Shown: positions 1 through 64,000 of the stretch, one piece after another
Position numbering within the stretch: the first letter of the stretch is position 1
Layout of the letters: every line of letters starts with the position of its first letter
Position numbers and translations under genes: made by a program
NCBI GenBank assembly: GCA_025093985.1
Contig: JACAAK010000002.1
Span: 124,001 to 188,000, forward strand
Direction: 5' to 3'
From: Calvatia gigantea
Taxonomy: Eukaryota > Basidiomycota > Agaricomycetes > Agaricales > Lycoperdaceae
Length of the DNA: 64,000 nt
The notes under the pieces: model-generated
Told to the model about the DNA's origin: nothing
The model's input: the letters and a program-made list of their open reading frames with translations, nothing else
Databases searched by the model: none

Positions 1-540
1 TCAGACCTATCTACTTCTAACTTTGGCCATGCCCTCGAAGAGGGCGCCATAGGCCAGACTTAAATTCTCTTTCTTTCTATCTTTTCCACCTCGAACAAAA
101 CCTCTCGAAACGACCGAACCCTCGCACTAAGCTGCAACCGCACGACGAATCGACGAGAGCCACCCAAGTAACAACGGCAGGTTCCGGCTCCAAAAAAGCA
201 AAAGACGACGACCGAGGACGCGAACGACACAAACCGGATGAACAACAAACCGACCACTCACAAGGACCGAAAAAAGACCACAGAGTCTGCCCGTCCGCTC
301 GCTCGCTCATTCGCAACAGACCCAGCGACACTCAACACGACGCTACGAACGAACCTCAGGTGAAATACATTCGGAACTCCGGAGGATACACGACGCGAAC
401 CATCTGGGTCCACCGGCCATACTCCTGAAGGTCCCGTACTCCAATATGAACCTCCTCCCAATCACGCGGGCGTATTGCCCAACACTTATTGTCATTGATA
501 ATACATTGACATGGGCATAATACCCGGATTAACACTCCAC
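1..540. other. no recognisable gene
   Basis: Short overlapping reading frames exist on the minus strand, but their translations are rich in Ser, Arg and Phe and match no family I know. No splice-consistent gene model is visible. The region leads into the tandem repeat that starts near 541. Confidence 0.4.
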
Positions 541-845
541 GATTAAATGATTATAGGGTGTAAACCCAGATTAAACCTCTCCATTATGATTATAGGGCGA
601 AAACCCAGATTAAACGTTACGATTATAGGGTGTAAACCCAGATTAAAACCCCTTGATTACGTGATTACAAGGGCGTCAAGAATTAAGATTAAAACCTCCC
701 GATTACATGACTGCAAGGGTGTACAACCCAGATTGAGACCCATCCCGACTACACAATTATGAGGGTGTAAAAAGCCCAGAAGTAAACCCCTAATTAAGTT
801 AATTATAAAGGTGTAAACCCAGCCCTCCCGTTCGCCAAGATTCTC
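541..845. repeat. degenerate tandem repeat built on ATTATAGGGTGTAAACCCAG
   Basis: About seven imperfect units, spaced roughly 28-55 bp. Each has a core near AGGGTGTAAACCCAGATTAAA, preceded in most units by GATTA(T/C). The first three units (about 545-645) are the best preserved and later ones drift. The core contains GGGTGTAAACCC, which is nearly self-complementary. It resembles a decayed minisatellite, not a canonical TTAGGG telomere array. Confidence 0.7.
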
Positions 846-3329
846 GAGCATTGCTGAAATGCTGATGGCTCCAAAGGACCAAAGGACGCCACACTGATGT
901 CCCCCGACACCCGTTGAAATGTTCACAATGACATCCCCAACTGGCAGGGCAGGAACATCTCACCACTGGATCTGACAAGAGCAGTTACTATCGCCTGCAG
1001 GCGCACCAATCCCCTTCACGACTTCTTGATGAGACAGTCACGCAGGGGCCGTGCAACTCAAACTCCCAGATTGAAATGACTACACAAGGGAAAGACCCGT
1101 TCAAATCTAATTAATGTTGCTGTGAATTGAACAAGAAACAACACCTCATTGTGACTTCATAGTGTCAAACTGTAACGGAGAGACACTTTGTTGTGAATCC
1201 GCGATGTCGAAGCGTAATGAAGTGGGGTGTCGAAATCTTATCCAAGTGCATTATGAGTACGGCTTGACTAGGTGAAATATTGTCAACTACCCAACAAGAC
1301 AACAAGGGGATACATTAAAAACCCATGAAAAACCGGGTACCCCAACACAGGTCTTCGGATCATCGAAGTTCTCGTTCGGGACTATATATACCGGGATAGT
1401 GATATTCTCAACGAAACAGAAGATCACGTGTATCAGACCAAGTCTATTATAGAACATATAAGGAGTATACAACAAATGGATCATCAACATGTTCATCCAA
1501 TTTCATAGCGTCAAGATTCAAGTTTAACAGCATCCTTGTCATCATGACTTGTTGGGAGACACCCCGGCATCTGAACCTCAGCATTTATCACAGCCGAGGC
1601 CTGATTGTGTAATACTAGATTATCCATTATACACTCCCTCTTTTGATATGGATACCTAACACTATAAAACACGAAGATAACAGATATAGCAACCCGGCAT
1701 TAATAACAGAACGGACAGAGCCAACCGCTTTTTGGAGGCTAGCCATCTCGCCACCAGGGGCAACGCGACGGCTGTGCGGTTGGTGGGCGACCCGTCTGCG
1801 TTCCCCCTTCGGCTCACAACCATGGCCATCGGGGGACCTTTTCCGGCTCCCGATCGGCCATCCCCCAAAACCATGTGCAACGTCCACTACTAATTACCTT
1901 AGCCTCCTCCGTCATAAGGCAGCACAAGAATGACATTTCTTCTCATTCACGTCATCCCTGGGGAAGGAATCACACTTCTTGTTTCTTGCTCACCCCGGTT
2001 TCCCGAAATATGTTTAGTCCCCACCTCGCCATCTCCCGAACCGGATCATTGAGTGGGAAGGAAACCAATCCAATGAGCTTCGTGGTTTACACTTTTGGCC
2101 CACCTTGCACAAAGATCTTCGTTATATACGGAAGTCCTCCTCACGATATGCTCGCAAATACTGCCTGGTACTTTTTTGGGTGTTGTAACGGACTGGAAGG
2201 GTTCACCAAGCTTCGTAAATGTCACCCTCACCACTGGTGTCCCTCATTGGTAGTCCCTGGCGACGACTAGTTGAAGCCCTTCCCTCGCTGTCCTTTAGCT
2301 TATGAATATGTAGGTACATTCGCTACGATCCCCGGCACAAACGTGTGTGGAATAGATAGGAAGCAATCTGCTGCTAAGTTCGTTGGCAAGGAACCCACTG
2401 TGCAGACGGAGGCGATGATATCTGGGAAGATTGCCAGTTTCCGATTGCGCACAACGTCGGTGGTGTGGAGGAGGAATTTTAAAGAGGCACCTTTCATTCC
2501 TTTTTCCTAGCCCCCCGACTTGGTTTCGACACGGCTAAAACTTGAGAAACTCCCTTTGCTCAACGTTATTTTAGCTTCAAGATAGTTGATGCTTCATGCC
2601 GCATTCATCTTCAGCGGTTGCACGCTGCCGGCCTAACCTCCCTGTTGACTCCCAATGTCTCCCATGCACCTAACAAACGCATCCCACCATTGAAATTGGT
2701 GGACGTTCTCTTTTAGCCTTGTGACTCCTGCACGCTGGAACACTGCGACCGCGTAGATGTGAGATGAAGCACAAAAATGGACAATCTGGCCGTATTTTTA
2801 TTTCCGACCCATTCGACAGGTGTGGTTCGACTGGCAACGTACAGCCATTGAACCATAAAAGCATCCCATCAAGCTCATGGGAGGGAGAGAAGCCTGGCTA
2901 CACAGCCCAGTTGAAGTGAGAAGATATCACAATGAACGTTTTTTCTCTAATGAAGGCTGCATTCTGCAGGCCAATACATATGGCTATGCAACGAACACTG
3001 GTGTTGTTTTTCTCTAAACACAGAAGCTTCCTTGGCCAACTGGTATATTCGTTCGTCGTCTCGTCTCTTCGTTCGCAGCCTCGACTTATTCTTGCGCAGA
3101 TGACTCAACTCGAAGCGCTGGAAACACCCTTCTTCTGCAAGTCTAAATATACCCAAAGCCTTTAAGTGATCGACGGCTAAGCGCGGATTACGTGTCTTGA
3201 AGCTTGAAGGCCTGACATTCATTGCGCATTTAGAGGGTGATTCGGCGTGTGAAGGCAATTGCTGCGCATATGATAAGCATCATATAATATACATGTCGGA
3301 GCCTTATCTCCCCTCGCCGTTTCACACCC
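846..3329. other. long stretch without a confident gene
   Basis: The longest frames (1875-2270 plus, 131 codons; 2947-3258 minus, 103 codons; 1643-1933 plus) show no recognisable domain and no consistent chain of exons. The last about 150 bp before 3330 are likely the promoter and 5' leader of the HSF gene. Nothing else is supported. Confidence 0.4.
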
Positions 3330-5626
3330 ATGACACGAGTTGCCTCGACAAAATCCCCCAGAAATACGGTCCCCGCCTTTGTACAGAAGGCATATAAGTA
3401 TGTCGCCACATCCAAGTTGTACTTGTTTCGCCATTTACTCACGTCCTCGTAGGATTGTGAGTGACACCAATAACCACGATATCATCCGTTGGTCAGAATC
3501 AGGCGAATCGTTCCTGAGTACGCCTTCTCGTATCTCGTATCTTTCACAACCTCACTGTCCCCTAGTCCTCGACCACCAACGCCTAGCCCGTCAGGTTCTT
3601 GGCCGGTGGTTCAAGCACGAAAACTTTAACTCGTTTATACGGCAACTCAACAACTATGGGTTCCACAAGATACCTGGACCTGAAACAAGGAGCTTTGCGC
3701 AACGAATCGGAAATCGAACATTACTGCTTTGCCCATGTCGATGGTCATTTCCGGCGCGGGAAGCCTGGTTTGCTTCACCTCATTCGATCTGGGACACAGG
3801 GCCAGCAGAACTCGGAATCGGAATCCGGTCCATACGCGAACCCAGGGATGGCGACGACTAATGATACTACTATGGATCCTATCAACGCTGGCGATCCTCA
3901 CGCTTTTTCTTCGCCCTCGGGCGCCACTGGTCTTCCTGTTGCGCGGAGACAAAACTCCGATGTACCCACTATTTCCCAAGACATAGCCGCTATTCAAACG
4001 CGAGCAAACCAAACAGGACAGCTGAGCTCGACAGGCTCAAACACGCCTACCAATTATTATTACAAGAACATATGGACTGCCGCACCAAGTTACGAGAGCA
4101 TCAGGAAACCATTGGCCATATTCTTGATTTTTTGGCCCGTGTATTTGAGACTCATCACGCTAAGAACAACAAAGACGATACTGGGAACTCCGACGGTGCT
4201 ACAGATGCAGTTATTCTTCGTAGGACGGTTGGCCCCACAGTCCAAGGTGCGCCAGGCGCACGGGGCGACGGATCCTTTGGAAGCTTCGAGGTCATCGAAG
4301 TCGAAGCGGGTGTATCCGAAGGTAATAATAACATTTCCACATATAGTGAGCCGATTTTTCTATGATTTCTATCTCAATGCTAAATATAACTTTTATCTTA
4401 GGTATAGAGACGCCTGTTGAGGATGCTGGGTCACCGGCGACTTCTGTCTCAACTTTGGATGATGGCCATCTTGGGATTGTGACAGCAAATTATCATGATC
4501 CCAGGACTCTTACTGGAGCAGTTTACAATATTCATTCATGTCCCGGCTCACAATTTAATCCCCCTGTTACTCCTAACCGGTCTACGTACTACGCGACGTT
4601 ACTTTCGCAAAACCTGAATGACCCTGGATTTGGAGAGAGACAGACCGGGGTGTTGACGTCCGTGTTGGATTTCCCAACACCGCAGACGCCATCACCCTTG
4701 CGTATGTCTCAATCTACTCCGCCGAATATCACCGAAGGTGGTACTGGTAATCCTGGCGCACCACAAGGCCCGGTTTTACTTGACATTGACACCGCCCCCG
4801 ACTCCTCCCCTATCCAGATTCCTGTCCATAATCCTCCGAGGCTGGAAAAGCATCTCCCAGCCACAGAGGGCATTGGACATGAAGCGAACACGACGGGCTA
4901 CCAGATCAATGATCTGGCCGACCTGTTTTGCCCGTATAGTCCCGAGACGACAGAGAAAGCGAATGTAGAGGATGGGCTAGGTGAGGGAGATGTACCGCTG
5001 TTAACCACGGCTTTCCCGCCTACTGGGCTCCCCGTAATGACGCCCACTACGCCGCAGGCCACCACAACACCACACCCCGCTTCTGCTACATCCTCACCAA
5101 CATTCGGGGACACCCCCAGTTTATCGGTGAATGCCATATCATCCCCGCCCGACACACCCTTCCATGATACCCCATCGTTTGTAGGCTCCGATTTCGTTCT
5201 GGACCCGTTATTGTACCACACGGAATTGGTATGGGCGATTATGGTTGTGAGAATTGGATGGACGAAGTCGACATAGATACCATGAATGGTGTGGATGAGA
5301 TCGGTACGGGCCGGGGCACGAAAAATGGAGATCGCTTAGTTGGAGCTACACCGTCACCTGCAAACAACGGCGGCCCCTTGCAGAATGTCACACCATCGCT
5401 TGGGGGAGGATCCCTTTCCCCCGCCCGGGCCATGACTACCATTAAAGTCACGAATGTTCCTATCGCAACTGTGAACATCAGCACAGCCGTAGACTCGAAT
5501 GTGACTGTGGCGGCGACAACTACAGTAGGGAGGAAGAGAAAGTCTGACGCAATGATGAATTTCAGAGGGTCAGAGGCACCGATTGCGGTTGCAGTACCTG
5601 TGGGGTCGAAGAAGAGAAGGGTTTGA
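3330..5626 (+). CDS. HSF-type (heat shock factor) transcription factor, four exons, with frame breaks
   Basis: This is a nuclear DNA-binding regulator of the heat-shock-factor family. Exon 1 (3330-3397) starts MTRVASTKSPRN and leads into PAFVQKAYK. Intron 3398-3452 begins GTATGT. Exon 2 (3453-3517) encodes IVSDTNNHDIIRWSESGESF, intron 3518-3565 follows, and exon 3 continues RLARQVLGRWFKHENFNS and FIRQLNNYGFHKI, the classic HSF winged helix. A coiled-coil oligomerisation region (AELDRLKHAYQLLL to ILDFLARVF) lies at 4021-4150. Intron 4322-4401 joins a long Pro/Thr/Ser-rich activation-like tail with basic motifs GRKRKSD and KKRRV at the C-terminus. Oddities: the frame shifts by one base near 3674 (FHKI to LDLKQGALRNESE), shifts back near 4010-4020, and shifts again near 5213-5222, although the sequence on both sides matches the family. 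These are either assembly indels or real lesions. The family call is firm; whether the gene is intact is open. Confidence 0.88.
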
Positions 5627-6608
5627 TTAATGTGTGCGGTCATTGCGGAGATACCCGTAAATGGAAATAGGACAAGGTGAAGGAGAACGGAGGGGGGAGC
5701 GCCAGTCAATAAGATATACAGTTCTATTTTGCTTCCTTGATCAGTTTGTGTATAGTACTGCATTCCTTTTTTTCTCGTGGCCATCTTATCGCGGTAATTT
5801 GTGTTGGTAAGCAATTGGATCGGTGTAGCCAAGAATTGCTTCAGAATACCCTCCAATCTTGTGTTTGGGCTTGGCAGCCGAGAAAGACTCCCAGTGAACT
5901 GTGACTAATCCCTTCGCATGTGCACGGGGCTCCTTTCTTATACCGAGTTGTGGCGAGAGTGGTTAAGATGAAGAAGAACGGAATGTTAGGCACCAGTGCA
6001 TGGAAGTGGGGAGTGGGCAATCCCGAGCCAAAAAAAGGTTCCCGGTGGCCAGGCCGTGAGCCGAGGGGTAGTCTATGCGGGGACAACTGCACTTCGTCTA
6101 TGTATAGCGTCCATTGAGAGTAAATTGGTTGGGGGAACCGGGGGGGAGGGGGGGCGCGGAAGAAATCCGAACATGGTGTGCGATGTAGCCTTCCAAGTAG
6201 GAGTGGTAGCTGGCCGGTAGTTATACCGTAGCAGAAGGGGTTGTACCTTACTCATATCATGATATCGCCGCCATGGGTGGCACCGGCTCGTGTCACCCTT
6301 ATATTCTCTCGACGGTCCTGTGCCACCGAAGCCAATTCTTCCGGGGACAGATCTGGGGGCATTTCGGTTTTGTTGGGTGTGGACATTTTGATAGTTCCAA
6401 CCATAACGGATGTGTAGGTCAACCCATTTTTTAGGCCTCGAAGTGATTCTTTTAGGCCCATGACCACCTGAAAACCGGGAAGGTCACTTTGCAAATTGCA
6501 GGAACCATTGTCGATTTATGGTCGTGAAGCCAGTCCCTCGGACTTGCTTAAGGTTGCGACCTCACCCTGACTCGTGTGCCTAATACACCGCAGTACAAAC
6601 TTTATATG
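5627..6608. other. intergenic region between HSF gene and first NLR
   Basis: It holds the 3' flank of the HSF gene and the 3' flank of the minus-strand NLR that ends at 6609. One minus-strand frame (6252-6494, about 80 codons) contains a Pro/Glu-rich stretch, TEMPPDLSPEELASVAQDR, that looks protein-like but that I cannot assign. A G-rich run lies at 6140-6160. Confidence 0.4.
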
Positions 6609-9600
6609 CTATTCCCACATCAGAGGAATATGGTCCTCATCCATGCTCTTGCTCGCTTCTCCTGCGACCATTTCTGAGTCCCCCCACTCCCCGGAAAACG
6701 TTACGGACTTGCCCTCGTTTTCAACTTGGAAAGTGACGAGGCAGGTATTCCTGCCATGACCCAACCAGAAATAATACCACGTCCCCTCCGGCAACATTTC
6801 CTGTGACCAATTTTTCGCAAGGGTGGTGAAATAGCATGTTGTCTGAGTGAAATCCTAACGAGCCTGTTAGCCGTAAAAATACAAAGTGCAAATATGCTTC
6901 ACTGACAATGGGAAGAGTCGCTTTATGACATGAATTCCTGAGTCGTTTCCATTTTGCAAGCAACTCGTCGTCAACGTTGCAATTTCTATCCAATCGAACA
7001 ACGGGTTCGAGACTAAGCTCCACTTGAAACTGTAAGACACGTATGAGAGATCTTTAAAAGTCAACAAGTTGGCCGTAACATACTGAGTAGAGCTTGTTGA
7101 TAAATGAACTGAAATGTGTGGTCATCTCGTCATAGTGCGTAATGCTGAAATTGTAGGCCGACGCTATCGTAAGGAAGAAGTTCTGCGATTCCTGGAGCTC
7201 AGCAACAATGTCAGCCGCCCTCTCTTTAACTATCTGACTGAAAGCTATCCAATGTCCACCGGCCATTAGGTTTCGCTGGAACAACATATCAGCCTCCTCT
7301 CCGGGATGGTCATCTTGGGGGTCATAATCTGAGGGTAAGTCCTCCAGGGCGCGACTCGGGGCTTCACCTATCAAGATGTTGGCCCCCTGATATTGAGATT
7401 CGGGAGGATCACTTCTCGCCCAAGTGTTAAGTCCTGTTGCGAAGAGGCGATCCCACCAACGGATGTAGCGTAAAGAAATTTCCGACCACGTTTGTGGTGA
7501 TATTGTCGGGCCATAATAAAGCGAGGGATGTGCACTACGACTGCCTTTGGGTACGTACGTATCTCCCCCGGTGCAATAATCCAGTAAATCGGAAAGATCA
7601 AAATCCGACACTGCGCTCATTGGGAATGGCAAAGGGCGACTAGATAAGACGAGATTGGTCATCCGAAGTATCTTCTTGACGATTTCTTCAGTCACATTGA
7701 GAAAGAGGGATATTTGCGTTGCAAGAGGGTTATGATGGTGGGGCCGTGCTCCATAGCATATAAGGAATGCGAAAACCTGATCCGCTATCGGTCGTAAATG
7801 CGGAGGAATATCGTTAAGGCTTTGTGAACGGAGAAGGTCCAAGATTGTCGTCTGGTCGGAATGGTGGACAAGAATGTCAAGGACTTGCCTCAATCGACCG
7901 ACTGGGTCAGCATATTCCGGATTGCCCACGAAAGCTACAATCGAGCGGGCTAGGGAAGGTAATTGCGCCTGGATGAAGAGCTCCTGAGATGTCGTAGAGG
8001 TTGAAAGAATCACCTCCAGATCATCTGGCGTCGGCCATACGTCGGCTTTGTTCGTAGCTTCGGGAAACACGCTGCGCATTTGTTCAAAGGCTTCGCAGAG
8101 GAACTGTCGTACCCCTAGGGTTGGTCTGTGTGCGATTACAAGGCAGGTATACGGATCATGACCCAACAAGAAGTACATTGGGAGTGGGTTTAAGAGCGTC
8201 TCCCGGATCTTCCCAAATTGAAGATCCGTCGATTGAGCCTCCAGCGAGAGGCATGTGTAGCTCCATTCAGGTTCGGCTTCGAGCTGTTCAAATTAAAATA
8301 TAACCAAACCTTAATTAAAGGGATACATACACAGCGGAAATCTAGTTCTTTCATTCCACTGTAGTGGATAAGGTAACCGTATTCCTTGAATAAGCGTTGA
8401 TCCGTTAAGAATTGCGGCTGCAAGCGCAAAATGTTGAATTCTCGTCGTCCAGATTGCTATGCTGCATTAGACTCCGATTGCCTTTAACATGAGAAGCCAT
8501 ACCCAAATGTTCAATTGACGAAGCCAAGCGGTGACCTCTGTTGCTGGTTGGTGCGGATCGGGCCAGATTCGTCCTGACAACAGTCCGGTTCTATGGTGTG
8601 CAGCAAAATCAAAACGGTGGAATTCCTTGTAGAAGCGTGGTGTATTTTCATGAATTTCACTACACCATATCTTCCACAATTCTTTTGATACAAATTCAAG
8701 GACGTCTCCATAGCATGACTCCGCGGGCCAAAGCATGTGTTCTTGATGGGGAGCATCAGTCTGTGCATGGCTTTAGATGAGGATAACTCACGCCTCAATT
8801 TGTCCACAGGGGGGTTACTACCAAGCTCTCCCCATATACTACACCACTTGTTGTAACATCCTTCTATGTATGCAAGCACGTCATCTTCGCTGACGCCAAG
8901 ATCACCAGCCCTAATAACGCGATCCAGATACGACTCAAAAGTCACATGGCTCGAACGCAATCTGATAGGCAGCCTCTCGGCATCCTCAGGGTCCGGAACG
9001 TCCAACACCAGATGTAATTTCCAGATATTTTCGTAGAAAGCAGTTTGATCAAGAAACAGGAGGTTTGCAGATGATTGAGCGGGAAGAGGTCTTGATAAAA
9101 AAAGAACCCGGACTATCGGTAGGGATGCCTGTGAGATGGTCCGGAGGATCCCTGAGTAAAGAAGATGAAGGGAGTCGAATCTGCTGTCATTTTCCGACCA
9201 ATCTTCACCCGATGAAACAAAACTACGGTGCGCAACAAGCCGACGAAGACCTTCATACATCTTGGGCACAGTTTCACCAATCTTATTGGACCGTATCCAC
9301 CCTATTTGTTCTGATACAAGTCCAAGGACATCACTGAACTGGACTGGATCTGCAGGCCAACGCAGGTGTGCTAAAGAGAGTTAATTTGAGAGTGAATCAT
9401 GAAGGAATCAACTCACATAACAACGTGTCTTGCGAGGGTTTCTCGTTCAGCCCCCTCCATATCTCGCACCACCGGATACAAAAAGTCTCAACATCTGTGA
9501 TAACTTCTCCCATCCCAATCCCAAGGTATCCATGCCCAACCATATACCGGAGGTAGTGATAAAAGGAATAATGAAATACTTTGATGGGAAACCGCGCCGC

Positions 9601-11154
9601 AAATCCAGGCTTGGGGATATCCAGGACAGAATGCCAGGTCATGGAAAACCCCATAAAACTCGGCTTGGTCAAAGAAAAAGAAGTTTGCAACAGTCTGGGC
9701 TGGGATATCGGGTCGCATATAGAGGATTTGCAATACCCGTCGTAGAACTTGGGGATGGAGATTGCTCAAGATATCCCCAGTAGAGGTCATAGAGGGGTTG
9801 CAACGGATTTTCTTGTTGAGGGAAGCCTTTCAAATTTGCCAAGCAAACGTCCAAGCGAGTTTTCGGGTTGTGATATTGGTCATTTTCAACAAATAGGACG
9901 ATGGCCGAAGCAAATGAGAAGAATCCAGATGCAGCTCTTATAATAGCCGCTAGCTGGGCGGTCGTCGGCCATATTTCATCCTCCGAAAATGCATCGCTAT
10001 ATCTCTCCCGTATGCGCGCAAAGCGGTCGCGAAGATACTTGTGGATATCAGCGTCGGAGGCATCAAGTGTGATACTGATCGAGCGGCAATTGATCAAAAT
10101 ATTCGGATGGGAAAATGTTGAAACAAGGAGCCTGTCGGGACGACTTGTGATGACCCATATACAGGGAAGCCTGTGTTGAACTGCGCTTGTAATCAAGGTA
10201 ACGAACATTTGCTGAAAAGCATGTCCACGGCATTCGTCCAATCCATCCAGGAGGAACAATATTGGTCGGATCCCCACGTCCCTAAGGTGGGAAAGAGGTT
10301 CGAGTATTAACTTTTGGAACTGAACGGACAGCGTCTGCTCAAGCACGGTGGGATCTTCAATGAGCAAGCGGGAGATACGTTGCCTATATATTGGCTGTAG
10401 GACTGCAAGCTGGTGGGCAAAAGTGGGAAGGACACGGGTGGGGTCGTTGCGTTCATCCGTTCGAGAGAAGAAAAAAGCAGCACAGAGGCCACTTTGGCTC
10501 TCCCAGAGCTCTGCGACGGACTGGGCGACTGCTGACTTGCCAGCGCCCGCAGGGCCATGGAGCCAGAGTAAATTGCGATCAGCATGCTCAAGCCCTGAGG
10601 ATATTTCGTGCAGAAGTTCGTGTCGCGTTCCCTGATGGCAGCGGGGTGGAGGTTCTCGGGCGGCAGAGTGTAAACCAGCCTTCATGTTCGACTTCTGGGA
10701 CAAAAGGGATAGCGCATCACGAAGTGGAGTGTTTAGGGAGAAGGTACCGTCAGCCACAATTGTTGATGTAGTAGCGCGAGATAGTCCGGCGTAGGGATCA
10801 TTATACACCAAAATTTCGTCGTGATCTCCCACCTTGGGCATTGCTACATTGATAAATGAGGGTGGGTAAACCTGGCTGAATGAGAGGTGATGGCTCTTAC
10901 CGGCGTCGGTCGTTCCTATCTTTTTTCCCGAGGAGGGATCGGAAGCTATTTGCCGTTAGATGGGGATAAGAAATTTTGAATTCACCCTCACCTTTCTCGG
11001 CTGGTCGTTCTTGGCCTGTAGCCGGGAAGGCGGTAGATCGAGGGGAGACCACCACAGATTGGGAGGTCACCTTGTCCTTATGCTTGAGCGTGGAATCGTC
11101 CCTGGAGGAGACACTGAACCGCCCCGATTTGAATCTCGGTAGGAACTTTAACAT
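6609..11154 (-). CDS. NACHT NLR, canonical P-loop ('K' type, gene K1), with internal duplication
   Basis: NLR-like receptor with a STAND-type NTPase switch, likely cytosolic. Exon 1 (10992-11154) encodes MLKFLPRFKSGRFS and a Ser-rich linker; small exon 2 is 10901-10945; exon 3 starts at 10843. NACHT motifs: PPPRCHQGTR entry motif, Walker A GPAGAGKSAVAQ, Walker B LLDGLDEC, sensor WVITSRPD. Downstream come two copies of the winged-helix-like segment (DIPAQTVANFFFFDQ near 9.7 kb and LPAQSSANLLFLDQ near 9.05 kb). A helical segment (FDFAAHHRTGLLS) follows, then the internal signature YFLLGHDPYTCLV near 8.17 kb, a roughly 350-residue tail, and the terminal signature YFWLGHGRNTCLV near 6.77 kb. Two one-base insertions break the frame, in CCCC at 9775-9778 and near 9634. 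The partner T gene lies upstream at 16258-19183, now separated by a transposon. There are no WD40 or TPR repeats. Confidence 0.82.
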
Positions 11155-11325
11155 ATGATTGAGTGGAGGGAGTAGCAATTGAAAATTTGAAACCTGACGC
11201 TGGACACAGTAGTGTTGTTGGCAGATGTCTGCCAGATTAATGGTTCAGGGTTGCTTGTGATACGATCAAAGCTTGTAGATAAGATACACAAAAAAGCGCA
11301 GTTTTACTTATTTTCTTCCTCAACA
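11155..11325. promoter_or_regulatory. short gap: K1 upstream region and hAT left flank
   Basis: The 171 bp between the divergent starts of the K1 NLR (minus) and the hAT transposase (plus) would hold the K1 promoter. If the hAT element begins here, its left end has separated K1 from its original upstream sequence. TAGTGTTGTTGGCAG near 11210 resembles an hAT terminal repeat, but I did not find a matching right end. Confidence 0.35.
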
Positions 11326-12322
11326 ATGGCGAGCATAGGAAGACAGCACCCACACATCCTTACACAGAATTTTACATGTATTGAACGTGTCAATAACAAG
11401 TCCAACCAATATTTCTGGCAATGCAATCACTGTGATGAGAATTCCACCAGTGGAATGACTATCGAGAATCGTGATAACCACCCAATCAAACATCTCACAC
11501 ATGTCAATGAATGCCCTAATGCCCCAGCTCATGTATGGAAGGAGGCTCTGGTCTTCCTTGCTGGAAAGAAGGACCCTGCTGGTAGCATTATCTTCAAACC
11601 TGAGGGGAAGCTGAGCACCCCAAATTCCGGACTGTCCACAGTGGTTACTGGGCACCAAATGAAGAAAAGAAAGTCAGAAGGGAGTTTACTAGGCTATTTA
11701 GATCTGGCAATGATGCCAGCTCAACAAGAAAGAGCTAATAAAAAACTCTTCAGGTAGGTGAAAGTCATTAGTAACTTTTGTCACTATACACATTGATGAT
11801 TAATCTACAGATTCATCATTCACACAAATATTCCATTCTCTACCTCCGAAAACCTATATTTCCTTCTTTTTACTGATGAACTTTGGCCTTCCTATTCACC
11901 AGCCTCCCATTATGTCCTTTCACATTCCATTTTGGATCAAGAAGCTGCTCAGGTTGAGCTTGAGGAGCTTGATCACCTTCAAAGCCGAGATAAGCTCACA
12001 CTTTTATTTAACGGCTGGGAGGATCACCTTCAACATAGCTTATATGGTGCTGTTGTCTCAGAAGTCAATGAATACCCAGTAGTCCTTAGCCTAGAGGACA
12101 TGACGGGACAATGGGGGACAGCAATTAATCTCTACAATACGATCCTTTGTTCCCTAACTTCAATAGGACTTGAGGATGGCTTGAAAATTATTGCCCTTGT
12201 GACTGATAACCCAAGTGTTATGCAAGCATTTTGTACCATGTTCCAAGCAAAGTATTATTGGGTTCTTGTGAGCACCTTCTTTACGCCCTTCATGTTCATG
12301 ACTTAGACTTTGTTACTATTAT

Positions 12323-12493
12323 TGTTGGAATCCGTGATGTCACATGATCAAACTCCTCCCTACTGCCTCGCCTACTACACATGCTATCACACATATATAC
12401 CCTACTCTCCCCACCTAGTTTAGCTTGCTCATTTGTACCCCTCTATAGTACTGAATACCACTTGTCCTCATAGCTCCCGCTGTTATCTCTTCA
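12323..12493 (+). repeat. 5' LTR of Copia element
   Basis: Starts TGTTGGAATCCGTGATG and ends ..TTATCTCTTCA, the usual TG..CA ends. It matches 14342-14514 along its length, including the shared stretch CACATGATCAAACTCCTCCC. Confidence 0.88.
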
Positions 12494-13095
12494 CAAATGA
12501 GCATACCTTGTCCCTCATTATGCCAACTTGAGCCACTCCTTTGATCCGTCACTGTACCCCTGTTGCCGCTGCTACCGCCATCACTACCCTATCACCTCTG
12601 ATTGCCATCACTCCTGCCACTGCCGATTATGTCATCTGAACAAATCCCGAAGCTCAATGAATCTAATTACCATGAATGGAGAATGTACATGATGGCCATC
12701 CTGACTAGAAAAGGACTTTGAAGTATTGTTAGTGGTGCTAAGATCTACCCTAGAACATCTGAAGAGTTGAAGAAAACACGTGACTACTATAGCAAGCAGC
12801 AGCTTGCTTGTGCCGAGATTATCTTGCATGTCTCCCCATCTCAATTGGCACATTGCTCCCATGACGACCCCATACTGATGTAGGACTCATTGTCTAATGT
12901 CCACACTTCCTGTGGTCAATCTACCATCACTGCCCTTCGTTGACAACTCCACAGGCTCTGCCTCGAGCATAGTGAGGCCATCTCTACCTATGTTGCATGT
13001 GCCCGGCACCTCTCCTTCCTTCTCCAACAATCTGGCATCAAAACCAGTGATGATGATCTTTCCCTTATCATCACATCTAGACTCCCACATTCATA

Positions 13096-13947
13096 CAGTA
13101 AGGGACAAAACCGTTCCAATGTTTTGAACTTTTCAGAAGATCAGCTCATAACTCAAGGACTACTGTGGCTGTGCACTTCCTAATTTAATTGTAGATAGTC
13201 CAGTATCTTATCTAATCATATGCAAAGTATGATTATGTAATCCTTTGTTTTGGGGGAGTTATTAATTAATTAATATTTTAAGTACATTGGAACAGTTTTG
13301 TCCCTCTCAAATTCTGAGCACATGACTTCGTTTATTGCAATCAAATAAATACAAATAAAATCATGTGACCATGTAGGGTGATGTATAAATGGATGTGCTT
13401 ATTCTCAGGTGCAAATTCCCCAAACACAAGAGCAAAAAGGCTACAAACTGGCTAGATGAGTCTGAATTGGAGGTTATGGTATGGCCCCCACAGTCTCCAG
13501 ACCTTAATCCCATTGAACATCTCTGGACTCACCTCAAGAATAAGCTGGGAGAGTATGATACTCCTCCTGATAGCATGAATACCCTATGGGAGAGGATACA
13601 AAAGGAGTGGGATGACATAGAACCAGAAGTGTGTCAGAATCTGATAGAGAGTATGCCTAGGAGGGTCCAGGCAGTTTTACAGGCCAAGGGAGCTTATACC
13701 AGGTACTAGAATACCCATTTTGTATATAAATTTCAAGAGGGACAAAACTGTTCCAATGCACTTAAAATATTAATTAATTAATAACTCCCCTAAAACAAAG
13801 GATTACATAATCATACTTTGCATATGATTAGATAAGATACTGGACTATCTACAATTAAATTAGGAAGTGCACAGCCACAGTAGTCCTTGAGATATGAGCT
13901 GATCTTCTGAGAAGTTCAAAACATTGGAACGGTTTTGTCCCTTACTG
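13096..13947 (+). mobile_element. Tc1/mariner-type element with about 213-bp inverted repeats, truncated transposase
   Basis: The ends are CAGTAAGGGACAAAACCG and its reverse complement, flanked on both sides by TA (13094-13095, 13948-13949), the mariner target. Long inverted repeats span about 13096-13308 and 13735-13947. Each arm is itself bounded by inverted copies of AGGGACAAAAC(C/T)GTTCCAAT, so each arm looks like a miniature element. Removing 13096-13947 and one TA rejoins the gag frame of the surrounding Copia element. Confidence 0.88.
13389..13709 (+). pseudogene. Tc1/mariner transposase C-terminal fragment
   Basis: A 106-codon frame carries VWPPQSPDLNPIEHLWTHL, the block with the third catalytic acidic residue (the Glu of PIEHLW). 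The N-terminal DNA-binding domain and the first catalytic Asp are absent, and the region of the second Asp is degraded. It cannot encode an active transposase. Confidence 0.85.
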
Positions 13948-14341
13948 TATGATGCCTTTCTTATCTCCCTCGACACCCTTACTGATTCAGAATACAACCT
14001 TGATGGCATCATTGGCTGCATCGGTAATGAGTATCAGTGCCAAGTCTCTTACCCCTCTCCAAAGCATGAGACAAACACTCCCACAACAACCCCTGATGAA
14101 ACCATGGCTGTCGCCCTAGCCTCCTCCTGTCGACGCAACATATCTCAGATCACATGTTACTACTGTGCCCAGAAGGGGCATTATCAAGCTAACTGTCCCA
14201 AGCACAAGGTCAATGATGCCCTATCCCCTGAGAAGAAATCCAACTCAATTATTGATGCAGGCTTTGTTGAAGATTGTGACTCTGATGTTGCCTTCTAATC
14301 TTATCTCATCCTTGATTGCAACAGTCCGGAGTTTGTAGGAG

Positions 14342-14514
14342 TGTATTGGAATCTATGATGTCACATGATCAAACTCCTCCCTGTTGTCTTCCCTACTACA
14401 CATGCTATCACACATATATACCCTATCCCTCCCACCTAGTTTAGCTCGCTCATTTGTACCCCTCCATAGTGCTGAATACCACTTGTCCTCGTAGCTCCCA
14501 CTGTTATCTCTTTA
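14342..14514 (+). repeat. 3' LTR of Copia element
   Basis: Starts TGTATTGGAATCTATGATG and ends ..TTATCTCTTTA. It is followed at once by the ATTAT target duplication. Scattered substitutions and a two-base indel separate it from the 5' LTR. Confidence 0.87.
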
Positions 14515-15876
14515 ATTATAGATGCTTCCCTGTCTCCTTCATGGCCTCAATAATGCCATTGGTGAGATTACCTCATTTCCTGAAATGAAGAAAGTCATAT
14601 CCAAATGCAATCATATTGTTACATTTTTCAATGGGTCACATTACTGGGGTGATCAGTTGAAGATAGAAGCAGTAAAGTCTGGAGTATCACGATCTCTCAA
14701 GAAAAACTGTGAGACTCAGTGGTATGCTCTCATTCTTCAGGCAGTAAGCCTCATGGCACACTGGTATGACTTTCCCCATATTTATTCAACTGATTTTTTG
14801 ACTAAAAATGTCCTAGTGTTCCTCTTGGCCAACTTTGTCTTCAAACTGAAGCTCAACATCAGCAGCATGGGCTCTCAGCAGTTTCTGCTGAAATAGTCAC
14901 CACTGTTCTCAATGACCCTGTGTTCTGGGCTTGGCTGAACCAACTTGTTAAGGTTGCAAAGCCTTTTGTAGACGCCATTGGGAATCTTGAATCTCACAAC
15001 ATCAATTTAGCAGATTGCATGCTCGAGATGATTAGATGTGCATATGACATGACTTGCTTGCCCTTCAATGCTGATTACAACTACCAAGGATTCTGGCTGC
15101 ATGCAAAAACAGTATTCAACCATTGCTTTCATGTGAAGAATACTCTGATTCATTCGCTGGCTCTTTTTCTTCATCCCCTTGCTTGCCAGCTTGTAGTTTC
15201 ACAAGCAGCCAGTGGTCATTCCTTATCATTTCTCATAAAGACCACTCTCAAAATTGCACAACAGTGGAGGTGGAAGAGAGAAAACACTGAAAAACTCGTC
15301 ACAGACCTCAAGATGTACAGTCACTGTGAAGGCCTATTCGCAGGTGGACAGGTTGATGGGATTGATTGGTGGAAGGGCCTGCCATTCAATGCTGGTGTTC
15401 ACCCACTCAAGGTTTTTGTAATTCAGATTCTATCCATTGTCCCTCATGCTGCCAATGTAGAACATCTATTCTCACAGCTTGGGGGTGTACAATCAGTAAA
15501 GAGGTGTAACCTCTCAGTCGAAAACTTTGAACAGATGGGGAAGCTCTGTTGTAACTACTCCTTCCACCTATTTGATCACAATCGCAAGGCTGGCAAATCA
15601 ACATGTCATCAACATGCCCACATGCATACCCAATCTACACCTGGTATCAAGGAGGAACTCATTAGTGACCTCTCTGAGAACTTCTCATGGTCTGGTCCAC
15701 TGACAGCAGATGTATCGTTGGACAACACCAATATCAAGGGTCCAGAATCAGTCTCACTCAATGAGATTGAAGAGGCATTCATGTGGACACAGACAACACA
15801 AGTACCTGACGACCACGTGACACTGGTGGTGATGAACTCTGCATTTGTATACTGCAGCAAGCAAACCTACCGCTAA

Positions 15877-16257
15877 GACGCGGTGGACGGAGACTAGGTT
15901 AGCTAAGTAACGACGTCCCCTCGGCTGGGCGAAGTCTATGGCACTGGAGTTGTTGTTGAACTCTGCGTTTTTTTTGTTTTAAACCGTTACAAGTATACTA
16001 TGACTAAGGCGCGGTGGGAGCAACATGAGAGGCTACGTCTCTCGGCGTGGTATGATCTACACGTACATGAATTTTGATGTTCCGAAGTGATGTGTGAAAG
16101 GGACCAGGGATGTAAAGTTTCCGCGAGCATACCGCGTGAATCGCCCTATGGCTGGTGTTCAACGGGCAGATGACGACTAAGGTACCATAGGAAGTGTTTT
16201 CTAGATAGGCGTTACATTCTACTAGCATGCCCCACAATGGCTATTGTATTCCGGGAA
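15877..16257. repeat. hAT 3' flank, shared with a relic at 45.84-46.0 kb
   Basis: No gene is visible. From inside the hAT frame (about 15800) to about 15965, the sequence resembles 45840-45980: both contain a (C/T)TGCA(G/A)CAAGCA.AC run, then GGTGGACG, then CTCGG(C/T)TGGG(C/T)G(A/G)AGTCTATG. The right part is the 3' flank of the T1 gene, which ends at 16258. Confidence 0.5.
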
Positions 16258-19183
16258 TCAATGCATAAGTACGAGGCAGGTATTAGTGCCATGACCAAGG
16301 AAGAAGTACATTGATTGAGGATTCAAAATTCTCGGATAACCACCGTGGCTTTCCAGCGCTTGTTTCAATGAGAACCCTTGGTAGTGCCATTGTTTAGAAG
16401 CAGACCTCAGCTATGTTACCGGGTGGTGAGTGGGACCGTGGGCGAAAGAAAGGTGATAGTTACCCTATCGAGATCAAGTGCTTTCACTCGAGATCGCTCT
16501 ATCAGGTCGCGGTATTTTCCCAAAAGGCGTTGATCCGTCGCACACTGAGGTTCGAGGCGGAGGATAGGGTTATACCCTGCATCCTCATCTTCCTCCTGCT
16601 GCAAAACTTGTCAGTACCAGGTGAGTACACAATTGTTGGCATACCCAATCGCTCAAGATACAAACGAGAGTCGTGATATACCTTCCAACGTCTTTCAGGG
16701 GGGCCAATTTCTCGAGCTCCCCATTGTTATGATCGTATTCCGAGAAATCAAACTGTCGCAGAGTGGCGCACAGACCGGATATTTCTTCTCTCCTCTTGAA
16801 GGACCATATTGCCCACAGTTCTTGCATAACAAACTTCAGTATGTTGTGGTCGCGGCCCGTATCGTATTGGTTTAAGGGTAACAATCCTATTGACCAACGA
16901 TCAGCTTGTCGCTTAACAAGGCAAAACAGGGGGGTCAAAAAGGCAGGAAGGAAATGACAACTCACCGCCCAAACCTCTAGCTTTCCACGCCATATATAAG
17001 GTCATATAATATTCCTCAATGCCTGCCACAACGGGAGGTTGTTCTATGCGAGCATCAAAGTCAAACTGTCCGGACTCGATACCACGCTTCAAGTACTCTC
17101 CAAAAGAAGCGTGGAGAATGACAAGAGGGGACTCCATCGCATCTTTGGGCGTAGGGACCTCCATAACCGAATGTAAGCGGCGTAAGCTGCCATAGAAGGT
17201 AGACTGATCAAGTGACAAAAAGGAAGCAATATCCTGAGCGGGGATTCCTCGTGCACCCAAGGTAAGGAACGAGAGGATGCGCTTTGTCGACCGAAATACA
17301 TCCGGATGAACGGCGCCCAAAATATCATGATAAAGTGCATGAAGGGGGTGCAGCGGATTGCCGCTTTGCGGAGTGATACCACTCCTCAAATATTCCAAAC
17401 ATTCGTTTAACTTGGCCACAGGGTCGTCACTGTCTGTGTAGTTTAACACGGCTGAGGCAAAAGCAAACAATCCAGAGGCAGCCGAGTCGACTGTAGACAA
17501 CTGGTTTTCAGCAGGCCACTCGCTCCTTTCCGCGAATGCGTCCCCGTATGTCTGGCGGACTTTTTCGAAGCCATCCCGAACGAATCTCCGAACATCCTGC
17601 TTGGCATCTTCAGTATCAATGCGAAGTTCTTCCCGTCGATAACGGATGTGGGGCCCCATGGAATCGAATGACGTGGTCGTCTGCCATTCTCGCCGCGTGG
17701 CGATGATCCATACAACAGGGATTCTGGAACGCTGAGCAGCGGTGGCAAACCCTCCGACTCGCCTAATAAACTCTCTTTGGAACCTAAGGTCTTGGCAAGC
17801 ATCCAAACCATCCAGTAGGATGAGGATCGGATGTGCATTCCGGCTCCTGCGAGTCAAATTTGAAAGGGGCGCTACGATCAACTTTTCGAACTGACTGGGC
17901 ATTGCCTCCTCAAGGACCGAGTGATTATAATTCAGCAACGAGGTGATAAGGTCCTTGTACATAGGGTATGTGGTTGCGAGTTGATAAGCGAGAGAGGGAA
18001 TGATTTTGGTGGAATCTTCTTCTCCCTGGTTTATGCGAGGGAAAAAGAAAGCGGCTCCTAGCCAACCTTTGAGTTTACAGTGCTTTGCCGTTGTTTGACA
18101 GATTGCGGATATCCCAGCTCCTGCGGGGCCATAAAGCCATAACAAATTCGACTCCCGGTTCATGTCGGTAAGCCAGGTCAATATTCGATTCCTGATTTCC
18201 AGGCGCGTCCCTTTGAGACAACTCGGTGGTGGGAACCGGGTGTTAGAGTTGAGCGAGGCACCGAAGATTGCCTTCCGGGACAAAAGCTTCATTGCTTTTG
18301 TTGGAGGTACGGGAGTATCCAAAAAAATAGGGCTGTTGACAACGAAGTTGCGAGCTCCTTGAAATGCCTGGCTTGACGTCACTCGATTTCCAGAGTCGTT
18401 TGTACCAGTGACGAGCAAGGCTTCCACTAAATTGGTCAGCTTCATTGGTTTGGAAAGGGGACTAACGAACTGGGGCCACATACTAGCTCTCTCTTCGGTT
18501 GAATACGTGTACCCCCCTGGGTCACTGCTCTCTTGTTGGATAATCAATGGCGAGCCCACCATCGACAGACCGACCTGTGGTTGCCCATCTTGCCTGTTGG
18601 CCGTTATATCTTGTCCACGCATGTGTACACCAGTAGGATTTGGCGCTGTTTAGGCATAAGGCTGGGATGCGTTCAAAGCGGGGGAAGCACACACGTTGAA
18701 CGTCAACTGCCGGTCCACCATTGTTGGGTTGGCTCCTACCCCCGTCTACGACCTTGTTATCCACAGACGTTGGCGTTGAATTCGACGTCGAAAGGCGATG
18801 GGAAAACGATACCTTATCTCGTCCGGCTGGGAACTGATCACCCCGCAGATGATTTGCAGATACCGATCCTGCTTCGCGGCTTGGTGGTAAAGTGTGATGG
18901 AAGTTGAGTTCTTTGTTGTTGACGTAGTTGGGATCCGCGCCACGTTCATAAGGCTGTATTATGCTCTCCACTTGGATTGCCGTGTTAGGCGTTTTTTTTT
19001 ACAAAACTAATGACGTCCCTTACTGACGATAGTTTCTTGAGGCTGTAGAGTTGGAGTAGCTAGTCCCTCATCCTTGGTCCTAAGGCCAGCATCTCCGTAG
19101 TTAGACGACCCGACGTCATCGCGTTCAAAGACTGTCTTGTGGGGAGTCTTGCGCCGTTTCAAACTCTTGAAGAATTTGAGCAT
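16258..19183 (-). CDS. NACHT NLR, degenerate P-loop ('T' type, gene T1)
   Basis: NLR-like protein with an inactive-looking NTPase. Exon 1 (19024-19183) encodes MLKFFKSLKRRKTPHKTVF, a short basic segment, then an acidic linker. A second linker exon ends near 18693, and the main exon is unbroken from about 18645 to 16960. Motifs: NPIFLD of the pre-NACHT segment, RFPPPSCLKGTR, P-loop GPAGAGISAICQ with Ile for Lys (codon 18110-18112), Walker B LLDGLDAC with Ala for Glu, sensor WIIATRRE, and PAQDIASFLSLDQ of the winged-helix-like segment. A helical exon follows (LWAIWSFKRREEISG, APLKDVGRYIT), then QCATDQRLLGKY. The last exon ends MYFFLGHGTNTCLVLMH-stop at 16258. The large exon has no frame break. 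The next gene downstream on this strand is K1, beyond the transposon. Confidence 0.82.
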
Positions 19184-19778
19184 GCTGGTTGGTGCGACCG
19201 AGTGAGCCCTGTGAGAAAGCGAGAAGCAGGACGGACGACAGGAAGTATCGTCGTGGGCGCTAAAGTACCTTTACAGGCTAGACCAGAAAAAATTCATCAC
19301 GCTGCCGTGTTCAGAACATGCAGACCGGCTGTAATGCCGATATTAACAGAGTACCCACCGTCGTCAGCGGCCGTCATATCCTTAGCAATGACAAAAGCCG
19401 AAGATACCACAAAAACCAGTCCAACGTTGTGGCGATGAACGCTCAACATTTCAATGACCGCTCAATGAGCTCTCTCCTGCTCACTCTAAGCGCCACATCC
19501 GGCGACGATAAGAACCAAGAGCAACTCTTTCTGCCCAGGCGTGATGTGCCACAGGTATCGATCTCTACTTGAAACATAATGGGATAATTTACTGGTATTG
19601 GATAAAATATGTCCAAATATGACAGGGGATGGGGACTCTGGCTACATGTATGCGCTTCGACGGCCGGCGCCAGTACAAGCTAATTACCTTGGTCACAACC
19701 AAATTATCGGGTCTAGGTTTCACTTTGGGAATACGCAAACCCTAACCAGATAGAAAGGATATCCCCGCGATGACCTTC
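19184..19778. promoter_or_regulatory. intergenic: T1 upstream region and K2 3' flank
   Basis: No gene seen. The part next to T1 (19184-19290) resembles the sequence upstream of T2 (27848-27960), including GAAAGC(G/A)... followed by CGGACGACAGG or GACGGTTGACAGG and then GAGCGCTAAA or GGGCGCTAAA. This suggests a shared promoter or leader inherited through duplication. Confidence 0.4.
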
Positions 19779-22700
19779 TCACTCGCTGCCTGACAACACT
19801 TGCTCGTCTTCATCCTCAAGGATGAATGTGACAAGACAGGTATTTCTGCCACATCCCAACCAGAAATAATACCATGTCCCACTCGGAATCAGGTTTGGTA
19901 CCCAATTCGACTGGGAGGTCGTGAGATAACAAGTCACCCAGGTAAAATCCTGCAAATTTGTTAGCTGTATATATATGTAGATAGACATCTCGAGCACATG
20001 AACTGACGATGGGAAAGGTCGCTTTTCGACAAGTGCCGAGTCGTTCCCACTTCGCAAGCAGTTCATTGTCCGCATCGAAGTTTCTATCCACTCTGACAAT
20101 ATGTTCGAGGTTGAGCTCGGTTTGGTACTGTGAACGAGCTACAATTAGAAAGGTCTTCATGTAAAACAGCGAGCATAGCGCACCGAATAGAGCTTGTTGA
20201 TAAAAGTACCAAAGTGGGTGGCCATCTCGTCATAGTGTGGAATATGGAAGTTACAATACATTGCCACCACGCGAAAGAGATATGATTCGCGGAGTGCAGC
20301 GACAATATCAGGAGCGGTGTCCTTCACGATCTGGCTGAAAGCTACCCAGTGGCCGCCCGCCAGGACTTCTCGCTTGAAGAGGGCTTCTGCCTCTTCTTCA
20401 CGCGTCATCACCGAACCACTATCCGATTCCGAATCTCCCTCGGAGCGGGCCAGGCTATTATCTGTCAAAATTTTCAACTTAGTAATATCTTTATCCGAGG
20501 GTACTGTTACTTACCTGCTCGCACAGGCTCTTCCACAAGTAAGCGGTCGCACCAGCGGATGTACTGAACACAAATTTCCAACCATGCCTGTGGCGATATT
20601 ACATTCCCGTAATTAGGCGAGCAGCCTTGCCGATCTCGGTCACGTTTAGGTACGAATGCGCGTTCACCGTTACAATAATCTAGTAGATCAGATAGATCGA
20701 AATCTGCAACTGCACCCATGGGGTAAGGCAGAGGGCGACTGGATGAGACGAGATTGACCATCCGAAGAACTTTTTCAATGGTATCCTGTTCCAAGCCAAG
20801 AAAAGCGGAGAGCTTTTCTGACGGAATACCACGTCGGGGGGCTTTCATTGAGTAGCATATCAGGAATGCGAAAACGCGGTCGGCAGCTGGGCGTATCTCC
20901 TGAGGGATGTCGGTGACGCTTTGTGCACGCAACAATTCGAGGATTGTTGTCTGATCGCGATTATGGGAAAGAATTTCAAGAACGCGTTTTAACCGACCAG
21001 CTGGGTCGGCATAATCCGGGTGGGCGACAAAGGCCACAATGGCGCGTGCCAGAGAAGGAAGACGGGCCTGGGTGAACACCTCCTGTGGTGTCTCTGATGC
21101 TGAAATAATTTTTTCTAGTTCTTCTGATGCTGGCCATGCTCCGCTGTCGCTGATAGATTCGGGGTACATGGTCCGGATTTGTTCGAAGGCCTGCATCACG
21201 AAGTCCCGGATCGCGAGAGTTGGTCGGTGCATGATGACGAGGCAAGTGAAGGTATCGTGACCAAGTAAGAAGTACATCGGGTGAGGGTCCAAGAGCGCCT
21301 CTCGCATCCTAGGGAAGTAGCGAGCACCTGTAGTTTCACCTTCCAAAGATAGACATACATAACTAAATCCTGTTGGATTGGATTCAACCTATCGTAACCA
21401 TGCATTAGTACCCAGCCAAGGAGGCTAGAAGGGCACTACGTACATAAGGAAAATCCACTTTCTTCATTGTTTTATAATTTTTGAGATAAGCATACGCCTC
21501 GAACAAGCGTAGATCTGTTATATATTTCGGTTCTGAGCGCAGAATATCTCCTCCGAGTGTCCTCCTTCCGTTAGCAACCTGCCGTAACGACGTTAGATTT
21601 ATGACTGGACCGATCAACAAAAGGCCAAACCCAGGCGCCCAGTCTACAAAATAAATTAGTGATAACTGGAGTCGGGTGTCGCATATCCGACCAAATCTTC
21701 TGGGAGAACAAGCCGGTGTCATGGTGCGCAGCAAAGTTGAAACAATAGAAATGTCCGTATAGATCTAATGGGTGCCAACAGGACCACATATCCCATAAAT
21801 TTGCTGATACGGACTGGAAAATGTCATTAAGAGCTTGTTCTCCCGGCCAAGGTATGTATGCTAGCACACATCGAATATCAGTCTCGCGACAACATTGAAG
21901 CATACATGGCTCACACTGGAATGCCTCGTTCGAAAGCTTACGGGTACACTTCATCCCCCACAAATCGCACCATCGGACATAAAAAGATTGAAGGTCCGTG
22001 GGGAGGTCAACATCCGTCACACTGGAACTAATACCCAGCTTGTCGTCTAAGAATATAATACGTATAAAATCCAAGAAAGACGCGTGATGAGATCGGATGG
22101 GGAGCCGACTAGCATCTTTGGGTTCAGGAATATCCATGACGGAATATAATGGCCGTAAGCTTGCGTAAAAAGTTGCTTGGTCCAAGAAGAGAATGTTGGC
22201 AAGTAATTGAGCGGGTACATCATTCTTTATTATGAGCGCCAAAAATGCAAGAATCCGCACGGTCGTCGGCCAGACTTCACCAGGGATATTTGAATAAACA
22301 TCCCAGTAACCTGTACGGAGGGGTAGCCATGGTTCTTTAACCACTAGCCAAGGGTTACCCTGCAACGAGTTCATACATATTTCGAGACGGGCCACTGGAT
22401 TGGCAAACCCACCACTGCCAATTAAGTGGAGTATAGCAGAAGCAAACGCAAAAGAACCGGAAGTGACAGAGCTTATCACCGACAATTGGTCTTCCCGCGG
22501 CCATATTCTGCCCTCCGAAAACAAGTTCTCGTTTTTTTCCCGAACTTTTGCGAAGCCATTGTGAAGAAACGTAGAAACGTCCTGTATGTTTTCGGCAGTA
22601 TCAATGCGCAGCTCCTCTTTCCAACACTGATACTTCGAGAACGTGGAGATGATCTCCCACTCAGTGCGACTCGTGATGATCCAAACGACAGGAAGTTTCG

Positions 22701-23988
22701 AAGCATTGGCAGCAAGGGCAAACTCGGCCACCAGCTCAATAAACTCTTGTTGAACGGCGGTACCAGATCGACATTCATCAAGCCCATCCAGGAGGAGAAG
22801 CAGCGGCTGCATACGCGTTCCTCGTTCCCTGAGCTGAAACAAAGGCTCATTGATCAATTTCCGAAATTGAGCCCGTAAAGTCTGCTCGAGGATGGTAGGG
22901 TCGGTGAGAAGATTGTTAGAAGCGAGTTCCTTGTATGCTGGATATGTAACAGCAAGTTGATACACGAGGGTTGGAATGATTCGGCCAAGATCGTCGCGCG
23001 ACCGTGAGAAGAAGAAAGTGGCGCCCAACCAGCCCTTGTCCTTACAGTGCTCTGCGATGGTTTGAGCGACGGCTGATTTCCCAACCATAACCGGTCCATG
23101 GAGCCACAGCAAGTTTGTGAAACGGGTTGGGTCAATCAGCCAACTGGCAATCCGTTCCCTCAGCGCCTGCCGAGTGCCGGGGTCGCATCGCGGTGGGGGG
23201 AACCGAACCGCAGAATCTAATCCAGCACCAACAACGACCTTTCGGAGTAAATAAGAATGAATCGCAGTCTCTCGCGTTGTTGGAATGTAAAGTTCAGGTG
23301 TGAGGGTGTCAGGTTGCGCAAAGGAAGGAGGAATCATGGGAGGGGGGCCGTTGTCAACAGGAAATACTTGGTAGGGACTGCCGAAGGACTGCGCACGGTA
23401 AGAGGGAGGGCTGAAGCCGATGGGCTGGGCACTGCGTGAGGGGGTGCCATGATAGGGAGTACCAAAGGATTGTGCGCGGTATTGGGGGAGAATAGGCTGG
23501 GCACCATAAAAGGGAGTGCCATAAGGACTGGTCGAGGCAACGTTGAGTGGAGTGCCATAAGAGGGAGGGCTAGAGCCATAATGGGGAGTATTGACAGCGG
23601 TCGCATATGGGCTTGCAGCGTAGGAGGATGGCCGCCTTCGCTCACGTCCTTGTGACATTTGCTCTCCTACGATCTGTTTCCCTTCTACTACACCATTAAT
23701 CTGGATGAACGAAACGGCTTGGAAATCCCTCACCAGTTGCATTTCCTTGGGCCCCTGGGTGGTGGCCAACCACAATTTTCTAGATCAGAATGGGACTGCC
23801 CTGTGTGCCAACTTGCTCTTACCTTTATCAGGACGCTCGCCGCTCACTGACTCCCAACCCGATTGCGGGACAAATCCTGGGGGTAGATATGCCTCGAAAG
23901 TAGCCCCATCCTTCTCAGGCTTGACCCCAGACTCTGCAAGAGGGGCTGCGGATTGCGCAGCGCTAACATTCTGGGTGAGCTCGGACAT
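19779..23988 (-). CDS. NACHT NLR, canonical P-loop ('K' type, gene K2), best-preserved member
   Basis: NLR-like receptor. Exon 1 (23823-23988) starts MSELTQNVSAAQSAAP. The main exon is open for about 700 codons down to 21571. Its N-terminus is low complexity, rich in Tyr, Ser, Pro, Gly and Gln (SSPPSYGTPL, QPILPQYRAQSFGTPY, SPPSYRAQSFGSPY). NACHT: RFPPPRCDPGTR, P-loop GPVMVGKSAVAQ with intact Lys, Walker B LLDGLDECRS, sensor WIITSRTE. Then PAQLLANILFLDQATFY, a helical segment (FNFAAHHDTGLFSQKIW), the internal signature YFLLGHDTFTCLV near 21270, and FDLSDLLDYCNG. Next is FHIPHYDEMATHFGTFINKL, then VRVDRNFDADNELLAKWERL, and the terminal signature YFWLGCGRNTCLV near 19855. I see no frame break in the NACHT exon. 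It starts 423 bp downstream of the end of T2 on the same strand. Confidence 0.87.
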
Positions 23989-24410
23989 AAACGAGTTGAG
24001 GAGAAAGCCAACAGAGCATTCTTGATGCGCTTCGGACTTTGCCTGACACACAACAAAAACAGTACGGCATTCAAATAGTAACTTTCCGGGTTTGTCGGGG
24101 GGCTGCTAGCACACTACCACGGTCCAGGAGCGTAGTAGAGTTGCCTGCTGCGAGTACGTATGCTGTTGGGTGTACAGCCAACTCCTCTGTAGCACATACC
24201 TATTCCTGAGCCCATCAGGCTACCTTCCTGTAATTATTCGTTTACATGTATAAGATCTGTTAGGTAGACTAGTGAACTCATTGCGATCGATATTATAATC
24301 CGTACTTTTTGAGGACTTGTGGTCCCAATTGGCTCAGGAATGGGTCTGGGTTATAAGAGAGTTGACTGTATAATCAGCACTAATCAGGTAGCCTGACGCA
24401 CATGCATATG
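23989..24410. promoter_or_regulatory. T2-K2 intergenic spacer
   Basis: About 420 bp between the T2 stop and the K2 start; it must hold the T2 3' end and the K2 promoter. No transposon or reading frame of interest is visible. Confidence 0.4.
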
Positions 24411-27400
24411 CTACTGATACGCTATAACCAGGCAGGTATTTGTATCATAACCGAGAAGGAAGTACACCGGCTGAGAGTTAGAGAGTACTTGCAACATATT
24501 CGGACATTCGGAAAGGCCCGGCCGTTCTGTGCTGACCGAAAGTACTTTGTAGCACCAGCGTTCAGAAACAGGTTTCAGCTGTATGGACGGTCAGCGCATA
24601 CAAAGACCTTGCACTATAACACTCACACGATAGAAATCGATTCTGTTCATTCGGGCATGAATAATTACGCTTTGATACTCTTTGAGGAGCTGATGGTCTG
24701 TTGGGCACCTAGGTTCGGAACGGAGAATGGGATAATCGTCGCGTCCATTTTTATCTTGCTGCAGTAACTGTCAGTGATCGGAGAATTTTTAAGTCCGCTC
24801 ACGTACCCAGTTGCTCAGCGCATGAAAGAATTTGGTTATTTGTCGTTCGACATCCTTCATGGGAGCCAACTTCTCGAGTTTTCCATTGACATGATTGTAT
24901 TCGGAAAAGTCAAATTGTCGGAGCATCGTACATAGCTTGGACATTTCGTCTTCGGTCTTGTTGGACCATATTGTCCACAATTCTCTCATCAAAAATTTCA
25001 TGACGTTGCGCTCAGGGTCTGTGTAATACCAAGGCAAGGGGAGTATGCCTAACAACAAACAATTAACTTCCGATCCAGACGCAAATAGAAGCGAGGAAGC
25101 GAGGAAGATATCAAAAAAAGGAGGAGCAAACATAACTTACCGTGCAATCCTTTGCCCCTCCATTGAGCATATCGCTCCAGGCAACGTTCCTCGATACCGG
25201 CCGCAGTTGTGGGAGCCGTCGCTTGTATATCAAGCTCAAAATCTCCCGATTTGATTCTCTCCTTCACGAAATCCTTTAAAGACGAATGAAGAATAAAGAG
25301 AGGGGTCTTCGTGGCATCTATGGGTGCGGGGACATCCAGGACCGAGTGTAAGCGGAGTACCCCCCCATAAAAGGCGGCCTGATCGAGAGAGAGGAAGTCC
25401 GCAACAACTTGGGCAGGTATTTCTCGCGCCCCAAGAGCAAGAAATGAAAGAATACGCTTCGTCAACGGAAAAGTATCGCGCGGAACGTCGCCCAGAATAT
25501 CTTGGTAGAGGGTATGCAAAGGCCGGAGTGGGTTCCCGCTCTTTGGGATAACATGGTCCTTCAGGAATTCCAGGCAGTCCTGTAATTTTGCAACAGGGTT
25601 ATCGCTGTCGACAAAGTCTAAGATGGAGGAGGCAAATGCAAATAGTCCAGAAGATGTCGAATTGATTGTTGAGAGGTGATCCTCTGCAGGCCACAGGTTC
25701 CCGTCTGGAACGACATGACCATAGGTTCGGCAGATTCTCTGAAAGCCGTAGCGAACGAACTTGGAAACATCTTGCTTGGCATCCTGTGTACTGATATGAA
25801 GTTCTTCCCTTTCGTATACGATTGGGGGATCTGCTGTCTCAAACGTTGAAACAATTTGTCGCTCCCTGCGGCTGGTGATGATCCAAACAAAGGGGAGTCC
25901 GGAGTGGTTGGCCTTGATGGCAAATCTGCCGACGTTTTCGATGAGTTCTCGTTGGAATGCATAATCTTTGAAGTTGTTTAGACCATCCAGGAGGATGAGT
26001 ATCGGGTCCGCTGCCAGAACATTTATACTTGAAAGCGGTTCTACGATCAGCTTTTGGAATTGGGTGTGTAATGCTCCTTCAAGGATTGAGCGATCGCGGT
26101 CGAGCAGGGAGGTGATGCGATCCCTGTACGCAGGGCACATAACCGCGAGTTGGTAAGCGAGAGAGGGAATGATTCGCGCTCGATCTTTTTGTTGGTTCAC
26201 GCGAGGGAAAAAGAAGGCGGCTCCCAACCAGCCTTGGGCTTTACAATATTCTGCAATTGTTTGAGCAACTGCAGATGTTCCTACTCCTGCAGGACCATAG
26301 AGCCACAGTAAATTCGAGGCACGATTCCTGTTGGCAACCCATGTCAAAATTCGATTCCTGACTTCCACGCGTGTCCCTTTGAGGCAAACGGGTGGCGGAG
26401 AACGCGCGTCAGAATCGAGTGAAGCGTTAGGGAGCGCTTTCCGGTATAGCAGCTTCATTGCCTTTGTCGTGGACCTGGGGATGTCCAGAAAGATAGGATT
26501 ATTGATGATGAAATCGTGGGCACTGCCAAACGCAGGACCCTGTATTACTTGTTTCCCGAGGCGTTTCATCAGCCTCTGGGGGTCATCCACGTTGGTGTTG
26601 GCGGGTTGTTCTACCCATTCAAATTCGTCAGCTTGGCTTGGAGCAACATCCAAAAGGTTAAGTCACGTACCATAAATCTCCCTGTCACCTGACGGTGACC
26701 GGATATCTCGAGACCGGTGTTGTTCTTCATCGCCGTCACCGATCTTTGGACCTTGGCTATGGATGTGTCTTGCATCAGGGAGTGGACGCGTCGGTAAATG
26801 AGATTGGGCTACAGGCACATCGGATCCTGTTTCTTTAAGATCTCCACCGTATATCACTATGAGGTGTACTTGTTGAAGAAAAGTGTAGCTCGCTTACCAA
26901 CAGCTGGCATCTCTCCCGAGACGGTAAAGGCATCATCTCGGTTCCGGCCGCTTTCGGGAGATCCATTGCTCGCAACAGGCTCTAATGCAGTGCGTTGCGC
27001 CATTGTAGGGCCTTCATTGGACAGTATAAATGAAGTATATTCATGAAAGAGAAGTCGTAATTGCTTACTATTCGCCATCCACTCCTCCGAAAGGACATGA
27101 ATGGGAGCACCATTCTCAGGTCGGATCTCTCCTCTTCCAATAAATATGCCATCCATAAGCGGACTCAAGCGACCTTGGTCATCGTTGACTTTCGTATCTT
27201 GTTCGTGGAGATCTTCTCTGCTGAGGTTTCGTATTGCTGTTAGCTTCACAACTAAATTACGCAAGGTGAGAGAAGTTCATTGGGAAGAAGTTCACATTAC
27301 TTACTGTCGACCGCAGATTCTTCCGAGATCGGCGACAGAGGGTCATCGTTCCTGGGTAGAACTTGAACAACGGGTACACTTTCCGTAGGCGCCCGAGGGC

Positions 27401-27847
27401 GGTGCATTGGCCCTGTGTTCTGGGCCAGGACACTATCAGGCAGGGGTGCCTCGTAAAGCTTAAGTTGGCTATCTTGCCAATGATTTACAAGGGCAGAATC
27501 CGCCCCTTCTTCGTTCCGGAGCAGCGGAATAGAGGAATTGTGCTGTTCATTCTTGTCGGTGCCACCGGGTCCCCCGTCTTGTCCGTGAGGTTGCATCACG
27601 CGTTTCTCTGCCGTCGATCCATCTTCTGCTTCAACGCTGGTGTTAGGCAACCTTGCAACGAAACCGCATAAATGTGCATCTTACCAGGAAGCGGAAATTC
27701 TTGAAGGCCTAGAGTGGGGACAGCGGGTTCCTCACCCTGTTTGATGGATCCGGCATCTTCGTGGTTGGACGATTTCGCACCTCCGCGTTTGAATAAACCC
27801 TTTGGTGAGATCTTCAGGCGCTTCATTTTCCTGGAGAACTCAAGCAT
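24411..27847 (-). CDS. NACHT NLR, degenerate P-loop ('T' type, gene T2)
   Basis: NLR-like protein with an inactive-looking NTPase. Exon 1 (27685-27847) encodes MLEFSRKMKRLKISPKGLF, a basic segment, then SSNHEDAGSIKQGEEP. Several short linker exons follow (27.65-26.66 kb), rich in Gln, Ser, Glu and Pro and probably disordered. The main exon is open from 26653 to about 25140. Motifs: AHDFIINNPIFLD, RSPPPVCLKGTR, P-loop GPAGVGTSAVAQ with Thr for Lys (codon 26276-26278), Walker B LLDGLNNFKD lacking the DE pair, sensor WIITSRRE, PAQVVADFLSLDQAAFY. Then LWTIWSNKTEDEMSK, FDFSEYNHVNGKLEKLAPM and a short linker. The protein ends VYFLLGYDTNTCLVIAYQ-stop at 24411. K2 follows downstream on the same strand. 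Confidence 0.83.
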
Positions 27848-28171
27848 CCTGATCGGTGGGATTGAGTAGGAGTGAACACTGAACGGGGGGGAGAGTGGGA
27901 AAGCAGACGACGGTTGACAGGCACTGTCATCCCGAGCGCTAAATGCAATTACCACATGGGTTCTCAGCGGCTTTGTGGGTATGACGGGGTTACCAACTGT
28001 AAGTCGCTGTATATACAATGATAAGAGGGAAAGACCAGGGGGTAACTTGGTGGGTAATAGCTGCCTCAAGGATACCAAATGAAACTGTGATATACATAAC
28101 ACTAGCAGGTGAGAATGGAAAAAGGAGAACGCCAAAAAGTAGTAAAATGGCCCACAACTAATCATAACCGC
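27848..28171. promoter_or_regulatory. T2 upstream region
   Basis: No gene seen. It resembles the upstream region of T1 near the start codon. The stretch ..ATACAATGATAAGAG at about 28012 recurs at about 38843 and 49972, each time beside an arrestin 3' end, so it marks the duplicated junction. Confidence 0.5.
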
Positions 28172-29940
28172 TCAATCCCCAGCAGGATTTGGTGGTAAAG
28201 GAGGCGGAGGACCCGGGGCTTTTACCATATCCCCGTTCCCATTAACGTATAAGTCCCCCCTCCCCACCATTGACCCCGAACTCCTCACCATCCTCCAGCT
28301 TCACATTCATACCGGACTTGGACACCCTCGCATCCTCCTCCTGCGTCTCCCGAACATATTCCACTGCTGACAGAGGCACCGACGGTGGTGGGGCGGATGG
28401 AACACTGCCCTACTGCTGCTGGAACGACAACTAAGCAAGGGGTGGTGTCACAGTCAGGGTCGCCCGATTCATCTTCCTCGTATTCTTGGCGTCATATTTC
28501 ACCTGCAACACTTTTCTCCTCCACAGCTGTCAAAACCATCGCCCCAGATCCCATGTTCGCCGAAGATGTACGCACCGAACGTGGTTTGCCGGTCCTATTC
28601 CTCTGGGGCGCCTGGAATGCCTGGGGTGCTTGCTGTTGGGTCATTCGTTACATCTTTGCAGCAACAACAGCCCCCTTCGCCTGAGGTGAAAGTCGGAGGC
28701 GGGCTCACACTATCTTGAGGCAGCCTGAGCATTCATCGCTCTCACTCTGCGGGCGCAGCTGCAAATAAATGAGTGACCCAACGCCTAGTAGAAGGAGTAA
28801 TAGACATTTCGAGTGATGGTGGTAGATCGTAGAGGGTAATGCCCCCCTTTCGGGTTACACTGAGCCGCCTGCGACTAGTGTAGAGCCGCTAGCATTTGAA
28901 GGATCCAGGCAGCACATCATACTCACAGCCGCCTTGAGTTGTTCATGTCGCTTTAAACACCTCCCCTTCTCCGCTGACATAAGCTGCGAGATTTTGGGTG
29001 CGGATGCCGGGGGTTTTGGTTGATCGGCCTGACTTAAAGGGTGGCCTGGAATTGCTCGTGAAAGAGGATCTTCTATAGCTGACAACTTCAGCGAGGAAGG
29101 CGTATTTTTGTGCTGAAGAGATGAAACTGGAAGGATTTGAAGCTGGACCCTGACACCTCTTAGCATTATCACATTGTCTATGACAAAATGCAACGCTTAC
29201 CACAGTGGCACACCCCTTAACTTTTCCGCCCTCCGCCTCGCAAACGCATGAGCACGTTTCTCCTCCTAAGCGTTTGTTGCAGGGGGGGTCCGATGCCCCA
29301 TCCAGAAGTAAGGGTCTCTGGAATAACGAGTTCTTCCTATGTTTCTAGTTGAACGTTCGGAATCCACCGAGGGCGCTGATTGCTCCAACCGAATTGAGTC
29401 GTCGAGTGAGCCTGGCCAGGAACAGAGTTGGTTGTGGGCAGTCGAGATCCTCCCCGCTGGTATTGGTATGCGCAGACAGACAGCAGACAGCTACTTTCGT
29501 TTGTCCCACGTCATAGAGGCGCTGGACACCCCAAGGCATTTGAGGCCAAGAAAGGGAACCGAAGCGATTGTGGGACTTCGAATTTGAGATGTGGATGGCG
29601 GAGCATTCGACTGCAGGGGGGTCGCTGTACCAGAGGACTTGTTGGTTTAATGAGTATGACAAGAGCAAAGACAGGAACAAAGGGAAGGGAAAGTATCAGA
29701 CCCATACGCCCAAAACGTTGTGTTGGTGGAGAGGAAGTAAATCGCCTGATCGTTCTCTGGGATGCCTATCGAGATACCGTGGGTCAAATATCAAGAAAAA
29801 AAGCACCGCCAACTTACCTACTAACCAGACATGGTAGTAGACAAATCCGTAGTGTTACATGTTCCAGTACCAGCCAAGGCCTTGCCGGGCATCACATACG
29901 TCACATCGACATGGCAGGTGGGACGATTAAGATATAATCA
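28172..29940 (-). pseudogene. truncated copy of the arrestin gene 3' part (copy 3)
   Basis: On the minus strand it ends YVNGNGDMVKAPGPPPPLPP-NPAGD-stop, almost identical to the end of the intact gene at 50195 (NVVKAPGPPPPLPPKPAGE). Further fragments are APKISQLMSAEKG (intact gene: APKIPQFLTAEQEK) and VSSLQHKNTPSS. DNA matching 52100-52180 lies near 29565-29640, and near 29900 is a relic of HIDVTYVLSVKALMGTGT (here HVDVTYVMPGKALAGTGT). Internal repeats are deleted and frames are broken. It sits at the junction between T2 and the inverted cassette. Confidence 0.8.
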
Positions 29941-30458
29941 ACACGCAGTTTTGCCTAGTGGATCATCGAGGCAATATTGAGGTCCGGTTTCAGGATTTCT
30001 TCTCGCCCGTAGAAGCAACGGCACCGTCCACACCAGGTTCCTCCCTCGCGGAGGTACGCTTCTAGGTATGAACACGCGTAGCTTATTATGTTGGAAGATA
30101 GGACGGGATTTCGAGGTAGTGTTGTGTCAGTCAGGTATAGTGAGCCGCAAGCTATCGAACAGAACCAGCGGAATCGTGCGTACCCGTTGACGACTGCCCG
30201 CGCCATCCCCGCTTGGGTTTTTCTTTCTTCGGGGCCCCTGGAATCAGGTGAAGCTAAACACGGAGCTTTGAGATTTTGTATGAACGCCAGACGTGGAAGC
30301 AACTCACATTTAGAGGACGTTTAATCCTGGGAGCGGTCCACGACCTTGTCCCTGCTTGTGGTTTTACTCAAGTGACCCTGACATCTCGTCGCGTGATCTC
30401 CCCTCACCTGTTTCTCATTGACTTCTGAGTCCATCTTCTATCAATCCTACTGGCCTAG
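29941..30458. promoter_or_regulatory. upstream region of T3
   Basis: No gene recognised. One open minus-strand frame (29955-30302) has no known motif. The last about 100 bp before 30459 are pyrimidine-rich, as usual before fungal start codons. Confidence 0.4.
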
Positions 30459-32995
30459 ATGCTCAACTTATCCCAGAAATTGAAACGTCTCAGAATCTTA
30501 CCAAAAAAAATCTTCAAAAATGGAGACGCGATCCCATCCAACCGCACTGGTCTTGACGAGAAGGACGAGGAGCAAGTTGTTCCCATTCCAAACCTCCCAG
30601 CAAACACCATTACCGGTATGGATGCATATATACTGGCTTCATATCGCATACTAATATGAAGCATGATAATTGCCGTAGGACAAACTCGTGATCAAGATGC
30701 GAGGAGTGTAGAGAGCGAGGAAAGGTCCCAGGGTACCAAATCAACGCCAACGGAAGGTGACTTCAAAGGAAAGACACCCTGGCATAGTAGCGATACCAGA
30801 ACTGGTACGTGATTCAATCTCTTAACGATCCGGTTGGGTGAACGAGCAATCTAGACAATTCTCAATGGATCCCGAAAAGTCTTGGGGATCAAGCGATTCA
30901 GAATCACGAATTTCACGATTTCATCATGTACAACCCTGTGTTTATGGAAGCGCCTGGGCCTGCCGTGAAGACAATGAAGCTCTTGTCCCGGAAAGCAATT
31001 TTTAGCGCTTCGCTTGATTCGAGCGCCCGATATCCCCCACCCACCTGCCTCGAGGGGACCCGTGAAGACGTCAGATCTCGGATTCTGACTTGGGTTACGG
31101 ACAAGAACCGTGTTTCAAATTTGCTGTGGCTTTATGGTCCTGCAGGAGCTGGAACTTCTGCAGTCGCTCAAGACGATTGCAGAATACTGTGAAGATCAAG
31201 GCTGGCTAGGAGCTGCCTTCTTTTTCCCCCGCAAGTATGCACAGGAAGATCACACACTAGTCATTCCCTCCCTTGCATACCAACTCGCGACTGTCTCCCC
31301 CACATACAGGAACATAGTTACCTCTTTGCTGGACCACTGACCGCTCTATCCTTGATCACGCACTACACAGTCAGTTTCAAAAGCTGATCGTGAGGCCGCT
31401 CACAAGTGTGAACTTCGCAGCAGTCACAAACCCAGTGCTCATCCTTCTCGATGGCCTAAGCAACTGCAGAGATGACACATTTCAAAGAGAACTTATCGAA
31501 GCACATCGGCAGATTTGCTGCTACCGCGAAACGCAATAGACTTCCCTTCGTCTGGATTATCTCCAGTCGCCAAGATTGGCAGCTTTTCTCCACATTCCTG
31601 ACGGCCGATCCCCCAATCTTGTGCCAAACGGTAGAGCTTTTCATCAACACTCATGATGCCAAGGAGGACGTTTCCAAGTATATCCGCCATGGCTTCCAGA
31701 AAATCCTCCAAGCGCACCCTTATGCTATTGCAGAAGGAAATGTGTGGCCCACTGAGGATCAACTTTCCTTAATCAACTCTCTCGCCTCTGGACTGTTTGC
31801 ATTCGCCTTCGCCGTCTTGGACTTTGTTGACAGTGATAACCCGGTGGCAAAGTTTCACGATTCCCTGAACTACTTAAGGGATGGTATTACCCCAAAAAGT
31901 GGGAATCCCTTGAAATCCCTCCACTCTCTCTATCAGGATATCCTTCAGGCTATCCCTCCAGATGTCTTTCCGTTGACGAAACGGGTTCTATCCTTCCTTG
32001 TTTTGGGAGCACGAGAAATCCCTGCCCAGGTTGTTGCTGAATTTCTCTCCCTCGATCAATCTTCTTTCTTTGGGAGTTTACGCCGCTTGCATTCGGTTCT
32101 GGGTGTCCCTTCGCCCGAAGATGCCCACAGATCACCCCTTTTCGCCCTCCATACTTCCTTGGAAGAGTTTTTGAAGGGTATAATTGAATCTGGCGACTTT
32201 GATCTTGATGTTCGTGCTACAACAAGTGATACCGTGGCAAGTATCGAGGATCGCTGCCTGGAACTATACATTACATGGAAGGGCAAAGGGTTGGATGGTT
32301 AGCGGTTCTCCTCCCCCTCCCCTCCCCCGAAATTGCAAGCTAATAATGTATTACCAGGCATACTGCCTTCAAATCATGACCACACCGAGTTTGGTCGCAG
32401 CATTATGAAGTTCCTGATGCACGAACTGTGGACAATATGGTCCCACAAGAATGAGGAAGATATACCTGGATTGCATGAAAACCTTAGGCACTTCAACTTC
32501 TCGGATTATGACCACGCTAACGGGCGGTTAGAAGCCTTAGCCCCCATGAAAGACGTTAGGCGACAAATTACTCGATTTCTTCGTCTTTTGGATAGTTGGG
32601 TACGTTGGCGGCAGCTCATAGATTTCGGCTTCTGACAATCGCACAGCAGGACAAAAACAAAAGCCACGGCTATCCTATCCTCCGCTCTGAACCAGGGTGC
32701 CCAACGGACCATCAACTCTTCGAACGATACAGTGATCTAATAAATCATCCGCGAATGGAGAAAATTGATTCCCACCGCGTATATTTATCTTATAACATTA
32801 TTTATACCCGCTGACTGTCCCACGCAGCTCGAAGTTGCTTCCGAACGCTGGTTCTATAAGGGATTCTCACTGGTCACCGAACACTCAACCTCTCTTATCT
32901 GTCCGAGAATGTCCGAGGGGTTTTTGAATTCGCAGCTGATGTACTTTCTTCTTGGCCACGACACAAATACCTGTCTAGTCGTAGCGTATCAATAA
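30459..32995 (+). CDS. NACHT NLR, degenerate P-loop ('T' type, gene T3), frame-broken
   Basis: NLR-like protein with an inactive-looking NTPase. Exon 1 (30459-30615) encodes MLNLSQKLKRLRILPKKIF; intron 30616-30678; exon 2 30679-30804; intron 30805-30854; exon 3 from 30855 begins DNSQWIPKSLGDQAIQNHEF. Motifs: FIMYNPVFMEAP, RYPPPTCLEGTR, P-loop GPAGAGTSAVAQ with Thr for Lys (codon 31154-31156), Walker B LLDGLSNCRD, sensor WIISSRQD, PAQVVAEFLSLDQSSFF. Then LWTIWSHKNEEDIPG, FNFSDYDHANGRLEALAPM and PGCPTDHQLFERYSDL. It ends MYFLLGHDTNTCLVVAYQ-stop. Three single-base insertions break the frame, near 31170, 31337 and 31500. K3 starts 186 bp downstream on the same strand. Confidence 0.8.
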
Positions 32996-33180
32996 TTTTT
33001 ACGAGAGGCGTCAGCATAGAGCACCCACAAAACGGAAGTGGTATGAGGTTATGCGTGGAGGCAAGATCAAGACTTACAAAAAGGCGTTGCCAAACAAAAG
33101 AGATTGTTTGGCAACAATGTACTAAAATTCTGGTAAGGCGCTAGTCAGGGGAGGTCCCTGGCTCCCTCATCACCACGTCC

Positions 33181-36100
33181 ATGTTCGCTCAGAACACCAG
33201 AACTGGACATTTTATGCCCCACCCGGGGGGTCCTCAGCCCAAACTACCTAATGACGTAATAATTTCCGAATACAAGACACTGCCGATTTGGCCTCTTCCA
33301 AAGTCTTCGAACCTGAACCCCACCAGCGACGGGCCTGCCGACAAAGGCGAGTGGATGTTAGAAAACAGGGCCCACAGATTTCTAACCTCAGCTGAAACAG
33401 TCGTTACCCTTCCTCCACCAAACCAGGGAAAGCTCGAAGCAGTCCCAGGTGATGCTTTTTGAACACATAACCTGACGATGCGTCGTTAAATTATCTGAAC
33501 AGAAACTGATTCAGATGCGGGAGAGCATGCGATACTGGAATACGAAGGGATTCAGCCACTCTCATACACCGCAAGCCGAAGTATGGATGCTCGCAACGCG
33601 TTCCAATATGTTCCCCGGTCCACTCTCTCTTATCGCCCCCGTTTGCACAGCGTCCAGTCTACCAACCCTCCCTCCTATCGTACCCGCTTGCACAGTGTTC
33701 AATCCGCCAGTCTTCCCCCTTATACTAGCTCTTCCCACTATGGTGCCCAGTCCATCGGCAATATTTACCCCAGCAACGTTCCTTATCCCCTTCCCTTAGA
33801 GTTCCGCAATGTCGTTGCGCCGGGCGTGGCACCCACAACATCCGCCCTCCAGTCTCATTTGCTCAAGAAAGCTATTGTAGATGCTGGATTCGACTCGGCT
33901 GCCCGATTTCCTCCACCACGCTGTCACCCCGGCACTCGAAAAACTTTGAGGGAGCGAACTACCTCCTGGCTGGTGTCCACAGGGCGCTCTACGAGCTTGC
34001 TATGGCTCCACGGTCCCACCTGGGGTTGGAAAATCAGCAGCCGTACAAACCATTGCGGAAGAGTGCAACGACCAGGGTTGTCTGGCTGTCGCTTTCTTTT
34101 TCTCGCGATCACACACAGATCCCTATCGAGCCATCCCATCTCTCGCCTATCAGCTTGCCGTTGGTTACCCAGGGTATCAGGAGCTCGCTTCTTCCATTCC
34201 CCTTGCTGATCCCGCGATTCTCGAGAAGGCGCTACAGGGTTCAATTCCAAAAATTAATCACGGAGCCTCTATTTCAGCTAAAGGACATGGGTAGACCTGT
34301 ACGACCCCTACTTTTCCTTCTGGATGGACTCGACGAGTGTCAGACTAGCGGTGGTATTCGACGCGAACTTATTGAGTTGATCGCCGAATTTGCTATCACT
34401 GCTAACGTATCGGGCCTCCCTTTCGTTTGGGTAATCACCAGCCGCCCGGATTGTGAGATCTTTTCGACGCTCTCCAAATATCAATGTTGGCAGGAGGAGC
34501 TCCGTGTCGATGCTGCTGAGAGTCGAGAGGATGTGTCGTTGTTTCTCCACGACGGCTTTGCGAAAATTCGCGCTAAATATACGAACACGTTTTCCGAAGG
34601 CACAGTGTGGCCGCCAGTAGACCAGCTATCTGCGGTTGAGTCTTCAGCGTCCGGATTTTTTGGATTTGCCTCAGCTGTCCTCAAATTCGTCGACAGTGAC
34701 GAGGATACCAACCCAGTCGCCCGTCTCAAAGCTTGTGTGGACTTTCTGGTGAATCCCACTCCGCTCCAAATATTCGATCCGTTACAATCCCTCCATACAA
34801 TGTATTGGGATATTCTGCAGAGAATCCCGTCGGAATCCGGCCGGTGACCCTACGTATTCTTGCATTTCTGGTTCTCGTTGATGAGAATAACATGCCAGCC
34901 CAATTAGTTGCAAATGTTCTTTTCTTGGACCAGGCCACCTTCTACGCAAGCCTGCAGGGATTGCATTCTGTCTTGGACATTCCTAAACCTGATGTCGCAG
35001 ACAAACTTCCCATCAATTTCTACCATGCATCGTTCCAACATTTTAGCCACAATTTGGTTACAACTCAGAAGGTCGACCCCAGCATGAGCGGTTTAGGCTT
35101 TCCTGCAGACTTTCAATCGTTTTATGTGCGGTGGTGCAACATATGGGGAATGAAATTCGTGCGCAAACTTTCAAATGAGGAGTTTGAGGGCAAGTTGTCT
35201 GTTTTCGGGATACAGTTACTATATTGAAATCTATGCCAGCCTACATACCCTGGCCGGGAGATCTGGCTTTCGACAGCATCTTCCAGTTTGTGTCAACAAC
35301 GGTGTGGAGAATGTGGCGTATATGGCCTACTGCGCAACTTTATGGTCATCTTTATTGCTTTGACTTTGCTTCGCATCATGACACAGGTTTATTCTCTCAG
35401 AAGCTTTGGCCGGATTTGCATCATCCTACGCCAGATATCACAAGCCTGCTTCTCAAACTCGACACCTGGGTTCGTTCGCTATATCGTTCATTCCAGTAGT
35501 AGATCTCATATTACCTACCAGGTTGCCGGCAGGTCGGGTACCAATGGCGGGTATTACATTTTACGCACAGAAGAAAAATGTCCAACAGACCGACGCCTAT
35601 TTGAAGAGTATAATCACTTGATAAACTATCAAGGGGTGAAAAAATTGGATCTTCCTTACGTAGTGCCCGTCTTATCCAAGCTTTTAACAATATATACTGA
35701 TTTCCTACCATTGTAGGTCAAATCCGACCCAGGAGGGTGGGGTTACATATGTCTATCCCTCAAAGGTCAATCTATGGGTCTCTGGTTCTTTCCGAGAATA
35801 CGAGACGCGCTTCCTAAACCCACATACCATGTATTTTCTGCTTGGCCACGATACCTCGACCTGCCTCGTTATTATGCACCGACCAGCTCTTGAAGTCCCT
35901 CGGTACATTGCAGAAGCCTTTCAACAATTGAGGGGTGTGTACCCTGAAGTTATGGACAATGAAGAAACGTGGCCAGCACCAGAGGATCTTGAGCAAATCA
36001 ATTCGGCATCGAAGACATCTCAAGCAGTTTTCGCCCAGGCACGTCTGCCCTCACTTGCCCGCGCAATCGTAGCCTTTGTTGGGCACCCGGATTATGCGAA

Positions 36101-37323
36101 CCCGGCTGCTCGGTTGAAAAGGGTTCTTGATATCCTTTCTCACCACCATGACCAGATGACCACCCTCGAACTTCTACGCGCACAAAGCCTGATCGACATT
36201 CCCCAGGACATACGCCCAGCCACTGATCGTGTTCTCGCATTCCTGATATGTCATGCGACAAGAACCTCTCGCCGCGGTATTCCAGCGGAAAGGATCTCCT
36301 TCTTTCTCGACTTGGAACAAGAGACCGTTGAAAAAATACTTCGCGTGGCAAATCTCATCCTATGTAGCCGCCCTTTGCCATTTCCCATAAGCGCGGTCGC
36401 CGATTTTGACCTATCCGACCTACGTCACTATTGCACTACTGGACATGGATACATACCCAAGCACGATCGGGATAAGCGAGGTTCCTCACCTTACCATGGG
36501 ATTGCGATCTCACCGCAGACATGGTCAGAGATTTCTATTCAATATGCGCGGTGGTCCAATCGCTTGCTTGTAGCAGGTGCTGTACCAGAAGGTAAGCTAT
36601 ATTACATTCAAACGCAACATCGTTAAACCGCTGAACGTTTCTACAGACAGTGATTCAAACAAACCCAAAGAATTTTCGTTAGCAAATAACCCCGCAATGG
36701 CGAGTGAAGAAGCGGATGTCTTGTTCAAGCGAGATATATTAGCAGGTGGTCATTGGATAGCTTTCAGCCAGGTGGTTCAAGACACGGCTTCGGAATTCGC
36801 TGCTGAACTCCGCGATTCATGTTTCTTTCCCACGATGGCATCCTATTGCGATTTCCATATCCCTTACCATGACAAGATGGCGACGCATTTTGGTTCTTTC
36901 ATCAACAAGCTCCAATCAGTGCGTCACACTCACCCCACCTGTGCGAAGACCTACTACTCACATCATCGCCTCAAAGTATCAAGCCGAGCTCAATCTTGAA
37001 CCTGTCATCAGGGTAGACAGAAACTGCGATATGGATGATGAGCTGCTCGCAAAATGGACGGTACAAGGAGGCTCGTGTCAGAAGTCAATCTTTCCGATCG
37101 TGAGCCAGACGCGCCCAGATCCCCAATCACAGAGCTCACCATTCATTAGGACTTTACGTGGGTAACATGCTACTTCACGACTTGTCAGTCAAATTGGGCC
37201 CCAGAAACGTTTGTGAATGGGATCTGGTCCTATTTTTGGTTAGGTCATGACAGGAACACCTGTCTCGTCACCTTCCAGCTTGAGGATGAGCTAGGAGCAC
37301 CGCACGATGAACCAAAGATATAG
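33181..37323 (+). CDS. NACHT NLR, canonical P-loop ('K' type, gene K3), frame-broken
   Basis: NLR-like receptor, closest in layout to K2. Exon 1 (33181-33448) starts MFAQNTRTGHFMPHPGG; exon 2 begins at 33503. The N-terminus is low complexity, rich in Tyr, Ser and Pro (NPPSYRTRLHSVQS, YTSSSHYGAQS). RFPPPRCHPGTR precedes a P-loop that reads as GVGKSA only if one extra base near 34018 is ignored. Walker B LLDGLDECQT, sensor WVITSRPD, PAQLVANVLFLDQATFY, FDFASHHDTGLFSQKLW, internal signature YFLLGHDTSTCLV at about 35829, FDLSDLRHYC, YHDKMATHFGSFINKL, VRVDRN-like block, terminal signature YFWLGHDRNTCLV near 37245. Further one-base frame breaks lie near 34238, 34826 and 35817. Four introns of about 50-60 bp can be placed after 35180. 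Confidence 0.8.
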
Positions 37324-39053
37324 CACGAGGAAGAGCATTGGTGACAGAACGTAGTAGTGATTTGTGTTTTTGCGAGGACCATACACAAGTTGTTGGTGGG
37401 TAATTTATAGAAATTTGAATGCGAACTTGTTGTGTAGGGAAGGTGAATGATGGGTTGTATAGTGTTGAAGAGATGAGGCGGCGGTTCAACGAATATAGGG
37501 TGTGACTGCGTCCGTCAGTCACGAGGCTTCAAACTGAGATCCAGGAGAGACAGAGACAGGAGTAGAGGGCAGCAGAGAAACGAGGGGCGAGAGTGACGGC
37601 GTCGGAAACGTCGTCAAGGACAAGGTTCCGGAACAAGAGAGAGACAAGAGACAGTGAGAAAACAGGAGGCAACGAGAGACAAAGCTGAGACGACTTAGAG
37701 TGAGACTTTGAGAATGAGAGAATGGGTATCCAATTTCTAGGTGCCGAGCTAGTACTGGCTTGACCGTATTTATGGTACTACGAAGTCCGGTATTCCAAGC
37801 TTTTCTACGGCTATCTACAAATGTTGAATCTGTATGGTAAATGTGTTAAGTTAGTAAAACGGAGGCTAAACTAGGGAACTGTGGTAAGATAAAATTTCTG
37901 AAACACAACAAATGAATGTATGACTACGGAGGCGAAGAATTTGAATTAAAAAAAATATCAATAACGAGATAGGTATGTGGTGAAATTTTACTAAGGGGGG
38001 TATTGGTCTGAAACACAACATGTGGCAGGCGGAATGGAACGGTTTGTGTGTTGGACGAGGTACGAGTGGATCGGCGATGGATCGTTGAATGGTCGGGGTG
38101 ACGGAATCCTCGGAGGACCCACAAACTAGTGTGAGACGCGGGTCGGGTGCCGTTCCGAAGGCAGCCGAGTCTCCACAATGTGAAATTTTTGATGCACGAT
38201 TTACCCCAGCACGAACGAGAAGTCAGCAGACAGTGAATTTTCATTCTCCTGGGATCTTTTCTCCTCCCCCCTCTGGATTCTCTTAGGTGGACACCCTGTT
38301 TCTCCCAGCTCCATCACCTGCCAGTCGACCTCCTCTTCTAGCCCTACTCGTACCCCGTCTGGCAGTGTCCAGGCAAGCCTCGGAAGGGTTCGCGTATATG
38401 GCAGCATGAAAACAGCTGAGGCCGCAATATATCCCGGCGAGGGTCTTGCACCCATTCGAATCTATGGGTGGGCCACAGCGGAGGTCGAGACTAATGTGCG
38501 AACCACTGACCCGTAAGATTAGAGGCAGCTGATTATATGCCAAACGGTCAATCCTGCGCCAGCAGAAACAATCTGTTACCATTATTGTACACGATAGAGA
38601 GGGGGCAACATTGTAATGAATTACGGTGAGGACCCTAGCACAAAAGGGCAAGAACCTTGATACCCTCTCTCCGATGTACTCTGCGCTCGCCTACATCCTA
38701 ATGACATAGGATTCGAGCCAAGCGGGGGGGGGGGGGGGTATCATGGCGCGTCGCGTTTAAGGAGGGATGTAGAGCCGCAAACTGACATCTCACATACCAG
38801 TGACACGCCTCCAGTTCACTTGGACATTGGACAGAACGGTCTATACAATGATAAGAGACAAAAGCCAGAAGCTAATCCATATCAGGGATATCAGACGAGA
38901 GTGTGTGGGATATAGACATTGCTAAGCAGAAAAGGAAAAGAAGAGAACACAGAAAAAGTAGCAAAAAAATCTAAACGTCCCCAGTGCCTAGTCTCAGTAA
39001 TGCCCCAACCACCACACACAAACCTAACCAACCACGAGGCTGCTCACTCCCTA
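37324..39053. other. junction region between K3 and arrestin copy 2
   Basis: No gene recognised. It contains purine-rich stretches (37530-37720), a run of 13 G near 38728, and the marker ..ATACAATGATAAGAGACAAAA near 38843 that also flanks the other two arrestin 3' ends. The right-hand breakpoint of the inverted T3-K3 segment should lie here, between 37323 and about 38780. Confidence 0.45.
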
Positions 39054-40597
39054 GCAGGTTTCGGCGGTAAAGGAGGCGGAGGACCTGGGGCTTCCACCAC
39101 ATTCCCACTCCCATTCACGTATGAACCATTCTCCAAGTTCCTCTTTACCATCTTGCGACTTCACATTTCTACCACCAAGATCGAACTTGGACACTTTCGC
39201 ATCCTCCTCCTGCGTCTCCTAAATATATTCCGCCGGCAGCTGGGGGCATTAACGGCGGTGGTGTGGATAGAACAACAACACTGCCCTGCTGCTACTGCCG
39301 CTGCTGGGGCGGAAGTTGAGGAGACGGGTGCGTCGGGCGTTCGCCTGTCTCGGTTGAGTCCCCCCCATTCAACATCTTCCTCGTGTCCCTCGCATCATAT
39401 CTCGCCTGTAACAACGCTTTCTCCTCCACAGCTGTCAAAACCACCGCACTCGCATTCGCTGGAGGTACAGGCACAGGACGCGATTCAGCAGCCTCATTCC
39501 TCTGAGAAACCTGAGGCGGTTGTTGTTGTGCCAGAGCCTTCCTCTGTTTCTTTGCCGCGAGATTCTCCCTCAACGCCTCCTTCTCAGCTGCAACAGCCGC
39601 ATGCTGTTCCAGGTATTGGGTCCCATAGCTGTTGTTGCTGTTGCTGTTGCCGCATTACTGAAAGTCGGCGGAGGCAGATTCTCGTGTTGTCCCGGGGTAG
39701 TTTGGGCGTCTATCGCCTTGCATCTGTACCGCCAAAGCAACTTTTTGCGCAGTTGCAGGCAAATGTTGAGGTGCTCCAGTACCAGCGAGGGGACTCACAG
39801 ACGCCTCGAATTACGGTGGTGGTGTATCGGCAGCGGAGGATGCACCTCGATACAGCGAATCGTACGAAACCAGCACAGAACCGCCAACATCCGGACTATG
39901 CACCCCCCTCAGTGGTCATATCATACTGCGTCAACGCCTGCTTCTCCTGCTCTCCCGTCAAAAACTGCGGAAATTCAGGAGCGCAGCGAACGCGAGGGAG
40001 CGTCGAAATAGTCAATCTACCCAACAGGGACGATACATGAGACGGTGGAAAGGGCTGATTTCTGTTCTAATTTGCATTCACGTTGGCCATATCCTGCTGG
40101 GGGGAAACGGGCGTGATGGGGGCAAGCTTCGACAATCCTCTAGCATTCTGACATCCGCGAGGATAAAAAAAGTAGATTTTACTGCAGCAGCAACACCTTG
40201 CACCTTTTCCACCCTCAATGTCGTGAAAAGGTGTCCCAATATTTCGTCAAGGGGTCTACGTGCGATCAACACCCCCACCAACCTCTCCTGGTATCTCCGG
40301 TTCTGCATTCGTAGTCGTAAACCTATTAGCAGGATTGGCTCCTTCTACGGGTTAGCACAGTGGACGATGCGACAGGGCCAGCCGTAGGCGGTCAAGGTGC
40401 TATAGCTTCTTCCTTGGTTTTGATATCCGCGGTAATGGGGGGGGTGGGTGGCCACTTTCGCGTGAGTATTCAACACCATAGCCAAATTGGTCGATGAGAG
40501 AGCTGGCGGTACTGGGGCAAGCTGAGATATTTGTAGCTGAGCGGGAGTTGTGTTGGTTCGATGTTGTCGTTGTTGGGGTCATGGGCTTGAAGATAAA
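39054..40597 (-). pseudogene. truncated copy of the arrestin gene 3' part (copy 2)
   Basis: The minus strand reads EAPGPPPPLPPKPARE-stop at 39054 and, further upstream, VLTAVEEKALLQARYDARD, AESRPVPVPPANAS and QFGYGVEY. These match LTAAEEKALLQAKYDARE, DSRPVPTPPAAGS and EFGYGVGY of the intact gene (50195-52217). Frames are broken throughout and the arrestin-fold exons are missing; similarity stops near 40597. It lies just downstream of K4 (ends 40895). Confidence 0.8.
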
Positions 40598-40894
40598 AAC
40601 CCAGATCAAATACGATTACCAAAATTCGGAACTCTAAGCCTCATCCACGTCACTACAATAACCCTCCTTCTTCACTGCAACGAACAAGACCTATGTAACT
40701 ATCACAAGTCCGCCCACTGATCATTTTTGCTTGTTTGTATCATCCCTTGGAGCCTGGTATCATGCAATCATACCCTTACACGTGCTATCATACAGTCCGC
40801 GTATTTTACCTGTTCGTACTCAATAACAGTCGTACAATCGATTCTCAAGATCCTCGGTCGCGTTCACATTCCTACAACATTTCCTGCCTTTCCC

Positions 40895-43800
40895 TTACTC
40901 CAGTTGGAAGGTTACGAGACAGGTATTCTCGTCGTAACCCAACCAAAAATAGCTCCATATCCCATCTGTAAATGTTCCCGGCTGCCAACTTGACTCGGAG
41001 GTCGTGAAGTAGAAAGTTACCCGGGCTAAATTCTAGGGGGGTTCTCAACTGTGAGTCGTGAGGCCCTGAGGTGCCGAATACATCAAACTCACGATGGGAA
41101 AAACCGCCCGACTGTATGAACTCTGCTGTTTTCTCCACTTTGCGAGCAGAACGTCGTCCATATCGTACACCCCCACCACCCTGATGAGGTGTCCGAGATT
41201 GAGCTCAGTTTGGAACTACGAAATGGATAAGTTATGATGAGCACACGCGCCCAATGTGCTGGTTATGGCGTACTGAATATAACTTATTGATAAAAGAACC
41301 AAATTGCGTGGCCATTTCGTCATAATGCGGAATATGGAAATCACAATACGATGCCGCTACGCGGAAAAAATTTGATTTTTGGAGCGCGGCGACCAGGTCG
41401 GGAGCTGTTTCTCTCACAACTTGGTTGAAAGCTATCCAGCAGCCACCCGCCAGTACGTCTTGTTTGAACAGCGCTTCGTGCTCCATAGTAGAATCGTTGG
41501 CCGAAAGTGATTTCTTGGAACGGTCTGCCTGAGGTTCAGAAATCCGCCGATATATATGTTTGGAGTGTTGTGGCTTACCTTCGAGCACATCTTCTTTCAC
41601 GAGTAAGTGGTCGCACCAACGCATATACCGAACAGAAGTTTCCAGCCATGTTTGCGGTGATACTATAGGTCTATGATAGGACAGTAAGGTTTCTTCATCA
41701 TGGTCACTGTCGGGCGTATATACACCTTCGCCTTCATCAGCGCAAAATTCCAGCAGATCGGACAGGTCGAAATCCGCGACGACGCCCATCGGAAACGGGA
41801 AGGGGCGACTTGATAAGATGAGATGAGTCAGACGAAGTATTAGCTTGACAATGTCTTCGGCCAGGCCAAGAAAGCGACTGATTTGTTCCGCTGAGATAGC
41901 ATGGCCGGGAGTCCTTGTTGCGTAGCATATAAGAAATGTGAAGACACGGCCGGCAGCTGGGCGTATGTCCGGAGGGATATCGGCCAGACTTTGTTTACGC
42001 AGCAATTCGAGGATTGTTGTCTGATCACGGTGGCGGGAGAGAATATCAAGGACCAGCTTCAATCGATTGGCCGGATTCGCATGATCCGGTTGGCCTACAA
42101 AAGCTACAATCGTGCGAGCCAGAGAAGGCAAACGTGCCTGAGCAAAGATTGAATGAGGTGTCTCCGAGGCCGAGGTGATCTTTTTTAGGTCGTTTGGGGC
42201 AGGCCACATTTCCTCGCCACCTACAACTTCGGGATACATGCTCCGCACCTGTCGAAAAGCCTCGATAAAGAATCGCGGAACCCCGAGCATGGGTCTGTGC
42301 ATGATAACGAGGCAGGTATTGCTTTCATAACCAAGCAGGAAATACATGGGGTGTGGGTTCCCGAGGGCGTCTCGTATCCTTGGGAAGCAATGAAGACCTG
42401 TCGGTTGACCTTCGAGGGACATACAGATGTAACTCCACCCCGCTGGATCAGACTTGATCTATAGAGAGAATGGATTAGCATTCATTTATTGAACGAGTGA
42501 GGAAGGTACAACATAATTAAAATCTGCGCTTTTCATCCCTTCATAGTTTATCAGATAAGCGTATGTCTCGAAGAGGCGCTCGTCGGTCGGACATTTGGGC
42601 TCCAATCGCAGAATTTCGTACGGTTTGGAATCAACTCTTCCGCCGTCAGTTACCTATGCTATGGTCAGTGTCAGGACCGCACAAATGGCCGAACGGTGAC
42701 AAACCCAGGCATTGAGTTTAAGAAACAGATGTGTGATATCCGGAGTAGTGTGATGCAGATCCCGCCAGGTCTTCTGGGAAAATAAGCCTGTGTTATGGTG
42801 CAAAGCGAAATTGAAACTGTAAAGATTCTCATAGAATAGTAGCATGTTAGATTCAGCCTGACCACCCCATAACTCCCATATTCCTGTTGATACGAATTGG
42901 AGGATATCACCGAATATAAATTCCCCTGGCCAAGGCACATCCGCTAGCGGAAGATGTCAGCCCCTAAAGCCGCCTAAGGAATAGATGAATGACCCACAGT
43001 GAATCCCCTTGTCCGAAGGGTCGCCAAGGGACCGCATTCCCCATATATCGTACCACCGGTAGTAGGATAATTGGATGGCTGTGAGAAGGTCCTTGTTATC
43101 CTGGCCAGTGCGTCCCTCCGCTATATATCGGGATACAAAATCTCGAAAGCTTGGGTGGTAAAATTCAACGGGTAACTTGTCTGCGCCGTCGGGTTCGGGA
43201 ATGGTTAAAACCGAATGTAGTCTGTACAGACCCGTGTAGAAATCGGCTTGGTTAAGGAAGAGAATATTGGCAACCACTTGAGGCGGGCACGTTCTTCTCC
43301 CCTATATAGGACAGAAGCGCGAGAATCTTCCAGGTGGTAGGTAAGATGGCCGTATCAGTATTCTCAATAATACGCAAGTAAAAAGCGTCGAGGTGATCGA
43401 AAGGATTCCCAACCCTTAACAAAGGTGGCTCTTCTTGGGACACGGTAGCACCTACCCCTTGTTTCTTCTCAGCGGGATGTGAAGCATCATTGCTATGTTT
43501 CTGAGACTCCAAGCGGTCAGACTCCGGGGTATAACACCCTCGTTTCTTTGTACCCGGCTTCACGAAGGAGATCTTCGAGACGTTCGTATGTCTGTGAAGT
43601 TCCGCGTCGGTGAAGAGGGACCCTGCCGAGGTCCGGATAACGTGGTCTAGGTTGTCCGGGAGGTGTGAGAGGTTGAGGAGGCGAACTCGAACTTTCAAGG
43701 GCTTCCGAATGACGATTCAGAGCAGCGATGGGATTCCTTTGATTCTTTCCCATCTCAGAAACAGCGAGGAGAACAGATTCCAATCGCTTTATCGGATTCC

Positions 43801-45732
43801 CGAATAAATGATCATCAATGAACAACATAAGGGTTTCTGCGAACAAGAAGAGACCCAGTGCAGCATGCGCAATCCTTAAGAACTCGTTGGCAGGCCACGG
43901 TTGTCCGTAGAGAAGGTAGCGGCGCTCTACGCTGATCCTTTTGAACCCCTGACTCAGGAATTCCTCGACATCCTGACAGGCCTCGTCGGAATCAACCGGA
44001 ATCTCCACCTCCCAGAAGCTGGGAGCGACATCTGCCTCCGAAAATACAGCCTTCAAGTGGGCCTCAGGACGGCTCGCGATAATCCAAATGAGCGGTACGG
44101 TGGGGTGTCCTCGGGTAAAGTCGCTGATCAGGTACACAATTTCACGTTGGACGCGATCACTGTGATTGCCACTTGGGTCTCCACTACACTCATCCAAGCC
44201 ATCAAGGATAATGACCCAGGACTCCGACTTGCTCCGAATCTTCTCGCGAACGAATGGTTCAATAATGAGAAGCCGGAATTGATCGCCCATTGTCAGCAAC
44301 TTTGGATCTTCAAGCATGATTTGAGTCAGGTATTCTCGGTACGAGGGGTCCCGTCTCCCAAACTGATAAGCGAGGGTTGGGAAAATTTGTTGTGGATCGG
44401 AATAACCGTGTTGTCGGGATAAGAAAAGGCTCGCACCAAGACGCCCAGCCTCGGACAGAATCTCAGCAAGTGTCTGGACAATGGCGGACTTGCCGACACC
44501 TGCCCCGCCTCGGAGCCAAAGGTGTTTTTCCCCCCACTGAGCATAATCATTGACCTTTCGAATGATGGTTGTACGAGTGCCGGGGATGACAACGGGGGGC
44601 GGGGTCACGAGCGGAGGAATCATGCATAGCACCCCACATGGTGTAGTCCGCGAGCCACCGCCACACGGCTGCTGGGTCTTCAGGTGTGGGAGACAGACTG
44701 GCGACAAGGGGGACTTCACGGTCCTTGGAATGGTCATCTCTAACCACGATGGGTGATGGATTTATAAGATCCAGTGCACTTGCGAACACTACATCGTGAT
44801 CGGCCGGAAGGGCAGTAGCGGGGGTACCTGCCGTCGGCCCCAGTCTTTGAGCCCCAGCAAGAACGGGAAATGAACTTGAACTTGGTGACCCTCGAGTGCA
44901 TTTTAGTTTTATAGGTTTTTGGTCTCGGTAATAAGAACATACCTGATTGAGAGAATGATAAACGGTCAGAACCCATGTTACTATCCGTCAGAACTTTAGA
45001 GGGTGTACCAAGGTCATCGCATGGAGAGGGGGAAAGCATAAGACGAGACGCTCGCAAATGGAACAAAGGGATATACCTTTGCGCATGCCAGATTGCGTCC
45101 CAAACTCGACTTCAGGCTGACGCTTTGAAGGCTCAGGAGCCAAATCTGGCGATTGGGTTCGTTCCCTCTATTGATTTCAGGTGGGCTACGGAGCATAGCT
45201 GCCGAACTACGCACTTGAGTCCTCCATTCGCTAGGATATGGACGCTGGTTAACTTGCTGATCGGCAACAGGGATTCGCCAAGAACTGGATGAAGGAGAAC
45301 GCTCTCCTGGCGTGACAAGACGTAGAATGTTTGTCTATTAATGCAATGAGTCAATGAGATCAGAAAAGTGACTGGCGATGTACAAAGGTCCGCCCAAGGG
45401 CGGATTTTTTGCGGGACAGGGAGGGTGAATCCAGTCGTCTACTTGTAAACTGTGTTGCAAACTGTGGGCATGGACGAGCATATCGTTCATGAACGACGCA
45501 CTCATGGTGATTTGTAACTTACGCCTGGTAATTGTGATAGTTGTGGGGAGTTAGGGGTTGTTTCAGTCGTTCCGAGTAATTGCATATTAGGTTGAGAGTC
45601 CGCCTGTTGAGGATCGTTCGGAGCATTAGGAGCTTGTGTGTTGGCTCCAGAGAAGAAAGGGGGAGGAGTGACCGCCTCTGGAGTCAATTGTCGTAGGTTG
45701 GAAGATTCCTCGGCCGAGTCACTTGATGACAT
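40895..45732 (-). CDS. NACHT NLR, canonical P-loop ('K' type, gene K4), with extra insert, frame-broken
   Basis: NLR-like receptor. The likely first exon starts MSSSDSAEESSNLRQLTPEA at 45732 (an in-frame ATG at 45747 is possible) and ends at a GTAAGT donor near 45525. Linker exons follow. NACHT: DPAPRCHPGTRTTI (with an extra C near 44590), P-loop GGAGVGKSAIVQ, Walker B LDGLDECSG, sensor WIIASRPE. About 110 residues that K1-K3 lack lie between NACHT and the winged-helix-like part (SKISFVKPGTKKRGC, SHPAEKKQGVG). Then NVP-QVVANILFLNQADFY with a frame break near 43275, FNFALHHNTGLFSQKTW, internal signature YFLLGYESNTCLV near 42350, FDLSDLLEFCAD, FHIPHYDEMATQFGSFINKL, and terminal signature YFWLGYDENTCLV ending at 40895. 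Its N-terminus is unlike those of K1-K3. The T4 stop lies about 825 bp upstream on the same strand. Confidence 0.8.
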
Positions 45733-46557
45733 GGTGTAGAAAGGCACTTGACTGTGGAAGTGGAAGGTGGGAATGAAGGAAGGGGAATCCGCATCCGACA
45801 GCGATAAGTTAGGTCAGCCCGAGGTCAGTTGCAGCAGCACACGATGTGCACGTGATAGTGGATGATACAGTGATACTTAATGTGATAAACTGCAACAAGC
45901 ATACATACTACTAAGATATGGTGGACGTAGTCAAGAACTAGCTGGGTATTTATGTCCTCTCGGTTGGGTGGAGTCTATGCGATAAATAAATGTTGTCCTG
46001 AGTACTGATGTGAAGCGGTCTAGCAGGAGTGTTCCGTATGAGCTCGAGTGGTGTAGCGGATTGTAGAAACTGTATAAACTCAGTAACTCGTTATACGCAC
46101 GAGAACTGTGTATATTAGTCACCTGTATAAACTGGTGATAGAATGAGCTTGCGTCTGGCTACAGAAGAAAGGATAACATACCTCAGTAACTCGTTATACG
46201 CACGAGAACTGAGGTATTCAGCTAATGAGACTATGGTACTTAAGCAATATCATAAAGCAGGGTCATACACGAAAACTTCATGTATCTAAGAGTCACGGCA
46301 CTATGTTAAGTGTCCGTCTACGAAATAGGTGCCCACCGTGCAAGTCTAACTGGCACGACAGTGGGCGCTCTGATGGCCAGTATGGCACTCCGGGTGTCTC
46401 GGAGCGGTTTGGCAAATCAACACGGATTACAAAGAAATATCATACGCGATAGTGGAGGATAGGTATGTACAAACCCTCGTTAGGGCAAACAATCTTGGAC
46501 AGAAAGGGTATTGTATATCCAGCTACTAATGATACATATCACGGTTCACTGCACACA
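45733..46557. repeat. T4-K4 spacer with hAT relic and hairpin repeats
   Basis: About 45840-45980 is a decayed copy of the 3' end of the hAT element at 15800-15965. Two copies of the hairpin CAGTAACTCGT..ACGAGAACTG lie at 46081-46108 and 46184-46211. The second extends to a 36-bp hairpin at 46180-46215. Between them is a smaller hairpin, TCACC..GGTGA, at 46119-46138. No gene is seen. Confidence 0.6.
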
Positions 46558-49500
46558 TTATTGATATGCTACGATAAGGCAGGTATTTGTGCTATGGCCA
46601 AAAAGAAAGTACATGGGCTGAGAATTCGAAGATACCTCCAACATACTTCGTTGAAAAGGGGACGCCCGGCTCGTCATGAGTGAGAATCCTTTGTAGGACC
46701 AGTCTTTGTGGTCAGCTTCCAACTATGCGGATGGTCAGCGCACACAAAACTTTACAACATGTGCCACACCTACACGATGAGAGTCAAGTTTCTTCATCTC
46801 TGGGTGGCTTATTAGGTGGTAGTATTCTTCAAAGAGCCGATGATCTACTAGGCACATGGGTCTGGAGCGGAGGATGGGGTAATCACCGCATTCGTTTTCT
46901 TCCTGCTGCTACAGGTGTCAGTGATTGAAAGCCTTCAGCCGCAACAACGTACCCATCTGCTTAAAATACGGAGCAACCTGGTGATATATCGTTCAACGTC
47001 TTTCATAGGGGCCAGGGCCTCAAATCTCCCATCGATATGATCGTATTCCGCAAATTTGAATTGTCGAAGGTTTGGATGTAGTGCAAGTATATCCCTCTCA
47101 TCCTTGTTGGACCATATTGCCCACAATTCTCGCATAAGGAACCTCGGAACGTTACAACTAGGATCTGTGTAATAGTGCCCTGAGGGCAGAATTGCTGACG
47201 GCGCAGAGTCAGTTCGTTATTTTGCGTAAAGAATACGTAAGGAAAACAAAAGAAAGAATGGAAACAAAGAGGAAACACCACTTACCACATGACCCTGAAT
47301 CCTGCCACTCAATAAACAGGTCCAAACAGCGCTGCTCGATTTTCGCTGCAACGAGACTCGGTGTGACCCGGATATCGAGGTCAAAATCTCCAGAGGCAAT
47401 CCTACCCCTCAAGAAATCCTCCAAAGAACCATGGAAAACAGAAACAGGAGACGTGCTGCCATTTTCGGGTGTGGGAACATCCAGGACCGAGTGGAGGCGG
47501 CACAAACTCCCGTAGAAATCGGGCAAGTCAAGGGATAGAAAGTCAATAACAACTTGCGCAGGGATTTCTCGCGCCCCCAAAGTAAGGAATGAGAGAATCC
47601 GTTTCGCCAATGGAAAGGTATCTGGAGGAATACCACCCAAAATATCTTGATAAAGGGTGTGAAGAGATTGCAACGGATTCCCACTTTCTGGGATAACCTT
47701 GTTTTCCAGGTATTCCACACAATCGTGCAACTTTGCTACCGGGTTATCACTCTTGACGAAGTCTAAGATAGCAGAGGCGAACGCAAATAGCCCAGAGGAA
47801 GCCGAATCGATTGTTAACAGATGATCTTCGCTCGGCCATATGCTTCCTTTTGCCTGCAACAGTAGAAAGATGTCCGACGGACTTTTTGGAAGCCGTGGCG
47901 AACGAACCTGGAAACGTCCTCTTTAGCATCGTCGGTAGTCGATACGGAGTTGCTCCTTCTGAAAAGGGATTGGGGGGTCCGCCGCTTCGAATGCTGAACT
48001 AATCTGCCACTCCCGCCGACTCGCAATGAGCCAGACAAACGGAAGTTTGAGGCGGATTAGCGCTGGCAGGCAAATCTACCGATGAGCTCGATAAGGATCT
48101 CGCTGGAAATCATCATCTCTGAAGTAATTTATGCCGTCCAGGAGGATGAGCACCGGGTCTATCACCGGGCCTTTCATGTTTGATAGAGGCCTCACAATCA
48201 GCTCTCGAAACTGACTGTGTAATGTCCCATCGAGGATCGAAGAGTCATGCTCAAGTAGGGAGGTGATGTGATTTCTGTACGCAAAGGACACGGTTGCGAG
48301 TTGGTAAGCGAGGGAAGGGATGACTCGCGTGCGATCTTCTGCTTGGTTCGTGCGGGGAAAAAAGAAGGCGGCTCCCAACCAACCCTGAGTTTTACAGTAA
48401 TTTGCGATCGTTTGAGCGACTGCGGATGTCCCAGCTCCCGCAGGACCGCAAAGCCACAGCAGATTCGATTCGCGGTTCCGGTCGGCAATCCATGTCAGAA
48501 CCCGATTCCTGATTTCCTGTCGTGTTCCTTTAAAGCAGATCGGTAGGGGAGACCGGGCGCCGGAATCAAGTGAAGCATTATGTAAGGCTTTCCGGGATAG
48601 GCGTTCCATTGCCCTTGTTGTAGACTTAGAGAAACCTCTTGCAGACCTGGAGAAATCCATAAATATGGGATTACTGACGATGAAGTCGTGGGCGCCATGA
48701 AACACATGGCCTGGAATCGGTGGTTCCCCCGGACGTTCCAGCACCCTTTGAGGATCCCTCACGCTGGAGTCAAGTGTTTGTCCTACAGTTCGGATCCCTT
48801 TGTTCATTCCGGAGTACCACATAACACATTGCGCCACGTACCAGCTAGGGTATAACGTCGAGGTGAAATCGTTTCTCTTTGTGACTCAGTGGCTTCTTGA
48901 CCCATCATCAACTTCACATCCCGTTCCCTTCGTTGGGTATCTTCATCAGCCCCCGCGTCTTGATCATGGGTCTGTTCTGCACTAAGATTTCGGCTCACTA
49001 CAAAGTCTTGCCATCCTTCACTTTGAAGATCTCAACAACGAAACGCAAATTGCTTACCAGAGACTTTCAGCTCCTCTAAGACGGCAGATAAAATGCGGTT
49101 ATTGTGGTCGGGTATGTTATTCGCGAGGCTCGTTACTGAGACAGTATTCGGAAGTAAAACTCCTCCGCTGTCAAGGCCTATACACATAGAAGACTTTAAT
49201 GACGACCGAGGATGTCCAGACTTAACAACTCACCAGCCCTCGTTGCATTGAAATTGTGAGTGGAAAATTGTTCGGTTGTCTTGAGGAAATTTTGAAGCAC
49301 CTCCCCGACTTGATTCATCCCCGTGCCCGATCCAAGTTTTGGGGTTTGCATTATGCTCTCCTCTGGGTGGCTCAAGTTATCTTGGCGCTGTGGGTTATCA
49401 ACCTGCAAATCCGGATAGAGGTCCAGGTTGTGGGTGGTGCTCCCGGTCATCGCACTTTCTTCTCTTAGATCTGGAGTATTAGCCGCCATCCAAGTTGACT

Positions 49501-49725
49501 TGAAAGGGCGGACGCATTCCTGGTACATCTTGGTAACCCAGAAATTGAAGGGCTTGATCTCCAATCGCCTGAGAAGTCTATTCTGTCCCTGCTGGGTCCG
49601 ACTGAGCTACCAGAGGCAACAGGTTGTGAGGAGCTATCGTCACGATGAGCGGGCCTCCGGATAGAATTACGGTCATAAGGATTGGGCCGTCCTATTGCGG
49701 GTTTGTTGCGCCGCTGTGCTGACAT
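46558..49725 (-). CDS. NACHT NLR, degenerate P-loop ('T' type, gene T4), most damaged member
   Basis: NLR-like protein with an inactive-looking NTPase. A possible start is MSAQRRNKPAIGRPNPYDR at 49725, followed by several linker exons; this N-terminus lacks the MLxF basic exon of T1-T3 and is uncertain. Motifs: GAHDFIVSNPIFMD, RSPLPICFKGTR, P-loop GPAGAGTSAVAQ with Thr for Lys (codon 48427-48429), Walker B LLDGINYFRD, sensor WLIASRRE, PAQVVIDFLSLDLPDFY. A helical exon follows (LWAIWSNKDERDILA, FKFAEYDHIDGRFEALAPM). It ends MYFLFGHSTNTCLIVAYQ-stop at 46558. Several frame breaks fall between 48100 and 47850, in the Walker B to sensor region, so it may be a pseudogene. K4 follows downstream on the same strand. 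Confidence 0.75.
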
Positions 49726-50194
49726 GGTGGTAACTTAAGATAAGAGAGAGGATTCCACGTGGTTGGCGCTGCGAAGGAGACTTAACGCCCTATGAGGCGC
49801 ACACACATAACATGGGTCGTTAGGTAAGTTGCCCGCACGGCTGTCAAGCGTCAATGGACCAGTACGCAGTGGATCACGAAGAATATCACGAGCGTGTCAT
49901 GTTATGAGAGCAGCAAGTTGCGAAATCTCACGTACCAATAACACATTTCCAGCTCACTTGGACAGGACAGTCTACATAATGATAAGGGACAAAAATCTGA
50001 AACTAATCTGGTGGATAATGAACGATTACAGCTGTATCAGGGATATCAAACGAAAGTGTGTGGGATATACATATCACTAAGTAGATAAGGAAAGGAAAAG
50101 AAAGAACACAAAGAAGAAACACAAAGATCAAAACGTCCCCAGTACCTAAATCTCAGCAATGCCCCAACCGCCACCTAACCAACCACGAGACGAC
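49726..50194. promoter_or_regulatory. intergenic between arrestin 3' end and T4
   Basis: No gene. It holds the marker ..ATAATGATAAGGGACAAAA at about 49977, shared with 28012 and 38843, which identifies it as the 3' flank of the arrestin gene carried along in the duplications. Confidence 0.5.
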
Positions 50195-53100
50195 TCACTC
50201 CCCAGCAGGTTTCGGCGGCAAAGGAGGCGGAGGACCTGGAGCTTTTACTACATTCCCATTCCCATTCACATATAAACCATTAACACCAAACTCCTCCTCA
50301 CCACCTTCCAACTTCACATTCGTACCACCAAGAGCGAACCTCGACACCCTCGCATCCTCCTCCTGCGTCTCCTGAATATACTCCGCCGGCGGTCGAGGCA
50401 TCAACGGTGGTGGTGTGGACGGAACAAAAACACCGCCCTGCTGCTGCTGCTGCTGCTGAGACGGAAGCTGAGGAGACGGGGGCGTCGCGTTCGCCTGCCT
50501 CGGAGTCCCCCCATTCATCTTCCTCGCATTCCCTCGCATCATATTTCGCCTGCAACAACGCTTTCTCCTCCGCGGCTGTCAAAACCTTCGATCCAGATCC
50601 CGCCGCTGGGGGTGTAGGTACAGGACGCGAATCAGCAACCCCATTCCTCTGAGATGCCTGAGCTGCTTGTTGCTTGTGCCAGCTTTCTTTGCCTCTTCGC
50701 TGCAGCAGCAGCATCCTTCGCCTCGAAGCTTCTTCCTCAACGCCTTCCTTCTCAGCCGCAGCGGCCATATACTGTTCTGGAGTATTAGGACCCGTAGCTG
50801 TTGTCGTTGTTGCTGTAGGAGTTGTCGTCGTCGCATTACTGAAAGCCGGAGGTGGGCTCTCGTATTGTCCAGAGGCAGCCTGAGCATCCATCGCCCGCAT
50901 CCGTTCCGCCAAAGCAGCCTTTTCCGCAGCTGCAGACAGGTGTCGAGTCACCCCAGCACCAGCAGCAGAACCTAACAGACGCCTCAAACGACGGTGGTGG
51001 TGCATCGGCAGCAGCAACGATGGCAAGGGAGGAGGATGTACCTCCTTTAGGGAACAACGAATCATAAGAAACCGGCGCAGAACCACCAATGTCCGGATTA
51101 TGCACCCTTTCAACAGCCATCCTAGCCTCCTCATACAACTTCAACGCTTCCTTCTCCTGCTCCGCTGTCAAAAACTGCGGGATCTTCGGAGCAACAGCGG
51201 ACACCGGCAAAGACGTATTAGTCGATCTACCTGATAAGGGCGATACATGCGGGGGTTGGGGCTGGTTTCTGTTCTGGTTCGCGTTCACACCGGCCATAGC
51301 CTGCTGATACAATTGCGCCGGTGTCAATTTGCTACTTCCGCCGCCTCCTCCCAAAGAAGCCGAACCGCTAGGCGTGGTGGCAGCAAGCAGCAGCAGCAGC
51401 AGTAGTGTATCCATCCACGGGAGGTGTATTTTGACTGTTGCGTTTTGACAACATCAGCCTGAGCTTTCTCATTAAGGAGCGCTTTCTCCTCTGCCGCCGA
51501 TAACCATGGCCGCCCAGACCCTGGAAGAGGCGTATTTTTAGGCTGTGGAGGCGAAACAGTTGCGACCGGGGCAGGCTTCAACAATACCTCAGCATCCTAA
51601 CACCAACGGTTGAGAATTAAAAAAAAGTAACAACTCACTGCAGCAGCGACACCTTGCACTCTCTCGACCCTCTCCCTTGCCCTCTCATAAGCTCTCTTCT
51701 CCTCTTCTGCAGTCAACCACGGTCTCGGCTGTTGTGGCTGAGAAGGCGTCCCAGCATTTCGTCCGGGGTTTGACGTGCCACCACCACTACCAACAACAAC
51801 CTCCTCTGGTATTTCCGGCTCTGCATTCATAACCGTAAGCCTATTAGTGGTATTAGCTCCTCGAGCCGAGTTAGGTCTCCTAGCAGTGGACGCAGTGACA
51901 GAGCCACCCGTAGGCGGTCGAGGTGGTAAAGGCTCCTCCTGCTTAGTCTTTAGATCCGCAACGATGGGAAGATGGGTGGTAGCCGCCGCTTTCGCGTATC
52001 CAACACCATACCCAAATTCGTCAATGGTAGAATTGGCGGTACTGGGGCGTCCGGAGATGGTTGAGATGTTTGCAGCCGGGAGTGTTGTGTTGTACCGGTC
52101 CGTGGGACTGCGAACTTGAGATGCGGATGGTAGAGTGCTAATTGCTGGAGGTCGTTGTGGTCGTGGGCTTGATGGTTCGATGGACATGGCTGGATGAGTG
52201 GAGGTGGATGGGGGCACTAAGGAGAGCGCTGGTGCGGGACCGATACGCCTGAAACGTTAAGCCTTAATGACTATTTCATAAAAGACAAAGAAGGGAGCGA
52301 AATACCTAATCGCTTCCTGAGACACGTATCTAGGCACCGATTTTGAGCCGAACATCCACAAAAAGAGAACTCCACACACAAACTCACCTTTGCCAATTAG
52401 ATATAATAACAGGGCAGGTCCATAGTAATATGCGTTCCGGTGCCCATCAACGCCTTGACAGAAAGCACATACGTCACGTCGATATGACGTGCAGCATTGA
52501 TAGTCGTAGTGGTATGATTCGGCGGTAACTGACACATAAGCTCCGCCTGGTGCATCGTCCCACCATACAAAGTTGCATTAATAGCCACCTTAGTCTCCCC
52601 AATACTCCCCGACTTCACCATAGGCGGCTGCTTACGCGCCGCGCCGTAGGTATACGCCCTGCAAATAATCGACTCTTTAAGTGTCATCTCAAACCCACGG
52701 AGGATGACCGTATGGAGATTATCCGACTTGAGAGTGGCCACAACGGAGATATGGTCACCCGGACCGTAACACGTATGGCTTCTTTCGACTATCAGAGTAA
52801 CACCATCCTGGGCAAGTTGCCGCTTCTCCGGTTGACAGTACACGGGCCATGTGGAATGGAGTTCATGCTTGTCAATGATAACAGGCGATATCTCTTTTGT
52901 GACGATGTTCTTCCGCTTGCGCAAGAATGTTCTGTGTAGGTGGAGGTGGGGGTGAGGGTGAGGGTGAGGGTGAGGGGAGGACTCGAGGAGCAAACACGAG
53001 TTTTACTCACTTTTTGCCCTTCGTGCATACAGTTGCTACTAACTCATATTCGACACCCGCTAGAATTAAAAAAGCAAACCCCAGATCAATCCCCCACGGT

Positions 53101-53718
53101 TCAAGGCACGTATATGTCAATCACAAAGATACCCACCACGATTCTCAAGAGCGATAGTGGGCGGTATCGACTCTGGTATCCGTATCGAAAACGGGAAGTC
53201 TTGCTGTAACCTGGCATCAATACACCCAAACCAACGATCAAACAAACAAAAAATCGCGCTCACAGTACGCAAGATGTTATACTGGTCAGGCGCAGTCCAA
53301 AGGGTGACCGGGCTAGGACCAACATAGTCGTAAAACTTGTTACTATCCCCTCCGCCCGGTAGCGTTTCCACCTTGCGTAGCTCGATGCGCACCCACTGGG
53401 CTTTAACACCAGATGGTGGTGTCCGCACTTCGATCGCCTGTCGGAGTGATTTTAGAGCCCGAACAAAGGAACCATAGAAAGGCAACGTACACCCTTTACT
53501 GCAGCTTGTGGCCTATCTGGACCAGGAGGAATTCCTGGGTAACCTAGAACAAAGTATTTTAATATAGGTTAGATATGATGGAGGGAGATCTGCTACGTAC
53601 CATGCACGAATTCGACGTTGGGTGGTGGCCGAAGGGTTCTACAGGATAAACAATTAACAACAAGAAGACATGATAGACATCGGAGAGAGAGTGGTGCTTA
53701 CAGCTTGACGTTGGACAT
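50195..53718 (-). CDS. arrestin-domain protein (fungal alpha-arrestin-like trafficking adaptor)
   Basis: Probably links membrane cargo to ubiquitination and endocytosis. Exon 1 is only 17 nt (53702-53718, MSNVKL); exon 2 is 53601-53638; together with exon 3 they give TLRPPPNVEFVHG then YPGIPPGPDRPQAAVKG. After an intron starting GTACGT comes AIEVRTPPSGVKAQWVRIEL, then FPFSIRIPESIPPTIALEN of the arrestin N-fold. The C-fold has DKHELHSTWPVYCQPEKRQL, CYGPGDHISVVATLKSDNLH, NATLYGGTMH and NAARHIDVTYVLSVKALMGT, followed by YVSQEAIR and RIGPAPALSL. The tail (52217-50195) is Pro/Gln/Ala-rich and has several AEEEK-type repeats (TAEEEKRAYERARERVERV, SAAEEKALLNEKAQ, TAEQEKEALKLYEEA, TAAEEKALLQAKYDA). 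It ends APGPPPPLPPKPAGE, a possible SH3 ligand. Some tail frames are broken. Its 3' part is copied at 28.2-29.9 and 39.1-40.6 kb. Confidence 0.87.
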
Positions 53719-54640
53719 GAACGGGCGGAGAGGGGGAAGAAGGAGACGAAAGGAGTGGTGGGTGGACGGTGTTGGAAGGAGACAACAGGTGACGAGGCGT
53801 GCGCAGGGGTGTGATCCCTGGGCGCGTGGTGGGCGTCTCCCGCATCACCATCACCATCAATTCCCAGAAAAACCAGAAAAAACATCATCACTACACTAGT
53901 CTACCATACATCCTGGCTCATAAAACTATCATCAGATCCGAACACTCTCCATCGCTAAAGTATAACCGGCATACTATGCTCATCAGGTAAGGAGAGAATA
54001 TAACCTCCGGCTGTCCAACATCCCGTCTAAACTGAAACACGTCTCCGCTTGAGATTCCGCCGGGCGGCATTATAGCAATGCTATGCACTTGGATCAACAT
54101 TGGCATTTGCCAAGAATCATCAACGTCTCACCACACACATACAGCGCCATGCTAAGTAATCTCAAAACAGGAGCCTTCATTTATCTATACGCTGAGCGCA
54201 ACAAACATCATTCATACAAGTACACTGTATCTTCCCCGTTGAACGTTTGAACCCCTATCCTGATGCCGAGAGGAGAATGAATTTGAATTTCTGTTCAGCA
54301 GAACCCGAATTGGGCTGCAAATATAACTACAGATTCACATCATGCATCAGTTCTTCATCGGTGTCCAACACACCGAAAAAAATCAACACATACCTCATAC
54401 ACAACCCTATCCTTAACCGGGCTTTGCACCGCAGTCCAGACAAGGTCTGTCCTCTGGGTAGAAAACCTACACGAAGAATCAGCAATTCAACCAACACGAG
54501 AGAGAGAGAGAGAGGGAGCACAAACGCGATACCCATCCCCAGAAGGCTCAATCCTCCAAGTCATTTCCTTAACCCCATTCTCCCTTCCAATCACCCGAGT
54601 GTCCTTTTTTTCAACAAAAAAAAAAAACCAAAAATACGCA
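53719..54640. other. arrestin upstream region
   Basis: No gene recognised. The first about 150 bp would be the arrestin promoter and leader. A GA run (about 54505-54520) and A-rich tracts near 54617 and 54663 are simple sequence. Confidence 0.4.
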
Positions 54641-54989
54641 TCAGTCCTCGGACTCCAAACTCAAAAAAAAAAACGCCCGAATAAAACTTACACCTCCACT
54701 CACATCCGCGAACAGATGGTCGCGCAGGCCTTTATTATGGATGTACCACTCGCCTTGACCGTTTCCAGGCGTAAGCGTCCACTGCGGGTGTTTCAGAAGG
54801 GGGGCCGTCAGCCAAGAACACTTCCTTGCTCCACCTAAGTGCACCTGAGTAGGTAGGAGTACGTACCCGACCGGCATCTCCTCCATCAAAATTCTTCATA
54901 AACAGCCTGCTAGTCTGAATCGCGTGAAAAACCCTCTCAGCGGCAAGCGGAAATTGGCCATAAATTATCTTGTACGTTCCAGGTACCAC
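54641..54989 (-). CDS. small protein, possible beta-trefoil (ricin-B-like) fold
   Basis: On the minus strand VPGTYKIIYGQFPLAAERV and FMKNFDGGDAGR are followed, after a one-base frame change near 54867, by YVLLPTQVHLGGARKCSW and then KHPQWTLTPGNGQGEWYIHN. The pattern P-G-x-Y-x-I-I near the start and QWTLTP..GEWYI later is typical of mushroom beta-trefoil lectins and protease inhibitors. Catalytic or sugar-binding residues cannot be assigned. The exon ends are not defined and more exons may lie up to 55160. It could be a fragment. The fold call is an inference. Confidence 0.35.
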
Positions 54990-56228
54990 CTAAGGGACAG
55001 TGGGGTGGAATGAGTACTCTATCAGTAATCTCGCCTAGCAAAGCAAGGTGAATGTATGCGCTCACTCGTGTCATCTTTTCGGATCTTACTACTTATTACT
55101 TTGGTCTTGAATGGCTTTGAAGTGTTAAGAAAGAGGAAATGAAAGGGACAGGGAGAGCTTACCTTATCTACACCCTCGGGCGTCTAGGTAATCCGCAAAG
55201 GAACGTTACATGCGCCATAGACAGCCAGAATGTGTCGATCTATTCATAGAAGCTTAGTCAACAGATCCGCAGAACCCACCCACGACCTCCCTCTCTTCAG
55301 CGCTTCAGCTTTTCATCTCCAATGGAAGGACACCGAGTTGTATGAAACTTCGTGTGCGGATCTAACCGATGACGTCGTACCCATCATCGTCATCATCATC
55401 ATTATGCAGAGGTATGTAGATTTCAGCCGCATATAAAGAGGTGGTTAGTCCATTTTTAAGCGTCGAAGTACCACCGCCCTCTAAACGTGTGAGTTGGGTA
55501 TTTAGAGAAGATCCAATGTCCTGATGGGCGGAGGTAATCCGCAAGCACCGGAAAGTGCGACGAAAATGAATCCTACCACGTTTTCGGTGAATCCCATCAA
55601 TGCCCACTTTAACACCAACGTTATCTCAGGGTATAGAAAAAGAAAAGGAAAAAAAAAAAAAAAACAGATATAGGATATTTGAATTTTTTACGGGGCGGAC
55701 CAACCTCAACAAGTTATCATTGAGGATGTGCGCGATCATGTATCCAGGGGGCTTCTATGATGATGACAATGTTAGAGCGGGGATACATTTCCGTTGATTT
55801 CTCCCAAACTCCCGAAAATCGAAGTCAACAACACAGGATATTCCACGCCTCGGCTCCCGTGTTGGTGGTAATTTTGGGAGAGCCAATCGCAATATGGGAC
55901 AAATAAAAAGGTGATATGAACACATCCAAATTTTGATTGCTTGTTCACAGAATAGCAATCCGCGAAGCGTCGGTCATAATGAGGGGCAATAAAAAGGGGC
56001 TGGAGTTACGACATCAACTGTGAGGAGAAAGCCAAGAACACCAAGACAAGATCTTCTGGAATTTCTGGAAGGAACAATGTCCAACACCGGAGTGACAACG
56101 AAGGCGGGGGGGGGGGGACTTCATCTACCTAGCGTCTATTAAAAGAAACCCATATCATTATCCATCTCAAACGGTACTAAGAAAATACAAGTCAGAAAAG
56201 AAGGGGACAAGGAAAAAAAACTGCACAT
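54990..56228. other. no confident gene
   Basis: Short frames only. Simple sequence includes ATCATCGTCATCATCATC near 55385, an A-rich tract near 55650 and a run of 12 G near 56108. The region may contain further exons of the small gene at 54641-54989, but I cannot chain them. Confidence 0.35.
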
Positions 56229-58427
56229 CTAAAACTTGAACCTCCCCTCCTTCTCCCTCTCCCTCTCCATTTTCTGCTTCTTCTTCGCCATCTCCTTCGC
56301 GACCATATCTGAGAAATCTTCCTTACCCCCAGGCACGCTAACAGAACTCCTTGCATTAGCATCGTACCTCCGTCTCAACTCTTCCTCACTGAGACCCTCA
56401 AGCTCAGAGGCATCAAGCGTTACATCAACACCATTCCTCTTCTACAGGGTCAAACAAGACTCGTCAGTAGCACTCAATATACGTAACGAATATGAATGCG
56501 TACCTTGCCCCCACGTTCCTCACCAAGCACAGGGATAGCTCCACCAGCCACAGCAGAAACATCATACCCACGCTCGCTTCCCATAAGCCCACGCACATTC
56601 GTCTGTTTCTCCGGAACAACCTGGTACAAACTTCTCGGACCAGATTCTCCCGCATCCACTGACGGTCTTGCATTTTTGCGTAATTCGAGGAAATCAGGCG
56701 TCTCGAGCCCACCAGCGACAGTCGAAACGACGCTGGCCATTCCGGAGGGTGTTTCGAGACCTGAAGGCGTTTGTGTTCCTTCCATTGAGACGTCGGCGAC
56801 TTCTTCCTCCTCTTCCTCGGATTCTTCTTCCTCTGATTCTTCTTCTGTAATGTCTTTGTCAGCCTCGGGCGGCAATAAGTTATATCAAGGCTACACGTAC
56901 CTTCCTCTGGCTCAAGTTCACCCCATGGTGTTTTGTCAACAGGTTCACCCAACTGGATATCCGGTTAAAACCCATGAAAGCCGAGATGAACGTGGATGAC
57001 TTACCCCACTATCAGTCACCTTCGGCAACACACCGAACACGTCACCATACAAAGGTCGATTATACTCATCCAAAGGTGGTTTTCCCCATCCACCAGGATG
57101 GAAACCCCATTGTGCACTAAGAATAAAAATTAGCGCCTATGCTTGATTGTTTTTGGAGTCAAGTGGACTCACCCTTCAGGAATGGGCGCGTTCAACCCAG
57201 GTATCCGCAAAGTGGGGTAACTGGGCGGCGGCCCGAATCGTTGCATACTAATGAGCCAAGGGGGTGGAGCAAGTGGAGGAATCGACAAAGCTTCAACAAG
57301 CTCAGGCGATAGATCGCCTGGCCGCTTCTCCTTCAATGACGTTTCGAATTCTTTTCCTTCATAGTACCTAAGCACCACGAGTTAGCCCAAACCAACATAG
57401 ACGAATGACGGGGGGACGGGACTCACATCTCTCCAAAGCCCGCTGACAGGCGGCTTCGTTTGAAACTTGAAGAAAGCGTCATGCAGTTTCTGGTAGTCAA
57501 TATCAATTTTTCCCATCTTAGGCTGCACCCTCTCCCTAGTTTTCGCTTTCAAACTCATATTCGCCTCCTTCTCCTTCACCGCATCCCGCATCGTCGCAAT
57601 ACCCGTATCCGCAATGTAAGAAGGCAACTGGAACGGCGGTTTCTCAATACCCCTCTTTCCTTGCAAGTAGTCCCTCTTCGCAGACCAGTGTGTCGGGATG
57701 GGGACAGTGTTGCGGTACGACTTGAGATGCAAGAGTAATCGTGGGTCTGCAGCCGTCACATCCGTCCATTCCACCACTTCCGGTTTTTTCACGAGTTGTT
57801 TAAGCTCAGGCAACAGTCAAACGGTTCATTTTCCGCTGCTTCTTCTTCGACAGGGGTTTCTTGGTTTCGGCATCCGAGTCTTCGGCAGATTCCATATCAT
57901 CATCCGAGTATATGATCTCGCCTTTTGTTGGCTCTGAGCTTTTCACAGCCTGAATTCACGAATTTGTCAGCAATTTTGTAAAACAACGATATTCAAGAGG
58001 AATTGTAAAACGCACTGAGGTGTCTTCTGGTGGGAGCTGGAACCGCGCAAAGACGTCTGCAAACTGTTCAAAGCCGGTCCCCTTCACATCCGGCTCCTCC
58101 GAAACGTACTCTGCAGTGGTATTTGGGGCAGGAGGCATGTCCTCATCTTCCCCCTTCAAACTTTCTGTGTCGATAGTATCGCCATTCTACAAATCCGTGC
58201 GACGTCAAAGGTGAATAAGCCCAGGATGAAAGTACACTCGTCAGCTGGTAGTTTCCAAGAAAAAAAAGGTGAAGTGCACGTACAACAGAGTCTCTCCCTG
58301 TGTCTCCAGCCGTCTTCTTCTGTTTCTGCTTCAGTCGCCTGAGTTGGTTCCTCGATTTGATTTTCGGCTTCCCATTGACCGTGGCGTCTCCATTTAGCGT
58401 TGGAGCAGTTGCGACAGCTGTTGTCAT
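56229..58427 (-). CDS. SF3B2: splicing factor 3B subunit 2 (SF3B2 / SAP145 / Cus1 homologue)
   Basis: Component of the U2 snRNP SF3b complex, needed for branch-site recognition in the nucleus. Exon 1 (58284-58427) starts MTTAVATAPTLNGDATV and has KSRNQLRRLKQKQKK. Exon 2 has FADVFARFQLP. Then comes the DUF382 core: ELKQLVKKPEVVEWTDVTAA, LQGKRGIEKPPFQLPSYIAD, KMGKIDIDYQKLHDAFFKF. The PSP region follows: PGDLSPELVEALSIPPLAPP, GPPPSYPTLRIPGLNAPIP. Then an acidic stretch (EEESEEEESEEEEEEVADVS), and the tail ends KEGRFKF at 56229. At least five short introns are present. Two single extra bases, near 57809 (VA|ELKQ) and near 57435 (SGFGE), break an otherwise well-conserved frame. In a single-copy essential gene this points to sequence error. 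Function is firm. Confidence 0.92.
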
Positions 58428-58702
58428 TATGAACAGAATTTTGGGATGGAGGAGGAGCTGTTGTGAGTTGTCGATGGTAAAGCGGAACCGTGCACCTTCA
58501 ATCCCAACGCGTGGGAAATATGCTGATTAGTCAACATCATTATCATCACTGCTCTGGAAGCCAAGTTTAGATTGCAGCCGCGAGTACACAAAAGCCTTTG
58601 GAATTCAATATCCAAATTTTCAACGGTGAGCCGCCCAATTTGACCCACTTAATATACAGTGATAGTAAACATTTTATAACGTCCTTGAAGTACTACAGTA
58701 TA

Positions 58703-60426
58703 TCAGTCCTTGTAAACCTCATTTGGAAGGCTCCTGAGGGTCGTGAACATCAAGACAACCACGATCATCCGTGCCGCCACATATGCGGGTGCGGTCACAT
58801 ACTCGACAAAATGGATACCAAACCCATCCACCAGTATTATCCAAATAATCTCCAGAGTGCTGTGGGTTTCCTTTGATGCTTTTCCCCCTTCCTCCGATGC
58901 TTCTTCCCCCCCTGATGCCTTTCCCATCTCCTCGACGCTCTTGCCCTCTCCTCTGACTCTTCTCTCTCCTTCCTTGATACATTTTTTCTCGCCGTCACCT
59001 CACTTGCGACAACTATTATAAAAGTGACGAAAGGCGCCGCCGCTATGATGATACCGCATGCACGCCAGAGGGAGCGCTCAGCGGCCGTTGGGAAGTGCCA
59101 ATCCCACGCAATCAGGTGGCCACCACCGAACACAGTACCAGCGATCAGAACCACCGGAAAAAACACCAAAATCTCCCCGGATACCTCCTTTACTTTGGCC
59201 GCGCCGAACATTGGGACTCGAAGGTTTCCAGATCGTTCCTTGCTGTCGTTGGTCAATTTCACGACCGGTCGGAACAGTGCATACCACAGGCGACCTAGCA
59301 AAAAAATGAAGAGCTTTATCTTCGCATGCCGCTTCTTGCGATACTCATCCCAGTCTTTCCTGATGTTTTCACAAACCCAGTGAGAGTACGTGGGTTCTTT
59401 CGCCTCTTTGAGCCTTTCCATCAAGGCTGTTACAGCCGGGGAATAACCGAGATCCTCGATGTTGCGAGCGGACCCCGAAGCGCCCTCACTTCTAGTACCG
59501 GTGGTGTGCCCGCCAACGCCGCCCGCCCCAGAATTTTCCCCCCTCGCACCCCTTTTCTTGACTAGCCTTATTGGTGTGGCAACCTCAACATCCAGAGGTT
59601 TGTCGAACCAAAACAAGTAAGTTAAGAAGCTCAGAGAGCATAAACAAATCACCGCAAGCTCTAAATGCGTCTTGGGAAGGTGGCGACGCAGACGGTTAAT
59701 CCCTACATTCCACACAAAGTAAACAATCTGTCCCATGGCAACCAACTTCGAAAGCCAGTTACTTTTGCTCTTGTCCTTGATCTCCTCTTCGGAAATATTG
59801 GGCGGATCGACATCCTCGTTTTGCACCAATTCGATCAGATCGTCGCACGTGAGAACGCAAAGGGGATCATCGCCTCGATACAGGACAAATCCTCCCATTT
59901 GCACATAGAAGCCGTGGACGGTGGTCCAGGGCGTATTGGCGTTTCCTTGTTCTGTGGGGTGTACCAATGAACGCAAGAACTGCAAGAACCGGGACCAAAG
60001 GGGACTCTTGACGCCTTCACTCAACCCTCGTGCTTTGTTATACCGCTTTGCTAACGCTCCCGCCGCCACCCGCTGCCGCACCGCCCAAACTAAAATCGCC
60101 TCCGGTACCAAAATGGCGTAAAGCATGATATAAACTTTTTGCAATTTCTTTTGTACAAACCCAATGTTAGGGGGTATGTTCGTGTGCACCGCGGTCCAGC
60201 TGCATGCGACAATGGTCTTCCCGCTTTCGAGGATGATCCCCCATATCGTTCGGTAATTCTCCTTCATGGATAGTGGCTCGTCCGAGCCGGCGCGTGCGAA
60301 TAACGTAAGTGCAGAGGAAGGCGAGAAAATAGCCAGATCGGAAGTCCTCACGGACACTGGTATGTTCCAACAGACAGAAAGCAGCGAGAGCAAAACAAGG
60401 ACGAGAAAATAGGTCTTGACGCTCAT
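58703..60426 (-). CDS. fungal multi-pass membrane protein (WTAVHxNIP / HGFYxxMGGF family)
   Basis: Membrane protein of a family common and expanded in Agaricomycetes; function unknown. It starts MSVKTYFLVLVLLSLLSVCW, a signal peptide or first membrane segment. Family marks: SWTAVHTNIPPN, KVYIMLYAILVPEAILVWAV (membrane segment), TVHGFYVQMGGFVLYRGD followed by LTCDDLIELV. Later membrane segments are LAVICLCSLSFLTYLFWF, ILVFFPVVLIAGTVFGGGHL and IIIAAAPFVTFIIVV. The main frame would end at 58837. A 50-bp intron (58931-58980, GTATCAAG..GTCGAG) puts the C-terminus in the frame ending ARMIVVVLMFTTLRSLPNEV at 58703, as is usual for the family. The intron is inferred from that match. Confidence 0.8.
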
Positions 60427-62338
60427 GTTTGTTATGAGAAATCAACAGACGTGCATACTTATTTATAATCTGGCAGGTTCTTGCTTTGTTTCTTGTATTA
60501 TGTGACATAATCAAGCGGGCGATGAACAACAGTGGGAAGAATACCATGCATAGTTGGCGGGATTTGTATATTGTTGTATTTAGGTGTGGACTAGTTGTGT
60601 GCGCACATGTATGAGTTTCATGTCCGGATCACAATGGGGATCACTGACGACCCTCGGGTATCCAAGCAGATGACCCATTGGGCAGAAAGAGTACAATGAC
60701 ATATGGTAGGCGTGCATTTGTGGAACCAAGTTTGCTCAAGTTTGGGCGCTTATCAAAATTTGATCCATCAGCGACCTTGTCTACTTGGAGGTACAGTACT
60801 CAACAGGACGGATGCAGATGAATCGACTGGCAGCAACAATTGCGGTGAGTAGGGATAGTCTGGACCACGATGGTCGAGGGATCCACCCCAGAAAGTTTTG
60901 GAATGCGTTCACCTTCGATTGACTCAGGATCGGAGAAGAGCCCGATAAACGACCGGAAGCTCATTGTCCCTGGCGTCTAAGCAGTGACACAGTTTAGGGC
61001 AGCCAACTCCGTCTCATCAGAAGACGCAACTTGGGGATGACGTGGATACGGGTAGTGGCCGGTGTCTGGTCTTCCCTCCCTCCAAGTATAGTAGTCCAGG
61101 TCCGGGCGGTAATTACGAACAGCCTTCCTGTCTTCTGAACAATCAGCGCTGATCTAACAAATCACAGATGATCAGAGTTTCTGACAACCTCCACCTCCTT
61201 TTTGAGAAGCGGGGATATCCTTCGAACTCTTGGCCAATTTCTCCCAGTCCTTGAATCTCTAAACCATGACGACGTTTGGGATGAGAGATATGTCTCTGTC
61301 TTTTGTACTATGTCCATGAGGCCCCGCCATGGGCTGTATAAATGGAACTTATCTCCTGGACCATTAGAATGTCCCTAATAACAAGCAAAGGTTCTACAAA
61401 TGAGGTATTGGCTGGAATGGTACGAGGCCGGCTTTGAGCCACAGTATTCAAGATACCCACCATTTAGTTGGGCGCCACCGGCCCATCCGGTACGAGCCCT
61501 GCACACATTAACCGACAGCCCCAAAGGAAATGCCAATAAGAGGCCATTTCTCGCTTCTGCCAACCATTACATACAGCGATGACACCACTGCAGCCCCAAT
61601 ATCGCGGGACAACACCGAAGACTGGCTCAAAACAGAACCAGGGAAAGGGAGGAGCGCCACAAAATCCGCCGTTCGGAATGGCCTCCCGGCCTCCCGAATT
61701 GGCCCAGCCATTCAACGTCTGATAAGTCTCACAAGTCAGATTTAATCTGCACCCCTCTTTGTTTAGCTGGTAGACTTTCACAACTCGGAACAAGAGGAAT
61801 ATATGTAGAGGTGTTATGATGTTTGGGGCAACATGCGTATTTGCCTCAATAGATCATTCCCTGTATTGTTTTTGAGCCGCCTGCACGCTGGTGGTCAGAT
61901 TCAAATGAAGAGACACCCAAGCACCACCGGAGTTCGAGGTGCGAACCATAAATAGCCAGTGCCTGGTAAAACTATACACCAACTGCTGCGCTATGCCTGT
62001 ATCAGAGTAATTTGGGTTTTCAACTTCAGGGTTGCTCCGCTCAGCCAACGTCAGATGTAATTTAATTTTGGATTGGCAGACACAATACTAGGATTGATGA
62101 TTGTCATAGATTCAGAGATTGTCGGGATCCAAATTCAGCAGATACAGCCTCAGGCGAAATTCCTCGAAGTTCGTCACCTGTGAAGGCTCGGAACCACACC
62201 CGGAAATTTTCTGTAGACTACCTCTATCCCAGTGCAGCGTACAGAGACTTTGGATTTAGTCGGTACAAGCGCTGAAAAGGACATAAATACCAAAGCTGAA
62301 TGACCCTTAAATTTAACGACCCCCTCAGCTTTCCCGCC
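60427..62338. other. no confident gene
   Basis: The first few hundred bases are the upstream region of the membrane-protein gene. Short frames at 61375-61793 and 61854-62048 (minus) and 61400-61745 (plus) overlap one another and show no known motif. About 100 bp before 62339 is the likely promoter of the next gene. Confidence 0.4.
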
Positions 62339-63297
62339 ATGTCTTTCACTAACGTTGGGAGCATTGCAATCTCAGGAAACCTCATCACTGGTAATACCTC
62401 CACCGTCTACAACATATATGGGTCGGATAGGAGCACGATACAATCTGTGCTACCCATACCTCCCAGTGATCAAGAGGTGGCTGGAACCCGTGAACCCCGC
62501 CCTTCCCCGCATCTTTATTCAACCTCATTTGACGATCTTTTCACTGCTAACCTGAGTGCAAACACTGCACCATCTTTGACGGAACCTTCGAGGTATTCCT
62601 TCCCGACACCTCCAGTGGAATGGGAACATCCTCTTAACCCCCTGTATCAACAAAGTTCTTCACCAACTCAGTTACTCTCGTCACTCGGTAGCTCGCTCGA
62701 CCTGTGCCGTCTTACACCTGACTACCAGGCTGAAAGGACCGACTCTCCCGGTGCAATATTCCGAAATGAGGTAAGTTTACCGATGACAATCTTACTACAG
62801 CTAGCGTTCTGAACATTTCTCAGGTCCCAACTCACACGACGGGTCCGCCGACTATGGGATCCTCTCGTCGAGTAAGCCCTGCGTTCCCGTACTTAGGAGA
62901 AACCAGGCACGGCAGTGAACAAAATCGATACAATACCTATTCGCCCACACCAGTTCGAGTCGCGTCTGACCAACCTCGACCCCAGCAATCTGTCCCCCCT
63001 CAGCTCAAACAGTCGCCGCTCCTTCACATCCCCCGACCCCAGCCTGCGTCACCTATTTATACCGGATATCCTTCCACCAGAGGTTCCTGCTTCATTGCTA
63101 TGCCTCAGCCTCACCACCAGGGAATGGAAACATGGCCCCTTGACGACAGGGACCTCAGTATTGAAGACAGCACATATCAGGAGCACTGGCAAACCCTGTT
63201 TCCGCATTCAAACTCCTTATATCCCGCCCCACAGGATCATATTTGGTATGGCTCCCCAAGTGAAGCGCATGTCACTTTGAGCAGGTCTTCATCTTGA
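62339..63297 (+). CDS. unknown two-exon protein, about 301 residues, Pro/Ser/Gln-rich
   Basis: Exon 1 is 62339-62770, intron 62771-62823 (GTAAGT..CTCAG), exon 2 is 62824-63297; both exons join in phase 0 without a break. I chose MSFTNVGSIAISGNLITG at 62339 because the ATG sits in a good context (GCCATGT); an in-frame ATG at 62300 is possible. The N-terminus (ISGNLITGNTSTVYNIYG) recalls the short 'ISGG.F..V.GN' leader often found at the N-terminus of Agaricomycete NLR proteins, but no NACHT follows. The rest is rich in Pro, Ser and Gln (QPRPQQSVPPQLKQSPLL) and probably disordered. I do not recognise the family. Confidence 0.55.
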
Positions 63298-64000
63298 ATT
63301 CCTTTCCTTCAATGCAGCCGAGTTGCTTCCCGTTGTTTACTTTGTTTTTAGAATCCTTTATGATTTTGTAGAATCTATGCGTAGTCTATAAACAGCGCAT
63401 TTTAAGACCTCTGATGCGCATGTCTTTTGGTGAATATCCCCGATTGTGGCCTTCTCCTCGCCTGTGACCCTCGCAGGTCTCTCTCCTCTAGTCCTTACTA
63501 GCGCGTGAGGGAGTATCTTAGCGTCTTGTTTGCTATTCTGCTTTTTAAAATCAGCCTTATCGGCACGTACATGGGATCCCAGGCGCTCTGCTGGGATCCT
63601 CCATGGGATTATTGCAGGTAAAGGTTATGGCAGCAATTCATCCCTACCGAAGATGTGGGAAACATCCGAGCGTAGGCTCCTCCCTGGGGCCACAGGTCCA
63701 ATGAAGACCATCTCTTGCCAGCGTCCTGCGGTGCTAATATGAAAAGATGGAGGAAGTAAAATTGATTGTAAGGGGTATTTGTCGTTCAGAACGTGTACCC
63801 CCAGAATTACGGTTGGGAAACTGCCAGAGCACCCGCCAACCTGCATTGTCGGCACCGCTTGAGGGGCTGTACACCAGTACAATGAAAAGAAGCCTCAACT
63901 AAGCCCTTTAGAGGTTAGAAAATAACGTCAGGAAAGAAAGTGCTGTTTGCACGGCTGACGACCACTTTATGATCATCGCGGAAACACCCTATCACCTGTT
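63298..64000. other. no gene recognised at window end
   Basis: The 3' flank of the preceding gene and short overlapping frames only. GGATCC occurs several times between 63578 and 63595 in a short imperfect repeat (GGGATCCCAGGCGC / CTGGGATCCTCC). Confidence 0.4.

What the first reader, a model, noticed from the sequence alone, without database searches (positions are those of the whole stretch)
6609..49725. Four tandem pairs of NLR-like genes, always a degenerate 'T' gene followed by a canonical 'K' gene
The eight NACHT genes form four same-strand pairs: T1 (16258-19183) -> K1 (6609-11154); T2 (24411-27847) -> K2 (19779-23988); T3 (30459-32995) -> K3 (33181-37323); T4 (46558-49725) -> K4 (40895-45732). 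The order within the pair is the same in all four, whatever the strand. Spacers are 186-825 bp except in pair 1, which holds a transposon. Keeping a fixed two-gene unit through duplication suggests that the two proteins work together, as paired NLRs do in plants. I know of no described fungal paired-NLR system of this kind; novelty is inference.
Basis: partly seen in the sequence, partly recalled or inferred. Interest (0 to 1): 0.9.

Follow-up and report, generated by a model that had tools for sequence, protein, structure and literature searches.

The report
Ancient two-gene fungal NLR cassettes
A mushroom genome carries four side-by-side pairs of immune-receptor-like genes in which one partner has lost its ATP-binding lysine while the other keeps it; the pair looks old and is probably shared with another mushroom genus, but most copies here look broken and nobody has shown that the two proteins work together.

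Summary
T genes form one strong clade; none of 169 other aligned NACHT domains lacks the lysine. Macrolepiota fuliginosa has a T-type (GAAGAGTT) and a K-type (GPAGVGKS) protein, each on a contig of exactly 7,706 bases, so the pair probably exists in another genus. T pairs, though ATPase-dead by motif, show dN/dS 0.14-0.19.

Corrections: (1) only T1, T2 and K2 look intact; T3, T4, K1, K3, K4 show frameshifts (consensus errors not excluded). (2) K4's NACHT is outside the K clade (AU p 0.0009). (3) Order is constant because cassettes were multiplied as blocks; truncated copies of a neighbouring gene lie between them and unit 3 looks inverted in place. Fixed order alone does not show co-function. 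(4) Single-gene relatives combine T's N-terminal motif with K's ATPase and C-terminal half-NOD, suggesting one ancestral receptor was split between two genes. A heteromeric receptor is the best inference; untested.

The parts
16258..19183 (-). T1: NACHT gene with Walker A GPAGAGIS (Lys lost); open over its whole length in my alignment
6609..11154 (-).
24411..27847 (-). T2: Walker A GPAGVGTS, Walker B DGLNNF; open in my model
19816..23988 (-). K2: canonical GPVMVGKS and DGLDEC, Pro/Ser/Tyr/Ala/Gly-rich N-terminal tail, C-terminal half-NOD; open in my model (1,287 aa)
30459..32995 (+). T3: Walker A GPAGAGTS; 3 frameshifts, each one extra base as aligned
33181..37323 (+).
46558..49725 (-). T4: Walker A GPAGAGTS; 4 frameshifts; 5' end not settled
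40895..45732 (-).
20510..21388 (-). K2 C-terminal half-NOD exon (counterparts in 7057-8292 of K1, 35829-36626 of K3, 41235-42458 of K4): homologous to the helical plus winged-helix half of NACHT, without Walker A/B
50298..53002 (-). arrestin-like gene next to unit 4: Arrestin_C at 52400-53002; that the ORF at 50298-51005 is its 3' part is inferred
38771..40518 (-). truncated copy B of that gene's 3' part (72-74% identical pieces)
28171..29913 (-). truncated copy C of that gene's 3' part (three short pieces, 69-82% identical)
11191..15876 (.). mobile-element insert between T1 and K1 (approximate ends)

Best explanation
The locus is a family of two-gene NLR cassettes (T then K) that arose in mushrooms of the Agaricaceae. 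Shown by sequence: an ATPase-dead T clade and a sister K clade that keeps its ATPase motifs; T and K proteins also in Macrolepiota; multiplication of the cassette here; long purifying selection on both; frameshifts in most copies. Inferred: the ancestor was one receptor with an N-terminal motif, a full NOD and a C-terminal half-NOD, as in single-gene relatives of Leucocoprinus. After tandem duplication T kept the N-terminal motif but lost the lysine, Walker B residues and the half-NOD; K kept ATPase and half-NOD but lost the motif. The two would act as one heteromeric receptor: K senses with its C-terminal half and switches with ATP; T joins K through the shared NOD surface and offers the N-terminal motif to a downstream effector. 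Several cassettes would give several specificities that expand and decay.
For: T clade 100/100, K clade (K1, K2, K3, P0011) 95/94, sisters 91/90, with Walker A, Walker B and sensor columns removed (similar). Macrolepiota P0001 (T, lysine lost) and P0011 (K, canonical) each list one contig of 7,706 bases. Among the 62 of 144 database domains put in the tree, P0001-P0003 are the only T members and P0011 the only K member, so both clades occur in Macrolepiota and neither in the Leucocoprinus, Leucoagaricus and Agaricus rows there. dN/dS 0.14-0.19 in 6 of 6 T pairs and 0.14-0.23 in the 7 of 9 K comparisons that were not saturated; truncated arrestin-like copies as control 0.46 and 0.55. Four-fold-site divergence among units 2-4 is similar for T (0.48-0.51) and the K C-terminal part (0.51-0.56). 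Unit 1 is the outlier in both trees (T 100/99; K 73/84). T stops at a homologous place in T1-T4 and P0001. N-terminal motif found in P0001-P0003, P0007 and P0063 and not in P0011, K2, K3; K5 has AHHFVMNQP, GPAGAGKS and the half-NOD. Half-NOD homology: hhalign probability 99.5.
Against: No interaction, expression or phenotype data. Only one of four pairs has both members open by my models, and those two models are my own. One T-clade protein (P0003) keeps the lysine. K5, a K-like single gene, has no T within the 20 kb read. Branch order among K5, P0007/P0063 and T+K is weakly supported, so 'one gene was split' rests on parsimony. The two Macrolepiota genes are joined only by equal contig length; order, strand and spacing there are unknown. 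The N-terminal motif was found with a pattern of my own, which also hits 25 of 65 places in other NLRs. Synonymous sites are near saturation.
Confidence: 0.5

Rival explanations
1. Linked paralogues without functional coupling: one tandem duplication made T and K, later block duplications copied both because they are neighbours, and each protein works (or worked) alone.
For: Truncated copies of a neighbouring gene between units at about 11 kb steps show block copying; NACHT matches often lie close together in this genome (by eye); NLR clusters are ordinary in Sordariales (PMC12258605, passages).
Against: Both members of the units were kept under purifying selection for long (dS over 1); the heterotypic pair probably recurs in Macrolepiota; T lost catalytic residues yet stayed conserved, hard to explain for a stand-alone STAND switch.
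Confidence: 0.33
2. T is an ATPase-dead regulator or decoy of NLRs in general (for instance a dominant-negative partner), kept for its own role; its place beside K is incidental.
For: Six T proteins have lost the Walker A lysine and all seven T-clade members have changed Walker B, yet T1-T4 show low dN/dS.
Against: T stands beside a K here (4 of 4) and probably in Macrolepiota; no T shown to lack a K neighbour was found, but P0002 and P0003 lie on short contigs of unknown content and the searches were capped.
Confidence: 0.12
3. The locus is a graveyard: the pairs are decaying copies with no present function, a relic of birth-and-death evolution. This concerns the present state and does not exclude the other readings for the past.
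For: Five of eight genes carry frameshifts; a mobile element sits in pair 1.
Against: T1, T2 and K2 are open over their full length; the broken T copies still have low dN/dS, so they broke late. Frameshifts outnumber stops 23 to 2 counting K5, and 15 of 23 are one extra base, so consensus errors are possible.
Confidence: 0.2

Closest known systems
Plant sensor/helper NLR pairs (RGA5/RGA4, RRS1/RPS4)
   Same: Two neighbouring NLR genes; only the helper's P-loop is needed (PMC9528088, passages).
   Different: NACHT, not NB-ARC (recalled for the plant side); head-to-tail, not head-to-head; no integrated decoy domain found by Pfam; here the ATPase-dead partner carries the N-terminal motif; no functional proof.
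Fungal NLR clusters and head-to-head NLRs of Sordariales
   Same: Neighbouring fungal NLRs; 225 two-gene clusters, 13 of them head-to-head (PMC12258605, passages).
   Different: Ascomycetes; the passages seen mention no pair with one dead P-loop and no conserved heterotypic cassette.
Fungal NLR-effector gene pairs (NWD2/HET-S type, amyloid signalling)
   Same: Two-gene unit with an NLR bearing an N-terminal signalling motif (PMC9815663, passages; HET-S paper as a start of abstract in the listing).
   Different: There the partner is an effector, not a second NLR; whether the T motif belongs to the agaricomycete NLR05/08/22/29/44 motifs was not tested.
NAIP/NLRC4 hetero-complexes of animals (named in the abstract start of PMC9975940; details recalled)
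   Same: Two different NACHT proteins in one complex.
   Different: Both keep P-loops (recalled); not a tandem cassette of sister genes.
Non-canonical P-loop variants in fungal NLRs
   Same: Recurrent P-loop variants were already reported for fungal NLR candidates (PMC4986451, passage).
   Different: The passages seen do not tie them to a partner gene.

Membership tests
STAND / NACHT NLR | NACHT-type NTPase core | tested here: met
   NPHP3_N over the cut-off, E 3.5e-17 to 7e-26, in pieces of T1, T2, K1, K2, K4 and in the T2 and K2 models
STAND / NACHT NLR | Working Walker A (GxxxxGK[ST]) and Walker B (hhhhD[GAS]hDE) in K | tested here: met
   K1, K2, K4; K3 has a frameshift beside the lysine
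STAND / NACHT NLR | The same motifs in T | tested here: not met
   T1-T4, P0001, P0002 lack the lysine and have changed Walker B; P0003 keeps the lysine
STAND / NACHT NLR | C-terminal WD40, ankyrin or TPR repeats | tested here: not met
   No repeat family at E up to 0.1 in the T2 and K2 models, P0001, P0011, P0007, P0063; such repeats are usual, not universal (recalled)
Plant-type paired NLRs | Two NLR genes adjacent and conserved as a unit | tested here: met
   4 of 4 units in the window; Macrolepiota by equal contig length only
Plant-type paired NLRs | Head-to-head orientation with shared promoter (usual, one listed pair is head-to-tail) | tested here: not met
   All four are head-to-tail
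Plant-type paired NLRs | Integrated non-canonical decoy domain in one partner | tested here: inconclusive
   None over the Pfam cut-off; K's half-NOD is an extra domain but of NACHT origin
Plant-type paired NLRs | Genetic co-dependence and physical interaction | not testable with these tools
   no functional data
Agaricomycete amyloid-like motif (NLR05/08/22/29/44) | N-terminal motif matching the published profile | not tested
   profiles not held; only a pattern of my own was used

The most novel reading that the evidence does not exclude
A fungal split receptor: one ancestral NLR was divided between two adjacent genes by complementary loss, so that an ATPase-dead NLR carrying the signalling motif and an ATPase-competent NLR carrying a sensor-like half-NOD must assemble into one heteromeric complex. 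Divergent cassettes, possibly old haplotypes brought into tandem by unequal crossing-over, would give several specificities; T-K units look about twice as diverged at four-fold sites as the arrestin-like pieces lying between them.
Probability: 0.3. Interest if true: 0.85.

Novelty: new variant of a known kind. Interest (0 to 1): 0.64.

Why it matters
If T and K work together, paired NLRs with division of labour evolved in fungi independently of plants and animals, and the split can be read directly from single-gene relatives. That would make testable how a STAND switch works when one subunit lacks the ATP-binding lysine, and would give mushrooms, whose many NLRs have little known function (recalled), a concrete two-gene system. 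It also warns that most of the copies seen here may be broken.
Full report
Setting. The window is positions 124001-188000 of contig C12 in a 46 Mb genome of 77 contigs. 150 matches to the NPHP3_N model were scored, a lower bound. The best protein relatives come from Macrolepiota, Leucocoprinus, Leucoagaricus and Agaricus, so the organism is most likely an Agaricaceae mushroom (inference).

The genes. I built gene models with a small codon/intron model and a protein-to-genome aligner that allows introns, frameshifts and stops. Pfam puts NPHP3_N over the cut-off in the pieces of T1, T2, K1, K2 and K4 that were given and in the T2 and K2 models. K genes continue past this point.

Catalytic residues. 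I aligned 178 NACHT domains: T1-T4 and K1-K5, 144 from 130 database proteins (of 137 retrieved), and 25 from own-genome loci (27 found, 2 duplicates dropped). The Walker A lysine is absent in T1 (I), T2, T3, T4 (T), P0001 (T) and P0002 (V). In two rows the column is a gap. The other 170 have lysine; one of these, P0003, falls in the T clade. Walker B DE is changed in T1-T4, P0001, P0002 and P0003 and in six rows outside the T clade, so it is less diagnostic.

Trees. With Walker A, Walker B and sensor columns removed, a 34-row tree gives the T clade (T1-T4, P0001, P0002, P0003) 100/100, the K clade (K1, K2, K3, P0011) 95/94, and the two as sisters 91/90. A 96-row tree with 62 of the 144 database domains agrees. 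K4's NACHT lies in a distant clade; forcing K1-K4 together costs 93 log-likelihood units, AU p 0.0009. Its C-terminal exon is 58% identical to that of K2, so K4 is a chimera or two remnants side by side. Among the 93 matches listed for the T2 core (92 of 652 candidates scored) the best outside the window is 48% identical, in K5. The K C-terminal part has one further extended match outside the window, K5 on C34, 30% identical, with no other T or K match within the 20 kb read.

Conservation in other fungi. P0001 and P0011, both Macrolepiota fuliginosa, each list one contig of 7,706 bases. I could not read that contig; equal length is my only evidence that they are neighbours. The other Macrolepiota rows list other lengths. 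P0002 (unnamed source) groups with T1, 79% identical, with V for the lysine, so T1 split from T2-T4 before those two species split. In Leucocoprinus, P0007 and P0063 are single genes with the N-terminal motif, a canonical P-loop and the K-type half-NOD.

Partition of features. P0001-P0003 and T1, T2, T4 carry an AHDFIINNPIF-like motif before the NACHT, T3 a shortened form. K2, K3 and P0011 do not by my pattern, and a scan of the three frames upstream of K1-K4 gave only a match across a stop, at K1. The same crude pattern hits 25 of 65 anchor places in the 137 proteins, so the motif is widespread and may be ancestral. K2 instead has a tail rich in Pro, Ser, Tyr, Ala and Gly, P0011 a Ser/Thr-rich one. 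The parsimonious reading is complementary loss after duplication of a P0007/K5-like gene; the deeper branch order is weakly supported.

Selection and age. Counting by the NG86 method on the NACHT core, 6 of 6 T pairs have dS 1.17-1.99 and dN/dS 0.14-0.19. K core: 0.16 and 0.18, one saturated. K C-terminal: 0.14-0.23 in 5 of 6, one saturated. High dS makes these rough. As a control, the ORF taken as the arrestin-like gene's 3' part gives 0.55 and 0.46 against its truncated copies (217 and 127 codons; that this ORF is coding is itself inferred). So T copies without the lysine were still selected as proteins, including the two now frameshifted. Four-fold sites: T among units 2-4 0.48-0.51, K C-terminal 0.51-0.56.

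How the array arose. Truncated copies of the sequence around that 3' part lie at 38.8-40.5 and 28.2-29.9 kb; matching repeats start at 50.17, 39.02 and 28.15 kb, steps of 11.15 and 10.87 kb. All three point the same way, while T3-K3 points the other way between two of them; the simplest reading is a tandem array with an in-place inversion of unit 3. This explains constant order 'whatever the strand'. No such copy was found beside unit 1. The pieces are less diverged than T and K (four-fold 0.24 and 0.31; Fisher p 1e-5 against T of units 2-4 with related comparisons pooled), and the T2-K2 and T4-K4 spacers do not align (42%). Either T-K haplotypes were already old when joined, or the pieces were homogenised, or rates differ. 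I leave this open.

Breakage. Frameshifts as aligned to T2 or K2: T3 3, T4 4, K1 2, K3 6, K4 3, K5 5; stops: K3 1, K4 1. With T2 as the query K5 shows 3 frameshifts and 2 stops, so counts depend on the query. Fifteen of the 23 are one extra base. Elsewhere in the genome 8 of 35 aligned NACHT rows carry any disruption (two loci fetched twice; one of the eight is K5; rows chosen by strong similarity). The excess here looks real, but consensus errors of the assembly are not excluded.

Mechanism. In the plant pairs RGA4/RGA5 and RRS1/RPS4 only the helper's P-loop is needed (PMC9528088, passages), so an NLR without a working P-loop can serve in a pair. Non-canonical P-loops in fungal NLRs were already reported (PMC4986451, passage). 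P-loop dependence has been shown for the fungal NLRs PLP-1 and NWD2 (PMC12881547, passage). I therefore propose K as the ATP-driven, sensing partner and T as the motif-bearing partner. Steps shown: anatomy, clades, residue loss, selection. Steps inferred: binding, signalling, need for both.

Verdict. A real and unusual heterotypic NLR cassette, probably shared between two genera, with a testable division of labour; a new variant of the paired-NLR kind rather than a new kind.

Noticed in passing
window 11191-15876: Mobile-element insert in pair 1: an ORF with a DUF659 match below the cut-off (hAT-like by recall), 167-base direct repeats at 12325-12491 and 14346-14512 (90%), an ORF with a zinc-knuckle-like CxxC..H..C pattern at 13903-14295 (by eye) and inverted repeats at 13091-13307/13736-13952 (98%), suggesting nested elements.
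   Followed up: partly
window 28171-29913 and 38771-40518 against 49907-52486: Arrestin-like gene region with two truncated copies that look younger than the T-K units beside them.
   Followed up: partly
window 40895-45732: K4 joins a K-type C-terminal half to a NACHT from a distant NLR clade.
   Followed up: yes
G000 C34:481200-484500 (L009, L010): K5, an unpaired single-gene relative with N-terminal motif, canonical P-loop and half-NOD, apparently frameshifted; Leucocoprinus has open counterparts (P0007, P0063).
   Followed up: partly
window 31169, 31335, 31501: The three T3 frameshifts, as placed by the aligner, are each exactly 166 bases apart; probably coincidence.
   Followed up: no
window 3334-3858 and 57385-57816: Flanking genes: an HSF-type DNA-binding domain and a DUF382 protein.
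   Followed up: no
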